Assembly: GCF_003570905.1 (NCBI RefSeq)
Contig: NZ_QXJM01000040.1
Coordinates: 620,001-684,000, forward strand
Direction: 5' to 3'
From: Cohnella faecalis
Lineage (GTDB): Bacteria > Bacillota > Bacilli > Paenibacillales > Paenibacillaceae
Length of the DNA: 64,000 nucleotides
The notes under the pieces were generated by a model that worked only from the letters and a program-made list of their open reading frames with translations, had not been told where the DNA came from and did no database searches. Within the stretch, counting starts at the first letter, position 1, and each line of letters begins with the position of its first letter. The translations under genes were made by a program, and so were the position numbers. This document shows, in pieces, positions 1-64,000 of this stretch.

Positions 1-596
1 AGAAGCAAGCGCCCGCTCTGAAGAAAAAGGGACGGATCGCCAAAGGGATGGACGCGGACATCGTAGTGTTCGACTACGATACGATCAGCGATCAATCGAC
101 GGTCGAGAAGCCGAACTTGTACAGCAAAGGTATCTCGTACGTTCTCGTGAACGGGCAAGTGGCGCTTGACGAGAAGGGACTGCACAAGGATATTCACCAA
201 GGACAGCCGATCAAGAGCGAGTTTTTGCGAGTAAAGGCGGAGAATGCAGCCGAGTCGCTGGCATGGGATGGCTCCAGCGCGCCTTTGCTGGAGTATCGCG
301 GAGAGCGGTACGTTGATTTGGAGACGCTGAAATCGCACGGTTACGTCTACGAGTGGAACAAGGTCAATAAAACGTTCGCCTTGACGAAAGGCGATTCCGG
401 CGCCGACAGCGCCGCAATCCCGAAGCCGAAGGTGGGCGAGCTGATGCTGGAGCGGGGCTACAAGCTTAGCTGGGAAGGCGGCCGGACGGAGCTGCTGTCG
501 GTCGGCGACCGCAGCTATGTGCCGCTGTCGGCGCTCTCCTCCCTCGGTTGGAAAGCAACGAAAAGCGCGAACGGCTACAGCGTAGACAAAGCATAA
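1..596 (+). CDS. C-terminal part of an N-acyl-D-amino-acid deacylase-like amidohydrolase with stalk-type tail (partial)
   Basis: The reading frame is open from the window edge (phase from base 3), so the true start and the metal-binding barrel lie outside. The first visible residues include GRIAKGMDADIVVFD, the end of the composite beta-sandwich typical of amidohydrolases, followed by the IxYVLVNGQVALDE segment usual at the end of D-aminoacylases. After about residue 80 there is an extra region with two VxVPLxALSSLGW-like units, resembling the copper-amine-oxidase N-terminal (stalk) repeat common in Paenibacillus surface proteins. Family role: hydrolysis of N-acylated D-amino acids; the appended domain suggests a cell-surface enzyme. 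A terminator follows directly, so the gene ends its transcript. Substrate cannot be judged from the fragment. Confidence 0.75.
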   Translation, partial: KQAPALKKKGRIAKGMDADIVVFDYDTISDQSTVEKPNLYSKGISYVLVNGQVALDEKGLHKDIHQGQPIKSEFLRVKAENAAESLAWDGSSAPLLEYRGERYVDLETLKSHGYVYEWNKVNKTFALTKGDSGADSAAIPKPKVGELMLERGYKLSWEGGRTELLSVGDRSYVPLSALSSLGWKATKSANGYSVDKA

Positions 597-602
597 GGAA
601 GC

Positions 603-641
603 AAAGCCGCAGGAGACCGAGGTTCTCTTGCGGCTTTTGAT
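603..641 (+). terminator. Rho-independent terminator after the amidohydrolase
   Basis: A near-perfect stem (AAAGCCGCA-GAGA pairing with TCTC-TGCGGCTTT) is followed by a short T run, a few bases after the stop codon. Confidence 0.85.
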
Positions 642-803
642 TTCCTATGTGGGAGAGTCGATCATTTCCGGGGAAATGGACGCGGCTGGCTCTGCCGAAG
701 ACTGGGAACGCCCCCATTCCGTTCAATCCGAAGGACCCTTCATGCCTTCTGTTCATACTCTCCGTATGCACCACTTTATTCGGCAGCGGAAGCTCCGAAT
801 AAG

Positions 804-833
804 TTTCTGACGCGAAACTTGTTGTGCTATAAT
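804..833 (+). promoter_or_regulatory. Candidate sigma-A promoter for the MazG-like/yybS/gdpP cluster
   Basis: A perfect TATAAT at 828-833 is preceded by a TG dinucleotide one base upstream (extended -10). The -35 region (TTTCTG/TTCTGA near 804-810) is weak, as is usual with an extended -10. It lies about 60 bases before the MazG-like start. Confidence 0.5.
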
Positions 834-893
834 GGAGGTTGCAGCTTTCTGGGCTACTTGGGAGAAGTGACGCTTGGAAAGGACGGATAAACG

Positions 894-1196
894 ATGGATC
901 GAGAAATGGATGTGGCTACGCGCGCCCGCTTAATCGAATGGCTCAAGACCGAATTGGTCGACCAGCAATCCCGTTTGTTCAAAGCGATGTGGGACGGCAG
1001 CTCCGCCCGTGTGACGGACAGCCTGTCCGGCCTGATCGCAAGCAGCTATATTCTTGGCAGAAGGCTCGGCATCTCTTATCGCGAGCTGGATGCCGCCATT
1101 GCCGGCAAGCTTGAGAAGCTGCGCCAAGAAGGACACCAGCTGGAGGATACGTACCAAGATTTGTCCTCGCTGTCCGAACATATCCGCAAGAGGTGA
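894..1196 (+). CDS. MazG-like family protein
   Basis: A 100-residue, all-helical protein: RLIEWLKTELVDQQSRLFKAMWDG, then a SYILGRRLGISYRELDAAI segment. This matches the short MazG-like proteins encoded directly upstream of yybS in Paenibacillus. Classical MazG enzymes hydrolyse nucleoside triphosphates through an ExxE(12-28)ExxD metal site; I do not see a convincing full set here, so catalytic activity is uncertain and the protein may be structural or regulatory. The start was chosen at the ATG preceded by a GGAAAGGA-type ribosome site; a second in-frame ATG lies three codons later. The stop codon overlaps the GTG start of yybS (GTGA), which implies translational coupling. Confidence 0.75.
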   Translation: MDREMDVATRARLIEWLKTELVDQQSRLFKAMWDGSSARVTDSLSGLIASSYILGRRLGISYRELDAAIAGKLEKLRQEGHQLEDTYQDLSSLSEHIRKR

Positions 1197-2098
1197 CCTC
1201 ATTGAAAGCAGGCTGGAAATCGCTGGCCTGGAGCGCGGCCGCACTCGTGCTGCTGCTATCCCTAGCGACACCGTTTAGCGTTATCACTTTATTTTTGTTA
1301 ATGGTTCCTTTCGTCGTTCTGTTCACCGCGCTTAAGCCCGGCGCGTTCGTCCTGCATTTGATTCCCGTCTTCGTGCTTGCCTTTTTGCTGCTCGGGGGCT
1401 ACGGGGCGATTGCGGCGACGCTCGGCTTCTTTTTTCTAATTCCGTCGATCGCGATGGGTTACCGGTACAAAAAAGGAGCTTCGGCCCGAAGCGCGCTCGT
1501 GCTTGGTTCTATCGTTATATTGGCGCAGCTTCTGATCGAATTCACTATTTTCTCGATCCAATTCAAGCTCGACCTGGCAGCCGAGCTGGCGTCGGCTATG
1601 GACACTATGCTCCAGCGACTGCAAACCGGAACGCTGCTGCCGTCGAATTGGACGTCGGATATGGCCGATTCAATCGTCAAAGGGCTGCCGATGCTGCTGC
1701 TGCTTTCTTCGTTCTTGTTTGCGTTGATCGCGCACGGGCTGTCCCGATGGGCGCTTCGATCGTTCGGCATTCAAGCGAACGCATTGCCGGAGGCAAGGAC
1801 CTGGCGGCTGCCGAGGAGCCTCGTTTTCTACTACTTGATCGCGCTGGTAGCTTCTTTCTTCATCTCTGCGGACGCAACCGGCTTCTGGCCCGTCGTCGTC
1901 AGCAATTTGGTGCCGCTTCTGCAGTATGCTTTCATCGCCCAGGCGATTGGATTTTTCTTTTTCCTCGCCCATGAGAAGCAGTGGCCGAAGGCGGTGCCGA
2001 TTTTAATCGCAATTCCGCTTATCCTGTTTCCTCCCCTTTACCTCATCGGACTGATCGACGCGGTGTTCCCACTGCGCCGATATTTCGTTAAGGAATGA
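1193..2098 (+). CDS. yybS: YybS family (DUF2232) integral membrane protein
   Basis: A 301-residue very hydrophobic protein with about eight predicted membrane segments, beginning with a positively charged start and an LVLLLSLATPFSVITLFLL helix. Its length and its place directly upstream of gdpP match B. subtilis YybS. The function of the family is not established; the resemblance to S-component-like or other multi-pass proteins is only topological. It starts with GTG inside the end of the MazG-like gene, and a TTG three codons on is an alternative. A 48-base gap with a good ribosome site (AAAGGAG) separates it from gdpP, so it is probably co-transcribed with the c-di-AMP phosphodiesterase. 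Confidence 0.8.
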   Translation: MTSLKAGWKSLAWSAAALVLLLSLATPFSVITLFLLMVPFVVLFTALKPGAFVLHLIPVFVLAFLLLGGYGAIAATLGFFFLIPSIAMGYRYKKGASARSALVLGSIVILAQLLIEFTIFSIQFKLDLAAELASAMDTMLQRLQTGTLLPSNWTSDMADSIVKGLPMLLLLSSFLFALIAHGLSRWALRSFGIQANALPEARTWRLPRSLVFYYLIALVASFFISADATGFWPVVVSNLVPLLQYAFIAQAIGFFFFLAHEKQWPKAVPILIAIPLILFPPLYLIGLIDAVFPLRRYFVKE

Positions 2099-2146
2099 CC
2101 TCAAGAGGACTGGCGACAGCCGCAAAGCAAAGGAGAGTAACGTTAC

Positions 2147-4129
2147 ATGCCTAAGTTTCTCGTTCAGCGATGGCACGGCATGCATATTGTATGGGCGCTT
2201 CTGCTCATCTTCATGCTGACGGTGGCCTTGGCATGGTACCACTGGGTTCTCGGATTAATCGGCCTCATTCTCGGAGGGGCGGTCGCCGCCTTCGGCATTC
2301 TCGCGGAGCGGGCGTTCCGCAAGGATTTGAACGATTACGTGCTGACATTGTCGCATCGAATCAAGAGCGTCGGCAGCGACGTCATCGGCCATCTGCCTTT
2401 CGGAATCGTCATCTATAACGAGGACAAGGATATTCAGTGGCATAACGCTTATATTTCCACCGTTGTCGGTCGTCCGTCTGTCGTCGGGGAGACGTTGACG
2501 CATATTTTTCCGGCACTGCAGCAAGCCAGTAAGGAAAAAGAGAAGGACAAAGACAAAGAGACTGTGGTCGAGACGACGATCGGCGGCCGGGTGTTCGAGC
2601 TGATGTTCCGGCCTGCGGAACGAATGGTCTACGTCAGCGACATTACCGAGCGTTGGACTCTCAAGAAGCGTTACGAGGAAGAGAAGCTCGCTCTCGGAAT
2701 CGTCATCATGGACAATCTGGAGGAGATTGCCCAAGGGATGGACGAGCAGCAGCGCGCCATTATGCTGTCCCGGGTGACGGGCGAAATCAACGAATGGGCG
2801 CTGCGCTACGGCTTGTACCTGAGGAGATTGTCGTCCGACCGCTATATGATTATTACGAATTTGGGCACGTTGAAGCATTTGGAGCAGACCCGATTCGACC
2901 TGCTGGACGAGGTGCGGGAATTGACCCAGGATCAGAAGCTGCCTATGACGCTCAGCATCGGATTGGCGTCCGGGGTCGATAACGTCGTCGAGCTCGGCCA
3001 TCTGGCGCAAAGCTCGCTCGATATCGCGCTCGGACGGGGCGGCGATCAAGCGGTCGTGAAGGTCGGTCAGCGGCAAAATTTCTACGGCGGAAAGAGCAAT
3101 GCGGTAGAGAAGCGAACGCGCGTGCGAGCCAGGGTTATCTCCCATGCGCTGCGCGATTTGATCAAGGAGAGCGATCACGTCATCGTCATGGGCCACAAGA
3201 TGCCCGACATGGATGCGATCGGGGCGGCAATCGGGGTCGTCAAGGCGGCTCAGATTTGCGGCAAGGAAGCGTACATCGTTCTGGAGGGCATTAATCCCGC
3301 GATCCAGAAGATGATGGAGATGCTTAAGGAAGACGAGAAGCTCATCAGGAGGTTCATCTCCCCTGAGCAAGCGCTGGCCCTCATGCACAAAAGATCGCTG
3401 GCAATCGTCGTGGATACGCACAAGGCGACGATGGTTGCGGAGCCTCGGTTGTTGCAGGCGACCGACAGAATCGTTATCGTCGATCACCACAGGCGAAGCG
3501 AAGAGTTCATCGACGATGCGGTGCTCGTCTATATGGAGCCGTATGCATCCTCCACCTGCGAGCTGGTCACGGAGCTGCTGCAGTACATCCATGAACGCGT
3601 GGCGTTGGACGTAAGAGAGGCCACGGCGCTGCTCGCCGGCATTACCGTCGATACGAAGAGCTTCGCGCTACGCACGGGATCGCGAACGTTCGAGGCGGCA
3701 TCGTTCCTGCGCCGCAACGGAGCCGATTCCATGCTCATTCAGCGGATGCTGAAGGAAGATCTCGAAGAGTACGTGAAGAAAGCGGAAATTATCCGCCATG
3801 CCAACGTATACCGCGAGCATATTGCCATCGCGGCTTACGATTCGGGCAAGCAGGTGCCGCAGCTGCTAATCGCGCAATCGGCGGACACGCTTCTTAATAT
3901 GACCGGAATCAAGGCATCGTTCGTCGTCGCGCAACGGCCGGATGGGCTAATCGGCATCAGCGCCCGATCGCTCGGCCAGATCAACGTGCAGATCGTTATG
4001 GAACGAATGGGCGGGGGCGGCCATTTTACGAACGCCGCTTCGCAATTGCAAGGAACCGTGCAGGAAGTAGCCGATAAATTAAAACAAACGCTAATCGAAC
4101 TCGAGGATAAGGAGAGGTTGTTCGAATGA
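2147..4129 (+). CDS. gdpP: Cyclic-di-AMP phosphodiesterase GdpP
   Basis: 660 residues, the normal length for GdpP/YybT. Order: two N-terminal membrane helices (about 12-50), a degenerate PAS domain (about 75-170), a degenerate GGDEF domain (about 175-305, lacking the GGDEF signature), and a C-terminal DHH/DHHA1 module. Visible catalytic motifs are DMDAIGAAIG (about 354), VVDTHKATM (about 422), VIVDHHRR (about 443) and GGGGHF (about 622), which bind the two metal ions. The enzyme hydrolyses c-di-AMP to pApA and so affects potassium homeostasis, cell-wall stress and beta-lactam tolerance in Bacillota. The stop overlaps the start of rplI (ATGA), matching the conserved gdpP-rplI pair. Confidence 0.97.
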   Translation: MPKFLVQRWHGMHIVWALLLIFMLTVALAWYHWVLGLIGLILGGAVAAFGILAERAFRKDLNDYVLTLSHRIKSVGSDVIGHLPFGIVIYNEDKDIQWHNAYISTVVGRPSVVGETLTHIFPALQQASKEKEKDKDKETVVETTIGGRVFELMFRPAERMVYVSDITERWTLKKRYEEEKLALGIVIMDNLEEIAQGMDEQQRAIMLSRVTGEINEWALRYGLYLRRLSSDRYMIITNLGTLKHLEQTRFDLLDEVRELTQDQKLPMTLSIGLASGVDNVVELGHLAQSSLDIALGRGGDQAVVKVGQRQNFYGGKSNAVEKRTRVRARVISHALRDLIKESDHVIVMGHKMPDMDAIGAAIGVVKAAQICGKEAYIVLEGINPAIQKMMEMLKEDEKLIRRFISPEQALALMHKRSLAIVVDTHKATMVAEPRLLQATDRIVIVDHHRRSEEFIDDAVLVYMEPYASSTCELVTELLQYIHERVALDVREATALLAGITVDTKSFALRTGSRTFEAASFLRRNGADSMLIQRMLKEDLEEYVKKAEIIRHANVYREHIAIAAYDSGKQVPQLLIAQSADTLLNMTGIKASFVVAQRPDGLIGISARSLGQINVQIVMERMGGGGHFTNAASQLQGTVQEVADKLKQTLIELEDKERLFE

Positions 4130-4569
4130 AAGTCATCTTCTTGCAAGACGTGAAAGGTCAAGGCAAACGCGGGGAAGTCAAGGATTTGTCCGAAGGGTAC
4201 GTACGCAATTTCCTGCTGCCTAAGGGGCTGGTGCAGGTCGCTACCGAAGGAGCGCAGAAGTCGATCGACCAGATCAACGCCGCTGCTCAGAAGCGCAAGG
4301 ACAAGGAGAAGGAAGACGCCAAGGCGCTTGCCGCTAAGCTTTCCGAGCTGACGGTCGTCATCAAAGCGAAAGCAGGGGAAGGCGGCAGACTGTTCGGCGC
4401 GATTACGAGCAAGCAAATCGCGGAAGCGCTGGAGAAGCTGAAGATCGTCGTCGACAAGCGCAAGATCGAGATGGATGAGCCCATCCGCACTTTGGGCGTG
4501 ACGAAGGTTCCCGTGAAGCTCTATCCGGACGTGAAAGGTACTCTAAACGTGCAAGTCGCGGAGGAATAG
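4126..4569 (+). CDS. rplI: 50S ribosomal protein bL9
   Basis: 147 residues, the standard bL9 length. The N-terminal RNA-binding domain (MKVIFLQDVKGQGKRGEVKD, then GYVRNFLLPKGLV) is followed by a long lysine-rich connecting helix (about 45-75) and a C-terminal domain with GRLFGAITSKQIAEAL. It binds 23S rRNA near the L1 stalk. The ATG overlaps the gdpP stop by four bases, and dnaB begins four bases after its stop, so the three are probably one transcript. Confidence 0.98.
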   Translation: MKVIFLQDVKGQGKRGEVKDLSEGYVRNFLLPKGLVQVATEGAQKSIDQINAAAQKRKDKEKEDAKALAAKLSELTVVIKAKAGEGGRLFGAITSKQIAEALEKLKIVVDKRKIEMDEPIRTLGVTKVPVKLYPDVKGTLNVQVAEE

Positions 4570-4573
4570 GACA

Positions 4574-5935
4574 ATGAACGGAAGCGGGGAGCAACTGCAG
4601 TTCGACCGGGTGCCGCCGCAGAACCTCGAGGCGGAGCAGGCGGTGCTGGGCGCCATTCTGCTGGAGTCGGAAGCGCTTATTACCTCGATGGAGCGGATTC
4701 GCGCGGAAGATTTCTACAGCGTGGGGCATCAACGAATTTACGATGCGATCGTGGCGCTCAATGACGACAACGAGCCGTTCGACCTGATTACGCTGACTGC
4801 CCGTCTCCAAGACAAGGGAGAGCTCGAAGAGGTCGGCGGCGTCGGATATTTGGCGAAGCTGGCCAGTTCGGTTCCGACGGCGGCTAACGTGGAATACTAT
4901 GCGCAAATCGTCGAAGAGAAGTCGATGCTCCGGCGGCTCATCCGCGCGGCGACGCAAATCGTCTCGAACGGCTATGCGTCCGAGGACGACGTGGGCGCTC
5001 TGCTTAACGACGCGGAGCAGCGTATTCTGGAGCTGTCGAATCGCAGGGCTTCAACCGGCTTCATCAGCATTCGGGACGTTCTGATGGACGTGTTTGAACG
5101 TGTCGAATTTTTGTTCAACCACAAGGGCGGAGTGACGGGAATACCTTCCGGCTTCCCGGATTTGGACAAGATGACCGCGGGCTTCCAGCGCAACGATCTT
5201 ATCATCGTGGCGGCTCGTCCATCCGTGGGAAAGACGGCGTTCGCTCTTAACGTTGCGCAGAATGTAGCTGTGCGCGCGAACGAGACCGTCGCTATTTTCA
5301 GTCTGGAGATGTCCGCGCCCCAGCTCGTGCAGCGTATGATTTGCGCCGAGTCGAACGTGGATGCGAGCCGTATGCGGACCGGGTATTTGGAAGGCGACGA
5401 TTGGGAGAAGCTATCCATGGCGATCGGTTCGTTGTCCGAGGCTCAGGTCTACATCGACGATACGCCGGGAATTACGGTAGCGGACATCCGCGCGAAGTGC
5501 CGCAGGCTCAAGAAGGAGAAGGGTCTGGGAATGATTCTGATCGACTACCTTCAGCTTATCCAAGGGCGCGGCAAAGCGGGAGAAAACCGGCAGCAGGAAG
5601 TATCGGAAATATCCCGTACTCTCAAGCAGATCGCGAGGGAGCTCGAAGTGCCGGTTATCGCGCTGTCGCAGCTTTCGCGGGGCGTCGAGCAGCGGCAGGA
5701 TAAGCGTCCGATGATGTCCGACCTTCGGGAATCGGGCTCGATCGAGCAAGATGCCGACATCGTCGCTTTCTTATATCGGGACGATTATTACGACAAAGAG
5801 TCGGAGAAAAAGGACATTATCGAGATTATCATCGCCAAGCAGAGGAACGGTCCGGTCGGCACCGTCGAGCTCGTGTTCCTGAAGAAATACAACAAGTTCG
5901 TCAGTCTGGACCGTGCGCATAGCGAAAGCGCATGA
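4574..5935 (+). CDS. dnaB: Replicative DNA helicase DnaB (DnaC of B. subtilis)
   Basis: 453 residues. The N-terminal primase-interacting domain (starting with PPQNLEAEQAVLGAILL) is followed by a RecA-type ATPase with Walker A ARPSVGKTAFALN (about 212-224), Walker B GLGMILIDYLQLI and the H4 region KQRNGPVGTVELVFLKKY. The hexamer unwinds DNA ahead of the fork and recruits DnaG primase. The start ATG lies four bases after the rplI stop; upstream GAGGAAT can act as ribosome site. The rplI-dnaB-purA order is standard for Bacillales. Confidence 0.98.
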   Translation: MNGSGEQLQFDRVPPQNLEAEQAVLGAILLESEALITSMERIRAEDFYSVGHQRIYDAIVALNDDNEPFDLITLTARLQDKGELEEVGGVGYLAKLASSVPTAANVEYYAQIVEEKSMLRRLIRAATQIVSNGYASEDDVGALLNDAEQRILELSNRRASTGFISIRDVLMDVFERVEFLFNHKGGVTGIPSGFPDLDKMTAGFQRNDLIIVAARPSVGKTAFALNVAQNVAVRANETVAIFSLEMSAPQLVQRMICAESNVDASRMRTGYLEGDDWEKLSMAIGSLSEAQVYIDDTPGITVADIRAKCRRLKKEKGLGMILIDYLQLIQGRGKAGENRQQEVSEISRTLKQIARELEVPVIALSQLSRGVEQRQDKRPMMSDLRESGSIEQDADIVAFLYRDDYYDKESEKKDIIEIIIAKQRNGPVGTVELVFLKKYNKFVSLDRAHSESA

Positions 5936-5954
5936 TACACGGTCCTTTCGTCTA

Positions 5955-5998
5955 AATTCCGAACAATCATTTCGAGGCTCAAAAGATCGTTCGTTTTT
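5955..5998 (+). promoter_or_regulatory. PurR operator (pair of PurBoxes) upstream of purA
   Basis: AATTCCGAACAAT at 5955-5967 fits the Bacillus PurBox AWWWCCGAACWWT at every position. An opposed, weaker copy (GATCGTTCGTTTT region, GTTCG core at 989-993 of this kilobase) follows with about 18 bases between boxes. In B. subtilis, PurR binds such opposed box pairs and is released by PRPP. The pair sits just upstream of the purA -35 element. Confidence 0.7.
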
Positions 5999-6001
5999 AC
6001 G

Positions 6002-6030
6002 TTGACTTCACAGGGAGCAATTGATACACT
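6002..6030 (+). promoter_or_regulatory. Promoter of purA
   Basis: TTGACT at 6002-6007, a 17-base spacer, then TACACT at 6025-6030. It lies directly downstream of the PurBox pair and leaves a leader of about 140 bases before the start codon. Confidence 0.6.
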
Positions 6031-6176
6031 AATTGATGCACCGAAGCGATCGTCAGCCGGTATGGCTGCGTACGCGCAAGGTTTGCCGCCCGGGTACGAA
6101 TGTGCCATCGGGAGGCATTATCATGCCGGAATAGGCGAATGTACGCTGGATTTGCCGCCGGATGGAGGGATGGCTT

Positions 6177-7463
6177 GTGTCAACAGTCGTCGTCGTAGGG
6201 ACGCAGTGGGGAGACGAAGGAAAAGGGAAAATTACCGATTTCCTCGCGGAAAAGGCCGATGTCGTGGCTCGTTACCAAGGCGGTAACAACGCCGGACATA
6301 CGATCCTGATCCAAAACAAAAAGTACAAATTGACGATGATTCCTTCCGGGATTTTTAACGAGAACAAGACTTGCGTCATCGGCAACGGAATGGTCATCAA
6401 TCCGGCTGCGCTGGTGGAGGAAATTCAATATATTATCGACAACGGATTTTCGGCCGACAATCTGAAAATCAGCGACCGCGCCCATGTCATTATGCCGTAC
6501 CACTTGGTATTGGACGCGCTCGAGGAAGATCGCAAAGCCGACAACAAAATCGGCACGACGCGCAAAGGGATCGGTCCTTGCTACATGGACAAAGCCGCGC
6601 GCAACGGGATTCGCATCGCGGACCTGATGGTGGCGGAAGAGTTCACGGAGAAAGCGCGCCGTCTTATTGTCGACAAGAACCAGGTCATTACGCAAATGTA
6701 CGACGGAGAGGCGCTTGATGCCGAGTCGATCATTAGCGATTACTTGGCGCTGGCGGAGAAGCTTCGTCCGTTCGTTACCGATACGTCGGTCGTCTTGAAC
6801 GATGCTATCGACGAAGGTCAGAAGGTTCTTTTCGAGGGCGCTCAAGGCGTCATGCTCGACATCGACCAAGGCACTTATCCGTTCGTGACAAGCTCCAATC
6901 CATCGGCTGGCGGCGTCTGCATCGGTTCCGGCGTCGGTCCGTCCAAAATTCAGCAAGTCATCGGAGTCGCGAAAGCGTATACGACCCGCGTAGGAGACGG
7001 TCCGTTCCCGACCGAGCTCTTGAACGAGCTGGGACAATGGATTCGCGACAAAGGCCACGAGTACGGCACCGTTACGGGCCGTCCGCGCCGCGTCGGCTGG
7101 TTCGACACGGTCGTCGTGCGTCACGCGCGCCGCGTCAGCGGCATTACGGGGCTGTCCTTGAACTCCCTCGACGTGCTGACGGGCTTGGAGACGGTCAAGA
7201 TTTGCACCGCTTACCGTCTGAACGGCGAGTTGGTCACTACCTATCCGGCTAACTTGAAGCTTCTTGGAGAATGCGAAGCGGTGTACGAGGAGCTGCCGGG
7301 CTGGAGCGAGGATATTTCGAACGCGAAGACGCTGGAGGATTTGCCGGCAACGACGCGAGCGTTCGTGAACCGCGTAGCTGAGCTGACCGGCATTCCGATC
7401 GCCATCTTCTCCGTCGGCCGCAATCGCGAGCAGACGAACCAAGTGGCTCCGATTTACGTTTAG
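6177..7463 (+). CDS. purA: Adenylosuccinate synthetase
   Basis: 428 residues from the chosen start. It joins IMP and aspartate using GTP in the first committed step to AMP. Motifs: [12 protein letters not shown] (P-loop, immediately N-terminal), [21 protein letters not shown], the switch region [22 protein letters not shown] and the C-terminal [10 protein letters not shown] chose GTG 6177 rather than the in-frame ATG 6162, because GGAGGG at 6164-6169 is then seven bases upstream and the product begins [10 protein letters not shown] as in the family. Regulation by PurR is indicated by the operator upstream, and a strong terminator follows. Confidence 0.97.
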
Positions 7464-7481
7464 TTTAGCGCCCTTTTATTG

Positions 7482-7525
7482 AAAAGGCCTTGTCGCAATT
7501 TTATTGCGTGCAGGGCCTTTTTTTT
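7482..7525 (+). terminator. Terminator of purA
   Basis: An AAAAGGCCTTG stem pairs with CAGGGCCTTTT, with an inner CGCAAT/ATTGCG stem, followed by a run of eight T. Confidence 0.9.
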
Positions 7526-7576
7526 GCGCTTGCAGAGCCGTGTGAGCTCCGCATGGGGCGAATTAGCCAAACCAAA

Positions 7577-8060
7577 GTGGGTTACATAGTCGCTCGAGCG
7601 ACGCATGGAGCGAATACCCCAATATAATGGGGTTACAGAGCCGCTCGAGCGCCGTATGGAGCGACTAGCCCAACATAATGGGGTTACAGAGTCGACTGAA
7701 CGCCGCATGGAGCGAGTAGCCCAACATAATGGGGTTACAGAGTCGACTGAACGCCGCACGAAGCGACTAGCCCAACATAATGGGGTTACATAGTCGCTCG
7801 AGCGCCGCATGGAGCGACTAGCCCAACATAATGGGGTTACAGAGTCGACTGAACGCCGCATGGAGCGAGTAGCCCAACATAATGGGGTTACAGAGCCGCT
7901 CGAGCGCCGCATGGAGCGAATACCCCAACATAATGGGGTTACAGAGTCGCTCGAACGCCGCATGGAGCGAATAGCCCAACATAATGGGGTTACATAGTCG
8001 CTCGAACGCCGCATGGAGCGAATACCCCAACAAACCAGATTGCATAGCCGCTCGAGCGCC
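7577..8060. repeat. Tandem array of a 51-bp unit, about nine copies
   Basis: Successive units begin GGGGTTACAGAG and contain CGCTCGAGCGCCGCATGG then AGCCCAACATAAT. Unit starts fall every 51 bases from about 7579 to 7986, with a decayed tenth copy near 8037. Copies differ at a few positions (CGCTCGAG against CGACTGAA; TACCCC against TAGCCC). Since 51 is 17 codons and the unit lacks stops, long repetitive open frames appear on both strands; I regard these as artefacts. There are no spacers, so it is not a CRISPR array. It begins just after the purA terminator. Confidence 0.95.
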
Positions 8061-8084
8061 AATCGAACGCCCAATGCAGACGTG

Positions 8085-8340
8085 TTGATGTGTCCGATAG
8101 GACGATTTCTCGCATTATAGCGGGCCGGGGACCGATTTTACCGGATACTGCACAATAAGTCGATTCTTTCGTCTTATAGCGTGACTTAGGTGCATCAACG
8201 TAGGTGATAGGACGACTTTCTCGCGTTACAACGGACCGAGGAGCCGATTTTTTGCTGGAGACTGCGTAATAAGTCGATTCTTTCGTCTTATGGCGTTACT
8301 GCGGTGCATCAACGTATGCAATAGGACGATTTTTTCGCGC
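8085..8340. repeat. Diverged direct repeat of about 112 bp, two copies and a partial third
   Basis: The phrase ATAGGACGA-TTTCTCGC recurs at about 8097, 8208 and 8322, and AATAAGTCGATTCTTTCGTC recurs about 8155 and 8269. Intervening sequence aligns with substitutions and small gaps. No open frame or RNA family is recognised in it. The remaining 220 bases to the RND gene hold no gene that I can support. Confidence 0.8.
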
Positions 8341-8562
8341 TACCGGTAAATCCAGCGGTATCGTCTAAGACGCGGCCGTGCTGTTGTCCTCGCTTTCCGC
8401 ACTCTGCGGGCTGTCGAGCCATTCCCCCGACCAAGGTCTAGCGACAAACACATGCTTGCGGCGGTGTATCGCGTCGTGGGAATTCTTTACAATGGCGTCA
8501 TAGGACTGTCGGAGGGGAGTAAGCCGGCCGGTCGAAGACTAAGAAACGGAGTTGGGAATACA

Positions 8563-11500
8563 ATGAAATTTTTCACACAGTTCTCGTTACGCAATCCGGT
8601 GGCGATTGTGCTGCTAGTTATACTGGTGGCTGTAGGCGGGGTGTATGCGGCATCGCGCTTCCAGCAGGAGCAGCAGCCGGAGGTCATGTTTCCGGGCATA
8701 ATGGTATCGGCCGTATATCCCGGAGCCGCGCCTAACGAAGTGCTGACCCAGGTGACGCAGCCGATCGAAAAAGCGCTCAAAAATGTAGAGGGCGTCAAAA
8801 ACGTATCTTCTTACTCCGCTAACAGCGTGGCTCAGCTGGAGATAGAGTTCAGCTACAACGACGATATGAAGGAAAAGAAGAACGTCGTTCAAGAGGCTTT
8901 GAACGGACTGCCTCTGCCGGAAGGAGCGGAAAAACCGGAAGTTATCTTCCTCTCCACAACCAATCAGCCTATCATGTACACGACGATCAACGCAAAGGAA
9001 GGCGTCTCCGAGGAACAACTGACGGAGCTGGTGAAGAGCTCGGTCATCCCGGACATTCAAGCCATCGAAGGCGTAAGCAACGTACAGGCGGTCGGATTGA
9101 AGGACGACGGGGTGTACATCCGTCTGGATGCCAAGAAGATGTCCCAGTACGGAATTACTTACGAGCAAGTAACGGGGATTCTGCAAGCGAATAACTTAAG
9201 CGTCCCTCTGGGCGAAGCGACCTTGAACCAGAACAAGCTGCCGGTGTTCGTGCAAGGCGACCTGCGCTCGGTCGAGCAATTAAAAAAGTGGAGTCTGACG
9301 CCGGACGGCAAGGTGAAGCTGACGGACATCGCGACCATAGAGCAGGGCACGGACAACAGCGTTCTCAGCTATACGAACGGTCAGCCTAGCATTTTGCTGA
9401 ACATTACGAAAGCTGGCAATGCGAATACGGTTGAGGTTGCGGACGAAGTCGAGAAAGTATACGAGAAAGCGGAGAAGGACGGAAAGCTTCAATCGCTGAT
9501 CATGTACAACCGGGCGACGGACGTGAAGGATTCGGTGAACACGCTTGCCCGCGAGGGCGGCTTGGGAGCGATCTTCGCATCGATCCTGATTCTGTTCTTC
9601 CTGCGCAACTTCCGGGCAACGCTGATAGCGATCGTGTCGATTCCGCTGTCCATGCTGATCGCGCTGATCTGCTTGAAATATTTTACGGACGTTACGTTGA
9701 ATATCATGACGCTGGGAGGGCTGGCCGTTGCGACCGGTCGGGTCGTGGACGACAGCATCGTTGTCATCGAGAACCTCGTGCGGCGGATGCGAGGCGAAAA
9801 GCTGACGAAGGAGCTCATCTTGAGCGGCACCGCCGAAGTCGGAAGAGCGATTACGTCTTCGACGATCACGACGGTAGCCGTGTTCGCTCCGCTCGGTATG
9901 CTTCAAGGAATGATCGGCGGCTTCTTCCAACCGTTCGCTTTGACCGTTGCATTCGCGCTTCTATCCTCGCTGCTCGTCGCGCTGACGGTCGTTCCGCTCA
10001 TGGCGTGGGCGTTGCTTAAAAATCAAAAGCCGAAAGAGCAGAAGGAGTCGGCGCTCAGCCGCGGTTACAAAAAAGCGCTTCGTTGGTCGTTGGGCCACAA
10101 GTTCATCGTGCTCGCCTTGGCTTGCTTGCTGTTCCTCGGCAGTCTCGTTCCGATCTTTGCCGGAGCGATCGGGGTTACCTTGCTTCCTCAAGGGGACAGT
10201 AAATTTGTTTTCGCCAATCTGGTTATGCCGAAGGGTACCGAGCTAAAGGTTGTCAAAGAGGAAGCCGATCGGTTAAGCCTCATCATTCGCGAGCATCCGG
10301 ACGTTAAGAACACGAACGTGACAGTCGGCGGCACTATAGAGGGCGGCCTCGATTCCAACATAGCCAGCTGGTTCATCGGCCTTGATCCCGAAGCGGACAT
10401 CGATCAATTTATTGATGAAGTCCGTCCTAAGGCGAAAGTTCCCGAAGGAAGCGAGTTCAGCTTTGACAAGGAAGACGGGGTTAGCGGAGGCGGCGTCGCC
10501 ATAACGGTAACGGGCAGCTCCACGGGAGACATCCGCACGGCGACGGAGCAAATTACCGAAGCGGTCAAAGGCGTGAAGGGAACGGACAACGTCGGCAACA
10601 ACTTGCGGGACGGAACGAAAGGAATCGCAATCGAAGTCCGTCAGAACGATGCGTCGAAATACGGGCTGTCCGCTTATCAGGCATCGGCGCTGCTAAGGCC
10701 GTTCTTATCGCAGACGAACGCAGGCCTCATCGACGACGGCAGCAAATCCAGCGAGCTTTACTTGGCGCTGAACGGGGCTTCGATCACTTCTGTATCGGAT
10801 ATAGGGAATTTGCCGATTCATGCGCCGACCGGTGAAACCATTCGCGTCAATCAGATTGGCGATGTTAAAGAAGTGCAGCTTCCTAGCACGCTGCAGTTCA
10901 AGAATGGCGCAGGATTCGCGACGGTTACGGCGAAGATCACGGACAAAAACACGAATAAGGTCAACGCAGAGATCGATAAAGCGCTGACCAAGCTGAAATT
11001 GCCGGCCGGTTCAAGCTACTCGCTCGGAGGCAGCGACGCCGAAATTCAACAGATGATGAGCGACATGATGATGGCAATGCTGATCGCAGTCGGTATGGTA
11101 TACATCGTCATGGTTATCGCGTTCCGCGAAGGACGCACGCCGTTGGCCGTGCTATTCTCCTTGCCGTTCGCGCTAATCGGCGGCTTGGTCGGAACGCTCG
11201 TCGGAGGGGAACCGCTGTCGGTATCCAGCATGATCGGCTTCCTGATGCTGATCGGTATCGTCGTCACGAACGCCATCGTATTGCTTGAGCGGGTACATCA
11301 GCAAATCGAGGATGGAACCACTATCCGCGAGGCGCTGATCGAAGCCGGAGGAACGCGCCTCCGTCCGATTCTGATGACGGCCATTGCGACCATTTGCGCG
11401 TTGACTCCTCTGGCCATCGGACTTGGCGGAAGCGGGACCATAATTTCCAGCGGCTTGGCGGTCGTCGTTATCGGCGGCTTGGCGAGCTCGACGCTGCTCA

Positions 11501-11601
11501 CGCTGGTCGTCGTTCCGGTCATCTACGAGCTGCTCTATTACAAGCGCTCGCGCAAGCAGCGCATGGCGAGCTCTCAGGCACAATCGGGTGCCGCTGCCTA
11601 G
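8563..11601 (+). CDS. RND-family efflux permease (AcrB/SwrC-like)
   Basis: 1012 residues from the chosen start, the normal size for a proton-driven RND exporter. It has the internal duplication of the family: an N-terminal helix (NPVAIVLLVILVAVGG), a large periplasm-like porter domain, helices with GRVVDDSIVVIEN (about 390-403, the paired aspartates of the proton relay), a second porter half, and helices TPLAVLFSLPFALIGG and MIGFLMLIGIVVTNAIVLLE. In Gram-positives such proteins (SwrC/YerP) export surfactin-like lipopeptides and other amphiphiles. ATG 8563 was preferred to 8452 because the 37 extra residues are not hydrophobic or family-like and the canonical KFFTQFSLRNP start follows. No membrane-fusion partner is adjacent. 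Substrate is unknown. Confidence 0.93.
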   Translation: MKFFTQFSLRNPVAIVLLVILVAVGGVYAASRFQQEQQPEVMFPGIMVSAVYPGAAPNEVLTQVTQPIEKALKNVEGVKNVSSYSANSVAQLEIEFSYNDDMKEKKNVVQEALNGLPLPEGAEKPEVIFLSTTNQPIMYTTINAKEGVSEEQLTELVKSSVIPDIQAIEGVSNVQAVGLKDDGVYIRLDAKKMSQYGITYEQVTGILQANNLSVPLGEATLNQNKLPVFVQGDLRSVEQLKKWSLTPDGKVKLTDIATIEQGTDNSVLSYTNGQPSILLNITKAGNANTVEVADEVEKVYEKAEKDGKLQSLIMYNRATDVKDSVNTLAREGGLGAIFASILILFFLRNFRATLIAIVSIPLSMLIALICLKYFTDVTLNIMTLGGLAVATGRVVDDSIVVIENLVRRMRGEKLTKELILSGTAEVGRAITSSTITTVAVFAPLGMLQGMIGGFFQPFALTVAFALLSSLLVALTVVPLMAWALLKNQKPKEQKESALSRGYKKALRWSLGHKFIVLALACLLFLGSLVPIFAGAIGVTLLPQGDSKFVFANLVMPKGTELKVVKEEADRLSLIIREHPDVKNTNVTVGGTIEGGLDSNIASWFIGLDPEADIDQFIDEVRPKAKVPEGSEFSFDKEDGVSGGGVAITVTGSSTGDIRTATEQITEAVKGVKGTDNVGNNLRDGTKGIAIEVRQNDASKYGLSAYQASALLRPFLSQTNAGLIDDGSKSSELYLALNGASITSVSDIGNLPIHAPTGETIRVNQIGDVKEVQLPSTLQFKNGAGFATVTAKITDKNTNKVNAEIDKALTKLKLPAGSSYSLGGSDAEIQQMMSDMMMAMLIAVGMVYIVMVIAFREGRTPLAVLFSLPFALIGGLVGTLVGGEPLSVSSMIGFLMLIGIVVTNAIVLLERVHQQIEDGTTIREALIEAGGTRLRPILMTAIATICALTPLAIGLGGSGTIISSGLAVVVIGGLASSTLLTLVVVPVIYELLYYKRSRKQRMASSQAQSGAAA

Positions 11602-11627
11602 TATCGCTGCTCTATGAGAACTAACTA

Positions 11628-11678
11628 GAAGGGGCTTTCTATCGGTCATGTTCGGGCCGTAGAAAGCCTCTTTTTTTT
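11628..11678 (+). terminator. Terminator of the RND gene
   Basis: An AGGGGCTTTCTATCGG arm pairs with CCGTAGAAAGCCTCT, then eight T. Confidence 0.9.
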
Positions 11679-11767
11679 GCGGCCGCTTATAATAGCGCTC
11701 TGACGTTCTTCAACCTAAAGAATTGGTAAAATTCATGCAAAATGGTCATAAAACCCTGTAATTGCAA

Positions 11768-11797
11768 TTGACAGTTTATGCCGTTAACAAATATATT
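11768..11797 (+). promoter_or_regulatory. Promoter of the stalk-domain secreted protein gene
   Basis: Perfect TTGACA at 11768-11773, an 18-base spacer, TATATT at 11792-11797, in an AT-rich patch about 50 bases before the start codon. Confidence 0.65.
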
Positions 11798-11850
11798 CTA
11801 TTTTGTAAAAAGCATAATACACTGTTTCATCATTGGGAGGATACTCATTC

Positions 11851-12684
11851 ATGCAGATCAAAAAGTCCGTATTCGCAGCTTCGCTAGTGGCATGCAGCCT
11901 GGTTTTTGGCGCTATCGGAGTGGGAGCTTCGACGGGAATCGAACAAATCAAAGCGGCGCTCAATCACAACATTAAGTTCAAGCTTGACGGCGCCAGCTGG
12001 ACGCCTAAGGATTCGAAGGGCAAAGCCTTGTCCGCGCTCGTATACAACGGTTCGAACTATGTGCCTCTGCGTGCCGTAGCCGAAGCTCTCGGAGCAGACG
12101 TAGGGTATGACAGCAAAACCCAGATCGTAACGATCAACAGCGCCGATAACAGCGGAGTTCCATACGATGATGTCAAAGAGAATACGTCTTCCAACACTGA
12201 CGAAACGAAAGCTCCTTCCGATAACGGGCTGATCTACCTGAGCGGGACGACGGCAACGATGACGACGAAAATGAAAGAGCAAGCCGTCACGGTCATTAAG
12301 CTGTACGCCGATGCCCTTGCAACGGGAAGCATGGCCAAGTTCAATGCCTATTACGACTCCTACGTATCCGATAAGCGCGCCAATTCGCCGATTTCCCTTG
12401 GACACGATTACTACAAGGAAAAGTTCAAGAAAGACGTAGAAGCGACAATAAAAGGGAACGATGCAAGCGACATAGCCGACTATGCCAAGACGCTTAAAAA
12501 CGTAACCTTGGCGGACATCGAAGTTAGTTATGTCGGCGAAAAATCCGAATATTCTCAAAGCTTTCAATATAGTTATTACCCGAAAGGCTGGAGCGCCTTC
12601 AGCGGCGTATTCGTGTACTTCTCCTTCAATGCAATCGAATATGATAGCGATACGTTTGTACTGGCCGACGTTCACATCGGCTAA
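11851..12684 (+). CDS. Secreted protein with copper-amine-oxidase-type stalk domain
   Basis: 277 residues. A classical signal peptide (MQIKKSVFAASLVACSLVFG, probable cleavage after GVGAS near residue 26) is followed by a stalk domain with NYVPLRAVAEALGADVGYD (about 72-90) and a VTIN strand. A linker near 115-125 and a C-terminal domain of about 140 residues follow that I do not recognise; it may be an NTF2-like fold, judged only from alternating strands and length. The ATG at 11851 has GGGAGGA nine bases upstream, against a TTG six codons earlier. It stands alone between promoter and the next gene. The stalk domain is a wall-associated module in Paenibacillus; no copper role should be assumed. 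Confidence 0.7.
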   Translation: MQIKKSVFAASLVACSLVFGAIGVGASTGIEQIKAALNHNIKFKLDGASWTPKDSKGKALSALVYNGSNYVPLRAVAEALGADVGYDSKTQIVTINSADNSGVPYDDVKENTSSNTDETKAPSDNGLIYLSGTTATMTTKMKEQAVTVIKLYADALATGSMAKFNAYYDSYVSDKRANSPISLGHDYYKEKFKKDVEATIKGNDASDIADYAKTLKNVTLADIEVSYVGEKSEYSQSFQYSYYPKGWSAFSGVFVYFSFNAIEYDSDTFVLADVHIG

Positions 12685-12768
12685 TAAGCCCGATGCAAGA
12701 GTATTTACCTCCTCCGAATTGCCCATACTGAATTCTATGAAAAGGAGTTCGGCAGGAGGGCACTTGGG

Positions 12769-13443
12769 ATGTGGAAATGGTTCGAATGGGCGGCGCGGAT
12801 AATCGTAACGGCGCTGCTGCTTAGCTTTTTGTGCGTCTGGACGACGGGATATATCGTGAATAGCTATATGCAAACGCTGCTGAAGCAGCTTAATCTACCT
12901 ATCGAGACACAGCCGTTCGCCTTGTCCGGAGTGTGGGGCAAGCTTTGGGGAGCGGAGGAGCCGAGCAAAGCGGCCGAATCGACTCCGAAGGCGTCGCCTG
13001 AGTCATCTGCTTCTCCCAGGGCGGTGGAGCCTTCCTCTTCTCCGACGGCAAGCCCGTCCGACGCCAAGACGGACGAGACTTCCGGCACGCAGCGGGAGCC
13101 GGAATCAAGTCCGGAACCGGGACCCGATCCCGCCGCGGAAGGGGTCGACGGCACGGTGCAAGAGGAGGACGGCTCGGTTCCCGTCACGGGAGAGCAGCTG
13201 GAAGAGATCGAGAATCGGCTGACCGACGACCAGAAGCAGCAGCTCTATCGGACGATTATGCCCAAGCTGAACGCGGATCAGCTGCAGACGATGTCGGATT
13301 ATCTCCAGGACGGGCTGACGACGGACGAATTGGAGAAGGTCAAAAGTCTTATTCAACCGCTCCTTTCGAACGAGGAGTACGCACAAATGATGGAACTGCT
13401 CCAAGGAAGCGCGAAAACGGAACCAATAGCCATGCAGCATTAG
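12769..13443 (+). CDS. Membrane-anchored protein of unknown function with Pro/Ser/Asp-rich linker
   Basis: 224 residues. One N-terminal membrane helix (about 10-32, IIVTALLLSFLCVWTTGYIV) is followed by a low-complexity Ser/Pro/Glu linker (about 65-130) and a helical C-terminal domain with two similar segments (LTDDQKQQLYRTIMPKL, LTTDELEKVKSLIQPLL). I do not recognise a family. It has an AGGAGGG site ten bases before the ATG and its own terminator. The position before the M23 peptidase suggests an envelope role, but that is only context. Confidence 0.6.
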   Translation: MWKWFEWAARIIVTALLLSFLCVWTTGYIVNSYMQTLLKQLNLPIETQPFALSGVWGKLWGAEEPSKAAESTPKASPESSASPRAVEPSSSPTASPSDAKTDETSGTQREPESSPEPGPDPAAEGVDGTVQEEDGSVPVTGEQLEEIENRLTDDQKQQLYRTIMPKLNADQLQTMSDYLQDGLTTDELEKVKSLIQPLLSNEEYAQMMELLQGSAKTEPIAMQH

Positions 13444-13460
13444 TTGAATAGAGGTATTCG

Positions 13461-13496
13461 AATAAACCGCCGATCCCTGCGAATCGGCGGTTTATT
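13461..13496 (+). terminator. Terminator after the linker-rich membrane protein
   Basis: AATAAACCGCCGAT and ATCGGCGGTTTATT form a perfect 14-bp stem with a short loop. The symmetric A/T ends mean it could work in both directions. Confidence 0.85.
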
Positions 13497-13619
13497 CCAT
13501 TTTGCGAGACTATCGATCGATGAGAAGTTGCTCATTTTTTAGATGCTGTGCTAAAGTAGGAACAAGCTTTTCCAAGAATCGGGAAACAATGACGTATAGG
13601 TTGCGAAAAGGAGAAGATT

Positions 13620-15131
13620 ATGGCCGTTTTCAGGGGAACGGGCCGAATGAAGAACGGATGGAATGCGTTGCAGCAGAAAATTCGGAACAATCGGTCATTA
13701 AGCTTGAATCTCAGAATCTATTCGGTACCGATAGCCGTTACCGCTATCGCCTTCGCGGCGATCGGCGGAGTAGCCGCTCTCGGCCATCAATACGTACAAG
13801 CCAACAGCGTGGATTACTACCGGGTCATGCTGGAAGGGAAACCCATCGGAGCGATTAGCAGCAAGGACAAGGTCGAACAATTGTTAAGCGCCAAAGAAGC
13901 CGAGCTCCGGAAGGCGGACACCCCCGTCCTGGCGGCCCTCGATGAGGATCAGGTCAGTTACGAGCCTGAAAGGGCTTACAAGATAGAAACCGACGACGAG
14001 GCGACTCTCGTTCGTCTCGAAGGCATGCTCAAAGTGCACGCCGTAGGCGTCAAGATCGTCGTGGACGGCAAGGACGTCGGCACCGTTCGCGACCAGAAGA
14101 CCGCCGATGCGCTGCTTCAGCGAATCAAGAACAAGTTCGCGCCGCAGCAGACCGCCAAGAAATCGGTGCCGGAGGTGCAGAGTCTCTCGGTGAAGACGAC
14201 CGCGACTGCGAAAGCGGCGGCAACGCCGCAGCGAACGATTACTTCCGTGAAGTTCGTGGAGGATATCGACACGAAGGAGGTCGCGATCGGAGGCACCCCG
14301 CCATCGGATCCGGACAAGCTGTTCGAGAAGCTGCTCACCGGCAATCCGGCTCCGATCACCTACACGGTCAAGGAAGGCGACTGCGTCGGTTGCATCGCCG
14401 AGAAGTTGGGCGTGTCGACGGATTTGATCTACGAGAAGAACCCTTGGATCAAAGACGACGAGATCGATGTCGGCGACGAGCTGGACTTGACCGCTCTCAC
14501 TCCGTTGATCAATGTGGAGACGGTCGAGCAGATCACCCAAGTCGAACCGATCGAAGCGACGGTGGAATATCAGAAGAGCGACGACATGCGGGCGGGTCAG
14601 ACGAAGGTGCTTCGCCAAGGAACGGACGGCCAGCGCCAAGTGACTTACCGGCTCGTGAAGCAGAACGGCTCCACTCTCGAAGAGGAGATCGTCTCCCAGC
14701 AGGTGCTGAAGCCGGCGGTGTCCACGATCATTTTGAAAGGAACGAAGGTCATTCTCGGCGAAGGTACGGGCAAGTTCTCTTGGCCGGTGATTGGGCACCG
14801 GATCACTAGCTACCAGGGGACGCGGTGGGGCCGGATGCACAAAGGAATCGATATTATCGGCAAGAGCAGCATACTGGCCGCCGACAACGGCGTTATCGAA
14901 TTTGCCGGCTACAAATCCGGAGGGCTCGGCAACGCGGTCATCATCAATCATAAGAACGGCTATCGCACCGTATACGGACATATGAAGAGCGTCAATGTCA
15001 AGAAAGGCCAAGTCGTTCAAAAAGGCGATACGATTGGAATTATGGGCAGCACCGGGCATTCCACAGGCACTCATCTTCATTTCGAAATTTATTTGAACGG
15101 CAAGCTGAAGAACCCGACTAGCTATTTGTAA
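13620..15131 (+). CDS. LysM/G5-domain M23 peptidase (cell-wall endopeptidase)
   Basis: 503 residues. One N-terminal membrane segment (about 35-55), a region of unassigned fold, a LysM domain beginning YTVKEGDCVGCIAEKLGVS (about 247-295), a G5 domain (about 312-380) and a C-terminal M23 domain (about 390-500). Zinc ligands are visible in MHKGID (about 406-411, the HxxxD motif) and THLHFEIY (about 483-490). The family cuts peptide cross-bridges in peptidoglycan, and LysM and G5 bind glycan. It lies directly upstream of the WalRK operon, which controls cell-wall hydrolases in Bacillota, so regulation by WalR is a reasonable but untested idea. Start: ATG with AAAGGAGA upstream; a later ATG at codon 10 is possible. 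Confidence 0.9.
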   Translation: MAVFRGTGRMKNGWNALQQKIRNNRSLSLNLRIYSVPIAVTAIAFAAIGGVAALGHQYVQANSVDYYRVMLEGKPIGAISSKDKVEQLLSAKEAELRKADTPVLAALDEDQVSYEPERAYKIETDDEATLVRLEGMLKVHAVGVKIVVDGKDVGTVRDQKTADALLQRIKNKFAPQQTAKKSVPEVQSLSVKTTATAKAAATPQRTITSVKFVEDIDTKEVAIGGTPPSDPDKLFEKLLTGNPAPITYTVKEGDCVGCIAEKLGVSTDLIYEKNPWIKDDEIDVGDELDLTALTPLINVETVEQITQVEPIEATVEYQKSDDMRAGQTKVLRQGTDGQRQVTYRLVKQNGSTLEEEIVSQQVLKPAVSTIILKGTKVILGEGTGKFSWPVIGHRITSYQGTRWGRMHKGIDIIGKSSILAADNGVIEFAGYKSGGLGNAVIINHKNGYRTVYGHMKSVNVKKGQVVQKGDTIGIMGSTGHSTGTHLHFEIYLNGKLKNPTSYL

Positions 15132-15137
15132 CCGGGA

Positions 15138-15187
15138 GAGGCTGATTTCGCAAATTCCGAAAGGACTTGCGGGATCGGCCTTTTTTC
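15138..15187 (+). terminator. Terminator of the M23 peptidase gene
   Basis: AGGCTGATTTCGCAA pairs (with G-U pairs) with TTGCGGGATCGGCCT, followed by six T. Confidence 0.85.
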
Positions 15188-15212
15188 AGAAGTCGAACCC
15201 AACGCCGAATGG

Positions 15213-15398
15213 CCGACGATACGCGACGCCTAGCCTGACGCTACGCACCTAGTCCAACGTACGCACCTACGCATCTAGCCTGACGATACGCACCTAGTCC
15301 GACGATACGCACCTACGCATCTAGCCTGACGATACGCACCTAGTCCGACGATACGCACCTACGCATCTAGCCTGACGATACGCACCTCGCCCGACGCT
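15213..15398. repeat. Short tandem array of a 46-bp unit, about 3.5 copies
   Basis: The unit is built of CCTGACGATACGCACCTAG, then TCCGACGATACGCACC and TACGCATCTAG, so it holds an internal near-repeat of ACGATACGCACCTA. The first copy is one base shorter and slightly diverged. It follows the M23 terminator and precedes the walR leader. Confidence 0.85.
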
Positions 15399-15791
15399 CA
15401 ACTGCAAAACATACATTTTCTTTGATGATAGATCGGTATCCTAACGATATTATCTGCAAAAGGCACATTTATTTAGGGCATTTTCATCGTCAAGCTCCAA
15501 AATGACAAAAATTAACTGCTCTTTTTGCAGTTCAATCCCATCGGCGCGAATCTATAAGTTGGATAGATGTATCTATTACCGTTAAACAACGGCCCGTCAG
15601 ACAGCAGAGGCAAAAAGCAGAGAGCGAAAGTTTGTATAATGCGGATTTCTTGTGGTCGGGCACATAGGGCGGAGGCGCGGGGAGAACATTTTGCCATGGG
15701 ATTGTCCTCATCTCGCAATGCTTTCGTAATGCCCGGTATGGTAAAATAGAAAAGATAAACAGGCTTCCGACAACAGGGAGGCGTTACGATT
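15399..15791 (+). promoter_or_regulatory. Non-coding leader of walR with candidate promoters
   Basis: No gene is supported here. An extended -10 (TGTATAAT, TATAAT at 15635-15640) lacks a good -35. A second candidate is TAAAAT at 15742-15747, close to the walR start. The first 150 bases are AT-rich compared with the surroundings and contain two copies of a short phrase (CTGCAAAA followed by CATT). Which promoter drives walR cannot be decided from sequence. Confidence 0.35.
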
Positions 15792-16532
15792 ATGCCAGGT
15801 AAAATTTTGGTCGTCGACGATGAACGGCCGATTGCGGATATTCTGAAATTCAATTTGGAAAAAGAGGGCTACGAGGTCGTCTGCGCCTTCGACGGCGAAG
15901 AGGCGGTCCGGCTGGCGTTCGCGGAGGAGCCGGATTTGATCCTGCTCGATTTGATGCTGCCCGAGAAGGATGGCATGGACGTGTGCCGGGAAGTAAGGGC
16001 TCGCTTGTCGACGCCGATCATTATGCTCACCGCCAAGGATGCGGAAATCGACAAGGTGCTAGGGCTGGAGCTTGGGGCCGACGACTATGTCACCAAGCCT
16101 TTCGGCACGCGCGAGCTGCTTGCCAGAGTGAAGGCGCACTTGCGCCGTACGAGGAAGCTGGATGCGGCGAAGGAAGAAGATGCGGTATCTCCGGAGTCGG
16201 AGCGGCAGGGGCTTAGGCTGTTCAATCTCTTCATCGATACCGACATGTACGTCGTATACAAGAACGGACAGCCTCTCGACCTGACGCACCGGGAGTTCGA
16301 ATTGGTGCATTATATGGCGCGCAACAGCGGCAAGGTGATGACCCGCGAGCACTTGCTGCAAGCGGTATGGGGCTTCGAATATTTCGGAGACGTGCGGACG
16401 GTGGACGTGACGATCCGCCGGCTTCGGGAGAAGATCGAGGATGACCCGAGCCGGCCGGAAATTATTATGACCCGCCGCGGTCTCGGCTATTTGATGCGCA
16501 ATCCGAAGATGAACGGCGGGCTCTCGGGATGA
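15792..16532 (+). CDS. walR: Response regulator WalR (YycF)
   Basis: 246 residues. The receiver domain has the acidic pair DD at 9-10, phosphoacceptor D53 (LILLDLMLP) and the K of VTKPF. An OmpR/PhoB winged-helix follows, with [19 protein letters not shown] and [20 protein letters not shown]. WalR is the essential regulator of cell-wall turnover genes. GGGAGG stands before the ATG. The walK start overlaps the stop (ATGA), and the full order walR-walK-yycH-yycI-walJ follows. Confidence 0.97.
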
Positions 16533-18358
16533 ACCTGCTTCGCATGTTTCGGAGCATTCAGATCAAGCTTATTTTCATCATGCTGCTGCTCATCCTGATC
16601 GCGGTTCAACTGATCGGCGTGTACTTCATCAGCACGATGAAGAACTCGCTGATCGATTCCTTCACGAACAATCTCGATTCCCAGGCCAGTCTTCTGACGA
16701 GCTATTCGGCACAGGTGCTCACGCAAGAGGACAAGAACGAAGACCCCAAGTCGGGCGTAAGCGAAAAGCTGAACGGTATGGTCAGCAGCTTGAACAGCTT
16801 GAACGGGGCCGAAATCCAAGTGCTCGACGCGGGCGGTCGGGTACTCTCGACATCGAAGACTTCGGAGCAGACAGTCGTCGGACGCAAGAACACATCGCTG
16901 CTCGTGACCCGTGCGCTGCAAGGGATTCGCGACAACGAAGAGGAAATCATCGACGAAGACAACGTACGCAAGAAAGTCATAGCGATGCCCGTCAGCAGCA
17001 ACAACAAGATCGTCGGAGCCGTCTACATCGTCGCTTCGATGAGGGATTTGTACGAGACGGTGGAAGGAATCAACCGGATTTTCTATACGGCGATTCTGAT
17101 CGCCCTCGGGCTGACGGCCATCCTCGGCGTCCTGCTGGCAGGCACGATAACGGCGCCGATCAAGGCGCTCACGCGCCAAGCGGCGGCCGTCGCGGAGGGC
17201 CGCTTCGACCAGCGCGTTCCCGTCTTCGGCAACGACGAGATCGGCCATCTTAGCGTGGCGTTCAACGACATGACCGACCGGCTCAGCGAAGCTCTGCGAA
17301 TCAACGAGGAGGAGACCGAGAAGCTGGCCTCCATTCTGTCCAATATGAGCGACGGAGTACTCGCGACCGACGAGCTTGGGCGGGTTATCGTCATGAACCG
17401 GAGGGCTCGCATTCTGCTAGGCAAGCAGGAGATGGAAGGCCGGACGCTGTCCGAAGCGCTCGGTACCGGCAAAGAGCCGATAGCCGATACGCTCAAGGGA
17501 CAGGAATCGTCGCTGATGCTTCGTCAAGAAGCGGGCGAGGACGGGGAAGAGCCGTTGTTCCGCGTAACCTTGACGCCGATTCGCCGCCGGGACAAAGGAG
17601 TGGCGGGAGCGATCGCCGTTATTCAAGACGTGACCGAATTCGAGAAGCTGGAGCAATCCAGGCGCGAGTTCGTCGCCAACGTCTCGCATGAGCTTCGCAC
17701 TCCTCTTACGACGATCAAGAGCTACGCCGAGGCGCTCGACGACGGCGCGATGGACGAGCGCTCCCTTGCGGAACGATTCGTCGGCGTCATCCGCAGCGAG
17801 ACCGAGCGGATGATCCGGCTCGTGAACGATTTGCTCCATCTGTCGCGGTTCGATTCCGGCCGGGTTCTTCTTCGCCGTCAGCAGACGGTAATTTCCGACA
17901 TGCTGGAGGAGGTTGTCGACCGGTTCTCGTTTCAGCTCAGGCAGAAAGCGATCACCGCGACGGTGCGAGTGGAGCCGAACGTGGAATCCGTATGGCTGGA
18001 CAGGGACGGCATCGACCAAGTGCTGGACAACCTCGTCTCCAATGCTATCAAATATACGCTTGACGGAGGGACGATTAGTCTCACCGCGGCGCGGAACGAT
18101 TCCGGCCAACTGGAGCTATGCGTTCAGGATACCGGGATTGGAATTCCGAAGAAGGATTTGGCGCGAATATTCGATCGGTTCTACCGGGTCGACAAGGCTC
18201 GTTCCCGCAATATGGGCGGCACCGGCCTCGGGCTGTCGATTGCCCAGGAAATTGTAAGGGCGCACGGAGGAACCGTCGCCCTCGATTCCGAGATGGGAGC
18301 GGGAACCTCGGTAACCGTCCTGCTGCCGATCGTGCAGGAAGGAAGTGAGCCGGCATGA
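16529..18358 (+). CDS. walK: Sensor histidine kinase WalK (YycG)
   Basis: 609 residues, the usual WalK length. First membrane helix about 12-34, an extracellular PAS-like domain (about 35-180), second helix about 188-208, HAMP (about 210-262), cytoplasmic PAS (about 265-370), a HisKA domain with phosphoacceptor H387 in [11 protein letters not shown], and an ATPase domain with NAIKYT, DTGIGIP and GGTGLGLSI. It senses the state of the septal wall and phosphorylates WalR. YycH and YycI, encoded next, modulate it through membrane contacts. Overlaps both neighbours by four bases, so the operon is translationally coupled. Confidence 0.97.
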
Positions 18359-19695
18359 TGGATAAGCTGAAGTCGGTCCTGCTCGCGGCTCTGGTCATGG
18401 TCAGCATGATTCAATCGTACTTTTTGGCGTACAACATGCCGAATATGAAGGCGAAGGTCAATACCGAACAGGATTACGTGAAGACCGAGCCGCTTGGCGC
18501 GGAGGAGGATGCCAAAAACCTGATCTTCCCGGAAATGCTCGTGCTTCATATGGGAGGCGACAAGCATACCGTCTTCTATCCGAACAAGACGTTCTACAAG
18601 GAAATTCTAGGGAAGCTGCAAGGCCGCGAGTTCAAAGGTTTTCAGAGGGACAGCGTAGGAGTGGTCGATTGGAACGAGGTGCGGCGGGAAGACAACGGCA
18701 TCGAGCTTCGTTTCGGTAGGCCCGTACCGTTTGATCTGCTGCGCAAAGTGTTCAAAATAGACGGGGATTTTTTGTTCTCCCGCGACTCGGTCGATCGGAT
18801 CTGGATTTTTTCCCGGGCCGACCGGGAAGAGGTGAGGACGTTCTTCTTCAGCGCGGACGGACGAAGCGTGTACGAATCGCTGCGTGCCGATCTGACGGTC
18901 GGGGACGTGACGCAGGTCGTCGGATTCGGCCAATACGGACTGTCTTACAGCACGGGGGACGGGGAGGTATACATTCCGGACAAGCCATATGACGGTGTGC
19001 CGCAAATGCAGGTGCCGATTACCCGGTTCACGCCCGAGCAGATGCAGCGGAATTTGTTTTTCGATGCGGCAATTACGCGGACCGCGCAAGGCAATCAGGA
19101 AGACACGCAAATTTACACCGACGGCAAAAAGCTTCTTCTGGTCGGCCAGAACGGTGGCTGGATGGGCTATTCCGACCCCGCGGCTCCAGCCGATGCCGTG
19201 AACGATCTGGTTGACAACTTCATGGCGGCTGTACAGTTCGTGAACCAGCACGGGGGCTGGAACGGAACGTATCGCTTGACGCAAGCGCCCGTGCCGGATA
19301 CGTTAAACGGCGCAACAAGCGAGGATAACGTGATCCGGTTCCAGCAGTATTACGGCAAAGTGCCGCTCGTATCTAGCGGATCGATGACTTTCGGCTATAT
19401 GCAGCTAACGATGCAGCAAGGCGCGGTGTCCTCGTACGAGCGTTCTCTCTTGCAGCTGGATATGAACACGCAGACGAATAAGAAAGTCCGGCTGCTGCCG
19501 GGAGGGAACGATCTAAGACAGCTGATCAATCGAGCAGCCGGGGGCGAACGCATCGAAGCTCTCTACCCGGCCTACCGGCCGAGCGAAGCCAAAGACGTCA
19601 TTACGCTGTATCCGGTATGGGTCATAAGGCTTGCGAGCGGCGAGGAACGAATCGTCACGGAGTCCGGACCGGTACAGACGAAAACCAATCCGTAA
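18355..19695 (+). CDS. yycH: WalRK regulator YycH
   Basis: 446 residues. One N-terminal membrane helix (LKSVLLAALVMVSMIQSYFLAY, about 4-25) is followed by a long extracytoplasmic domain, the known architecture of YycH. Sequence conservation in this family is low, so position between walK and yycI is a main part of the assignment. It negatively or positively tunes WalK depending on species. The ATG overlaps the walK stop (ATGA). Confidence 0.9.
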   Translation: MMDKLKSVLLAALVMVSMIQSYFLAYNMPNMKAKVNTEQDYVKTEPLGAEEDAKNLIFPEMLVLHMGGDKHTVFYPNKTFYKEILGKLQGREFKGFQRDSVGVVDWNEVRREDNGIELRFGRPVPFDLLRKVFKIDGDFLFSRDSVDRIWIFSRADREEVRTFFFSADGRSVYESLRADLTVGDVTQVVGFGQYGLSYSTGDGEVYIPDKPYDGVPQMQVPITRFTPEQMQRNLFFDAAITRTAQGNQEDTQIYTDGKKLLLVGQNGGWMGYSDPAAPADAVNDLVDNFMAAVQFVNQHGGWNGTYRLTQAPVPDTLNGATSEDNVIRFQQYYGKVPLVSSGSMTFGYMQLTMQQGAVSSYERSLLQLDMNTQTNKKVRLLPGGNDLRQLINRAAGGERIEALYPAYRPSEAKDVITLYPVWVIRLASGEERIVTESGPVQTKTNP

Positions 19696-19713
19696 CGGAA
19701 GGAGGGGAAGAGG

Positions 19714-20481
19714 ATGGACTGGGGACGGGCGAAAAACGTGCTTATTTTGGCGTTCCTGATGCTTAATGTCCTGCTTGGGTACCAGCTCTGGTCGGAATGG
19801 CGGGATCAGGGGAGCTCGTCGGTCGATTGGACGTCCCTTCCCCCCGATACCCAACAGATCATGCAGGAAAAGAACATCCGGGTCGAAGGCAAAATTCCGA
19901 CGGAAACGCCGGAAATGCGAATATTGACCTTCACGCTGAAGAAGCAGCCCTCCAAATCCGATAAAGCGGCGGAGAAGACGGCCATTGAGCCACAGCCGGA
20001 AAGCCGCATCGTCTTTTATCGGAAAGAGCTTGAGAGCGCGCTGGGCGGCACCATACCGGATCTTAAGCATTACGAATACGATCAGGGCTGGGGCAACCGC
20101 GAAGGCGTGTTCGTCCTGAACCGGATGGTCGACGGCTACCCGATGTTCGATATTCGCCTGGAGCTGTACAACAGCGATCAACGAATAATGGCCTATCGCC
20201 AGGATACGATCCAGACGTTGTCGTCGGAAGGCTCGAAGGATCAGCAGGTGCTTCCCGCCGCGCAGGCGGTCGCGAGGCTGATCGATTATAACTTGCAGGC
20301 GGGCTCCGTCATCAAGGACATAAGGCTGGGCTATCACGGTCAGCTGTTCGATACGATCTCCGCTCCGTCTTGGAGGGTTTTGCTGGAGAGCGGCGAAGTT
20401 TACTATGTGCACGCTATCAGCGGCGACGTCTCGACCGACAAGGGGACGACCTTGACCTCGGCAAACTCGAATACCGAATAA
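19714..20481 (+). CDS. yycI: WalRK regulator YycI
   Basis: 255 residues. Membrane helix at about 5-25 (AKNVLILAFLMLNVLLGYQLW), then an extracytoplasmic domain. The family fold resembles that of YycH, with which it forms a complex on WalK. It has a GGAGGGGAAGAGG ribosome site, 18 bases after yycH. Confidence 0.92.
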   Translation: MDWGRAKNVLILAFLMLNVLLGYQLWSEWRDQGSSSVDWTSLPPDTQQIMQEKNIRVEGKIPTETPEMRILTFTLKKQPSKSDKAAEKTAIEPQPESRIVFYRKELESALGGTIPDLKHYEYDQGWGNREGVFVLNRMVDGYPMFDIRLELYNSDQRIMAYRQDTIQTLSSEGSKDQQVLPAAQAVARLIDYNLQAGSVIKDIRLGYHGQLFDTISAPSWRVLLESGEVYYVHAISGDVSTDKGTTLTSANSNTE

Positions 20482-20586
20482 GGATATAACGACAGGATCG
20501 TCGTTTCATAGAATCGAATGGCAAGACAGCTATTCTCAGAGGCGGCAGCAAGGCTCAGACATAGGGAGAGAGAAAGGAACACCATC

Positions 20587-21396
20587 ATGGGGCTTCGTTT
20601 TACGGTATTGGGCAGCGGATCTACCGGCAATGCGACCGTCGTGAAGACGGACGAGACGACGGTGCTCGTCGATGCAGGCTTAAGCTGCAGAAGATTGGAA
20701 GAGTTGATGAAGGAGCGGGACGTATCGGGCGCGCAAGTAGACGCGCTCTTCGTCACGCACGAGCATTCCGACCATATCAAGGGACTTGGCGCGTTCGCCC
20801 GGAAGTACAAGCTTCCCGTCTACGCCAACGAGAAGACATGGTACGCGATGCGCAAGCTGATCGGGGACGTTCCGGACGTCCAGCGGAAGGTGCTTCCGGC
20901 AGGAGGCGTCTTGGAAATCGCCGATCTGCGCATCGAATCGTACCCGATCTCGCATGACGCGGCGGAGCCGGTCGGCTACTGCTTCCATCAGGACGGAGTC
21001 AAGCTGAGTCTGGCGACCGATCTTGGCTACGTCAGCGACAAAGTCATGCAGCAGCTGCAGCAATCGAACGTGCTCGTGCTGGAATCCAATCACGATGTCG
21101 AGATGCTCCGCGTCGGACGTTACCCTTGGAATATTAAGCGGCGCATTCTAGGCGATACCGGCCACTTGTCCAACGAAGCGGCGGGAGCGGCGCTGTGCGA
21201 TCTGCTGACGGGAACGACCCGGCGGGTCTATCTCGCCCATCTGAGCCAAGAGCACAATCTTATGGATTTAGCCAAACTGACGGTGAATAGAGTATTAGAA
21301 GACAACGGAATTTTCTTTCAAAAGCATGAATTCGCCCTATGCGATACGTACGCAGACCGTCCTACGGAGTGGGATGTCGTGAAGGCTACTTCCTGA
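20587..21396 (+). CDS. walJ: Metallo-beta-lactamase-fold exonuclease WalJ (YycJ)
   Basis: 269 residues from the chosen ATG. The metal-binding motif THEHSDHIKGL is at about 56-66, with later SHDAAEPVGY and SLATDLGYVS giving the other ligands. Family members are 5'-3' exonucleases or cell-division-linked phosphodiesterases, the last gene of the wal operon. The upstream in-frame ATG 20518 was rejected: 20587 has AAAGGA eight bases before it and begins with MGLRFTVLGSGSTGNAT as in the family. Confidence 0.93.
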   Translation: MGLRFTVLGSGSTGNATVVKTDETTVLVDAGLSCRRLEELMKERDVSGAQVDALFVTHEHSDHIKGLGAFARKYKLPVYANEKTWYAMRKLIGDVPDVQRKVLPAGGVLEIADLRIESYPISHDAAEPVGYCFHQDGVKLSLATDLGYVSDKVMQQLQQSNVLVLESNHDVEMLRVGRYPWNIKRRILGDTGHLSNEAAGAALCDLLTGTTRRVYLAHLSQEHNLMDLAKLTVNRVLEDNGIFFQKHEFALCDTYADRPTEWDVVKATS

Positions 21397-21438
21397 CGCC
21401 GACTTGTGAGCTGGAATGAGAGGACCGATTACAACATG

Positions 21439-21639
21439 CTAGAGCAGCAGCTGGCGGTCGAGCTCGGCCTCCATGAGGGACGCTTTGGAGCGGATTTCTT
21501 CCGCTGTCAGAATGCCTTTGTCGACGAGAAGCTCGATGAGCGTGCTTAGCGCGAGCAGCTGCCGGTATTGATCCTCCTTCGTCTCCGACAAGCGGGAGGC
21601 TAGCTCGAGAAACTGCCATCCGTTCGAATTGGCGCGCAT
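21439..21639 (-). CDS. Small conserved-looking protein of unknown function
   Basis: 66 residues, helical and leucine-rich (QYRQLLALSTLIELLVDKGILTAEEI, then an acidic RSKASLMEAELDRQLL tail). It reads against walJ and htrA. An AAAGGAAG ribosome site is well placed before its ATG, and codon use matches the neighbours. The DKGILTAEE phrase is reminiscent of small helical proteins seen between walJ and htrA in Paenibacillus, but I cannot name a family. Confidence 0.65.
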   Translation of the reverse strand: MRANSNGWQFLELASRLSETKEDQYRQLLALSTLIELLVDKGILTAEEIRSKASLMEAELDRQLLL

Positions 21640-21786
21640 ATGGGATCGCTTCCTTTCTTTTCATGGGAGGAAAGAGCGTAATTAGCTTGCTTCGTCTCTC
21701 CGATTCTATTACTATTTTAGTCAAAACAAACGTAAACATTCCGATTTTCGTAGATTTTCCTCCTACTACAGGAAGGGTGCATAACC

Positions 21787-23129
21787 ATGAGCTTGTTCGA
21801 TGACGATTTTTTCTCCACCCGGGTTTCGCGGCGAACGCGGAACGACCGGACTTCCGATAAAAGGCCTTTCGGCGGCTCGCGTTCGAGCTCTACTCTTCGC
21901 GTGACGGTCGTGTCCTCCGCCGCTAGCGCTCTGCTGGTTGCGTTGTTGTTCGCGACGTTAAGCGGAGGCAAGGACCCCGGTTCCGCCAGCAAGCCGGTGC
22001 TTGCGTCCGGCCAGTCGCTCGTCGAGACGTCCGAACGGATTATTTCCGCTTCGGAGAGGGTACGCCCCGTTGTCGTGAGCATTATCAATCATATGAAAAC
22101 GTCCGAAGACGGGCAGCAAGCCCAGAGCGATTCCGGAGATTTGGATGACGGGGAACTGCCGGAGAACGCGAGTCTGGGGTCGGGCGTCATTTTCGAGAAG
22201 AAGAATGGCAATGTCTATATCATCACCAACGCGCACGTCATTGACAACGCGGAGAAAGTGGAAGCGGTCATGGTCGACGGAACCCGCCGGTCGGCGAAGA
22301 TCGTCGGCATGGATACGATCAGCGACCTTGCCGTGCTGAGCATGGACGACAAAGGAATCGACAAAGTCGCGGAAATCGGCAATTCCGACAAGCTTCGCGT
22401 AGGCGAGATGGTTATCGCGATCGGCAATCCGCTCGGCTTCGGCGATTCGCTGTCCCAGGGGATTGTCTCCTCCACGCATCGGGTTATTCCCGTGTCGTTA
22501 AGCCAAGACGGCATTTACGACTGGGAACAGGAAGTCATTCAGACCGATGCGGCCATCAATCAGGGCAACAGCGGAGGAGCGCTTGTCGATCTGAATGGCC
22601 GCGTCGTCGGCATCAACAGCATGAAGGTCGCCGATATGGGCGTCGAGGGCATCGGCTTTGCTATCCCGATCAGCGACGCGATGACGATCATCGATCAGCT
22701 CATGGAGCACGGCAAGGTGCTTCGTCCTTATATGGGCGTGTACTCGATGGATTTGTCCGCCTATCTGGACAATAACGCGTTCGACGACTCGGACGGACAA
22801 GATAGCGGAGAACCCGATTCGAGCGACAGTGCCGACGGCGATCCGAAGGTTGACGGCGAAGAAGAAGCGGCGCCCGAGTTGATCGTGCCCGATGAAGTGA
22901 AGCAAGGCATCATCGTGCTCGAAGCGGTCGGTCCGGGGAAAGATGCCGGGCTTCGGTTCAACGACATCATTACCGAATTGGACGGCAATCCGATCGGCAG
23001 CACGCTGGAGCTTCGCAAATATTTGTATACGAACAAAAAATCGGGGATTCTCTGACGGTGACCTATTACCGCGACGGCAAGAAGGCTACCCTGAATGTGA
23101 AGCTGAAGGAAAAGGAAGACGAGAAGTAG
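21787..23129 (+). CDS. htrA: HtrA-like serine protease with PDZ domain (frameshifted near the end)
   Basis: A cytoplasmic basic tail and one membrane helix (about 38-57) are followed by a trypsin-like domain with the triad H about 148 (TNAHVID), D about 179 (SDLAVL) and S about 262 (GNSGGALVD), then a PDZ domain carrying an acidic insertion of about 45 residues (DDSDGQDSGEPDSSDS). The reading frame meets a stop at 23055, but the next frame continues with GDSLTVTYYRDGKKATLNV and ends at 23129. Six A at 23035-23040 where seven are needed explain this; restoring one A gives 447 residues. It degrades misfolded envelope proteins. Its place after walJ is canonical (YycK). Either a consensus error, a real lesion of the PDZ end, or a -1 slip. 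Confidence 0.88.
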
Positions 23130-23188
23130 CAGCGAGAACATCGGAAGCAACCCGGCCGAAAGACGGCCGGACGGAAAGGGACGACTAC

Positions 23189-23356
23189 ATGTATTGTGTG
23201 TGCCGGGAGCATGTGGAACAAGCGATCGATAAATTCGTAGACGAATACGAAGACGCGCCGGACTTGGTCAACTTGCAGACGACCGTTTTCTCCGCCTGGA
23301 AGCCTCCGGAGCATTGCGAATGGTGCGGGAAGCCCGTCGAAGTACTGGTCGTGTAA
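23189..23356 (+). CDS. CxxH/CxxC zinc-ribbon-like small protein (BA_5709 type)
   Basis: 55 residues. It has CREH near the N-terminus (5-8) and CEWC near the C-terminus (43-46), the two halves of a probable metal site, separated by an acidic helix. This is the small family usually found between htrA and rlmH in Bacillales. GGAAAGGG precedes the ATG. Function unknown. Confidence 0.85.
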   Translation: MYCVCREHVEQAIDKFVDEYEDAPDLVNLQTTVFSAWKPPEHCEWCGKPVEVLVV

Positions 23357-23389
23357 TGTAAAATATTCATAAAGTTTTCAATGTTCCCG

Positions 23390-23417
23390 TTGACAGCCCG
23401 CGGAAGCGGATGATAAA
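23390..23417 (+). promoter_or_regulatory. Promoter of the bmrCD-like leader
   Basis: A perfect TTGACA at 23390-23395 is followed after 16 bases by GATAAA at 23412-23417. Transcription would start near 23425, about 35 bases before the leader ORF. Confidence 0.6.
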
Positions 23418-23458
23418 GTGTCAACTATATTGAAGAACGGAAAGGGGGGTTAAGTCCT

Positions 23459-23548
23459 ATGCGTAACGCAGTTGATGGTGTGCACATGGCAATTCATGGC
23501 GGAGCAGTCGCTCCGGTCGGACGTAACCTCCCGCGGAACATTCGTTAA
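23459..23548 (+). CDS. 29-residue leader peptide of the ABC exporter operon (bmrB-like in role)
   Basis: A short ORF preceded by GGAAAGGGGGG, spaced correctly, encoding a 29-residue peptide beginning MRNAVDGVHMAIHGG. It lies in the transcribed leader of two ABC half-transporters resembling BmrC and BmrD. Within its second half there is a CGGAGC/GCTCCG hairpin, and after its stop an AGCCCTGAT/ATCAAGGGCT hairpin, then terminators at 23591 and 23706. In B. subtilis bmrB is a translated leader whose ribosome stalling relieves termination before bmrCD. I see no sequence likeness that I could defend with BmrB (54 codons), so the assignment is by architecture. Confidence 0.6.
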   Translation: MRNAVDGVHMAIHGGAVAPVGRNLPRNIR

Positions 23549-23590
23549 CGAAGCCCTGATTGCGGATATCAAGGGCTAAGATAGCGGAAG

Positions 23591-23625
23591 GCGCATGGTT
23601 ACGTAAACCGTAATCGTGCGCTTTT
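23591..23625 (+). terminator. First terminator/attenuator of the exporter leader
   Basis: GCGCATGGTTACG pairs with CGTAATCGTGCGC over 13 positions, loop TAAAC, followed by five T. It lies 43 bases after the leader ORF stop. An upstream hairpin (23552-23578) could be the alternative fold. A further small hairpin, ACGGCT/AGCCGT followed by TTTTG, is at 23650-23670. Confidence 0.75.
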
Positions 23626-23705
23626 TCATGTTCGGAGGATGAATGGGACGGCTTGTCGAGCCGTTTTGCCCCCGTACAGGACCGGGTTCGGACGCGAACT
23701 TGGCA

Positions 23706-23744
23706 ACAAAAGGCGTATCGCTTGCGGCGATAAGCCTTTTTTTT
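23706..23744 (+). terminator. Second terminator of the exporter leader
   Basis: AAAAGGC-TATCGC pairs with GCGATA-GCCTTTT, followed by a run of eight T. It lies 77 bases before the bmrC-like start, so the exporter can only be expressed from this promoter by read-through. Confidence 0.8.
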
Positions 23745-23820
23745 GTCCTTCAATACGACGAGACGGGCGCGATCCGCGCGTCGGTCGGTTTTGTTTTCCA
23801 GGAGAGGTGTGGGATTACTT

Positions 23821-25572
23821 ATGTTTATCGTGCTTCGCAAATTGGCTTGGTTTTTCAAAATGCAATGGAAAAGGTACACGGTTGCCATATCGCTGCTGAT
23901 CGTGGTCGGCATTCTCGAGATCATACCGCCGAAGCTGATCGGAGTCGCTATCGACGGCATATTCGACGGGACATTGACCGGAGGAGGACTGACGAAGCTG
24001 GTCGCCCTCTGGATCGGCTTGATCCTCGTGGGCTACGGGCTGTCGTACATATGGTTCTCGAAGCTGTTCGGCGGCGCCTTCGTGTTGGAGCGGTTCATGC
24101 GCAAGCGGATGATGAAGCACTTCATGCGAATGCTGCCAACGTTCTACGAACGGAATCGGACGGGAGACCTGATGGCGAGGGCGACGAACGATCTCGGAGC
24201 GGTGTCGGTAACGGCGGGCTTCGGAATATTGACTCTCATCGATTCGACGCTGTTCATGACGACGATTCTGATTGTGATGGCCGGCCTTATCAGCTGGAAG
24301 CTTACGATTGCAGCCATGCTGCCGCTGCCCCTACTGGCGCTGGCTCTCAAACATTTTGGCAAAAAGATTCACGAGCGGTTCATGAAGTCGCAGGACGCGT
24401 TCGGAGAAATGAACGACGAGGTGCTGGAGTCGGTGTCGGGCGTGCGCGTCATTCGGGCGTTCGTGCAGGAGGAAGCCGATCAATCACGGTTCCGCGAGAA
24501 GACGGAGGACGTCTACCGCAAGAACGTAGCCGTCGCCAAGGTGGAGGCGCTGTTCGAGCCGACGGTCAAAATACTGGTAGGCTTGAGCTATTTGATCGGG
24601 CTATGCTACGGAGCCGTTCTCGTCTTCCGCAGCGAAATTACGCTGGGCGAGCTCATTTCGTTCAACGTATTCCTCGGGATGCTCATCTGGCCGATGTTCG
24701 CTATCGGCGAGCTGATCAACATTATGCAGCGCGGCAGCGCATCGCTGGATCGAATTAACGAGACGCTCGGCGTTCACCCGGACGTCGTCGATTCGGAGCA
24801 GCCGATTGCGGTCGAAGTGCCGGAATCGATCGCCTTCGAAAGAGTGACGTTCCAATACCCTTCGTCGTCGATCGAAAATCTGATCGATATCAGCTTGACG
24901 CTTAAGCGCGGTCAGACGCTCGGCATCGTCGGGCGGACGGGAAGCGGCAAGACGACGCTGCTACGCCAGCTTCTGCGGGAATACCCGCCGGGCGGCGGGC
25001 AGCTCTCGATTGGCGGAGCTCCGATCGAGGCTATCGAGATGAACCGGACGAGAAGCTGGATCGGGTATGTCCCGCAGCAGCCGATCTTGTTCAGCAAGAC
25101 GATTCGCGAGAACATCGAGTTCGGCGGCGCGGACAAAGCCGTCACCGAAGAGAAGCTGAATCGCGCTCTGGAGCTTGCTTCATTCCGCAAAGACGTCGCG
25201 TTCTTGCCGGATGGCTTGGAGACGCTGGTCGGAGAGAAGGGCGTTGCGCTGTCCGGCGGTCAGAAGCAGCGGGTCAGCATTGCGCGAGCCGTCGTCGCGG
25301 ATCCGGAAATCTTGATGCTGGACGACTCGTTGTCGGCGGTCGACGCCAAGACCGAGGCGGAAATTCTGGAAGGAATCCGCCGCGAGCGCGCGGGCAAGAC
25401 GACGATCATTACGACGCATAGGCTGTCGTCGGTTCAGCATGCCGACTGGATTATCGTGCTCGACGAAGGACGGATAACCGAAGAAGGCACGCACGAGCAG
25501 TTGCTCCAGCAAGGCGGCTGGTACAAAGAGCAGTACGATCGCCAGCAGCTTGCGACGATAGTGGAGCAATAA
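23821..25572 (+). CDS. bmrC: ABC half-transporter, BmrC-like (degenerate ATP site)
   Basis: 583 residues from the ATG preceded by AGGAGAGG; B. subtilis BmrC (YheI) is 585. Six membrane helices (about 15-300) precede an ATPase domain with Walker A GRTGSGKTTLL (about 370), signature LSGGQKQRVSIARA and Walker B ILMLDDSLSAVD. The catalytic glutamate after Walker B is aspartate here, the degenerate site that marks the BmrC-type subunit of a heterodimer; the partner keeps glutamate. BmrCD exports drugs such as Hoechst dye and doxorubicin and is induced by ribosome-targeting antibiotics. An in-frame ATG 26 codons earlier lacks a ribosome site and overlaps the terminator. Confidence 0.9.
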   Translation: MFIVLRKLAWFFKMQWKRYTVAISLLIVVGILEIIPPKLIGVAIDGIFDGTLTGGGLTKLVALWIGLILVGYGLSYIWFSKLFGGAFVLERFMRKRMMKHFMRMLPTFYERNRTGDLMARATNDLGAVSVTAGFGILTLIDSTLFMTTILIVMAGLISWKLTIAAMLPLPLLALALKHFGKKIHERFMKSQDAFGEMNDEVLESVSGVRVIRAFVQEEADQSRFREKTEDVYRKNVAVAKVEALFEPTVKILVGLSYLIGLCYGAVLVFRSEITLGELISFNVFLGMLIWPMFAIGELINIMQRGSASLDRINETLGVHPDVVDSEQPIAVEVPESIAFERVTFQYPSSSIENLIDISLTLKRGQTLGIVGRTGSGKTTLLRQLLREYPPGGGQLSIGGAPIEAIEMNRTRSWIGYVPQQPILFSKTIRENIEFGGADKAVTEEKLNRALELASFRKDVAFLPDGLETLVGEKGVALSGGQKQRVSIARAVVADPEILMLDDSLSAVDAKTEAEILEGIRRERAGKTTIITTHRLSSVQHADWIIVLDEGRITEEGTHEQLLQQGGWYKEQYDRQQLATIVEQ

Positions 25573-25615
25573 GAGATTCGAATAGGAAACATAGGAAACG
25601 AAGGTGACAACGATT

Positions 25616-27640
25616 ATGGGTACGACCGGAAAAAGGTTGTTTCAATATGCTTTGCTGTACAAAAAACCGATTATTATGGCGCTCGTGCTGCTTGCTTTTG
25701 CCGTCGCCGTTGAGCTGGTGGGACCGTTCCTGGCCAAAAGAATGATCGACCAGAACATTCTCGCCATCGAGAAGCCATGGTACCAGACGGAAAAGGACGA
25801 CCGATTCGCCGTCTCTTACGGGGGCGCCCTTTACAAGCGGGAAGACCACTTCGGGAAGGACGAGGAGCGCGGCAGCGAAGTCCGGATCTTGCAGGCGGGC
25901 CGATCCTACTATTTTGCGCCTGAGGCAAGAAGCTTGCCGGAGAAAGCGCAGCGAACCGTCGAAGGCAGCGTTATGACGCTGAAGAGCGCGGACGGTACTG
26001 AGGTCGAATATGCCGTCTCCAAGCTTTCTCTGGCGCAAACGTACAGCTTCTTCAAGCCCGAATTCCGGGCGATCGCCGTAATGGCGGGCAGCTATTTCAG
26101 CTGTCTTATTGTGGGAGCGGCGCTGGCTTATGGGCAAAGGTACTTGCTTCAAACTTCCGCGAATCGAATCATTCGAAAAATGCGCGGCGACGTATTCGCT
26201 CATATTCAGAGACTCCCTGTCAACTATTTCGACAACTTGCCCGCAGGCAAAGTCGTCGCCCGCGTCACGAACGATACCGAAGCGATTCGGGAGCTTTACG
26301 TCGCGGTAATCGCGAACTTCTTCTCTGGCATTATTTACATGACGGCGATCGAGGGCGCGCTGTTCCTGCTCGATTGGCGGCTGGCGCTCATTTCGTTGCC
26401 GCTCCTGCCGATTCTATATTACTGGATCGTTATTTACCGCAAGTTCGCGGGCAAATATAACCACGTCATCCGTTCCCGGCTGTCCGATATTAACGGGATG
26501 ATCAACGAGTCGATTCAAGGCATGCCGATGATCCAAGCGTTCCGCAGGGAGAAAGAGACGATGGCGGAATTCGAGGTCATGAACGACGAATATTACAAGT
26601 ATCAGAACAAGCTGCTCAGCCTCAATTCCATTACCTCTCACAATCTGGTCAACGTCTTGCGGAACATCATTTTCCTCATCGTCATCTGCTTGTTCGCCAA
26701 AGGCTCGTTCGGGATGGCGGTCTCGGTAGGCGTACTGTACGCTTTCATCGACTACATGAACCGGATGATGAATCCGATCGTCGGGATCGTGAACCAGCTG
26801 TCCAATCTCGAAGTGGCCCGGGTGTCGGCCGAGCGGGTGTTCGAGCTGCTCGACGAGCCGGGCATCGAGGTGGATAACGGGAAGCTGGCTCGGTACAAAG
26901 GAGAGGTTCGGTTCGACGACGTTACGTTCGCCTACAAAGCGGGCGAGGATGTACTCAAGAACATTTCGTTCCACGCGCTGCAAGGACAGACGGTCGCTCT
27001 CGTCGGCCATACGGGCTCGGGCAAAAGCTCGATTCTGAACCTGCTGTTCCGATTCTACGACGTGGAACGCGGAACGATCACGGTGGACGGAACCGACATC
27101 CACGACATTCCGAAGCAGCAGCTTCGCCAGCATATGGGCATCGTTCTGCAGGATCCGTTCCTGTTCACCGGAACGATCGCTTCCAACGTCAGCCTCAACG
27201 ATCCGTCGATCTCTCGGGAGAAGGTGGAGAAGGCGCTGAAGGATGTCGGCGCGTACGATATGTTCATGCAGCTGCCGGGCGGGATCGACGAACCGGTCAT
27301 CGAGAAGGGCAGCACGCTGTCCGCCGGTCAGCGGCAGTTGATTTCGTTCGCGCGGGCGCTCGCCTTCGATCCGGCGATTCTCATCCTGGACGAAGCGACG
27401 GCCAGCATCGATACCGAGACGGAAGCGATCATCCAGCAAGCGCTGGACGTTCTGAAGCGGGGCCGCACGACGTTCGTCATTGCGCACCGCTTGTCAACGA
27501 TCCGCGCGGCGGAGCAGATTCTCGTGCTTGACCGCGGCCGCGTCGTGGAGCGGGGCGACCATGACCGATTGATGGCGAAGGGCGGAAAGTACTACGCCAT
27601 GTACCAGCTCCAGCAAGGCTCCGTCGAAGTCGGAGCTTAA
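25616..27640 (+). CDS. bmrD: ABC half-transporter, BmrD-like (catalytic partner)
   Basis: 674 residues; B. subtilis BmrD (YheH) is 673. The start (RLFQYALLYKKPIIMALVLLA) and a large extracellular insertion between helices 1 and 2 (about 50-145, IEKPWYQTEKDD onward) are characteristic of this subunit. ATPase motifs: GHTGSGKSSILN, LSAGQRQLISFARAL (serine-alanine variant of the signature) and ILILDEATASIDTE with the catalytic glutamate. I chose ATG 25616, eight bases after AAGGTG, over GTG 25604. It follows the BmrC-like gene by 43 bases, so the two make a heterodimeric exporter. Confidence 0.92.
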   Translation: MGTTGKRLFQYALLYKKPIIMALVLLAFAVAVELVGPFLAKRMIDQNILAIEKPWYQTEKDDRFAVSYGGALYKREDHFGKDEERGSEVRILQAGRSYYFAPEARSLPEKAQRTVEGSVMTLKSADGTEVEYAVSKLSLAQTYSFFKPEFRAIAVMAGSYFSCLIVGAALAYGQRYLLQTSANRIIRKMRGDVFAHIQRLPVNYFDNLPAGKVVARVTNDTEAIRELYVAVIANFFSGIIYMTAIEGALFLLDWRLALISLPLLPILYYWIVIYRKFAGKYNHVIRSRLSDINGMINESIQGMPMIQAFRREKETMAEFEVMNDEYYKYQNKLLSLNSITSHNLVNVLRNIIFLIVICLFAKGSFGMAVSVGVLYAFIDYMNRMMNPIVGIVNQLSNLEVARVSAERVFELLDEPGIEVDNGKLARYKGEVRFDDVTFAYKAGEDVLKNISFHALQGQTVALVGHTGSGKSSILNLLFRFYDVERGTITVDGTDIHDIPKQQLRQHMGIVLQDPFLFTGTIASNVSLNDPSISREKVEKALKDVGAYDMFMQLPGGIDEPVIEKGSTLSAGQRQLISFARALAFDPAILILDEATASIDTETEAIIQQALDVLKRGRTTFVIAHRLSTIRAAEQILVLDRGRVVERGDHDRLMAKGGKYYAMYQLQQGSVEVGA

Positions 27641-27690
27641 TCGGCAAGGGCGTGAGCAGAAGGGCAGAGCGAAATAAGCCAGCCTCAAAT

Positions 27691-27704
27691 ATTAACGCGT
27701 TAAT
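27691..27704. promoter_or_regulatory. Perfect 14-bp palindrome ATTAACGCGTTAAT
   Basis: An exact dyad in a short AT-rich patch between the exporter operon and the structured element at 27724. It may be a repressor site, but no adjacent promoter is convincing. Confidence 0.35.
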
Positions 27705-27723
27705 TTAAAATCCGATACACTCA

Positions 27724-27799
27724 GAGTCCTTGGGTCTCCTTTGTAGATGGGTATGGTTCGCAACCTCGCAGCCTGCACATCTACAATAGGGGACTTTTT
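27724..27799 (+). terminator. Large branched hairpin ending in T-run (terminator or small structured RNA)
   Basis: AGTCC (27725) pairs with GGACT (27791), an inner TGTAGATG pairs with CATCTACA, and GGTTCGCAACC forms the top hairpin; TTTTTATTT follows. This is more elaborate than the other terminators here. It most simply ends the bmrCD-like transcript. Confidence 0.5.
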
Positions 27800-27810
27800 A
27801 TTTCTCCTCC

Positions 27811-28352
27811 TTGTCCCACTGATGCGCTCGGGATCACACTACCCGCCGAAAGCAAGGTACCTCGTCCCACTGATGCGCTCGGGATCACACTACCCGCCGA
27901 AAGAATGGTACCTCGTCCCACTGGTTGCGCTCTCGACCGCACTTCCCGCCGAAAGAATGGTACCTCGTCCCACTGATGCGCTCGGGATCACACTACCCGC
28001 CGAAAGAATGGTACCTCGTCCCACTGATGCGCTCGGGATCACACTACCTGCCGAAAGAATGGTACCTCGTCCCACTGATGCGCTCGGGATCACACTACCC
28101 GCCGAAAGAATGGTACCTCGTCCCACTGATGCGCGCTCGATCACACTACCCGCCGAAAGAATGGTACCACATCCCACTGATGCGCTCGGGATCACACTAC
28201 CCGCCGAAAGAATGGTACCTCGTCCCACTGGTTGCGCTCTCGACCGCACTACCCGCCGAAAGAATGGTACCTCGTCCCACTGATGCGCTCGGGATCACAC
28301 TACCCGCCGAAAGAATGGTACCTCGTCCCACTGATGCGCGCTCGACTACACC
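27811..28352. repeat. Tandem array of a second 51-bp unit, about ten copies
   Basis: Units run CCCACTGATGCGCTCGGGA then TCACACTACCCGCCGAAAG and AATGGTACCTCGT. Starts are at 27815, 27866, 27917 and so on to about 28328. Two copies carry GGTTGCGCTCTCGACC in place of GATGCGCTCGGGATCA and are about one base longer. Stop-free in several frames on both strands, which creates repetitive open frames that I do not consider genes. The array ends within 20 bases of the germination gene start. Confidence 0.95.
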
Positions 28353-28366
28353 TGATCTGCACTTCC

Positions 28367-29566
28367 ATGAATGATTTTCCATGCGGGAGACATACTACGC
28401 CAGATACTTCCATCAGCCCGACAGGGGGACCATCGCTTGGAGAGAATAAGCTGGCCCAGTTGCTGTGCCTCGTGGTACTGTTCCAAATAGGCAGCACTCC
28501 TCTGGATCTTCTGGCCAAAGGCGCTGGACACGACGCCTGGATTTCGGTTCTGGTCGGCATGGCCTGCGGGTTATTGCTGCTGCTTCTCGTCTTCTTGCCG
28601 CTGCATCGGCTTCAGCCGGACGGTACGTTAGTCGATATGCTGCTGCGTCATTTCGGGAAGGCGATAGGGGGATTGGTTGCGGCGGCTTACGTCGTCTTCT
28701 TCGCTTATCGCGCTCTTCGAAACGTTCGGGATTTCGGGGAATTGTTAAATATGAATTTGTATTCCGAAACGCCGTTGGCGGTCACGATGCTAGTGCTAAC
28801 GGCCACCGCAGCCTTTACGGTATATAAAGGAATCGAGGTGCTGGGGCGCATGGTCGAAGTACTCGTTCCGTGGACGATCGTCGGGTATCTTTTTTTGTTC
28901 GCATTGATCATAGGCACCGGGCTTCTTGACTTTAACCGTCTTCTGCCGCTGCTGGAGGAAGGCTGGAAGCCGGTATGGAGCGCCGTTCCCGGTGTGATCT
29001 CGCTTCCGTTCAGCGAGATGGTTCTGTTCCTAATGTTCTGGAATCATGCAGGGCGGTCTTATTCCGCTATCGTCAAGTGGTCGACCCTCGGGTTTGTAGT
29101 TAACGGGCTGTTCATTACGATTACGAACTCGGTTATTCTCGCCGGTCTCGGTCCGATGGCAGAAACGGCGGAGCTTCCCTTCTTGCAGTTGACGAACAGG
29201 ATCATGATCGGGGGCTTGTTCGAGAGAATGGACCCCGTTATCTCGCTGCTGCTGTTCACGGGGGTGTTCGTTAAAATTACGGCCTACTACTTGGGAGCGG
29301 TATGCGCCTTGTCCCGGCTGTTCAACAAAAAAGAGAGACTGTTCCTCCTCCCTGTAGGTTTGGCCATCTATGCCGGATCGTTCCTATTCCACAGTTACAT
29401 GGAAGAGGTGCGGGTGGGGGCCGGGATCAATGCAATGCTTCATTTTCCGATCTTCCAAATCGTTATTCCGGTTGTTCTGCTCGCATGGATAGGAATCAAG
29501 CTGTCGTTGCGCCGATTAGGCTCTCGCCCCTCCGGGCCGGAGCGTCAAATGGGGGGAAGCCAATGA
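28367..29566 (+). CDS. Spore germinant receptor B subunit (GerAB/GerKB family), first copy
   Basis: About 399 residues from ATG 28367; the family is usually 360-370. Ten or so membrane helices start at ENKLAQLLCLVVLFQIGSTPLDLL, with the family-typical HDAWISVLVG. The B subunit is an amino-acid-permease-like protein of the inner spore membrane that binds germinant. The start is uncertain: no good ribosome site precedes 28367, the first 30 residues are not family-like, and the frame stays open back into the 51-bp repeat array. The stop overlaps the next gene's ATG (ATGA). Confidence 0.85.
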   Translation: MNDFPCGRHTTPDTSISPTGGPSLGENKLAQLLCLVVLFQIGSTPLDLLAKGAGHDAWISVLVGMACGLLLLLLVFLPLHRLQPDGTLVDMLLRHFGKAIGGLVAAAYVVFFAYRALRNVRDFGELLNMNLYSETPLAVTMLVLTATAAFTVYKGIEVLGRMVEVLVPWTIVGYLFLFALIIGTGLLDFNRLLPLLEEGWKPVWSAVPGVISLPFSEMVLFLMFWNHAGRSYSAIVKWSTLGFVVNGLFITITNSVILAGLGPMAETAELPFLQLTNRIMIGGLFERMDPVISLLLFTGVFVKITAYYLGAVCALSRLFNKKERLFLLPVGLAIYAGSFLFHSYMEEVRVGAGINAMLHFPIFQIVIPVVLLAWIGIKLSLRRLGSRPSGPERQMGGSQ

Positions 29567-31194
29567 GATTTCCATTCTTTCGCAGACGGAAGAAACGTCA
29601 TTCGGGAAGCCGCGACGGAGGGAAGGCTACCGGATCGTTCGCCAGTAACGAGGAGTCGGGCGGCGGCGGGGATAAAAAAATAGCCAATCCCGTTGGAATG
29701 GACGTCAACGCCAATGTACGCTGGATCAGGGAAAAGCTGGGAGACAGCCGGGATCTGGTCGTTCGCACGCTCTCCGAGGCCGGTACGAAAAAAGCGCATA
29801 CCGCGTTCGTATTCCTCGGAACGATGGTCGACGAGCAAATCGTAAATCAGGTCGTCCTTCAGCCGTTGCTCGATTTATTGTACGGTCAACATAAGCAGCC
29901 GTCCCCGTCGGAGAGATTCCATCTGGTGCGCAATCACGCCTTGCCCGTCGGACAAGTGCTCGAGCAACGCTCGCTGGACGAAATCCTTAAGCAAATCCTG
30001 CTCGGCAATTCCATTCTCTTCATCGCAGGCCATCCGGCGGCTTTGATAGCGGGCACGACGGGGGGAGAGTCCCGGTCGGTGGAGGAGCCGAGCTCCCAGA
30101 CAGTCATTCGCGGACCGAAGGAAAGCTTCACCGAAAATTTCAAGACGAATCTGTCGCTCATCCGAAGAAGACTTAAGAGCCAGAAGCTGCGAATCGAATA
30201 CCGGGAGATCGGCACCGAGACGATGACTAATGTGGCCATGATCTACATGGAAGGGATCGCGCAGGACGGCATTGTCCGCGAAGTCCGAAGCCGGCTCGAC
30301 CGCATCGACACGGACGCCATCCTGGAAAGCGGGTACATCGAGGAGTTCATACAGGACGAGACGTTCACGTTCTTCCCGACTATGCAGAATACCGAGCGTC
30401 CGGATGCGATCGCGGCCGGTCTGCTGGAAGGACAAGTCGCCCTTGTCGTGGACGGGACCCCGTTCGTTCTAATCATGCCGGCTACGTTCACAAAATTTTT
30501 TCAATCCAGCGAAGATTACTACCAGCGCTTCGATGTGGCGACGTTCCTGAGGCTGATTAGGTACGGCGCTTTCTTCGTATCCATGCTGCTGCCCTCTCTT
30601 TATATCGCCGTCACTACCTTCCATCAGGAGATGCTGCCTACGTCGCTTCTGATCAGCTTGGCCGCCCAGAGGGAAGGCGTTCCTTTCCCGGCATTGTTCG
30701 AGGCGTTCCTCATGGAGATTACGTTCGAGGTGCTGAGGGAGGCTGGGGTTCGCATGCCCCGGGTCATCGGTCCCGCGATTTCCATCGTAGGGGCGTTGGT
30801 GCTCGGTCAAGCGGCGGTTCAAGCCGGGCTTGTGTCGGCGGCGATGGTCATTGTCGTCTCCTTCACGGCTATCGCCAATTTCGTCATTCCCTCCTTAAAC
30901 ATGTCGATCGCCGCCCGTCTTATCCGCTTCGTTATGATGCTGCTCGGGGGGACGCTCGGGCTGTTCGGAATTATGTCCGGCTTGATGGTGCTGCTTACCC
31001 ACCTTGTTGCCATGCGGTCGTTCGGTGTTCCGTATTTTTCGCCGTTTGCGCCGTTCATCTGGTCGAATTGGAAGGACGTATTCATACGGGTGCCGCAGTG
31101 GGCGATGAATAAGCGACCCCGCGGCATCGCTGCCCGATCTAACCTGACGAGGCAAGCAAAGGGGCAGAAGCCCTCGCCTAGCAATAAAGGTTAA
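29563..31194 (+). CDS. Spore germinant receptor A subunit (GerAA/GerKA family)
   Basis: 543 residues. A basic, disordered N-terminus (RRRKKRHSG; SFASNEESGGGGDKK) precedes the soluble NTD (about 55-300: VRWIREKLGDSRDLVVR; LIAGTTGGESRSVEEPSSQ) and a membrane domain with five or so helices after about 320 (YQRFDVATFLRLIRYGAFF, LLPSLYIAVTTFHQEMLPT). GerA-type A subunits oligomerise into a germinant-gated ion channel. GGGGGGAAG stands before the ATG, which overlaps the upstream gene, so the larger frame beginning at 29302 is not the gene. Confidence 0.93.
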   Translation: MRFPFFRRRKKRHSGSRDGGKATGSFASNEESGGGGDKKIANPVGMDVNANVRWIREKLGDSRDLVVRTLSEAGTKKAHTAFVFLGTMVDEQIVNQVVLQPLLDLLYGQHKQPSPSERFHLVRNHALPVGQVLEQRSLDEILKQILLGNSILFIAGHPAALIAGTTGGESRSVEEPSSQTVIRGPKESFTENFKTNLSLIRRRLKSQKLRIEYREIGTETMTNVAMIYMEGIAQDGIVREVRSRLDRIDTDAILESGYIEEFIQDETFTFFPTMQNTERPDAIAAGLLEGQVALVVDGTPFVLIMPATFTKFFQSSEDYYQRFDVATFLRLIRYGAFFVSMLLPSLYIAVTTFHQEMLPTSLLISLAAQREGVPFPALFEAFLMEITFEVLREAGVRMPRVIGPAISIVGALVLGQAAVQAGLVSAAMVIVVSFTAIANFVIPSLNMSIAARLIRFVMMLLGGTLGLFGIMSGLMVLLTHLVAMRSFGVPYFSPFAPFIWSNWKDVFIRVPQWAMNKRPRGIAARSNLTRQAKGQKPSPSNKG

Positions 31195-31220
31195 CTAAGG
31201 AACTCAAGGAGAAACCACAG

Positions 31221-32339
31221 ATGCAGAAGATATCGACTTTCCAGGCGGTGTCGTTGCTGATCAATACAGTCATGCCGACGGCCATTCTCATCGTTCCCGC
31301 CGCGGCCATAGCGATCGCCTCCCAGGATGCATGGATGTCGGTGCTGTTGGCTGTCGTGTACGGAGTGCTCCTCGTTCTGCTCTACGGCGCGATCAGCAAG
31401 AGCAACCGAAGGGCGCGCCCTTTCCTCGAATTTGTGAGGGAACGTCTGGGCTGGCCGACTGCCATAGCAGTCGGGTTCATCCTGTTCATCAACTACTTGA
31501 CCATGACGGCCGGAGTGCTGCGGGAGTACATTAACTTCTTGTCCGACGAGGTGCTGCCAAAGACTCCAGGGTATATCCTGTGCGTCTTGACGCTAATCGT
31601 CGTGCTTTATTCCGTCAGCCACGGGCTGGAGGTGATCGCGAGAACGAGCGCTGTCGTGTTCGCGGTTTCCTACTTGTCCATGGGAGTTACCTTCGGACTT
31701 CTGCTCAGCATGGCCCATTGGTCCAACCTGCTTCCGCCAAGCGGCATCGACGCCAATAAAATTATCCTCGGAAGTCTTCCGAGCAGCAACTGGTTGTCGG
31801 AAGCGTCTTTCTTGCTGCTGCTCGCTCCTTATCTGTCCAAGGCGGGAGATGCGCGCAAGACGGGGTTGTGGGCGATCCTCTCGTCCGGAGCGCTGCTTCT
31901 CAGTATTATCGTGCTTACGATAACCGTCCTGGGTCCGGACTTGCCCCGTATGCTGACTTATCCGACGTTCATGATTATTGGGATGCTTCAATACGGAACT
32001 TTCTTGCAGCGGATCGAGAGCATCTTTATAGCGGTTTGGATTTTTACCGTCTACGTCAAGCTCGCCGTGCTCATGTTCGGTACGGTTCATACGTTCGTCC
32101 ATACGTTCCGGATTCGCTCTGTCCGGCCTTTCCTGATCGTTCTCGGACTAATCGTCATGTTCATCGCTTTATTCGAGTGGCCGGATACGCTAAGCAGCTA
32201 CGAATTCAATCAATCGACGATGACGACATCCTTTTTCTTCTACAATGCGATAATCCCGATGTTGCTGTGGATAGCGCTCTTGTTCACGAAAGATCGTACC
32301 GGGAAGGGCGGCGAAGAGATTGCGAAAAAGATGGGGTAG
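31221..32339 (+). CDS. Spore germinant receptor B subunit, second copy
   Basis: 372 residues with ten membrane helices, starting KISTFQAVSLLINTVMPTAIL and with DAWMSVLLAVVYGVLL, as in GerAB. AAGGAG precedes the ATG. It differs clearly from the B subunit encoded before the A gene, so the operon offers two alternative germinant-binding subunits with one A and one C. The C gene starts 20 bases before its end. Confidence 0.9.
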   Translation: MQKISTFQAVSLLINTVMPTAILIVPAAAIAIASQDAWMSVLLAVVYGVLLVLLYGAISKSNRRARPFLEFVRERLGWPTAIAVGFILFINYLTMTAGVLREYINFLSDEVLPKTPGYILCVLTLIVVLYSVSHGLEVIARTSAVVFAVSYLSMGVTFGLLLSMAHWSNLLPPSGIDANKIILGSLPSSNWLSEASFLLLLAPYLSKAGDARKTGLWAILSSGALLLSIIVLTITVLGPDLPRMLTYPTFMIIGMLQYGTFLQRIESIFIAVWIFTVYVKLAVLMFGTVHTFVHTFRIRSVRPFLIVLGLIVMFIALFEWPDTLSSYEFNQSTMTTSFFFYNAIIPMLLWIALLFTKDRTGKGGEEIAKKMG

Positions 32340-33546
32340 GACAATACTGGCGATGGCGCTCTGCTTCGCGCTGACGGGCTGCTGGGATCGGACGGAGCTG
32401 AACGAGCTAGCGATTACGGCAGGGACGGCGATCGACTGGAAAGAAGGCAGATGGGTTGTCACGTACCAGGTCGTCATTCCGTCGGCTATCTCCGCGGTGC
32501 TCACCGCTGTAGGAGGCGGGGCGGGAAAAGTTCCCGTCATCGTCTATTCGACCGAAGGAGAAACGATCCGCGAAGCCGTCGCGAAGAGCGCGCTGGAGAG
32601 CCCCCGCAAGCTCTTTTTTTCCCATAATAGGGTCGTCGTCATAAGCTCGGCTGCGGCTCTCCACGGGCTGGAGAATCTTCTCGACATTTATTTGCGCAAC
32701 CCCGATACGAGAGAAACGGTCAGCACGCTCATCTCGGATAAGGACGCCCGAACGATATTGGAGCAGCTTATGCAAGTTCAAATCATACCGAGCGACGGAA
32801 TCGAAGAGACGGTAAAAGGGGAGGCCGAGCAATTATCGACGCTGCCGCACGTTAGAATGTACAATCTGGCGATGAGTCTGGCGGGGCCGGCACACAGCGC
32901 GGCGTTGCCCGAAATTCTCGTGTCCGGAGATCAAGGCGTCACTTCGGCGGACGATCTGTCCCAAACGTCGCTCAAGTCCAAGCTTCGTCTGGGCCGCCTC
33001 GGGCTGCTGCGCGATAACCGAATGGTCGGTTGGCTGTCGCGCAGCGAAGCGCTCGGCGTAGCGTTCATCTCCAACAAGGTGAGTGAAACGTCGATCATCT
33101 TCTCTTGCGAAGGGGATGGGGCGAAGCCGAACTCGACTTTTCAGATCGAGCATTCGAAGACCAAGCTGCGTCCGGAATGGAAGAACGGCGAGCTGGTGAT
33201 GCATATCAACATCAATAGCAGCGGAACGCTGGTGGAGACGGGCTGTTCGGTCGAGGATTTGAACAATCCCGCGACGATCAAGCAGATGGAGAAGCAGCTG
33301 CGGCTTCAAGTTCTCGAACAGGTGGAAACATCCTGGGAAGCGACGAAAAAGCTGAAGACCGACGTGCTCGGGTTCGCGGACATCATTCGCCGCAAATATC
33401 CGAAGAGGTGGAAGGAAGTCAAAACGGACTGGCCCAATCAGTTTAGCAAAATTCGCATTGATCCCATCGTATCCGTCCGTATCGCGCGAATGGGACTCAG
33501 CAGCAAGCCTTATAAGACATTGCTCGAAAAGGATGGAAATCGCTGA
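32320..33546 (+). CDS. Spore germinant receptor C lipoprotein (Ger(x)C family)
   Basis: 408 residues beginning at TTG 32320. The lipoprotein signal has a lipobox LTGC (cysteine about 21) followed by WDRTELNELAI, the conserved Ger(x)C opening. The middle contains RETVSTLISDKDARTILE and the end PKRWKEVKTDWPNQFSKI, matching the C-terminal domain. It is the surface-exposed subunit of the receptor, attached by diacylglyceryl transfer (Lgt). It overlaps the preceding gene by 20 bases and the next start by one. Confidence 0.93.
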   Translation: MRKRWGRTILAMALCFALTGCWDRTELNELAITAGTAIDWKEGRWVVTYQVVIPSAISAVLTAVGGGAGKVPVIVYSTEGETIREAVAKSALESPRKLFFSHNRVVVISSAAALHGLENLLDIYLRNPDTRETVSTLISDKDARTILEQLMQVQIIPSDGIEETVKGEAEQLSTLPHVRMYNLAMSLAGPAHSAALPEILVSGDQGVTSADDLSQTSLKSKLRLGRLGLLRDNRMVGWLSRSEALGVAFISNKVSETSIIFSCEGDGAKPNSTFQIEHSKTKLRPEWKNGELVMHININSSGTLVETGCSVEDLNNPATIKQMEKQLRLQVLEQVETSWEATKKLKTDVLGFADIIRRKYPKRWKEVKTDWPNQFSKIRIDPIVSVRIARMGLSSKPYKTLLEKDGNR

Positions 33547-33794
33547 TGACAGGCGTCTGGCTAGCCATTGCGGCCTTCGGTCTTCTGCTTGCGATCGGGT
33601 TCCGCAGCATATGGCGCAACGGGAGGAAGCGGGAAGCGCTCTTGTACGCGGCAGTGGTCGTCTGGTGCGCCTTCATCGCCGTTCCGGGCATCGCGGGCCA
33701 CAAGCCGCTCATGTCGCCGGTTGCTGCGTCCATTGCCATCTTCTCTCCCATCGGCAAGCTTATGTACCAGTTATTGGGTAGCAGCCGAGGGTAA
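33546..33794 (+). CDS. Small two-helix membrane protein at the end of the germination operon
   Basis: 82 residues with two or three hydrophobic segments (VWLAIAAFGLLLAIGF; LLYAAVVVWCAFIAVPGIAG) and a positively charged loop. Its ATG overlaps the gerC-like stop (TGATG). Small membrane D subunits occur in some germinant receptor operons and modulate them; this protein is of similar size and position, but I cannot show homology. Confidence 0.6.
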   Translation: MTGVWLAIAAFGLLLAIGFRSIWRNGRKREALLYAAVVVWCAFIAVPGIAGHKPLMSPVAASIAIFSPIGKLMYQLLGSSRG

Positions 33795-33852
33795 TAGCTG
33801 CGGAGGGCTTCGTTATCGGGCGATGGACGGGCGATGGAGACGGCGCTCAACC

Positions 33853-34509
33853 TCAGTAATTCAATCGCGATTCCTTGGCGAGCCTTACCGCTTCTTGCCG
33901 ATCCGCAACCTGAAGCTTGTTCAGAATGTTCGTGATGTAGTTGGCGACAGTCTTGCCGCTGATTTCGAGCTTGCCGGCGATATCGGCGTTGGAGATTCCG
34001 TCCGTCATCAGGTATAGAACTTCGCGTTCCCGCGAGCTGAGCTCGGGGAACGCTTCTTCGCTCGCGGCCGGACGAGTCATCGCGAAATATTCGATCATCC
34101 GCGAGGCGATGCCGGGGCTGAAGATCGCTTCGCCGTTGGCGACGGCGCGGATTGCACGCAGCAGCTCGTCCTTGTCGGCCTCTTTGAGGACGTATCCTTT
34201 GGCTCCGCTTCTCATCGCGGTGAAGACGGAGGCGTCGTCCTCGAACATGGTGAGGATGAGCACCTTAACGGACGGGCTCGCCGTCGTAATGCGACGAGTC
34301 GTCTCGATGCCGCTAATTCCCGGCATGCGAATATCCATGAGCATAACGTCGGGCTTGAGAGCTTCGGCGAGCGCGACGGCTTCTTCGCCGTTGGCGGCTT
34401 CTCCAACGACTTCAAGATCCGGCATGGTGGAGAATAACGTTGTTACGCCGTGTCGGAACAACGGATGATCGTCGACGATGACGATTCGCAGAGGCTGCTC
34501 CGGATTCAT
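33853..34509 (-). CDS. NarL/LuxR-family response regulator
   Basis: 218 residues. Receiver domain with DD at 13-14, phosphoacceptor D59 (VMLMDIRMPG) and K in GYVLKEAD, then a LuxR-type helix-turn-helix (LSSREREVLYLMTDGISNADIAGKLEISGKTV). Its start overlaps the kinase stop by four bases. Target genes are unknown; the divergently placed membrane-protein gene at 36875 is one possible target. Confidence 0.93.
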   Translation of the reverse strand: MNPEQPLRIVIVDDHPLFRHGVTTLFSTMPDLEVVGEAANGEEAVALAEALKPDVMLMDIRMPGISGIETTRRITTASPSVKVLILTMFEDDASVFTAMRSGAKGYVLKEADKDELLRAIRAVANGEAIFSPGIASRMIEYFAMTRPAASEEAFPELSSREREVLYLMTDGISNADIAGKLEISGKTVANYITNILNKLQVADRQEAVRLAKESRLNY

Positions 34510-36667
34510 GCGGGCTCACTTCCTTCCTGATGCAGGGCGATGGGCAAATAGGCTTTGACGCGAGTTCCGTTCGGCCCCGCCCGCTCCAGACGGACGAAGC
34601 CGCCGAGCTCTTCGGCCCGCTCTCGCATGGACGGCAGCCCGATTCCTCCCGGTTCTGCGGAAGGATAGGAGCGTTCGCCGATGCCTCGGCCGTCGTCGAT
34701 CACTTCGAGCGCCAAGCCGTCGCCCTGCGGCGCGGGGTAGAGGATGCGCACTTCGCAGGAGGAGGCTGCGGCGTGGCGGACAACGTTGACGATAGCCTCC
34801 GTCACGATGCGGAACGCGGCGACCTCCACGGCAGCCGGCAGCGCGGGAAGCGCATTGGGCGCGTGCAGGCGGAATTGCAGCGCAGAGGGCTTCCTTGCGG
34901 CGTCGACGCTGGAGCCTGTCGGCAAGGGTCGGCTTAAATCGCCGATCCTCTCTTCGATCGCGCCGATCAGTCCAAGCTCATCCAATGCCGGCGGACGAAG
35001 GTCGTGCACGAGACGGCGAATGTCGGTGACGGTCGAGCGAATGACCGATTGCAGCTCGACGAGAATGGTCTTCGACTTGCCCGGGTCCGAATCGAGCAGC
35101 GATTCCGCCGCCGATGCGGTATAGGCGAGCGCTGCCAGCCTTGGAGCCAAGTCGTCGTGCAGGTTGCTCCGCAATCGGCGGCGCTCCTCTTCCCGCGCGA
35201 CGACAAGCCGCTCGCGGGACTCGCGCAGATCGGCCGCCGCTCTCTTCAAATCTAGCGAAGCCTTAGCGCTTTGAACGACAGCGCTGGCATGGCGGACCAT
35301 CATGTCGAGAAGCCGTCGGTCGGACGTCGAGAACGGCTCGCCCGGCGAACGGGGCGCGACCACGAGATGGCCGATCGGCTCCCCACGGTGGACGAGCGCG
35401 AATCGGACGGTTTCCGCTTGTCTCGCCCCGTCTTCGGCGACGGCGAACGATTCGCCGTTATCGTCCTGCTGCAGCTCGATACTGGCGTATGGCAGCTTCA
35501 ACGCTTCCCGGACGGTACGCGTCACAACGTTAAGCGCATCGGAGGGGGACAGTGGATTTTCCAAGCTGGCCCCAATCTGCCCAGAACGGTGAGCGGGTCG
35601 TCGTTCTCCCCGTACATCAGCCGGTTGATCCAGCGTTGCAGCTTATCCTTGAGAGGAGCGAAAAGCACGGCCACAAGGCCGGTGGCGATGAGCGAATTCA
35701 GCCATTGCCACTGTCCCGCAGAATGGAAGACGACTCCGATATACCATACGACGAAGACGTAGACGGCGACGGCGAACAAGCTGAGCGCACTATAGACGAG
35801 CGTCCGGTTGACGATCGGATCGATGTCCCACAGCCTCCGCCGCAGCAGGGCGAATAGCAGCGTGACGGGGATGAGGAGCATTCCGAGCGACAGCAGCGTC
35901 TCCATGGCGAACAGCAGGAGCGGATCGTTCTGCAGCTTATCTTCTTGCGCGATATAGAAGACGGTAACGGCCATCAGAATGGCGATGGCGGATGCCATGC
36001 CGAATACGGCCCATTTGGTCTGCTGCTTCTCGATTGCGCCAAGCGCGCTGCGGTAACGGTGGATCTGAATCGCTATAATGCTCGACATCCAGATCATGAC
36101 CCAGCCGATGTACAGCGGTTGCGACCAGCTCGACATGTCGACCGGAGAGTCGGGGAACGCGGTCTTCAGCAATCCCGGTACGAGGATGCCGACGAGAAGC
36201 CAACGGCTCCAGCGCGGTTCGAAGCGGCCGTTCGGAAAGATGAAGAAGAGGAGAATGAGCGCGACAAAAGCGATGGCGTTAACGAAGCGAAGCAGAAAAT
36301 CCAGCGCCGGATGGATGCCCTCCAAGGCGAGGGAGAGAGAATCGAACGTCAGCCCTTGCAGCACAAGCGCCACGGAGGCCACTTGCCCGGCGAAGCCGGA
36401 GGATCTCTTACTGAAGATGACAAGGCCCGCTGCGATATAGCACAATCCGAACAGGCTGTAGAGCGAGGTGTAGGCGGCAGCGAAGAAGGAAGGAGTAAGT
36501 CCCCGTTCGGTCAGCCATTCCATAGTTGGAGGCTCGTCGTAGTAAGCGGCGCATTCTTGCCCGATACAATGGTCCCGAAGCTCCAGATAGAAGGTCGGGA
36601 CGGCATAGCAAAACAACGCGAGCCCAATCAAGATGAGCAGTCCGGTTAAAGTCCGGGATAGTGTCAT
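34506..36667 (-). CDS. Membrane sensor histidine kinase of the NarL type (frameshifted in the middle)
   Basis: Two frames make one gene. The upstream part (36667 down to about 35570) has about ten membrane segments, beginning SRTLTGLLILIGLALFCYA and ending LMYGENDDPLTVLGRLG. The downstream part (to 34506) carries a GAF-like region, a HisKA_3 motif EERRRLRSNLHDDLAP with the phosphoacceptor histidine, and an ATPase domain with VIDDGRGIG. Four G on the coding strand (35570-35573) where five are needed break the frame; one added G joins them as GRLGASLENPLSPSDAL and gives 720 residues. The start at 36667 follows GGAGGAAAA. Partner of the response regulator that overlaps its end. Confidence 0.85.
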
Positions 36668-36874
36668 TGTCCGATTTTCCTCCGGTTCGCGTCGCATGCG
36701 CGCTTCTATTGGAAAAGTATAGCAGGAGCCGAATTGGGGAGTAAATGGGGCGGGGGCATCCGCTTGAATTTTCCTAACGCATTTCCCGGCCTTCGGGAAC
36801 GGTCCGCTCTCCACTTGGGAAAGGCGCGAGGGTAGGATAAGAGCCAGGAATCATTCAAGGAGGCTGCGAAAAGG

Positions 36875-37570
36875 ATGACATTGTCCATTCCAAAAGGTTT
36901 TTTGAAATTCAGCGGTTGGGCGCTGCTGATCGGAGGGCTGCTGGGGGTTATCGGTCAGCTTATTCACAGCGGGTCGGATACGCCGGAATCGCTGGAGGTT
37001 ATTCCCGCGTTTCTCGATAAGGCTGTCAACATTCACGTGCTGCTCGCCTGGTCGTCGATATTCATTCTGATGGGGATGCCGGCCATGTACCTGCGGCAAG
37101 CCGGAAAGCTGAAATGGTGGGGATGGATCGGGTTCCCGCTGTTGTTCGTAGGCATGATCCTCGAAATTTTTCATGGGCCGGTACAAATCATGGCGTATCC
37201 GATCATTTATTCGGATTTGGCGACGAATGCGGAGACGTTGGCGATCGTCAACAAGCACGTCAACGAGCTTATGACGGATCAATATCCGCTGTCCTTGCTC
37301 GTGCTTATTCCTCTTATGCCAGGCTTGTTTCTAGGGCTGCTGCTGACCGGGATCGGGACGCTTAGGGCGGGGGCGATGCCGAAGGCAGCGGGCTGGTTCA
37401 CGATCGGAATCTTCGCTCTCCTCGTAGCGGGAATGTTCTTGCCGGCAAGCATTCCGTTCTTCGCGGCGATTCACCTCGTGTTCGTCCTGTTCGGCGCGCT
37501 GCTCGCGTTCGGCGGAAATTTCGCTTCTCTCGACGCAGATTCTTCCGCCTCCACCTCTTCGGCGGCTTAA
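36875..37570 (+). CDS. Integral membrane protein of unknown function
   Basis: 231 residues with about six membrane helices (FSGWALLIGGLLGVIGQLI, IHVLLAWSSIFILMGMPAMYL, WWGWIGFPLLFVGMILEIF and later). No catalytic motif is evident. It is divergent from the sensor kinase gene, with an AAGGAGG site before the ATG. Resemblance to DUF4386-type proteins is only general. Confidence 0.7.
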   Translation: MTLSIPKGFLKFSGWALLIGGLLGVIGQLIHSGSDTPESLEVIPAFLDKAVNIHVLLAWSSIFILMGMPAMYLRQAGKLKWWGWIGFPLLFVGMILEIFHGPVQIMAYPIIYSDLATNAETLAIVNKHVNELMTDQYPLSLLVLIPLMPGLFLGLLLTGIGTLRAGAMPKAAGWFTIGIFALLVAGMFLPASIPFFAAIHLVFVLFGALLAFGGNFASLDADSSASTSSAA

Positions 37571-37636
37571 TGCGAGCAACCTTTTTTCGAAATGGTGATA
37601 ATAATTCTCAACATTGGCTACAATGATGGAAGGAAA

Positions 37637-37665
37637 AGAAAAAAGGCGGCCCTGAGGAGGCCGCC
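37637..37665 (-). terminator. Terminator of the DUF1540 gene
   Basis: On the reverse strand GGCGGCCTCCTCAGGGCCGCC is followed by TTTTTTC. Confidence 0.8.
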
Positions 37666-37708
37666 CCGCCAAACGCTTTGATTGCGTTTAGCTTTTTTCG
37701 ATGGTTGC

Positions 37709-37864
37709 TTACATTTTCGGTTCGAAGGTTTTGCAGTCGGTTTCTTCCGAGTTCGAAGCTTGCTTGCCGCGGTTGCTGACCACGTAGATGGACGATGCCG
37801 CGCAATTGTTGCCGGGCGCCCAATGCTTGCAGGAATTGACCTCGCACAATACGTCTTTAGCCAT
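37709..37864 (-). CDS. DUF1540 domain protein
   Basis: 51 residues. It opens MAKDVLCEVNSCKHWAPGN and has four cysteines (C7, C12, C21, C44) in the spacing of DUF1540 proteins, small cysteine-rich proteins common in spore formers, often present as pairs of domains. GGAGGTGAA lies before the ATG. A probable metal-binding role is inferred from the cysteines; function unknown. Confidence 0.85.
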   Translation of the reverse strand: MAKDVLCEVNSCKHWAPGNNCAASSIYVVSNRGKQASNSEETDCKTFEPKM

Positions 37865-38080
37865 AGGGATTCACCTCCCTTCCGCTTTAGCATGGACGAG
37901 AGCGGCGCCGCTTTATACGTCCTCGACGGAATACCCGCCTTTTTCGGTGCTTATGGGCCGGATTTGGGCGGGTTTTGTCCATTTTGGCGGATAAAGTCGC
38001 CGATCGGTGCGTTAGCGTCGCCGGAATATGGTACGATATAAGCAACAGGGTTCGAATCATTAGGCGAGGTGCATATAGAA

Positions 38081-39718
38081 GTGACGGATTTCAAGAAGTT
38101 AGGCATATCGGAGAAGAGGGTCGCGGCGCTGAAAAATATCGGGATCGCGGTTCCGACGCCGATTCAGGAAAGAGCCATTCCGGCTTTGCTGGAGGGCAAG
38201 GATATTATCGGCCAGGCGCAGACGGGGACGGGCAAGACGCTTGCGTTCGCTTTGCCTTTGCTGCAGCGGCTGAAGCCGGGCGCAGACGGCGTGCAGGCTC
38301 TTATCGTCAGCCCGACCCGGGAGCTGGCGCTCCAGATTACGACCGAAATCAAGAAGCTGATCGTCGCGGGCGAGGAAGTGCGCGTTCTGGCGGTATACGG
38401 CGGTCAAGACGTCGAAGCGCAGATGCACAAGCTCAAAGGAAACGTGCAAGTTATCGTTTGTACGCCGGGACGGATGCTCGATCATATGCGCCGGGGAACG
38501 GTGGAGCTGGGCTCCGTATCCACGCTCGTGCTGGACGAAGCCGATCAGATGCTGCACATGGGGTTCCTGACCGAAGTGGAGGAAATTATTAAGGCGGTGC
38601 CTTATAAGCGCCAGACGATGCTGTTCTCGGCTACGATGCCTGCGGGAGTTCGGAACCTGGCGTCGCGCTTCATGCGCGATCCGCTGGACGTGACCGTGAA
38701 GGCGACGCAGGTGACGGTGAAGGATATCCGCCAATGGGCGGTGGAGACGAGCGATCGGGCGAAGCAGTCGACGCTGCGGAAGATTATCGATGAGCAGCGT
38801 CCTTATCTGGCGGTCATATTCTGCCGGACGAAGCGGCGGGCGAGCACGCTTAATCAGGCGCTGCAGGAGATGGGCTACGACAGCGACGAGCTTCACGGCG
38901 ATTTGTCGCAGGCGAAGCGGGAGCAGGTCATGAAGAAGTTTCGCGAGGCGAAGCTGCAGCTGCTTATCGCGACCGACGTAGCGGCGCGCGGGCTTGACGT
39001 TGAAGGCGTTACGCACGTATTCAACTATGACATTCCGATCGACGTGGAGAGCTATATCCACCGGATCGGCCGGACCGGCCGCGCAGGCGGCAAGGGGCTG
39101 GCGATTACGATGGTGGCGCCAAGGGATAAGCCGGAGCTTGTGCGGATCGAGCAAGGGATCAAGCAGACGCTTGAGAAGAAGCGGTATGGCAGCGACCAGG
39201 GCGATGGGCTGGAAGAGGAGCTTATTGCGCAGCTGAAGGCGGAGAAGCACGGACGCGGGTTTTCGGGCGGTGGCCGGGGCGCTGGCGGCTCCGGTTCGCG
39301 GAGCGGCGGTTCGGGAGCGGGAGCGCGCGGTGGTTCAGGCGCTCGCGGCGGCAGGTCCGGGGCGTCCGGCTCGCGCGGGGGCTCAGGCGGCGGTTCGCGC
39401 GGCGGCGCGGCGGGTGCGGGAGCAGCGCGTGGCGGTTCGGGCTCTAGAGGCGCGTCCGGCTCCCGGGGTTCTTCCGGGTCGGAAGCGACTTTTGGGTCGG
39501 GCAGCGGAGGCGGCTTCGGGGCGACCGGCGGTCGTCGCAGCGGAGGCGGTGCGGGTTCTTCGGCTGGCAAAGGCGGAGCACCGGGCGGGCGGCCGGGTTC
39601 GCGAGGTCCGGGAGGCGGTTTCGGCTCACGGTCGGGCTCGGGCGGCGGAGGCGGCGGTAAGCCGGCGGATTTCCGCAAATCGCCGATTCGCTCGCAGCGC
39701 AACGCTAAGAAGAAGTAA
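38081..39718 (+). CDS. DEAD-box RNA helicase with long Gly/Ser/Arg-rich tail
   Basis: 545 residues from GTG 38081. Motifs in order: Q motif [10 protein letters not shown], Walker [24 protein letters not shown] (VLDEADQML), SAT (LFSATMP), then the C-terminal lobe with [14 protein letters not shown] and [10 protein letters not shown]. The tail from about residue 395 is some 150 residues of RGG/GSG repeats, which usually bind RNA and favour condensates, ending in a basic patch. GAGGTG lies nine bases before GTG 38081; the in-frame GTG 38069 is inside that site. Role: RNA remodelling, ribosome assembly or cold adaptation (CshA/DeaD-type). Confidence 0.93.
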
Positions 39719-39771
39719 GCCATTTTGAATAATGATGGGCTGGAATTTTTGTAGGAGCGGGGGAAAGTGTC

Positions 39772-40482
39772 ATGATCAAGATCTATCCGGCGGAGTCGAC
39801 CTTCTCGGCCGATCTCGGTTGGCTGAAGAGCCGTCCGAGCTTCTCTTTCGGAGCTTATCAGGATCCGGACAACTCGGAGTTCGGGGTCATGCGCGTCTGC
39901 AACGACGACGAGGTCGCTCCGGGCAAGGGGTTCGGCGCGCATCCGCACAGCGATATGGAGATCGTATCCATCGTGCTGTCGGGGCAAATCCGCCATGAAG
40001 ACAATCTCGGCAACGTTGCCGTATCGGAGCCGGGAGAAGTTCAGCGAATGTCCGCGGGAACAGGCGTAATTCATACCGAGTTCAACCCTTCGCCGGATGA
40101 GTGGCTTCGTCTCTTGCAGCTATGGTTCATGCCTGTGAAGCGGGGACTTCCTCCTTCTTACGAGACGGCCGCATACGATATATCAGGTACGGTTAATGCT
40201 CTGCTGCCGGTCGTCTCGGGTCAAGGCTTCGAGAAGCCGGGCTCGGTCGCGTCGCTCCAGCAGGACTTGACGGTCTATCTGGGCAGGCTGGAGACGGGGA
40301 GAGAGCTTTCTTTTGCCCAAGCTGAGGGTCGGCGGATCTATGTCTATGTCATCGAGGGCGTATTGGACGTCGCGGGCGGAACGGAATTGAAGGTGCTGGA
40401 CAGCGCGCGGATCGACGAGACGCCGGAGCTGGCTATTGCCGCCAAGGCTGACGCGTTCTTCATGCTGATCGATTTGCCGTGA
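39772..40482 (+). CDS. Pirin family bicupin protein (YhhW-like)
   Basis: 236 residues. The N-terminal cupin holds HPHSDMEIVSIVLSG (two histidines and a glutamate of the metal site) and MSAGTGVIHTEFN (further histidine); the second cupin ends with a VYVIEGVLDVAGG strand pair. Bacterial members such as YhhW have quercetin dioxygenase activity in vitro. The physiological role is not known. GGAGCGGGGGAAAG precedes the ATG. Confidence 0.93.
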   Translation: MIKIYPAESTFSADLGWLKSRPSFSFGAYQDPDNSEFGVMRVCNDDEVAPGKGFGAHPHSDMEIVSIVLSGQIRHEDNLGNVAVSEPGEVQRMSAGTGVIHTEFNPSPDEWLRLLQLWFMPVKRGLPPSYETAAYDISGTVNALLPVVSGQGFEKPGSVASLQQDLTVYLGRLETGRELSFAQAEGRRIYVYVIEGVLDVAGGTELKVLDSARIDETPELAIAAKADAFFMLIDLP

Positions 40483-40495
40483 GGAGGGGTGCCGA

Positions 40496-40822
40496 GTGAA
40501 AGAGACGTTCATCGTTAAGCATGCGGTAGGCGGGGAAATCTACATCGACACCGCCAAACGGGCGGTCGATTACCGGGTGGAGCCAGCCGGAGCGGGGTGG
40601 ACGTTCACCGTTCATTCCCCGCTCGTACCGGAGCTCGAGGAGATTTTGCGGATGAAGGATGAGCTGAATGTGTTCATCTTCCGCGAGTACGACGACCGTC
40701 CGACGGTCAAGACGTGGTATTACGTGGGCGACGGTCCTGTGAAGTATGACCCGGAGCGCGGAGAACTGACGATTGCGGCATCCTCGCACATCGAGTATGT
40801 GCCGGATTCGTACCAGAGCTGA
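40496..40822 (+). CDS. Protein of unknown function, probably co-transcribed with pirin
   Basis: 108 residues starting at GTG 40496, 14 bases after the pirin stop with GAGGAGGGG as ribosome site. Mixed alpha/beta; acidic centre (MKDELNVFIFREYDDRP) and a C-terminal HIEYVPDSYQS. I recognise no family. Confidence 0.65.
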   Translation: MKETFIVKHAVGGEIYIDTAKRAVDYRVEPAGAGWTFTVHSPLVPELEEILRMKDELNVFIFREYDDRPTVKTWYYVGDGPVKYDPERGELTIAASSHIEYVPDSYQS

Positions 40823-40854
40823 CCGCGCAAGGAGCAAGGAGTGAGCACATCATC

Positions 40855-41076
40855 ATGGCAGGCAACGGAAAAAATCGCAGCGACGTCCGCCCGGGGCTAA
40901 CGGTCGACATCGTGCTGAAGCAGGATCAGAGAACCGGCGCTTTGACGCGGGGCGTTGTGAAGGATCTATTGACCAACTCGGCTTTTCACCCGCACGGCAT
41001 CAAGGTGCGGCTGCAGGACGGTCAAGTCGGCCGGGTGCAGGCGATTGTGAGCGACGCTGATTCCGGGACGCAATAG
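40855..41076 (+). CDS. ywbE: YwbE family protein (DUF2196)
   Basis: 73 residues: RSDVRPGLTVDIVLKQDQRTGALTRG begins the family, followed by GVVKDLLTNSAFHPHGIKVRLQDGQVGRVQ, a KOW-like beta fold. Length and sequence fit B. subtilis YwbE. Function unknown. It starts 33 bases after the preceding gene, behind AAGGAGTGAG, and ends at a strong terminator. Confidence 0.92.
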   Translation: MAGNGKNRSDVRPGLTVDIVLKQDQRTGALTRGVVKDLLTNSAFHPHGIKVRLQDGQVGRVQAIVSDADSGTQ

Positions 41077-41102
41077 GGGATCGCTTGGGATATAGTGAGT
41101 GG

Positions 41103-41140
41103 AAGACTCTTCTCCATGGATAGTGGAGAGGAGTCTTTTT
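41103..41140 (+). terminator. Terminator after ywbE
   Basis: AAGACTCTTCTCCAT pairs with GTGGAGAGGAGTCTT, then TTT G and a further T run. Confidence 0.85.
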
Positions 41141-41159
41141 GTGTTTTTTGTCGCACGTG

Positions 41160-42262
41160 GTGGAGGGTATCAGCGGGTGGCGGGTTACGGGGGTTGGCAT
41201 ACGTTTGATGGGCTTGCGTAACCGGCTCAAGTAAGGTTACCGGGGTTTGCATACGTTCGATGGGCGCGCGTAACCGGCTCAAGTAAGGCTACTGGGGTTC
41301 GCATACGTTCGAAGGACTCGCGTAACCGGCACAAGTAAGGCTACCGGGGTTCGCATACGTTCGATGGGCGCGCGTAACCGGCTGAAGTAAGGTTACTGGG
41401 GTTTGCACACGCTCAATGGCTCGTATAGCCGGCTCAAGTAAGGCTACGGAGTTCGCGTACGTCCGATGGGTACGCGTAACCGGCTCAAGTAAGATTTACG
41501 TGGTTCGCACGCGTTCGATGGGCTCGCGTAACCGGCTCAGGTAAGGCTACTGGGGTTCGCATACGTTCGAAGGACTCGCGTAACCGGCACAAGTAAGGTT
41601 ACTGGGGTTTGCACACGCTCGAAGGGCACGCGTACCGGCTGAAGTAAGGTTACTGGGGTTCGCACACGCTTGATGGGCTCCACGTAACCTTCTCAAGTAA
41701 GGCTACGGGGTTTGCATACGCTCGATGGGTACGCGTAACCGGCTCAAGTAAGGTTACCGGGGTTCGCATACGTTCGATGGGTACGCGTAACCGGCTCGGG
41801 TAAGGTTACCGGGGTTCGCACACGCTCGATTGGCGCGCGTAACCGGCTCAAGTGAGGCTACCGGGGTTCGCATACGTTCGATGGGCACGCGTAACCGGCT
41901 CAAGTGAGGCTACTGGGGCTTGCACACGCTGAATGACTCGTGTAGCCGGCTCAAGTAAGGCTACCGGGGTTCGCATACGTTCGATGGGCTCGTGTAGCCG
42001 GCTCAAGTAAGGCTACGGGGTTCGCATACGCTCGATGGGTTCGCGTAACCGGCTCAAGTAAGGTTACTGGGGTTTGCATATGCTCAATGGCTCATGTAGC
42101 CAGCTCAAGTAAGGTTACCGGGGTTCGCATACGTTCGATGAGCACGCGTAACTGGTTTAAGTAAAGCTACAGGGTTTTGCATACGTTCGAAGGGGTCGCG
42201 TAACCGGCTCAAGTAAGGTTACCGGGGTTCGCACACGCTCGATGGGCACGCATAACCAGCTG
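41160..42262. repeat. Tandem array of a 52-bp unit, about 20 copies
   Basis: The unit reads GTAACCGGCTCAAGTAAGG, TTACCGGGGTTCGCATACG, TTCGATGGGCGCGC. GTAACC and GGTTAC inside it are perfect complements, so each unit can form a small stem. Positions of ACCGGCTC at 41221, 41273 and 41325 give the 52-base period. Copies vary at the GGTTAC/GGCTAC arm and at the bases before GTAACC; one or two are short by a base or two. The array fills the space between the ywbE terminator and the thrC terminator, both of which point into it. Confidence 0.95.
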
Positions 42263-42270
42263 CCGGAAAC

Positions 42271-42313
42271 AAAAAAAGGCTTCCCAACCTTACTAAGAAG
42301 GTGGGAAGCCTTT
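42271..42313 (-). terminator. Terminator of thrC
   Basis: On the reverse strand AGGCTTCCCACCTTCTTAG pairs with TAAGGTTGGGAAGCCT, followed by seven T. Confidence 0.9.
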
Positions 42314-42325
42314 CGCCTGCTGGGC

Positions 42326-43714
42326 TTAGAAGAAGCTTAGCAGCTGCTCCGTGATTTCTTCGTTGGAGCCGCCGACGACTTTCTGGATTTGCGGCTTGTT
42401 GAACAGCGCTTGGATCGGCGCCGGGTAGGTTTGCTCGATGTCGATGAGGCGGATGGCCTCGTCGAATTTGGCCGGGTGGGCGGTCGACAGCGCCACCGTC
42501 ACTTCGCCTGCTTCCGCGAGCTTGTCGGCTGCGGCGACGCCGCAAGCCGTATGCGGGTCGAGCAGGTAGCCGTTTTCCTTATGATACGAGCCGATCGTGG
42601 CGAGACATTCGTCGTTCTTGACGCCGTACGCGCCGAAGTCCGCTTGAACGGTGCGCAGCTTGTCCTCGGGAATGACGATTCGTCCGTCTTTTTTGAAGCC
42701 GTCCATCAGCGCCGAGATCGCTTGCGAGTCTTCGCCGTACAGGTAGTACAAGTAACGCTCGAAGTTGCTCGCTACCTGGATGTCCATGGACGGGCTGTAA
42801 GTCATGTGAAACTCGCCCGGCTCGTATACGCCTTCGCGCACGAAGCGCTCCAGAATGTTGTTCTCGTTCGTCGCGAGAATGAGCTTGTTGACCGGCAATC
42901 CCATCCGCTTGGCCAAATACCCCGCGAAAATATCGCCAAAATTGCCCGTCGGTACGCTGAAATTAACCTTCGCCGCCGGGTCGCCTTTGGCCGCTTGGAA
43001 GTAAGCGTAGAAGTAGTACACTGTCTGTGCCAAAATCCGGGCGATATTGATGGAGTTAATAGCGCGCAGATGGTAACGGTGCTTGAAGTCGACGTCCGCG
43101 AACAGCTCCTTGATGATGCGCTGGCAGTCGTCAAAGTTGCCTTCTACCGACAGGTTCAGCACGTTGGCATCGTTAACGGTCGTCATTTGCAGCTCCTGTA
43201 CCTTGCTCACCTTGCCGTGCGGATGCAGGATGCAGATGCGGATGCCTTCCTTGCCGCGCACTCCCTCGATCGCCGAAGCTCCCGTATCACCTGAAGTGGC
43301 GCCGAGAATATGGATGATGGAATTATTTTTGCGAGAGATGTACGAATACAGGTTGCCCAAAAACTGCAACGCGATGTCCTTGAACGCGAAGGTCGGGCCG
43401 TGGAACAGCTCAAGTACGCTGAGGCTGTCGTTCAGTCGGCGAACCGGCGTTACTTCCGGGTCGCGAAACGTGGCGTAGCTGTCGTCGACGAGCTTCTTCA
43501 AGTCTTCGCGCGGGATGTCGCCATCCACGAACAGAGTGAAAATCTCCAGAGCAAGCTCCGAATAGCTAAGCTTCTCCCATTGGTTGAGCGTGTCCGCCGA
43601 GACGGACGGTATAAGGCTGGGAACGAGCAGGCCGCCGTCGTTGGCCAGTCCCATCAGGACGGCGTCGACAAAACCGATGGCCTCTACTTTTCCGCGTGTG
43701 CTGATGTAGTCCAT
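42326..43714 (-). CDS. thrC: Threonine synthase
   Basis: 462 residues from the ATG preceded by AAGGGGAT. It converts O-phosphohomoserine to threonine with pyridoxal phosphate. The opening MDYISTRGKVEAIGFVDAVL and the cofactor lysine K112 in HGPTFAFKDIALQFLGN mark the long form of the enzyme; GATSGDTGASAIEG and VPTGNFGDIFAGYLAKRMGLP give the phosphate-binding and cofactor loops. It stands alone, not with hom or thrB. An ATG eight codons upstream is less likely. Confidence 0.95.
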   Translation of the reverse strand: MDYISTRGKVEAIGFVDAVLMGLANDGGLLVPSLIPSVSADTLNQWEKLSYSELALEIFTLFVDGDIPREDLKKLVDDSYATFRDPEVTPVRRLNDSLSVLELFHGPTFAFKDIALQFLGNLYSYISRKNNSIIHILGATSGDTGASAIEGVRGKEGIRICILHPHGKVSKVQELQMTTVNDANVLNLSVEGNFDDCQRIIKELFADVDFKHRYHLRAINSINIARILAQTVYYFYAYFQAAKGDPAAKVNFSVPTGNFGDIFAGYLAKRMGLPVNKLILATNENNILERFVREGVYEPGEFHMTYSPSMDIQVASNFERYLYYLYGEDSQAISALMDGFKKDGRIVIPEDKLRTVQADFGAYGVKNDECLATIGSYHKENGYLLDPHTACGVAAADKLAEAGEVTVALSTAHPAKFDEAIRLIDIEQTYPAPIQALFNKPQIQKVVGGSNEEITEQLLSFF

Positions 43715-43796
43715 AGCGATCCCCTTGTGCGAGTTCATTTTCAGTATATTGTAACAGAATTCGGCGGAAAACCTAACCCATTTTCAACGAATTCCG

Positions 43797-44405
43797 TTAT
43801 TTAGTCCGCAGTCCCGTGGACGTGAGCGGACCGTGGTTAACGAGCCGAGTTAAAATAAGCGCAACCTCTTCCGGAGACTGCTGCGCGCCGTTCTCGATCC
43901 AATACTGGATGACGCCGAGATTGGCCGAAGTCGTGTACGCGACCAAGTAGTCGAGAGGCACGAGCATTTTCTCTTTGGCCGGCTGCCGGGTGTCGAACAT
44001 TTTGGAAAAATGCTCTTTCATAACGCTTTTGATCCGCAGCGGGAATGAAGGGTCGCCCTTTGGGCCGAAAATCACTTTGAAAAAATCGCGGTTCCGGTAA
44101 ATCTCCTCCATAGCTCGCTGCGCCCTCGGGTAAACGGCGTCTTTGGAGGCATACTCCATGAGCTCGAAAACGTCGATTTGTTTAAGCAGCCGGATGAGAT
44201 CCCCGAACACTTCCTCTTTGATCTGCTCCAGCATGTCGCCCGCATCGCGGTAGTGCAAATAGAACGTGCCGCGGTTAACGCCCGCACGGTTCGAAATATT
44301 CGTGACGGTGAGGCTCTCCGTGCCATGCTCCTCGATTAGCTCCATCAACGCGTGGCGAAGAAGCTGCTTTGTTCGCACTTGCCTGCGGTCTATTTGTTCG
44401 GCCAT
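43797..44405 (-). CDS. TetR-family repressor
   Basis: 202 residues. N-terminal helix-turn-helix with LTVTNISNRAGVNRGTFYLHY (about 33-53), then a C-terminal domain of the TetR_C_7/YcxB-like type (RNRDFFKVIFGPKGDPSFPLRIK) often paired with Pip/YhgE genes. It is divergent from such a gene, and dyad sites lie between, so local repression of both is likely. Confidence 0.92.
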   Translation of the reverse strand: MAEQIDRRQVRTKQLLRHALMELIEEHGTESLTVTNISNRAGVNRGTFYLHYRDAGDMLEQIKEEVFGDLIRLLKQIDVFELMEYASKDAVYPRAQRAMEEIYRNRDFFKVIFGPKGDPSFPLRIKSVMKEHFSKMFDTRQPAKEKMLVPLDYLVAYTTSANLGVIQYWIENGAQQSPEEVALILTRLVNHGPLTSTGLRTK

Positions 44406-44434
44406 CTTTTTTGCCCCTCATTTTTTCATTTGAG

Positions 44435-44450
44435 TGTTGATTAATCAACA
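44435..44450. promoter_or_regulatory. Palindromic operator TGTTGATTAATCAACA
   Basis: A perfect 16-bp dyad 30 bases before the TetR gene start, suited to autoregulation. The half-site TTGATTAA/TTAATCAA recurs at the second site near 44545. Confidence 0.7.
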
Positions 44451-44500
44451 TAACGTTCATTAAATGCCCATTACTCAACGTTTCGCAACGACATTGCTTA

Positions 44501-44528
44501 TTGAACGGCTTACTCCTCTCATTATAAT
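44501..44528 (+). promoter_or_regulatory. Promoter of the Pip/YhgE-like gene
   Basis: TTGAAC at 44501-44506, 16 bases, then perfect TATAAT at 44523-44528. Confidence 0.65.
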
Positions 44529-44541
44529 TAACACTGTGGCC

Positions 44542-44567
44542 TTTAATCAACGTGATGTTGAATATTA
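44542..44567. promoter_or_regulatory. Second probable TetR operator
   Basis: TTAATCAAC and GTTGAATATTA arranged as an inverted repeat around GTGAT, just downstream of the expected transcription start. It shares the TTAATCAAC half with the palindrome at 44435. Confidence 0.55.
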
Positions 44568-44593
44568 TAGACAAGAGATAGGAGCTGGGAAAA

Positions 44594-45793
44594 ATGGCGT
44601 TAGCGAAGCAAAAGGTGTTGTGGATCGGGGTTGTCGGGGTTTTTGTCGCTTTGATGATTTTTGGGGCGGCGATGATGGGGTCGGTGCTCGGAGCGAAGCC
44701 GAAGGATTTGCCCGTCGCGCTTGTTGTCCTCGACCAATCCGCCGCTCTTCCGGACGGAAGCGCGTTGAATGTCGGAGAGATGGTGAAGGGCAAGCTGCTT
44801 GGGAATACGCAGCTGCCGATAGAGTGGAAGCTCGTCGGGTCGGAGGAAGAGGCGCGCGAGGGGCTGGACAATCAGAAGTATTATGGAGCGCTCGTTCTTC
44901 CGGCCGATCTGAGCTCGGGCGTGCTGTCGTTGTCGACGCCGCAGCCCGCGCCTGCGACGGTGAAGATCCTTGTTAACGAAGGGATGAATACCCAGGCTGC
45001 GACCGCGGTTAAGCAAGTACTCGGACAGGCGTCTCGGGCGCTCGGCTCGGAGCTGTCGAATCAGTTGCTCGGTCAGATCGGTCAGCGAACGGAGCAGCTG
45101 CCGATCAGCACAGCGAAGGCGCTGATGACGCCGTTCACGACGCAGGAGGAAATCGTGCATCCGAACGGGACGAACAATGCGAGCGGCAATGCGCCCGGTC
45201 TGCTGACGCAAGTGATGTGGATCGGCAGCTTGGTTGTAAGCATAGTCCTGTTCCTCGCTTTGCAAAAAGCGGTCGCCGGAGGAGCGCGAAGAGGGCAAGC
45301 CGTACTTGGCCAGACGGCTATCGGGCTGGTGCTGATTGCAGCCGCTTCGGGATTCGTCGTCTGGATGGCTTCGTCGTGGTACGGGATGCAGATGGCCGAT
45401 GCCGCGCACGTCTGGCTTGTACTGTGGCTCGGGGGTTCCGCCTTCTTCTTGCTGCAATCGGCTTTGCTCGGCTGGATCGGCATGCCGGCGATGGGCTTGC
45501 TCGTCCTGCTCATGTTCTTCTCTATGCCGGTATTGAACATGGCTCCCGAATTTCTGCCGCAAGCGACGCAGGATTGGCTCTATTCGTGGACGCCGCTGCG
45601 GTTCGTCGCATCGGCGATTCGGAACGCGATGTATTTCGACGGCGTATCGGTCGGAGGTTCAAACATCGCCGTATTATGGAGCGTGGCCGGGGCGTTCCTC
45701 GTTGTGTTGCTCGCTTCGGCGGCTCGGAAGACGAAATCGGTCGGCGGTGCGGCGGCTGAGGCTGAGGGAAATAAGGTAGCTGCCCGCGCTTAA
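44594..45793 (+). CDS. Pip/YhgE-like membrane protein (ABC-2 permease superfamily)
   Basis: 399 residues. One N-terminal helix ([21 protein letters not shown]), an extracytoplasmic domain of about 170 residues containing [17 protein letters not shown], then five or so C-terminal helices ([16 protein letters not shown] to [16 protein letters not shown]). This is the architecture of phage-infection-protein/YhgE relatives (DUF3533-type), which often sit beside a TetR gene as here. No ATPase gene is adjacent. Cargo is unknown. AGGAG lies before the ATG. Confidence 0.85.
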
Positions 45794-45949
45794 GACGTTA
45801 TCCCTTTTGCTCAGGCTCGCGTTGTTGCGCCCCGGAAGAGACCGGATACCAGAAATGAACCGTTGCGCTGCCGGGCCGCCGGTTGCTACAATAGGAACAA
45901 ATCGCATACAAATCCGCGAATGGCCGGGTAAGGCTCGGTCCGTCGCGGG

Positions 45950-45983
45950 AGAGGTTCTAGCGAAAACCCTCTATAAAAAACTA
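45950..45983 (+). promoter_or_regulatory. PreQ1 riboswitch, class I
   Basis: AGAGGTTCTAGC, a short loop, ACCCTCT and then the A-rich tail ATAAAAAACTAAGG. This reproduces the class I aptamer: a P1 stem (AGAGG with CCTCT), the ligand-binding CTAGC loop, and the tail that forms the H-type pseudoknot. It precedes queC, the expected target. Probably off in the presence of preQ1. Confidence 0.95.
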
Positions 45984-45986
45984 AGG

Positions 45987-46015
45987 AAACGGCATCTCCT
46001 TGGTGCCGTTTTTTT
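45987..46015 (+). terminator. Riboswitch terminator before queC
   Basis: AAACGGCA pairs with TGCCGTTT around TCTCCTTGG, and T residues continue after it. It abuts the aptamer tail, so ligand binding can control termination. Confidence 0.88.
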
Positions 46016-46046
46016 GCGCTTGGTTGCGCAAGGAGGAATTGACCGA

Positions 46047-46718
46047 ATGGATTCGGGAAAAAAGAAAGCGATCGTCGTGTTCAGCGGCGGTCAGGACAGC
46101 ACGACTTGTTTGTTCTGGGCGATGGAGAGGTTTGGCGAGGTGGAGGCGGTGACGTTCGACTACGGTCAGCGTCACAAGCTGGAGGTGGAAGTCGCAGCGG
46201 GGATTGCGAAGGAGCTTGGAGTCCGGCATCATGTGCTGGATATGTCTTTGCTCGGGCAGCTGGCCCCGAATGCGCTGACACGTTCCACTATCCCTATCGC
46301 TCAGGAAGAAGGGGAGCTGCCGACGACGTTCGTGGACGGGCGCAATCTGTTGTTCCTGACTTTCGCTGCCATACTGGGCAAACAAGCGGGGGCGCGGAAC
46401 GTTGTGACGGGCGTCTGTCAGACGGATTTCAGCGGGTACCCCGACTGCCGCGACGTGTTCGTCAAATCGCTCAACGTGACGCTGAATTTGGCGATGGACT
46501 ACGAATTCGTCCTCGATACGCCGCTGATGTGGCTGAATAAGGCGCAAACGTGGCAGCTTGCCGACGATTTGGGCGCTTTTGATTTTGTGAAGGATCGAAC
46601 GTTGACCTGCTACGAGGGGGTCATGGGCGAAGGCTGCGGACAATGTCCGGCTTGCGAGCTGCGGGCGAGAGGGCTTCGCGAATACGAGAAGGCCATAGGG
46701 GAGGGGCGGCGTTTATGA
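46047..46718 (+). CDS. queC: 7-cyano-7-deazaguanine (preQ0) synthase
   Basis: 223 residues from the ATG preceded by AAGGAGGAA. The PP-loop [12 protein letters not shown] lies at about 12-23. Zinc-binding cysteines are in the C-terminal [16 protein letters not shown] together with C at LTCYEG. It turns 7-carboxy-7-deazaguanine to preQ0 with ATP and ammonia, in queuosine synthesis. The queD start overlaps its end by four bases, and a preQ1 riboswitch governs the operon. The longer open frame upstream covers the riboswitch and is not coding. Confidence 0.96.
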
Positions 46719-47194
46719 TGCAGCAGATTTATCCGACTGTTCCTCACCCGTACCAATATGAGCTGAATAAGGATTTGCATTTTGCCGCGGCGCATTACAT
46801 TCCGACGGAAAAGGCGGGAGTTTGCAGCCAGGTGCATGGACACACGTATTTTGCCAATGTGACGATTGCGGGGAACGAGCTGGATGATAGCGGGTTTTTG
46901 GTTAATTTTGCCGATATTAAGCGGCTTATTCATGACCGATTCGACCATTCCGTACTGAACGACCATGCGCCATGGTTCGGGGACGACACCCCATACCGCT
47001 ACCCGACGACGGAAAACGCCGCCCGCGTCCTAAGCGAAATCGTGCAGGAGCATCTGGACAGGCTTCCGAACCGGCCGCTGTGCGTGCAAGTTTATTTGCG
47101 GGAGACGCCGACGAGCTATGTGGTGTATCGGCCGAGGTTTGAGGCGAGCGCATCGTCTGCTAGAGATGGGGCGGGGGAAGCGCATGTCGAGTGA
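46715..47194 (+). CDS. queD: 6-carboxy-5,6,7,8-tetrahydropterin synthase
   Basis: 159 residues. Zinc histidines appear in HFAAAHYI (about 17-24) and [10 protein letters not shown] (about 38-47), with the catalytic cysteine in GVCSQVHG. It makes carboxy-tetrahydropterin from dihydroneopterin triphosphate, the first dedicated queuosine step. GGGGAGGGG ribosome site. It is slightly longer at the C-terminus than many QueD proteins. It overlaps queC by 4 and queE by 11 bases. Confidence 0.95.
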
Positions 47195-47918
47195 ACTGCG
47201 GTTTCCCGTTATTGAAGTGTTCGGCCCTACCGTTCAGGGGGAAGGCATGGTCATCGGGCGGAAAACGATGTTCGTCCGCACGGCCGGCTGCGATTACAGC
47301 TGCGCTTGGTGCGATTCCGCTTTTACGTGGGACGGATCGGGCAAGGAGCAAATTCGCATGCTGACGGCGGAGGAAGTGGCGGCCGAGCTTCGCGCCTCCG
47401 CCGGGGAAGCGGCGTTCTCGCATGTAACGATTTCCGGGGGCAATCCCGCGCTGCTGGGCAGACTGGAAGCGCTGATCGAGCGGCTGCATGCGGACGGGAT
47501 GCAAGTGGCGTTGGAGACGCAAGGCAGCCGGTGGCAGGAATGGTTCGCGCAGATCGACGATCTGACGCTGTCCCCGAAGCCGCCCAGCTCGGGCATGTCC
47601 ACCGATTGGGACGTGTTGGACGAGATCGTGGGGAAGCTGCAAGCGTGCGGGAGCAGCTTCAGCCTGAAGGTGGTCGTATTCGACGAGACGGATTTGCGAT
47701 ATGCGGCGAAGGTGCATGGCCGCTACCCCGGCGTGCCGTTCTTTCTGCAATCAGGCAACGACGACGTGCGCGAGCCGGATACGGCTCGGCTGCTGGAGCG
47801 ATTGGTTCAGCGCTATGAATGGTTGGTTGGAGAGGTTACGATGTCGAAGGAGTGGACGGATGTAAGGGTGCTGCCGCAGCTTCATGCTTGGTTGTGGGGC
47901 AATAAGCGCGGGGTTTAG
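47184..47918 (+). CDS. queE: 7-carboxy-7-deazaguanine synthase
   Basis: 244 residues. A radical SAM protein with the CxxxCxxC cluster in GCDYSCAWCDSAF (about 33-45), which holds the [4Fe-4S] centre, and TISGGNPALLG for SAM binding. It converts carboxy-tetrahydropterin to carboxydeazaguanine. I chose ATG 47184 for the family-like [19 protein letters not shown] start; it lies within the end of queD. No queF or other queuosine genes are nearby. Confidence 0.95.
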   Translation: MSSELRFPVIEVFGPTVQGEGMVIGRKTMFVRTAGCDYSCAWCDSAFTWDGSGKEQIRMLTAEEVAAELRASAGEAAFSHVTISGGNPALLGRLEALIERLHADGMQVALETQGSRWQEWFAQIDDLTLSPKPPSSGMSTDWDVLDEIVGKLQACGSSFSLKVVVFDETDLRYAAKVHGRYPGVPFFLQSGNDDVREPDTARLLERLVQRYEWLVGEVTMSKEWTDVRVLPQLHAWLWGNKRGV

Positions 47919-48251
47919 CGGGCGGGTGATGGATGCCGTACGTAAAACCTTGGACAAGCTGCGTTCGCTTGGCGCTGGGGAAGCTGGAGCCAGGAAGGCT
48001 GGTACTAGGTGAATGTGTGTGGTTGCTGGTGCTTGGAAAGCTGGGCCGGAGAGGCTGGAACTAGGGATGCCGGAGCAGGCGGTGGAAGATTTCAACTGAG
48101 TTCGTATGCGCGCTGATGCTGGAGCGTTCCGTTGTCTTGTCTTGCGGTTGGCTGTCTCGGTCGCCTATAATCATTTTTAATGATGCGTTTTAGTTGATGA
48201 AGCTCTCCCTATCCGGGGGAGCTTTCTTAGGATATCGGAGGGAATTCATAC
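47919..48251. other. Intergenic stretch between queE and rlmH
   Basis: No gene is supported. Between 47985 and 48075 a degenerate pair of phrases (GAAGCTGGAGCCAGGAAGGCTGG and GAAAGCTGGGCCGGAGAGGC) suggests a decayed duplication. A hairpin AAGCTC-CCC/GGG-GAGCTT at 48200-48224, followed by TTCTTA, may be a weak terminator ahead of rlmH. Confidence 0.6.
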
Positions 48252-48731
48252 GTGCAAATCCAATTGGTCTGCGTCGGCAAGCTGAAAGAAAAATACTGGG
48301 TCGGAGCCGTCGAAGAATATGCAAAAAGGCTCGGCGCCTACGCCCGTCTCGACATCCGCGAGCTGCCTGACGAGAAGACACCCGACTCGATGAGCCCGGC
48401 GGAAGAAGATCAAGTGCGCTCCCGCGAAGGCGAGCGCATTCTCGCGGCTCTGAAGCCGGACGCCCATGTCGTGGCGCTAGCCATCGAAGGCGACACCTGG
48501 ACGAGCGAGCAGCTCGCCGCGCATCTAGACAAGCAAGCCGTCTACGGCGGCGGCTCGGTATCGTTCATCATCGGCGGCTCGTTGGGACTGTCGCCAGCCG
48601 TGCTGGCCCGCGCCGACAAGAAGCTAAGCTTCGGGCGGATGACCTATCCTCATCAGTTGATGCGGGTGCTGCTTCTTGAGCAGGTTTATCGAGGGTTTAA
48701 GATTAATCGGGGGGAACCGTACCACAAATGA
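48252..48731 (+). CDS. rlmH: 23S rRNA (pseudouridine-1915-N3)-methyltransferase
   Basis: 159 residues from GTG 48252, with CGGAGGG before it. A SPOUT methyltransferase with the knot motif [14 protein letters not shown] and the near-invariant C-terminus GEPYHK. It methylates m3-pseudouridine 1915 of 23S rRNA. In staphylococci the 3' end of this gene (orfX) is the attachment site of SCC elements. Here too the gene is intact and the foreign block begins at its stop codon. Confidence 0.98.
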
Positions 48732-48748
48732 GGCGAAGTTTTTCACAT
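48711..48748 (+). other. Candidate attachment junction at the 3' end of rlmH
   Basis: The sequence GGGGAACCGTACCACAAATG then AGGCGAAGTTTTTCAC resembles, from memory, the staphylococcal SCC junction GCATATCATAAATGATGCGG followed by a T run: same codons (ExYHK stop) and similar downstream bases. I found no second copy between here and the window end, so the far junction is probably outside. Confidence 0.55.
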
Positions 48749-48786
48749 TAATCGCTTGCTGGGCGTGGAAAGTCGCCCCTGAGGTG

Positions 48787-48810
48787 CAGGGTGGGGGATG
48801 GGCCACCCTG
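48787..48810. repeat. Perfect 8-bp inverted repeat just inside the element
   Basis: CAGGGTGG at 48787-48794 and CCACCCTG at 48803-48810, loop of eight. It follows a smaller GGGCG/CGCCC dyad at about 48759-48776. No gene product is implied; it could be a terminator without T-run or a recombinase/accessory binding site. Confidence 0.5.
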
Positions 48811-48895
48811 GGAAAGGTTCGTTATGCAGGCGGGCTTGTGCGGTTTGTTTGGGGACAATCAAAGGGAGTGTCTGAAGGAATTCAGAGAAGGGGGA

Positions 48896-49513
48896 ATGAA
48901 CAAGGTGACAAAAGAAACAAGTCAGTTAACTCAGTATGTTATTCTCATGCAAGTTGAAGTAATTCAGTTGCTGGAGGACTTTGCTGTTTGGTTAGGATTT
49001 AAAGATGATAAATTTAAGAAAGTTTCCGAACAGACAATACCAACGATATCGAAAGCAATACGACAATCCTTATTGACGAACATACTTATTTCTACCTGCA
49101 AGCTTTACGAATACCCCGGAAGGAACACTGCAAACGTTTCCTTGCGTCGTTTCTTGGATTATTTCAAACAAAACTTTGACAAAATTGTTCAATCACCCGT
49201 TCACAAGAACCTGACTATTGCTGACATCGAAGATGATCTTGAGAAAATAGATGAATTAAATAAAGCGATTACATCGACCTTTAATCTTCGCAATAAAATT
49301 CTTGGACACATTGATATTAATTATATAGGAGATGCTGGTAAACATTTAGCTGACTCTGTTCGCTCAAGAGATAGCCTGCTTAAACTGATAAACACAGCAG
49401 CAGTCATAATTCAAAAACATATGAAACCATTAATGTGTGGTGATTTGATATATCCTGCCACTGTGGCTTCTGAAATAAAGGTTCTGAAAAAATCCTTGAA
49501 GGATTACATGTAA
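48896..49513 (+). CDS. HEPN-domain protein, AbiU2-like
   Basis: 205 residues from ATG 48896, or 229 from the in-frame ATG 48824, which has a better spaced GGAAAGG. Fully helical. LRNKILGHIDIN (about 148-159) provides the RxxxxxH motif of HEPN RNases, and the earlier ISTCKLYEYPGR and VSLRRFLDYF are as in AbiU2-type HEPN proteins. HEPN RNases cut RNA in abortive infection and toxin-antitoxin systems. The gene is visibly AT-rich beside its GC-rich surroundings, showing recent transfer, and it lies between the rlmH junction and the recombinase operon. No obvious partner gene adjoins it. Confidence 0.65.
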   Translation: MNKVTKETSQLTQYVILMQVEVIQLLEDFAVWLGFKDDKFKKVSEQTIPTISKAIRQSLLTNILISTCKLYEYPGRNTANVSLRRFLDYFKQNFDKIVQSPVHKNLTIADIEDDLEKIDELNKAITSTFNLRNKILGHIDINYIGDAGKHLADSVRSRDSLLKLINTAAVIIQKHMKPLMCGDLIYPATVASEIKVLKKSLKDYM

Positions 49514-49546
49514 GAGCAATTGGAGAGGCTACTGTCCGGGTCCAGT

Positions 49547-51223
49547 TCAGATTGTAATGGTCAGTCGGTTCGTGAGATCCGGTACTTTCCGCTCAAATAG
49601 AAAGGCCCCTTCCTCCGCGATCGCGGAAGAAGGGGCTGCACTTAAAAAATGTTGTTCCGTCATCTCATCGAAGATCATTTCTATTTTGTCGACTTTCTTG
49701 TCGCTCGTAAGTGTGATCTTGCTGATGATGAGATGAAGCAATGTCTTTCGCTGATCGCGATTGGAGTACCTGAGCAAATGCTCGAATCGCCCCAAGAGCG
49801 AACGGACGGTTTCGTACGACACGGGTTCGGTGTAGTCGCCGGTCAGCATGTTTGCGATATCGGCTCTCCTGGCGTGCAGTTGGTAAAGATCGGAGTCGAG
49901 GTTCTTGATCCTCTCCGTTACGAATAATCGGTCAAAGTCGTCCAGTTCGCAAAGCTCGACGAGCCGATTCTTCTTCGCATTGATCTCCTCGATCCCTGAG
50001 CATACTGCTGCTAATTCCTCCTGAAGCGGCCTGACGCTATTTACTTTCCGGTCGTTGATCCCCCTCACGATGCCTCTCAAAATGTGCGGCTTTGCCAGCA
50101 CCTCCTTGAGTCTCGCGAACAAGTAATCTTCTGCGTCCTGCTTGCGAATGCTGTTCGCCTTACAGACGACAGCGCCGGAACTGCGCATTTTCGAGCAAGA
50201 GTAGTAGAAGCGCGTGATAAGGTTGCCGTGCTTGTCCTTGTTGTTGGTCCGGCTGCCGGTCATGGCCGAGCCGCAAACCGGACATCGGAGTAAACCTGTC
50301 AAGAGCAGATCTCCGTGAAAACGCTTTTCGGAGACGACAGACTTTTGCTGCCGCAAAAAACGCACCTTATCCCATAATTCCTCGGAGATAATCGGATCGT
50401 GCTGACCGTCAGCGATGATTGGATTGGTATTTTTGCCCTTTCGTCGCTTCTTGTTCCAGTCAAGATATTTAAGATAAATGATTTTCCCGACGTAAAAGGC
50501 GTTGTCCAGAATGTCACCGACAGCACAAATGGTGAAAGCATTGCCTTTCTTAGTTCTGTGCCCATCGCGGTTCAGAGAATTTGCGATGGAACGGAGCCCA
50601 CGACCCGAAGCAAACTGCTCAAAGATTCGGCGAACGATTGCCGCCTCTTCTGGGACGACCTCGATTCGTGTATTTCTCTTCCTGCCGCTTAGCGAAAGTA
50701 TTGCTACTTGGTAGCCGAGTGGCGCTCTCGTATTGTGCTTTCCAGTGCGTGCTCGCTGTTTTAATCCCATTTGAGCGTTTTCCAGGATCGTGTTGCGGTC
50801 GAGCTCGCTAAATGCGCCCATCATATGAAGATTGAACACCCCATGTTTCGTTGTTGTATCAACATGGCTTTCCGTTATAGATCGAAAACCGACATCGTGA
50901 CGGGATAGTTCATCAACAATTTTGAGTAGATCGAGATTGACTCGAGCCATTCGATTGACTTTCCACACAAGTACTTCTTGGAAGAGCCCTTTCTTCGCAT
51001 CGTTCAGCAGACGTTTAAGTGCAAACCGCTTTTCAATGCTGGTTCCAGTGATTCCACGATCGCAATACACTTCATAGACGACCTTGTTCGTTGCCTCGCA
51101 GTATTGGCGAAGGGCTTGTTCCTGTGCGACTATGGAATACCCGAGCTCTGCTTGCTCAGTAGTCGACACGCGGATATATAGTGCTGCGGCAACAGGGCTG
51201 TTTGATTCATTTGCGGACAGCAT
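49547..51223 (-). CDS. Large serine recombinase (Ccr-like), copy A
   Basis: 558 residues. Catalytic domain with Ser20 in ALYIRVSTTEQ, YCDRGITGTS and VWKVNRMARVN; then a recombinase domain (GVFNLHMMGAFSELDRN; PLGYQVAIL), a zinc ribbon with CPVCG and a later C...C pair (FYYSCSKMRSSGAVVCKAN), and a coiled coil (about 400-460). Such enzymes integrate and excise elements between short att sites. It is the last gene of the operon, starting two bases after the stop of the 137-residue gene. Ccr recombinases of SCC elements have the same size and architecture. Confidence 0.92.
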   Translation of the reverse strand: MLSANESNSPVAAALYIRVSTTEQAELGYSIVAQEQALRQYCEATNKVVYEVYCDRGITGTSIEKRFALKRLLNDAKKGLFQEVLVWKVNRMARVNLDLLKIVDELSRHDVGFRSITESHVDTTTKHGVFNLHMMGAFSELDRNTILENAQMGLKQRARTGKHNTRAPLGYQVAILSLSGRKRNTRIEVVPEEAAIVRRIFEQFASGRGLRSIANSLNRDGHRTKKGNAFTICAVGDILDNAFYVGKIIYLKYLDWNKKRRKGKNTNPIIADGQHDPIISEELWDKVRFLRQQKSVVSEKRFHGDLLLTGLLRCPVCGSAMTGSRTNNKDKHGNLITRFYYSCSKMRSSGAVVCKANSIRKQDAEDYLFARLKEVLAKPHILRGIVRGINDRKVNSVRPLQEELAAVCSGIEEINAKKNRLVELCELDDFDRLFVTERIKNLDSDLYQLHARRADIANMLTGDYTEPVSYETVRSLLGRFEHLLRYSNRDQRKTLLHLIISKITLTSDKKVDKIEMIFDEMTEQHFLSAAPSSAIAEEGAFLFERKVPDLTNRLTITI

Positions 51224-51225
51224 GA

Positions 51226-51639
51226 TTACTCTGATCCTTCTTGGAGGTACAGCTCCAATTCGACAGTGGCTTCCATCATTTGAAAGGCGAATCTGCCGCT
51301 AGCAGAGTTTAGATCGAGACGGCTATCGGGGACAGTCAGATCGACGGATGCAGCCCGGAGTTTTTTGGTGATCGTGAGGACGTCAATGGATCGGCGGCTT
51401 AAGCGCGACAAGTTATGAACCATGACCTCTTCAAACAAGCCGTTTTCGGCGTCTTCCAGCATCCGCAGAAGGGAAGGGGGATTGAGGCAAAGACCACTGA
51501 TCCCACGATCCATGTAGATTTGCACCAGGCATTTTCCTTGGTCTACACAAGCTTGTGCTAACGGATTAACTTGATCGGCAATGTTCTTGTTACTTTGGTT
51601 GGATCGGATATATAAGGCGACACGTTTCGGATTATTCAT
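51226..51639 (-). CDS. Stand-alone serine-recombinase catalytic domain lacking the catalytic serine
   Basis: 137 residues comprising only the resolvase-like domain: VALYIRSNQSNKNIADQV, then YMDRGISG, MVHNLSRLSRRSIDVL and a final MEATVELELYLQEGSE. Where the full recombinases have R-V-S after the YI strand this one has R-S-N, so the nucleophile position is asparagine. The arginine-containing LSRLSRR segment remains. The ORF is intact, with four-base overlap with the upstream recombinase and two-base gap to the next, so it seems maintained rather than decayed. It could form mixed oligomers with the active recombinases; that is inference. Confidence 0.75.
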   Translation of the reverse strand: MNNPKRVALYIRSNQSNKNIADQVNPLAQACVDQGKCLVQIYMDRGISGLCLNPPSLLRMLEDAENGLFEEVMVHNLSRLSRRSIDVLTITKKLRAASVDLTVPDSRLDLNSASGRFAFQMMEATVELELYLQEGSE

Positions 51640-53212
51640 GGGCTATTGGCCTCCGTTAAAGTTGGAATTTGTAAATTCAATAATGCGTTAGTGCTATGAA
51701 TCGTTGCCTGTCGGAAATCACGGTCCTTCGGCAGAGTGATCTTGTCGACCAGAAGACGGAGCAAGCGCTTTTGCTGTTCACCGGGGCTTGTTTCAAGTAA
51801 TTGACGTAATCGGGAAAGGGCTAGTCGAATTTGATCGGGATTGATTTCGTCTTTTTCGGATGCGACTAGTACGGCTTCCAACCGCTCTTTGGATGCCTGA
51901 GCTTCATTGATTTGAAGCTTTACCTCCATTATGGTGGCAGCGAACTCATCTTTCGACAACGCGCCCGATTCGAACGAGCGATACAGTACTTCCTTCTGGC
52001 TAGCAAGCTCTTTCAGCAGTACTTCAATTTGTCGAACTTCCTCCAGTGTTGGGCGTGTGTCGCTCTGATGCTTTGCGTTTGTCGCCGCGACAATTGTTTC
52101 GAGAGCTTCAGGTGCGGTGAGCAGCATCCGAAGTTGTTCGAAAAACCATTGTTCCACGTTGTCAGCCCGAACGAGGTTGGAGCGACAGACAGCGGAACCC
52201 TTGGAGTTATTTGTGCTGCATTGATAATAGTGATTCGTCTTCCGGGTTCCGTCTTTACGCATTTGATTCACGTGCCAGGGAATCATGCTGTATCCGCAGA
52301 GTGGACACTTAAGTAGGCCAGCGAGCGGATAGCTTCGTTCAATTTTTCGCAATGGCGGCGCGAAACGTTCGACGAGAAGAGTCTGGACGCGGTTCCAAAG
52401 ATCGAGATTGATGATCGCCCTATGAGTTCCTTGCGCCCAGCCGATCGCAACATCTCCACCCGTTCGGATGTGCTCGGTCTTGTTGTAACGGACAAGTCCG
52501 ATATAGTTGTGGTTATTCAATATATTTCTAATCAGTTGCACGCTAAAGGGTTTACCCAGCTTCGTCAGTCGACTGGCGTGGTTCAGTCGGTTAGAGATTG
52601 CCTTATACCCTAATTCGCCGGACGCGTACCACTCAAAAATATGGTTAACCAGTTCGGCTTCCTCGGGAACGACTTGAACTTGACCAAGAGTTGTCTCTGG
52701 GTCGCGGGTCCATCTGTAGCCAAGAACGGAATTTCCTGCGTTCCAGATGCCACTCTTGCTTCTTTGGTTCATAGCAGCACGAACATTATCCGCAATGTTT
52801 GATCGCTCTAACTCTGCCCTAGCCCCATGCATTTGGAGAACGAACTGGCCGATCGGGGTGCCGTCGAAAGGCTCTTTTAAACTGTACAGCATCACCTTGT
52901 GGCGGTTAAGGTGTTCCACGATGCCGAGAAGGTCCGTCAAGTTCCGAGCAAGTCGACTGATCCGCCAAATCAAAACCAGATCAAACTTTCCTCGTTCGGC
53001 ATCAGCCAGCATCCTCTTTAGCTCGGGACGTCCGGCTGCTTTGCTGCCGGAAGCCCCCTGTCGATGTAAGTATCATGAATACCGAGTTTGTTTAATTTGC
53101 AGTATTGCTTTAGTTCGTTCAATTGCCCGTCAATGCTAAATCCGTACTTCGCTTGCTCCTCAAGGCTTACCCGAATATAGATTGCAGTGCAGGAGCTTTT
53201 GGCTGGAATCAT
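51636..53212 (-). CDS. Large serine recombinase (Ccr-like), copy B (frameshifted)
   Basis: The N-terminal frame (from 53212) gives Ser16 in AIYIRVSLEEQAKYGFSIDGQ and ends early at 53018. The rest continues in another frame: GRPELKRMLADAERGKFDLVLIWRISRLARN, recombinase domain, zinc ribbon (CPLCG; YYQCSTNNSKGSAVCRSN) and coiled coil. Five G (53054-53058) where six are required cause the break; one more G joins YIDRG to ASGSKAAGRPEL and makes 525 residues. Its ATG overlaps the stop of the 70-residue gene. With copy A it would correspond to the paired CcrA/CcrB of SCC elements. Confidence 0.85.
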
Positions 53213-53421
53213 GCGACGGAACGAACCCGGAAGTCGGTCGTGACCAACAGCTCGCTCGTCATTTCAAAGTCGAGTTGCTCTTCCGTCTCCTTCTCCATTA
53301 TTGCGAGTGTGGCTTCACGAAGTTCGGGGCTGGCTTGTTTGGCCAAGTGCTTCGAGATCATGTCGCTCAAAATGTCGAGAGCGAGTTTACAACGAGCCTC
53401 AGCGTCTGGACCTGTCAACAT
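53209..53421 (-). CDS. Small helical protein in the recombinase operon
   Basis: 70 residues: MLTGPDAEARCKLALDILSDM, then SPELREATLAIMEKETEEQLDFEM. Helical and acidic. The start lies within the end of the 53-residue ORF and the stop overlaps the recombinase B start (ATGA). No family recognised. Confidence 0.6.
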   Translation of the reverse strand: MLTGPDAEARCKLALDILSDMISKHLAKQASPELREATLAIMEKETEEQLDFEMTSELLVTTDFRVRSVA

Positions 53422-53560
53422 AGGTCTTCACCTTCTGTTTGCGTTCTTGTTTTCTCCGGGCCAACAATTCGCGTTGTTCTTGGACCAAACATTCTTGTGC
53501 GGTCACTTCAGTTGAGATTCGCATGTAAATAGCGCCTCGGGAATTTAGAATGTTCTTCAT
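53399..53560 (-). CDS. 53-residue ORF resembling the first segment of a serine recombinase
   Basis: It reads GAIYMRISTEVTAQECLVQEQ near its start, matching the YIRVSTxEQA...Q opening of serine recombinases including the serine, then ends with a basic helix (ELLARRKQERKQKVK) after only 53 residues. GAGG is placed eight bases before the ATG. It overlaps the following gene by 23 bases. It may be a relic, or a translated micro-protein that couples expression; open reading, ribosome site and packing favour translation. Confidence 0.5.
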   Translation of the reverse strand: MKNILNSRGAIYMRISTEVTAQECLVQEQRELLARRKQERKQKVKTYVDRSRR

Positions 53561-53575
53561 TTACATTACCTCGCT

Positions 53576-53659
53576 TTATTTTTTCTTCTTTCGATGCTCG
53601 ATGATTTCAAGGACAAGCTGAGTAGCGGCCATAACAAGAGCGACGATTGCCTTTTTCAT
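53576..53659 (-). CDS. 27-residue hydrophobic/basic micro-ORF
   Basis: MKKAIVALVMAATQLVLEII followed by a basic end with four lysines. It begins eight bases after the DUF960 gene stop and ends 15 bases before the 53-residue ORF. Ribosome site is weak. The pattern of one short hydrophobic helix with lysines at both ends resembles small membrane peptides. Confidence 0.35.
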   Translation of the reverse strand: MKKAIVALVMAATQLVLEIIEHRKKKK

Positions 53660-53667
53660 TGGCCAAC

Positions 53668-53982
53668 TCAATAATCGTCCGGCAAAAGCATCGTACAGTA
53701 GTCACCGCTGTCAATAATCCAGACGGTGACGCCTGAAACGGGCTCTATGATGCCGGAGATTTCGTGTAGCTTTTTGCGTTTCGGTTGCTCCTGCTTCTGT
53801 CGAATGCGCTGGTATATCCGGTCACTATCATGGACAATTGACAACGTGAAGACTTGCAGGTAATCAAGCTCCTGCCCCTCGTCCAAGTCCCGATCGATAA
53901 GAGACCACAGAATTACTTGAAGTTCAGGTCCGATCATATCGTTGGCACGGCTCGTGACGTATCTTGCGTGTTTAGGGAACAA
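53668..53982 (-). CDS. DUF960 family protein
   Basis: 104 residues. It opens with a YVTSRAND segment, has LQVILWSLIDRDLDEGQELDYLQVF in the middle and closes with VWIIDSGDYCTMLLPDDY, the pattern of DUF960. From general knowledge, DUF960 genes lie near ccr genes in staphylococcal cassettes. Function unknown. Its ATG directly follows the RadC-like stop. Confidence 0.75.
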   Translation of the reverse strand: MFPKHARYVTSRANDMIGPELQVILWSLIDRDLDEGQELDYLQVFTLSIVHDSDRIYQRIRQKQEQPKRKKLHEISGIIEPVSGVTVWIIDSGDYCTMLLPDDY

Positions 53983-54441
53983 TTACATCAGCCCCCGTTC
54001 TTTCAGGGACACGAAGTTTCCGTTTCCGAGTACGATATGGTCCAAGAGCTCAATTCCGATCAACGTGCCGGTATCGCGAAGTCGCTCTGTAAGTTGAATG
54101 TCCTCCTGGCTAGGCGTCGGCTCGCCCGAAGGATGGTTATGACAAGCTATAATGGAGGCCGAGTTTGCCAGAATGGCGAGCTTGAACGTCTCTCTTGGAT
54201 GAACAAGCGATGCGTTCAAAGTACCGAACGAAACCTGATGTAGGGCGGTTGGCTCATTCTTTGTATTTAGACAAAGGATGCAAAACGATTCCCGATCAAA
54301 TTCGCCGATGAACTGACGAAAGATTTCAGCAGCGTCTTGAGGGGAAGAGATTTTCCTTTGCGGATAAAGAAGAGAAGTTTTTTCCCGAACCATTCGCAGA
54401 GAAACGATTTCGATGCGCTTGGCAGTATCCTTTTTGCTCAA
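53983..54441 (-). CDS. RadC/JAB-domain protein (short form)
   Basis: 152 residues. The JAMM metal motif is clear: ACHNHPSGEPTPSQEDI (HxH then SxxD), followed by DTGTLIGIELLDHIVLG. Full RadC proteins of about 225 residues have an N-terminal helix-hairpin-helix part that is missing here, as is usual for copies on mobile elements. A role in DNA repair is not proven for the family. It overlaps the upstream gene by four bases. Confidence 0.88.
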   Translation of the reverse strand: MSKKDTAKRIEIVSLRMVREKTSLLYPQRKISSPQDAAEIFRQFIGEFDRESFCILCLNTKNEPTALHQVSFGTLNASLVHPRETFKLAILANSASIIACHNHPSGEPTPSQEDIQLTERLRDTGTLIGIELLDHIVLGNGNFVSLKERGLM

Positions 54442-54809
54442 CGGTAATCACCTCCGACGCTAGCGTTCTCGGCCAGCCAGCATTCCGTTTCCCCATCTAG
54501 CGTTCCGGCGAGAATCAAATACTGGACGAAAGCGTCGTTGTCCAGCAAAACGCCAACTCGGTACAGCGTCAAACCGGGAAGCACGATACGTTCAACGTAC
54601 TCAGGGCCGAAAGGAGATTGCGCTAGCCAGCTGAGAAGAGGATCGTTAGTCTCGCAAAGGTGGATCGGATTCTCGTGTAGGAACTCTTCGTCCCCGCCAA
54701 GCTCTTCGCTGTGATCGGATAATAAGTCTGTTACGAACTGTACTAGCAGCTCGGGGAAAACTCTGCTATTCAATGCCCGTAAGTCAGTTTCGCTTTGGAT
54801 GGTTATCAA
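54438..54809 (-). CDS. Acidic protein of unknown function opening the recombinase operon
   Basis: 123 residues, acidic: LSDHSEELGGDEEFLHENP and DNDAFVQYLILAGTLDGETECWLAE. No family recognised. First gene of a run of overlapping genes ending with recombinase A. An IR of TGATCTTG/CAAGATCA with a 25-base spacer lies just upstream (54810-54850), and a possible -10 (TATTAT, reverse strand) around 54851. Confidence 0.6.
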   Translation of the reverse strand: MITIQSETDLRALNSRVFPELLVQFVTDLLSDHSEELGGDEEFLHENPIHLCETNDPLLSWLAQSPFGPEYVERIVLPGLTLYRVGVLLDNDAFVQYLILAGTLDGETECWLAENASVGGDYR

Positions 54810-55133
54810 TGATCTTGACCCCTTTCATGATTGCAGTAGGTGCAAGATCATAATATATTTACAAAAAATACCACAATTCGATTTTAGTCACTTCTCGGCC
54901 ACCGGGATTATGCGTCGAAGAAGGTATCAAAGTCAGGGCCCCAAACCCCCGTCCCCACCTCCAAAACGGAACATCTTGGTCGGAAGCGTCACGCAATCGC
55001 GACCCGCACACTCACACGGATCTATCAACCCTAGACAGGGGGGGGGGGTGAGATTTCTTTTTTCTTTGTGTTCCTTGTTCTGACGCGTTCCCTCGTGGTG
55101 TTGGACCAGGGGCTTCAAGGGGGCTGGCCCCCT
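54810..55133. other. Intergenic stretch between helicase and recombinase operon, with an 11-G run
   Basis: No gene supported. It contains the TGATCTTG inverted repeat (54810-54850), a probable reverse-strand promoter, and an unbroken run of 11 G at 55038-55048, the longest homopolymer noticed in the window. Confidence 0.6.
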
Positions 55134-58073
55134 TCAGGTTTCGTCAAAGAGGTTCCCTGGTTCGGACTTTTGGGTCACGGCGCGGGTTCTTTTGTCGCGC
55201 TTTCGGGCTTCGGTCTCGTCCGGAACGGCTACGCTTTCCTTCTTGATCCAAAGCACGGGAACCCTCACGCCTCTGACGGTTTTTCGCCGGATTCTTTTGA
55301 CCTTCTCAACACCGTTCTCCATGTACGTTTCCGTGGAGAGTGCCCCCTCCACTTCAAGCTGCTTCCAGAGTGCCGCCATCTTGAGCGGGATGTGCTCGTG
55401 CTGATTGGCGAGGAAGGAGCTTACTTCGTTGTAAAGGACTGTCGGGAGGAAGTAGTAGTAATCCTTGTCGTGCCAGCCGACATGCTTTCCTGGGAAATCT
55501 TTCTCCGATTCGTAAGGGCTATTCAGGCTTCGGACGTAAATCGTCCTGTTTTGCAGCAACTCCGAAACGGTGTCCATAAATTGCGTGGTCGGCATCGACT
55601 CCCGGACGCTTTCGCTCTGGCTGTCCGCCAGCGAGAGCAAGATTCTCCAGCCATTCACGAGGCGGTATTTTCTCTCGTCCTCCGTCACGGCACCGATGTA
55701 GACGGCGTAGTTCAAGAAGCTTTGCAGGCCCAGAAAGAGCCACGCGATCGTTTCGGCGATCCTCCCATGAGAGCTAGAGGATTCGGCTTCGCTGCGCTTT
55801 GCCGCAAAAGTTTCCTTTAATTGTCGTGAGAGGTCATTGTTGGTCATCTGGCGTCCGAGCCAACGAGTGTACCCTAGCATGGCTTCTGCGAGATGAGGAG
55901 CGTGCAGCTGAGCTTTTGTAAGCTTCTCTTTGTTCACGTCCTTGGGCAACAGTTCGAGTCCGAGAAGCCGCGCGTTACTGGAATGACCGTAGGGAAGCTG
56001 TTCGCCGGTGTCGAGCGCGAGGCCTTTGGGCGCGAAGTCCTGCCGCAGAGTCGCGTCTGCCCTCATCCGGCCCCTTGCGACCCGGTCGCCGTAAGCCCGG
56101 ATGTGCGACTGGGCCGTCTGCTCCATCTTACGAGCTTCGAGCGGATTCTGCGTTGGATGGAAGTCGTCGATCCAAAGCACGCTGTCCTTGCAGGCGAACG
56201 CTCTTCTTTCTAATGAATTAGCTGTATCTCTGTAGCTGGCTGGCGGACTCTTCGCCGTAAAGCGACCGAACAGGCAAAGGAAAAGTGCCGAAATCGTGGA
56301 CTTCATTGCCCCAGTCTGCCCGTAAAGCCAAACAACGAAAGCAGGTTCGATTTCAATCTTTCTCAGGATCTCGCAGAGAGGTGCCAAGAACATTGTTGCG
56401 ATTAAAGGATGCGTTACGCGCTCATTCGCGACTTCGAGCAGATCAAAGCATCGTTCGACGGCTGCAATGGGGTCTGGCTCTTCGGACGGAAGAATGTAAC
56501 GGCTTAGTCGTGAATCCACCTCGACCTGCACGTTGTTGTCATCCGAGCATCCTCCGGCATGGAGGTATTTCCATTCCCCGTCGATGTTGCGAAAGCCTAA
56601 GTGAGTGTAGACTACAGTGTTTTTGACGCGGTGCGACAGCAACTGCACGGTGTGGCGCACTCGATCCTTATTGTAGTTGCCCGGAAAAATCGTCGGCCTG
56701 AGTCCCCAGCGTATGACCCACTTTGTCGGATCGTGAAAGTCTTGGTGATCTACCCGTAGCGGCGGCAACATGGTATCGTCGTCAAGCAGCACACCGGTGA
56801 CTACGAAGCAGCGCTCTTGCGTCGCTCCATCGTCGAGGCATACTTCCTCCTCAGGAACAGCCACGAAATTGGCGAAAGGCTTAAACACTTCATCGCCACT
56901 CTTGTTAACGTCGACTTGGCCGATCGCTCCGTGCTGTACGCGATAGCGGGTAAACGTCTTAACCAGTTCAGCGATGTCGCCCGTATTCGAAGATTTCTCG
57001 GCCTTGAGGAAGGCAACGGGGCTGTTCGTAATCTCGTTTTTCTCGTTTTTTCTGAGTTTTCCGAAGCACCGCTTGATCTGGTCCGCATCGCAGCCAAGCG
57101 TGGTGCAGCGGGTCGGACCGAAGTCTTTCTTGGTCATGTTCTCGATCTCGGTACGGCTGTTTTCGTTATGCTTCTTGCTGGAGGCTTCGGAAAAGGCAAG
57201 CGCATCCTCGACCGACCCGGCTTTGACGAGCAGGGAGGCAGTATGGAACCACTTGTGCCAGTCACAGCCATCACCATTCTGCAACTCCCAAGCTTCCGAA
57301 ACTTTGGCGCACTGGTTCCTCAAAATCTCATCTTTTTCGTTTCTATTGCTGCTTGGGCTATTCGAGGTTCGACCAGCACTTGTTTTGCTTTGAGTGGGCT
57401 TGTTGTCTAGTTGCTGTTTTATGGATTGGCCCGAACCGTTATTTGATGAAGTATCTGAGTCGTCGAAAAGAACATCCAAAGCCAGAGCGAGCGACATTTT
57501 TTGGACCATCCAGTCTGGTGCGGCTGCAAGTTCGATTTCGTCGGGACTATGACCATCAACCCACAAGTAAGTACCGCCATTCTTGTGCCGCGACGGAGGC
57601 ATGACAGTTTGTTGTCCGTCAATGAGGAAGTTAAGCTCTTGGTGAACTGCACCGGGAAGGGAGTCAGAATACTTCCTCAAAGGCACTCCTTCAGGCGCTA
57701 GAAACAGGTAACGATGTCCGCCGCCCGGAGTGGTAAACTCCCAGGTTGCGGGTATTTTACCGCCAGAAATAATCTCAAGCTGCTCACGACCGTAATCGCC
57801 GTCAACGTCGATGGCGACAATGCCGCCTCTCACACCCGTCAGAACTCCGACGTTGGCCGCCATGTACTTGTCGAACCATTCAGCAACGATTTTAGGGTCG
57901 TTGCTCGCTCGGGCTGTCCAATTGCCGATTAGCGGTGCTTTACCAGACTTGGTACAGTCATGGCGATGTTTCTCGCTCATTCCATGATGATTATATGAGC
58001 ATAGCGGAATGACGCGAAGTCCCAGCTCAGCGTATCGTTGAGCAGCCTGGTGAATTGTTTTGTATGGGGTCAT
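55134..58073 (-). CDS. Primase-polymerase/DUF927 helicase of the element
   Basis: 979 residues. The N-terminal part (about 5-200) fits a bifunctional primase/polymerase domain: HQAAQRYAELGLRVIPLC, GVLTGVRGGIVAIDVDGDYG (paired aspartates) and TPGGGHRYLF. The middle (about 260-340) has a helical primase-associated segment. The C-terminal half resembles DUF927: a superfamily-3-like ATPase with Walker A GQTGAMKSTISALF (about 590) and Walker B VLWIDDFHPT (about 645). It would load at an origin and prime replication of the excised element, comparable to the replication genes of SCC elements. GGAGGCGAT precedes the ATG. Confidence 0.85.
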   Translation of the reverse strand: MTPYKTIHQAAQRYAELGLRVIPLCSYNHHGMSEKHRHDCTKSGKAPLIGNWTARASNDPKIVAEWFDKYMAANVGVLTGVRGGIVAIDVDGDYGREQLEIISGGKIPATWEFTTPGGGHRYLFLAPEGVPLRKYSDSLPGAVHQELNFLIDGQQTVMPPSRHKNGGTYLWVDGHSPDEIELAAAPDWMVQKMSLALALDVLFDDSDTSSNNGSGQSIKQQLDNKPTQSKTSAGRTSNSPSSNRNEKDEILRNQCAKVSEAWELQNGDGCDWHKWFHTASLLVKAGSVEDALAFSEASSKKHNENSRTEIENMTKKDFGPTRCTTLGCDADQIKRCFGKLRKNEKNEITNSPVAFLKAEKSSNTGDIAELVKTFTRYRVQHGAIGQVDVNKSGDEVFKPFANFVAVPEEEVCLDDGATQERCFVVTGVLLDDDTMLPPLRVDHQDFHDPTKWVIRWGLRPTIFPGNYNKDRVRHTVQLLSHRVKNTVVYTHLGFRNIDGEWKYLHAGGCSDDNNVQVEVDSRLSRYILPSEEPDPIAAVERCFDLLEVANERVTHPLIATMFLAPLCEILRKIEIEPAFVVWLYGQTGAMKSTISALFLCLFGRFTAKSPPASYRDTANSLERRAFACKDSVLWIDDFHPTQNPLEARKMEQTAQSHIRAYGDRVARGRMRADATLRQDFAPKGLALDTGEQLPYGHSSNARLLGLELLPKDVNKEKLTKAQLHAPHLAEAMLGYTRWLGRQMTNNDLSRQLKETFAAKRSEAESSSSHGRIAETIAWLFLGLQSFLNYAVYIGAVTEDERKYRLVNGWRILLSLADSQSESVRESMPTTQFMDTVSELLQNRTIYVRSLNSPYESEKDFPGKHVGWHDKDYYYFLPTVLYNEVSSFLANQHEHIPLKMAALWKQLEVEGALSTETYMENGVEKVKRIRRKTVRGVRVPVLWIKKESVAVPDETEARKRDKRTRAVTQKSEPGNLFDET

Positions 58074-58146
58074 TAGAAGAATCGCCTCCTAGTTTTAGGT
58101 GATTTGGACGGTTCCGCCGGTTAGTCAAGCGGAACCGTTCGGCAGA

Positions 58147-58626
58147 TTATTCTTCTGACTCGACTGTTTCGCTTCCGTCAGCCTCTTCGGTGACGGCTTC
58201 TTCGTCCGGTACAGCTTCGACGTTGTCGATGTTGGTGTATACGTTCCCGTTTTTGGTCACGGTTTTAAGCGAGAGAATTACCTCTTGACCGACAAGAGAA
58301 TCGACGTCAAGCGACTCGCCGCGACCGGGCATACAACCCGTGACTTCCAGCAACTTAAAGTAGGAAGAAGACGGATGACGGTAATCGGGCTTAAGCAGGA
58401 AGGTTTCGGTTTGCTCGTAGTCATCCTTATCCGTGACGGTGACAACCAGTTTGAGCAATAGCTTGCCGTTGATTTCAACGACGGTCGCTTCATTGATTTC
58501 CGACACGTACTTGTCGTCCTTCAGGAAATCCTGAAGCGGACGTACAAGGGAGAGGGACGAACCAGCATTTACAAGCGGCTGCTCAGCATTTACTTTTGCG
58601 GAATTAATTTTTTTAAAAGGCACCAT
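58147..58626 (-). CDS. Small protein with acidic tail, possible ssDNA-binding partner
   Basis: 159 residues. A beta-rich core (INEATVVEINGKLLLKLVVTVTDKDDY; VGQEVILSLKTVTKNGNVYTNID) ends in a tail of almost only acidic residues (EEAVTEEADGSETVESEE). An OB-like fold with acidic tail would recall single-stranded DNA-binding proteins; this is inferred from shape and neighbourhood, not from a recognised family. GGAGG before the ATG; 73 bases ahead of the helicase gene. Confidence 0.6.
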   Translation of the reverse strand: MVPFKKINSAKVNAEQPLVNAGSSLSLVRPLQDFLKDDKYVSEINEATVVEINGKLLLKLVVTVTDKDDYEQTETFLLKPDYRHPSSSYFKLLEVTGCMPGRGESLDVDSLVGQEVILSLKTVTKNGNVYTNIDNVEAVPDEEAVTEEADGSETVESEE

Positions 58627-58767
58627 GTATAAAAACCTCCATGAAAATTAGTTTTTAATGATCGATTTGGTTGTAGTAAGATGAAGGAGGATGGTGTTCG
58701 TCTAATACCGAAACAATCCCATTCGCATGATTGCCGGGCTTTGTGCCTGGTCTTTTTCTTTTTAGCG

Positions 58768-59286
58768 CTACTCCCCGAGAGATTCTCTCGTCCGGCCTAG
58801 CTCTTCGTCCTCGCTATCCTCAACTTCAGGCGCGCTTGCTTCGGTGAAGTCGGGTTCCTGTTCCTCCGAAGCCGTGTCCGAGCTCTGAGTGATCGGAATA
58901 AAAGCCACAGGGACTTTACCATCATTCAGGTAAGTTACCTCGTAAAACGATATGCTGGTCTTCCCATCGAAATTGAGATTGAAGAGGGCCGCAATCGTGT
59001 CGACCAACTGGCTGGAGTACACGCACGGCTTTTTGCCAGCTTTTCGCAAAACAAAGGAGGTCCCACCGTCGGGAAGCCCTTGACTGATGGCAATCCCATT
59101 TTCATTGACTGACACTTGAATCTCGGTCGGCGACCCGATGTACTCCAAGATGCTCTGCGAAAAGGGCATGCGTTTGCCAAACTTCGAGGTTTTGACGAGC
59201 GTAAGCTCACTCGGATCGGCTGCATCCTTGCTTTTATACGCGATATGAAGCGGAGCAAGGTTGTGTAAAATATTTTCTGTTTGCAT
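58768..59286 (-). CDS. Acidic-tailed protein of unknown function in the replication module
   Basis: 172 residues from ATG 59286, which follows AAGGGGC. Mixed core (ILEYIGSPTEIQVSVNENGIAIS; GKTSISFYEVTYLNDG) and a C-terminal tail rich in Glu and Asp (SEEQEPDFTEASAPEVEDSEDEE). The upstream in-frame start at 59382 lacks a ribosome site. No family recognised. Probably one transcript with the 159-residue gene and the helicase. Confidence 0.65.
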   Translation of the reverse strand: MQTENILHNLAPLHIAYKSKDAADPSELTLVKTSKFGKRMPFSQSILEYIGSPTEIQVSVNENGIAISQGLPDGGTSFVLRKAGKKPCVYSSQLVDTIAALFNLNFDGKTSISFYEVTYLNDGKVPVAFIPITQSSDTASEEQEPDFTEASAPEVEDSEDEELGRTRESLGE

Positions 59287-59785
59287 AAGTGCCCCTTTCT
59301 TGGCAAAGGTTATTTGCCATTCCGTTGAAATGTTGTAACTCGTATCCCTGGTTAATATTCGACAACCATGGAGTGAAGCCACTTTGGCTCAGAAATCAAT
59401 ATCACTGTTGTTTTATGCGAATAGTCGGATTTAATCGAACGACCATTCCCACCAGACAGAATCCTGATGCCGGGTACAATCAGCAACTTGGACGCGAGAT
59501 GGCGAGCCGATTTTTCTCGATCGCATGTCGCAAGTGAACCCCCGATTGAAACAGTACACGAATTTGGTTGCCGGCAACAACTCGGGAATTAGCTGAGCGA
59601 AATTTCTCCAACTAGGTAACCTCCCTTCATTTTAGGAATCTAAGATATTCAATTTTCAAGTTACGAAAGCCGCCTGCAAGTAAGGCAATCAGGAAGCTTG
59701 TAAGCGACTGCTTTATTAAAATACCAAATGAGAAAAGCACAGAATATAACTGCTGTTTTAAAAACGGATTATTGCAGCTTAAAAC
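59287..59785. other. Non-coding stretch of the element
   Basis: Nearly 500 bases where I see no credible gene on either strand; the short open frames have no ribosome sites. The right half is AT-rich. It must hold the promoter of the replication genes and might hold an origin, but I see no iterons. Confidence 0.55.
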
Positions 59786-59825
59786 GCAAAAAAAATTCAG
59801 AGATCCATTATTGGACCTCTGAATT
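59786..59825 (-). terminator. Terminator of the 252-residue gene
   Basis: On the reverse strand TTCAGAGGTCCA pairs with TGGATCTCTGAA, followed by eight T. The stem begins in the last codons of the gene. Confidence 0.9.
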
Positions 59826-60566
59826 GAAGAATTGGTTAGTGTATTCATCATTTGCTTTTTTTAAATGATCGCCGATTAGGTTGTCCAAAAGATGGACCTC
59901 AGGGTCGATCCCGGTTCTAATCTTCTCCAATTTTTCATCGGTGTTGCGCTTGATTTGCTCCCTAACAGCTTCTTCCGAAACTTCTGCACCCTCTTTTTCA
60001 AGAATTTCGAGGGCATCAGATTTTTCGTATTCCCCGAGCGCTTCAAATGCCCCTTCCACGAACTCGTCAACTCTTTCTTCGACGATGCGCAAAATCTCAA
60101 CCCCAACTTTGGCTGGTGAAAGGTAAAAAAGAAACTCAAGTTTTTCTACAAGAATGTGTATACGCTGAACGTGTTGTTGAATTTGTTCAGCTTGCTCAAA
60201 GCGTTCGTCCGCTGTGATTTCTTGTTGGAACTCTGAAGGCATCTTGTTGATTTCTTCGATTAGTTTGGTGTGATAATCAAATATCTCGCTGATTCTAACG
60301 TTCTCCCATTTCCTGTTTTTGTGCCATAAAGGGCGATGCTTAGATACCGCTAGCAAAGCGGCTAGCAGATGCATCTCCTTTTCGGAGAACGCATATTCAA
60401 TTGTCTTCTTAGAATTTAGTACCGCTCGGTTTTCATAATCAATATCGAATGACTTGCCAATTTTGAAAACAGCTTCATTAGCTCTTCCCCTGAAAGTTGA
60501 ACTTTCATTATTCTTAACGTGTCGCGCAATGTCAGTGATTGTTTTGTGTTTCTGTTGTTGCTTCAT
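59808..60566 (-). CDS. Coiled-coil-rich protein of unknown function
   Basis: 252 residues, AT-rich. An N-terminal stretch (RGRANEAVFKIGKSFDIDYENRAV) is followed by long charged helices (EIFDYHTKLIEEINKMPSEFQQEI; EQAEQIQQHVQRIHILVEKLEFLF; VEERVDEFVEGAFEAL). No membrane segment or catalytic motif. Its own terminator and AGGAGC site mark it as a single unit and likely cargo. Confidence 0.65.
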   Translation of the reverse strand: MKQQQKHKTITDIARHVKNNESSTFRGRANEAVFKIGKSFDIDYENRAVLNSKKTIEYAFSEKEMHLLAALLAVSKHRPLWHKNRKWENVRISEIFDYHTKLIEEINKMPSEFQQEITADERFEQAEQIQQHVQRIHILVEKLEFLFYLSPAKVGVEILRIVEERVDEFVEGAFEALGEYEKSDALEILEKEGAEVSEEAVREQIKRNTDEKLEKIRTGIDPEVHLLDNLIGDHLKKANDEYTNQFFNSEVQ

Positions 60567-60665
60567 GAGCTCCTCCTGGTAAAAGATTGGTTCGTTAGGA
60601 GATATTATACGCTTATGAAGTTCAACAGCAAAGAACGAGGTAGAGGTGCTATATAATCATTTACA

Positions 60666-60697
60666 TAAAAACCATCACCCGGTAAGGGTGATGGTTC
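60666..60697 (-). terminator. Terminator of the stalk-domain gene in the element
   Basis: On the reverse strand AACCATCACCC pairs with GGGTGATGGTT, then TTTATG. Confidence 0.85.
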
Positions 60698-60762
60698 AAC
60701 TTTTTGAAATAAATCTTCAGAAAAATTCGGGTCAAGCGGATGAATGTGAAACTTGCTTGCAA

Positions 60763-62058
60763 TTATTCAAAATCAACATATTTGAAAAACTCGCCTTTAT
60801 TGGTTGTAATCATGACAAAGAACGAACCGGACTGTGCGGTCAGAGGATTTCCTTTACTGTCTTTAAAAGAGCTTATAGGAATAGTCAGACTGCCGTCCGG
60901 TAATTCAGTCTTGCTTGTCGGCACATATTCGTAATCATTAATCTGTACTTTGGTAATCTCTAAACCGTAGGTGTAGGTACGATCGTTGATTAGCAATCCC
61001 TCGTCGCTTAATGTGACGAGTAACAGTTTATTAATGCGCTCTTGGGTTTTTTTGTCCAAAGCCGACCAGTCGATTGAGCCACCTTGCGATTGCTCCTTTT
61101 CGATGTCGTACTCTTCGGAGACGCTAAGGAAATTCCCGGCAGCAACAGCATACAACGGCTCCTGCCACGTTGCTCCAAGAGCGTTTGTTAGTTCAATCTG
61201 CGTTTTGCCGACCGGGATGCCGTTTACAGTCGCTTTATCGCCCTTTTTCAGATCATTAGATCCTAAATAAAAAATGACGAAGTACGTGCTGTCTTTCCAC
61301 GACTCAGTGATCTGGCTATACGTTCCGCCAGTGTGACCGATCGCTCCGGTTACGACCTGTCCATTGCTCAACTTAAATTCTTGAACGCTATCGAGTTCAA
61401 CGGGCGAAAGGCGAACGATTGCACTGTAATAGCTAGAAACTTTCTTCGCGATGTCTTTTGCCGAGACGGTTTTGGCTACTTTCTTAAGCGAAAGCGGAGA
61501 CCGGTCCTTGGCAAAAAACTCCTTCTGGTATTTAGTGAGGGCCGAAACGCTTTCCGAGTTCAAGTTCAGATCTGCCGAGAAGGATTTCAGTGCATTCTGT
61601 AGGTTTTCGATCTCTGGAATACTTTTTGTCGTCAGACTGGCAGTCGTAATGGTGACTGTTTTCGTCTTGTCGTTCCAGCTTGCCTTGACTCCGAGAGCTT
61701 GCGCCACTTTCAGAAGCGGAATATGCGTGCTGCTGCTAATGGTCGGATTCGTAACACCAGTGATGACCTTACCGTTAACAATCAGGCGGGCGGCTGAAGT
61801 TCGTTTCATTTTCTTGGCCTGCTCGATACCTTTGCCGACAATAACACTGTTGCTTTCCTTATGGAACGTAGACGTGACTCCAAACAATTTGGACGTGTCC
61901 TTGAACGGAATGTATAACGTTCCCTTTTGCGTTTTTACATTGACTCCGGTCACGGCTTTTCCATTGACTGTCAGCTTGATTGGTTGGGCTGCGAGAGTCG
62001 GTACAGCGAATGTAAGTAACAGTATAACTGCCATTAAAGGTGCGAGTAATTTCCTCAT
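60763..62058 (-). CDS. Secreted protein with two stalk-type (copper-amine-oxidase N-terminal) units
   Basis: 431 residues. Signal peptide with APLMAVILLLTFAVPTLAA (cleavage about 23), then two related units with GTLYIPFKDTSKLFGVTSTF and STHIPLLKVAQALGVKASWND, each preceded by a VNGK strand. A domain of about 280 residues follows that I do not recognise (IVRLSPVELDSVQEFKLSNGQV; TYFVIFYLGSNDLKKGDKATVNG). AAAAGGAGAC lies before the ATG. Such proteins attach to the Paenibacillus surface; its presence in the element suggests it has long circulated in this lineage. Confidence 0.7.
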   Translation of the reverse strand: MRKLLAPLMAVILLLTFAVPTLAAQPIKLTVNGKAVTGVNVKTQKGTLYIPFKDTSKLFGVTSTFHKESNSVIVGKGIEQAKKMKRTSAARLIVNGKVITGVTNPTISSSTHIPLLKVAQALGVKASWNDKTKTVTITTASLTTKSIPEIENLQNALKSFSADLNLNSESVSALTKYQKEFFAKDRSPLSLKKVAKTVSAKDIAKKVSSYYSAIVRLSPVELDSVQEFKLSNGQVVTGAIGHTGGTYSQITESWKDSTYFVIFYLGSNDLKKGDKATVNGIPVGKTQIELTNALGATWQEPLYAVAAGNFLSVSEEYDIEKEQSQGGSIDWSALDKKTQERINKLLLVTLSDEGLLINDRTYTYGLEITKVQINDYEYVPTSKTELPDGSLTIPISSFKDSKGNPLTAQSGSFFVMITTNKGEFFKYVDFE

Positions 62059-62096
62059 TGAGAATCGTCTCCTTTTGCATGTGTGGATTATCGTTT

Positions 62097-62715
62097 CTAT
62101 TCCATAAACAGTTTTTTGGCGATCTTGCCTACTCCGCTGGTTGAAGCTCCGTCAATAACGGCTCCGGTGATGCCCCAACGACCGGGATGGCTTTAGACAG
62201 ATTGACGACGCCTTTGGTGCCGTACTTGGTAAGCAGCCTGAAACCGACTTTTGGTTGATCTTCTTGATAACTTCGTAAGACAATTGCTTCAGTCCCTGCT
62301 CCGCGAACTTTTTGCCGACTTCTATTCCGACATCTTTAAGAATGCTGGTGGCTGCGTTTCCGCATAGACAGGCATAAGCCATGGCGCGTACCTTATCATC
62401 CGTTACGTCGTGCCCAGACAGAATCGCGATCGCGGCGATCATCCGAAGCTGGATGTAGAGAACTGACGCAAGGTTTGCCGGAATCGTGACCGGCATGGTC
62501 ACAATACCACCTAGCCCGGTAATGAACCCGGAAATGGCACTTTTTCCGCTCTGCCATCTTATGAGCGCGTCAATCTGCGCTCCGACATTGTCTCCCTTTT
62601 TTCCGTACTCTTCCGCCATCTCATAAGCATCGTTTGTTCCAGGCACCCCACCGGTGATTGCTTTCTCGTACGCCCAATCCAGTGCTTTGCTAATTGCCCC
62701 TTGCGTAATCGCCAT
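62097..62715 (-). CDS. EcsC family protein (two frameshifts near the end)
   Basis: It starts MAITQGAISKALDWAYEKAI, with GGAGGAAAA upstream, and contains ISGFITGLGGIVTMPVTIPAN and LCGNAATSILKDVGIEVG as in EcsC-family proteins. The frame goes astray after KKINQK. Four A at 62249-62252 (five needed) and four G at 62173-62176 (five needed) account for it: with both restored, the end reads VGFRLLTKYGTKGVVNLSKAI then PVVGGITGAVIDGAS and stops at 62097, 206 residues. EcsC relatives associate with membranes; function unknown. Confidence 0.75.
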
Positions 62716-62842
62716 TAACCTTTTCCTCCCCGAGAGTTCACTATTTCGTTCGGCATTCTTGCACCGTTCGTCAAAAAGTGATTCGCAGCCAAGTTCCCAA
62801 ATCCTACTTTTAACTTCCAAATGGTTCCTCTGACCTACCATG

Positions 62843-62891
62843 ATTATACAAGACTAATAAGTTCATAAACAACAAAAACTGAACTTATAAT
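62843..62891. promoter_or_regulatory. Divergent promoters around a 9-bp inverted repeat
   Basis: ATAAGTTCA (62857-62865) and TGAACTTAT (62880-62888) are perfect complements 14 bases apart. TATAAT lies at 62886-62891 on the forward strand (towards the XRE gene) and at 62843-62848 on the reverse strand (towards the EcsC gene). A repressor bound here would cover both -35 regions; the XRE protein is the obvious candidate. Confidence 0.6.
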
Positions 62892-62949
62892 AGCCTTCTA
62901 GCGAACATTCGCCTTCTCTACCATTAGAGGTAGGAAGAAGGGTGATCGA

Positions 62950-63330
62950 ATGGATGGTCAAGATATAGATTTGAAGGTTTTAGTAGGAAAAAGAGTCCGG
63001 CAGTTGAGGAAGATCCAGGGCTGGTCGCAGAGTGAGTTGGCTTTTCGCGCAGACATGCAGGAGAGCTACCTTGCAGGCATGGAAAGAGCTGACCGAAACG
63101 TAACCCTCGACTCGCTGGCCCGAGTTCTGACAGCTTTGGGGGTAGAGCCGATTGAGGTTTTTCGGTTCGGAGAATTAGAGATCGGAAAGGGGCTTGAAGG
63201 AAAGCAAGCCGCTATAAGGCTGCACGCTGCATTCCTAGACGAACGCAGTCTGGAGGAAGTCGAGCTAATTCGAAGGCTGGCTAAGGATGTCATGGCAACG
63301 ATTGATTCGCAAAAGAAAAAGCAAGAATGA
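62950..63330 (+). CDS. XRE-family transcriptional regulator
   Basis: 126 residues. Cro/CI-type helix-turn-helix at about 14-68: VGKRVRQLRKIQGWSQSELAFRAD, then ESYLAGMERADRNVTLDSLARVLTALG. The C-terminal part (EERSLEEVE-like region and KDVMATIDSQKKK) is helical without a peptidase motif. AAGGGTG stands before the ATG. It probably controls the divergent EcsC-family gene and itself through the inverted repeat. Confidence 0.88.
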   Translation: MDGQDIDLKVLVGKRVRQLRKIQGWSQSELAFRADMQESYLAGMERADRNVTLDSLARVLTALGVEPIEVFRFGELEIGKGLEGKQAAIRLHAAFLDERSLEEVELIRRLAKDVMATIDSQKKKQE

Positions 63331-63334
63331 GAGT

Positions 63335-63371
63335 GCCCGATTCCCGGAGGAATCGGGACATTTGTTTTATA
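63335..63371 (+). terminator. Terminator after the XRE gene
   Basis: CCCGATTCC and GGAATCGGG form a perfect stem; ACATTTGTTTT follows. Confidence 0.65.
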
Positions 63372-63939
63372 TCGGGTAATACCGATCAAGATATTCCCTG
63401 ACGGCGGCGTTGAACAGGTTGGCAATCTTGGCGAACTCGCCGCGCTGGTGCAAGTTGTGAACGCGCCGGTACAGCGGCTTCTCAAGGTATGTCGTGATCC
63501 GCTCATACCGATCCCCGAAAGGCAGCGACTTTCGCTTGAGCGGGCTGGATGCTGATTTGGGCCCTCCGATTTTGCCAGGATGGCTTGTGGCGGGCCTTTC
63601 GACTTCCAGAGCTTCTTGCCAGGTTGCTTGCTGGACTGGTTGCGGGGCGATCTTTTTTGGTCGAAGCTTGGGTCCTGGGGCTACACTTGGCTTGTTGACC
63701 GGCTTCGCCTGCCTGGGCTTCGAAGATTCGACAAGGACGTCGATATGATCTTCGTCGCTTGGAAGATTCGTATCCGACGCTAAAGTATCGCTTGAAAAAT
63801 CTTCTTGTTCGATCGGAAACACTACATTTGTCTCACCCGGGACGTCAGCGGCGATGGAATTGATTGTCTTAAAATCCCTAAATCCTTTTGCGCGTGATAG
63901 ATCGGATAGTTTAAATGACCTCTCCCTCATGTTTTCCAT
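63367..63939 (-). CDS. Protein with probable C-terminal DNA-binding domain, unknown function
   Basis: 190 residues. The N-terminal RERSFKLSDLSRAKGFRDF precedes a long Pro/Lys/Gln-rich linker (about 70-135). The C-terminal 50 residues (RYERITTYLEKPLYRRVHNL then GEFAKIANLFNAAVREYL) look like a ribbon-helix-helix-type or similar compact domain, as in plasmid and element regulators or partition proteins. That is inference from pattern. GAGGGAGATG precedes the start. The last 60 bases of the window hold nothing I can assign. Confidence 0.55.
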   Translation of the reverse strand: MENMRERSFKLSDLSRAKGFRDFKTINSIAADVPGETNVVFPIEQEDFSSDTLASDTNLPSDEDHIDVLVESSKPRQAKPVNKPSVAPGPKLRPKKIAPQPVQQATWQEALEVERPATSHPGKIGGPKSASSPLKRKSLPFGDRYERITTYLEKPLYRRVHNLHQRGEFAKIANLFNAAVREYLDRYYPI

Positions 63940-64000
63940 CTCCCTCGAAAATTTGGGGGATGTACCTGCGTCTACATCAATATCAACTTTTATGTCGACC

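Follow-up and report, generated by a model that had tools for sequence, protein, structure and literature searches.

An SCC-like integrative element at the 3′ end of rlmH in Cohnella faecalis, and strings of att-bounded units behind rlmH in the Paenibacillaceae

The methicillin resistance of staphylococci resides on staphylococcal cassette chromosome (SCC) elements. Islands of this kind at the rlmH end are not confined to that group: in their accessible parts, PMC10061031 reports SCC-like islands from several Bacillota, those of Paenibacillus pinistramenti including composites, and PMC6222049 reports them from Enterococcus. Sources read to the same extent also describe, for some SCC, a pair of PolA-SSB primases with a helicase (PMC10061031), staphylococcal composites in which the direct repeat, GAAGCATATCATAAATGA and its variants, occurs several times (PMC4723332), and remnants of cassettes in enterococci (PMC6222049). 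The original prediction for the locus considered here, that rlmH-targeted cassettes extend beyond staphylococci, is supported below by a recombinase tree with a Ccr group and by an att repeat with inverted repeats; as a general claim, such islands outside staphylococci, Paenibacillus included, are already in print (PMC10061031 and PMC6222049, in their accessible parts). The array in which this locus lies goes further. In a literature search that covered titles and the openings of abstracts, with most subscription papers outside its reach, no report of such cassette arrays was found, nor any paper pairing Cohnella with rlmH.

The window, that is the whole stretch of 64,000 nucleotides of Cohnella faecalis that was analysed (positions 620,001 to 684,000 of its contig, here C34, in a draft genome of 92% completeness and 6.9% contamination), contains an rlmH gene whose 3′ end reads GAACCGTACCACAAATGA, then GGCGAAGTTTTT, an SCC-type att core in the window sequence itself.

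48252..48731, + strand: rlmH, the target gene (PF02590, E 4e-56), its last codons and stop forming the left att site
48712..48739, + strand: attL, with the GAACCGTACCACAAATGA core at 48714-48731 and the left inverted repeat TGAGGCGAA at 48729-48737 (weight-matrix scan, leave-one-out, unit table)

A foreign block had been expected to begin at the rlmH stop codon, with SCC-like junction bases, AT-rich cargo and a far end outside the window, and all of this holds. The att core ends at 48731 with foreign DNA behind it and matching repeats at the far end; the junction is indeed GAACCGTACCACAAATGA then GGCGAAGTTTTT, with a TAYCAYAA core as in the staphylococcal repeats given in the accessible part of PMC4723332; and G+C in 1-kb steps, 0.50-0.67 before 49 kb, falls to 0.40-0.55 (mean 0.49) after it. 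The far end is at C34:697,240, ca 13 kb beyond the window, such that the att repeat sought within about 100 kb occurs 28.5 kb downstream: the TAYCAYAA-core direct repeat is found at both ends (C34:668714 and C34:697240), and the left inverted repeat TGAGGCGAA is matched by TTCGCCTCA, located before C34:697240. In other words, by insertion site, att repeat and terminal inverted repeats, a 28.5-kb SCC-like integrative element is inserted at the 3′ end of rlmH, from 48.73 kb of the window onward. A second copy of the rlmH-end sequence, proposed as a check, is found only in a looser sense, in that the exact CCGTACCACAAATGA has a single copy in the whole genome and the cores repeated further downstream on its strand are related ones.

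The resolvase-type genes behind rlmH number three: an intact one, a resolvase-domain-only one and one split in two frames. Two Ccr-size serine recombinases in tandem had been proposed; their Ccr-like nature stands, their both being intact does not, and the 137-aa gene is an addition.

49547..51223, - strand: LSRB, an intact Ccr-like large serine recombinase of 558 aa (NCBIfam CcrB, 380 bits; tree)
51226..51639, - strand: resolvase-domain-only protein of 137 aa, catalytic Ser replaced by Asn (PF00239; aligned with three intact counterparts; AlphaFold pLDDT 78.9)
51636..53012, - strand: C-terminal piece, 458 aa, of LSRA, a second Ccr-like recombinase (NCBIfam CcrB, 226 bits), out of frame with the N-terminal piece
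53018..53212, - strand: N-terminal piece of LSRA, 64 aa, in another frame (PF00239, E 1.3e-5)

The window recombinases stay under the CcrA, CcrB and CcrC equivalog cut-offs of NCBIfam, the best score being 380 bits against a cut-off of 900. In a tree of 53 rows (duplicate rows L089, L091, L114, L126 and L133 having been removed) they group with enzymes of rlmH-linked loci and with a pair from what is probably a staphylococcal genome, both of them long branches and one exceeding the CcrB cut-off; this Ccr group is split from the 11 others by a 100/99 branch. For 10 of those 11 (L118 of G154 is not counted), the listed att core positions are elsewhere or absent. Judged by sequence, therefore, as had been expected, the window recombinases are to be placed in the Ccr branch of the large serine recombinases. 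Staphylococcal plasmid-borne recombinases match them at 36% and 310-313 bits, and phage recombinases at 27-31%, with scores no higher than 178 bits. A prophage, or some other integrative element unrelated to SCC that uses a serine integrase of phage type, is a scarcely credible account of the locus. Profiles of a phage integrase (phrog_95) and a phage primase (phrog_1156) do match, but no phage structural family appears in 18 window proteins searched with Pfam or in 9 searched with PHROGs, and one 24-nt form of the att site has 0 exact matches in IMG/VR; gene content, far end, tree and recombinase identity all disfavour a phage origin.

The resolvase-domain-only gene has three further intact copies and one remnant in named loci. 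Across 197 family genomes, only the window's own gene matches with an open frame of about 138 aa (frames of 161 aa in G230 and 181 aa in G014 also matched), which speaks against a wide spread; the gene is rare, given so few matches in the family and so few named loci. Since LSRA is broken, the window copy of the element may be stuck. The recombinase locus of Cohnella fermenti (L135) is unbroken.

The remaining genes of the element within the window are as follows.

48791..49513, + strand: AbiU2-like HEPN protein, cargo between att and recombinases (PF18734, E 4e-11; no match in PADLOC)
53668..53982, - strand: DUF960 protein (PF06124, 'Staphylococcal protein of unknown function', E 1.1e-16)
53983..54441, - strand: RadC/JAB protein (PF04002, E 8.6e-43)
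54438..54809, - strand: small protein of 123 aa without a Pfam family, relatives of which adjoin RadC in loci L134, L135 and L138 (tblastn)
55134..58073, - strand: replication module, a primase-polymerase of 979 aa that probably includes a helicase part (PF09250, E 3.2e-31; DUF927, E 0.0032)
58147..60566, - strand: three proteins upstream of the primase, of 159, 204 and 252 aa, without a Pfam family
60763..64000, no single strand: cargo, comprising copper-amine-oxidase-N-type, EcsC-like, HTH regulator (+) and 190-aa proteins (Pfam)

DUF960 proteins occur in SCC core loci, and both this gene and the RadC/JAB gene are present as anticipated. As to the prim-pol/DUF927-type helicase, the Prim-Pol part is confirmed and the DUF927 match is weak, falling under the gathering score; the position of the gene upstream of the recombinase operon fits that of the SCC helicase. 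Relatives of the 979-aa protein lie in L147 and L148, and L135 has the end of another; there are none among solved (PDB) structures at E 0.01. The 204-aa protein has relatives in L140, L147 and L148, and the 123-aa protein has weaker tblastn matches away from RadC in L147 and L148. An SSB role for the 159-aa protein was dropped, its predicted model being poor (pLDDT 53). Beyond the window, the element carries a Dnd-type gene set (PADLOC) as its defence cargo.

The 28.5-kb element is the first of seven closed units, bounded by eight same-strand att sites over 66 kb, which continue past 697,240 up to 734,979. One large element ending at 734,979 was ruled out because there is a matching inverted repeat at 697,240 and the later units have ends of their own. 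With a weight matrix trained on the sites of this contig, the eight sites, all on the + strand, have leave-one-out scores of 24-33 and ranks of 3-9 in 307 kb, directly behind the training sites; the best match in the 128 kb upstream of rlmH scores 12.6, and the best of three shuffles 19.0. An opposite-strand core lies at 741,860, and two more cores are on another contig.

Strings of att sites behind rlmH are usual in Cohnella and common in the Paenibacillaceae. Among 35 of 36 relatives in the genus (G025, with an rlmH fragment of 35 residues and 78% completeness, being left out), all 35 have an att-like rlmH end, which is to be expected since it is coding sequence, and 28 have another att site behind rlmH; the seven stretches lacking one include two short ones. 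The sites number 85 on the rlmH strand, of which 7 are the matrix's own training sites, against 1 on the opposite strand and 1 in shuffled sequence (secondary places L101 and L102 are excluded from strand counts and unit table). In 197 genomes of the family there are 716 exact att cores, as opposed to 5 for a control pattern, with at least one core in 181 genomes and at least three in 97. Of 23 genomes from other families, 3 were read. In eight genomes picked for long contigs (G257 also for its many sites), 26 of 43 non-rlmH sites share the strand of rlmH and follow it by no more than 100 kb, where 0.35 would be expected; the other 17 are elsewhere, in secondary clusters or alone, and in G035 none of four is behind rlmH.

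Necessarily, the question arises whether the repeated core recombines at all. It could be a terminator or regulatory repeat which happens to follow rlmH, as might be suggested by a CACCC...GGGTG hairpin preceding 10 of 22 type-I ends and by a last gene that points at the right end in 71 of 83 units. This reading is very improbable. Agreement between flanks is limited to one side of the core: comparing sites with 500 nt on both sides, which omits nearly every rlmH site, 24 pairs share one flank and 0 share both (17 of the 24 share less than 200 nt, many come from one end type, and two pairs lie inside one genome). Moreover, the core has the TATCATAA centre common to staphylococcal and enterococcal att sites, as these appear in the accessible parts of PMC4723332 and PMC6222049, and six Ccr-like genes of other families (G085, G111, G125, G155, G164 and G175) end less than 200 bp from such a core.

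The units between the sites are small and mostly lack a recombinase. Of 86 closed units, with a median of 3.1 kb, five contain a large serine recombinase, six a fragment and 75 no trace at E 1e-6; arrays reach 15 closed units, and two arrays, of 16 and 14 sites, hold only recombinase fragments. Only 8 of the 36 genomes of the genus have a match to LSRB below 1e-40; for most arrays, therefore, an enzyme of the LSRB kind is not visible at present. An integron integrase was ruled out for the genomes searched, with TIGR02249 over its cut-off in 0 of 13; weak matches occur in 13 of 13, as in 14 of 14 control genomes, and the five in the window's own genome are on other contigs. Units have genes on either strand (+ for 211 of 332 ORFs), the cargo comprising regulators, reductases, transporters and defence-type genes. 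The terminal inverted repeats pair within units, at 8.17 of 12 positions against 7.01, a value reached in 0 of 2000 shuffles (84 units, two of less than 250 bp being omitted).

Such arrays could be the remains of successive autonomous SCC-like elements at rlmH, from which recombinases were later deleted to leave stumps between att scars, with no cassettes mobilised in trans. The recombinase fragments in six of 86 units, the split LSRA of the window, the staphylococcal composites with several direct repeats and the enterococcal remnants (PMC4723332 and PMC6222049, in their accessible parts) fit this account; the 75 units free of any recombinase trace and the matched terminal repeats kept in units do not, and neither does a 2.7-kb unit that two species have in common at 94%, right att core included, next to different neighbours. 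It appears rather unlikely, if the most serious of the alternatives.

Near-identical stretches do occur across species. In six of seven unit pairs they are 90-96% identical where rlmH is 65-87% identical (80% in the seventh pair), and the window genome's 10,544-bp unit corresponds, in inverted orientation, to the 10,638-bp unit of G010, another species. The L083/L088 alignment is the sole one compared that reaches the att core in both genomes, the others stopping ca 30-200 bp or more short of the cores or lying inside a longer unit. That several shared stretches end short of cores, that one end type shares up to ca 190 nt of similarity, enough for some exchange, and that the window's own array contains a repeated 924-bp segment are what would be expected if homologous recombination between conserved cassette ends, or long-flank transformation, shuffled the units. 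This is nevertheless improbable as the general explanation, in view of the strand bias of the sites, their origin at the rlmH end, the dyad symmetry of the cores and the unit inverted between same-direction sites. As a separate observation, five plasmid records match a composed cassette-end sequence, two at E <1e-4, one being a 2.7-Mb Paenibacillus replicon with seven places; a plasmid vehicle for cassettes is suggested, only, by these.

The reading that we consider likely is of an integron-like array with SCC-type att sites, of which the window's SCC-like element is the first unit, and which would be served in trans by visiting Ccr-like elements. Under this trans-served array, a recombinase would bring together two copies of the att core, one at the rlmH end and one on an excised circle, and the primase would copy that circle. 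The nearly palindromic core would let units enter either way round, and a unit would retain the terminal inverted repeat that belongs to it. Every insertion would leave another att core behind rlmH, and units would therefore pile up there with their sites in one orientation. Units without a recombinase would depend for their movement on visiting elements acting in trans, of which that in the window is an example; both the cutting by Ccr-like enzymes and their action in trans are inferred. More broadly, and with the balance about even, the Paenibacillaceae may own an integron-like system built on Ccr serine recombinases, in which rlmH is the platform, small recombinase-less cassettes with paired repeats are traded between genera and inserted in either orientation, trans-acting recombinases come on occasional autonomous elements, and, in some loci, a dead Ser-to-Asn resolvase-domain subunit possibly sets direction or site choice.

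A mostly environmental family in which up to 15 units stand in a row at the site that SCC uses, and share its att core, is a natural reservoir in which to address the origin of SCC. Its arrays offer a testable model for mobilisation in trans, insertion orientation and recognition of cassette ends, and the stretch behind rlmH is a place to seek defence and adaptive genes in the Paenibacillaceae.

The closest described systems are SCC and the composite or pseudo-SCC, which have the same rlmH 3′ target, TATCAYAA core direct repeats, degenerate inverted repeats and large serine recombinases of the Ccr kind; SCC, too, can form tandem units with multiple direct repeats (PMC4723332, accessible part). 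Unlike SCC, the window has recombinases under the CcrA/B/C cut-offs and an added resolvase-domain protein, and it has a single Prim-Pol protein instead of the PolA-SSB pair and helicase that some SCC carry (PMC10061031, accessible part), while arrays in the family reach 15 closed units, mostly without a recombinase. The Pol-SSB primase islands of PMC10061031 use the same site and logic, P. pinistramenti being locus L138, with recombinases that branch near those of the window; again, the window's Prim-Pol protein stands in place of their primase, and that report, in its accessible part, follows the primase and treats composites in passing, without a family-wide att count, cassette ends or recombinase-less units. 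The Enterococcus cassette chromosome has the same rlmH end, ccrAB and 50-bp dyad-symmetric att sites, with multiple attR in 16 of 32 elements; these elements are of 21-78 kb, and arrays of small cassettes are not described in the accessible part of PMC6222049. Finally, the arrays work like integrons without being members of that class: in both, an anchored site gathers small gene units with a common recombination site and the recombinase is mostly outside the units, whereas the Paenibacillaceae arrays have SCC-type att sites and genes in both directions.

The foreign block begins at the end of rlmH with an SCC-like junction, as the original prediction had it: the final bases of this gene, the identification of which is certain, are an SCC-type att core, and the G+C content per kb is 0.40-0.55 beyond 49 kb as against 0.50-0.67 ahead of it. 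Directly upstream of rlmH, in this 6.43-Mb draft genome, lie what by eye are presumably queC, queD and queE (45807-47918). Reading toward rlmH, the order is primase-polymerase protein, 123-aa protein, RadC, DUF960 and recombinase genes. The two tandem recombinases of the prediction are instead an intact enzyme of 558 aa (LSRB), a 137-aa resolvase-domain-only protein and a second large enzyme in pieces (LSRA), the splitting of which may be genuine decay or an assembly error.

48252-48731: rlmH
51636-53212: LSRA, in two frames, pieces of 64 and 458 residues

The far end was expected outside the window, at a downstream att repeat, and such a site is found at C34:697,240 (C34 being the window's contig, NZ_QXJM01000040.1, of which the window is 620,001-684,000). 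With TGAGGCGAA at the opening of the element and TTCGCCTCA at the close of the unit ending at 697,240, the element is read as spanning 28.5 kb. An att weight matrix was built from eight sites of this genome; on leave-one-out, each was refound with a score of 24-33, ranking 3-9 in 307 kb, immediately after the training sites. The top score in 128 kb upstream of rlmH is 12.6 and the best among three shuffles 19.0. Weaker matches occur further along C34 at 741,851 (-, exact core), 762,734 (+) and 806,165 (+), and contig C33 holds two exact cores. In the element's outer part, PADLOC profiles match DndB, DndC, DndD (or PbeC), DndE, a DndA/SspA-type desulfurase and a SWI2/SNF2 helicase. A CACCC...GGGTG hairpin, resembling a shared terminator, stands ahead of 10 of the 22 type-I cassette ends (one class of end) in the stretches read; in this genome it is noted at C34 sites 697240, 699989, 714355, 716744 and 730525.

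C34:668,714 (rlmH), 697,240, 699,989, 714,355, 716,744, 727,305, 730,525 and 734,979, all +: att sites from the weight matrix
C34:690920-697056 (= fetched locus L022:4920-11056): Dnd-type phosphorothioation genes, cargo of the window's element, with the SWI2/SNF2 helicase gene adjoining
Following units, in order: 2.7, 14.3, 2.4, 10.5 (containing a second recombinase pair, 284 + 524 aa), 3.2 and 4.4 kb

CcrB is the top NCBIfam family of the three window recombinase genes (380, 226 and 75 bits), none of which reaches the strict cut-off of 900 bits. In a 53-row tree, LSRA, LSRB and a second enzyme of this genome group with enzymes of rlmH-linked loci and with the two long-branched rows of genome G152, which is regarded as staphylococcal on the strength of the single CcrB match above cut-off. 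A 100/99 branch parts this group from 11 others, of which ten have their listed cores elsewhere or none, core positions for locus L118 being absent from the listing. Of 36 genus genomes, eight contain a match to LSRB below 1e-40.

The resolvase-domain-only protein adjoins or sits between two large recombinases at four loci, at two of which LSRA is broken; it was not found in most other fetched recombinase loci.

51226-51639: resolvase-domain-only protein, window
L135:2134-2568: counterpart
L134:9959-10444: counterpart
L136:9977-10402: counterpart

Its intact counterparts are from Cohnella fermenti (144 aa), Paenibacillus thalictri (161 aa) and Paenibacillus sp. J2TS4 (141 aa), with a remnant in Paenibacillus sp. 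RC67. The catalytic Ser of serine recombinases is the nucleophile; Asn replaces it in all four intact proteins (N14, invariant in the alignment). The AlphaFold model (pLDDT 78.9) has a resolvase-like strand/helix alternation and a long final helix. We infer a third subunit that would be catalytically dead, perhaps with a role in mixed dimers.

Beyond this genome, rlmH is present in all 60 relatives searched, and stretches of up to 20 kb behind it were read for 35 of the 36 relatives in the genus and for three of the 23 outside it. All 35 same-genus stretches have the att-like rlmH end, as expected of coding sequence, and 28 contain one or more additional att sites, none being found in the remaining seven (two only 2.9 and 7.3 kb long). 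Beyond rlmH, in the stretches counted and with this genome included, 85 sites lie on the rlmH strand, seven being training sites of the matrix, as against one on the opposite strand and one in shuffled sequence. Of 37 genus genomes, 36 carry the exact core GAACCKTAYCAYAARTR (control pattern, one match); across 197 family genomes it has 716 copies, in 181 genomes (control, five matches), with at least three in 97 genomes and at least five in 57; certain genera average just 1-2 per genome. Eight genomes chosen for their long contigs hold 43 sites apart from those at rlmH; 26 of these are on the rlmH strand no more than 100 kb downstream of the gene, where 0.35 would be expected, and the others are in secondary clusters or solitary (in G035, none of four is behind rlmH). 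Arrays reach 16 sites over 94 kb from rlmH, all on one strand, in G271, of a different genus, and 14 over 107 kb in G023; only recombinase fragments were found in both. Two secondary arrays examined, at other places in the chromosome, both start at copies of the rlmH tail (G344:C3:614301-614533, locus L187; G024, locus L101 around 10020-10144). A looser core occurs at least once in 82 of 121 class Bacilli genomes, and six Ccr-like genes from other families have their ends no more than 200 bp from such a core.

Between consecutive sites, 86 closed units were delimited in 30 genomes (seven from this one), with a median length of 3.1 kb (range, 119 bp to 28.5 kb) and 67 of them under 6 kb. Within a unit, the ends agree at 8.17 of 12 positions, as against 7.01 with other units' ends (0 of 2000 shuffles; 84 units), and a unit's end resembles its own other end more than it does the adjoining end on the far side of the core (7.84 vs 6.98; 55 units). 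A large recombinase is present in five units (528-561 residues aligned in four, 384 in one) and a fragment in six; no trace was seen in the other 75. Of 83 units, 71 have their last gene pointing toward the right end, and 49 their first gene. Cargo was scanned in 158 proteins (150 aa or longer) encoded by relatives' units of up to 9 kb, taking the 25 commonest families per scan. Among the matches listed, with no enrichment claimed, are short-chain dehydrogenases, TetR and WYL/HTH regulators, MFS and S-layer proteins and ABC transporters, and, of PADLOC type, DzbA, NsnA, AriA, PD-T4-6, AbiLi, Old, GajA and PtuA.

Signs of movement come from flanks of 500 nt on each side of 122 sites: 21 pairs share the left only, three the right only and none both. 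Since the shared flank is under 200 nt in 17 of the 24 pairs, many are of one end type and two pairs lie inside one genome, about seven cases are counted as independent; they include flanks of 500 nt (92%) and 476 nt (90%), the latter shared by this genome and one of a different genus. Between species whose rlmH genes have 65-87% nucleotide identity, four stretches (1.6-2.8 kb) reach 93.6-95.8%. Because L083 and L088 are the only loci whose alignment extends as far as the att core in each genome, the rest stopping short or sitting inside a longer unit, the evidence from these stretches is firmer for transfer than for the unit borders. A 10,544-bp unit of this genome matches a 10,638-bp unit of G010 in reverse order. 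The match extends, with gaps, over roughly 2.3-9.9 kb (90% over 4101 bp, 88% over 982 bp, and smaller pieces).

C34:716744-727305 (L023, L024): element of about 10.5 kb
L094:461-11116: same family, opposite orientation, bordering cores in the same direction

Since the units match reversed while their bordering cores point alike, one element family has been inserted in both orientations, in two species. In both, the 3' end of its recombinase gene overlaps the att site. The 2.7-Mb plasmid NZ_CP054613.1 of Paenibacillus cellulosilyticus carries seven cassette-end-like places and a Ccr-like recombinase, and is a possible vehicle.

That SCC-like rlmH cassettes extend beyond staphylococci holds for the window's element but is not novel, such islands being described in PMC10061031, PMC6222049 and PMC10581047; likewise, PMC4723332 describes staphylococcal composite islands with several direct repeats, and PMC10061031 mentions composite islands in Paenibacillus pinistramenti. 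What appears to be new relative to published rlmH islands is the family-wide arrays of small recombinase-less cassettes, no report of which was found in our literature searches. The array works like that of integrons, but an integron integrase over the cut-off was found in none of 13 genomes searched; the array belongs with the SCC-like elements, and its recombinases miss the strict Ccr cut-offs.
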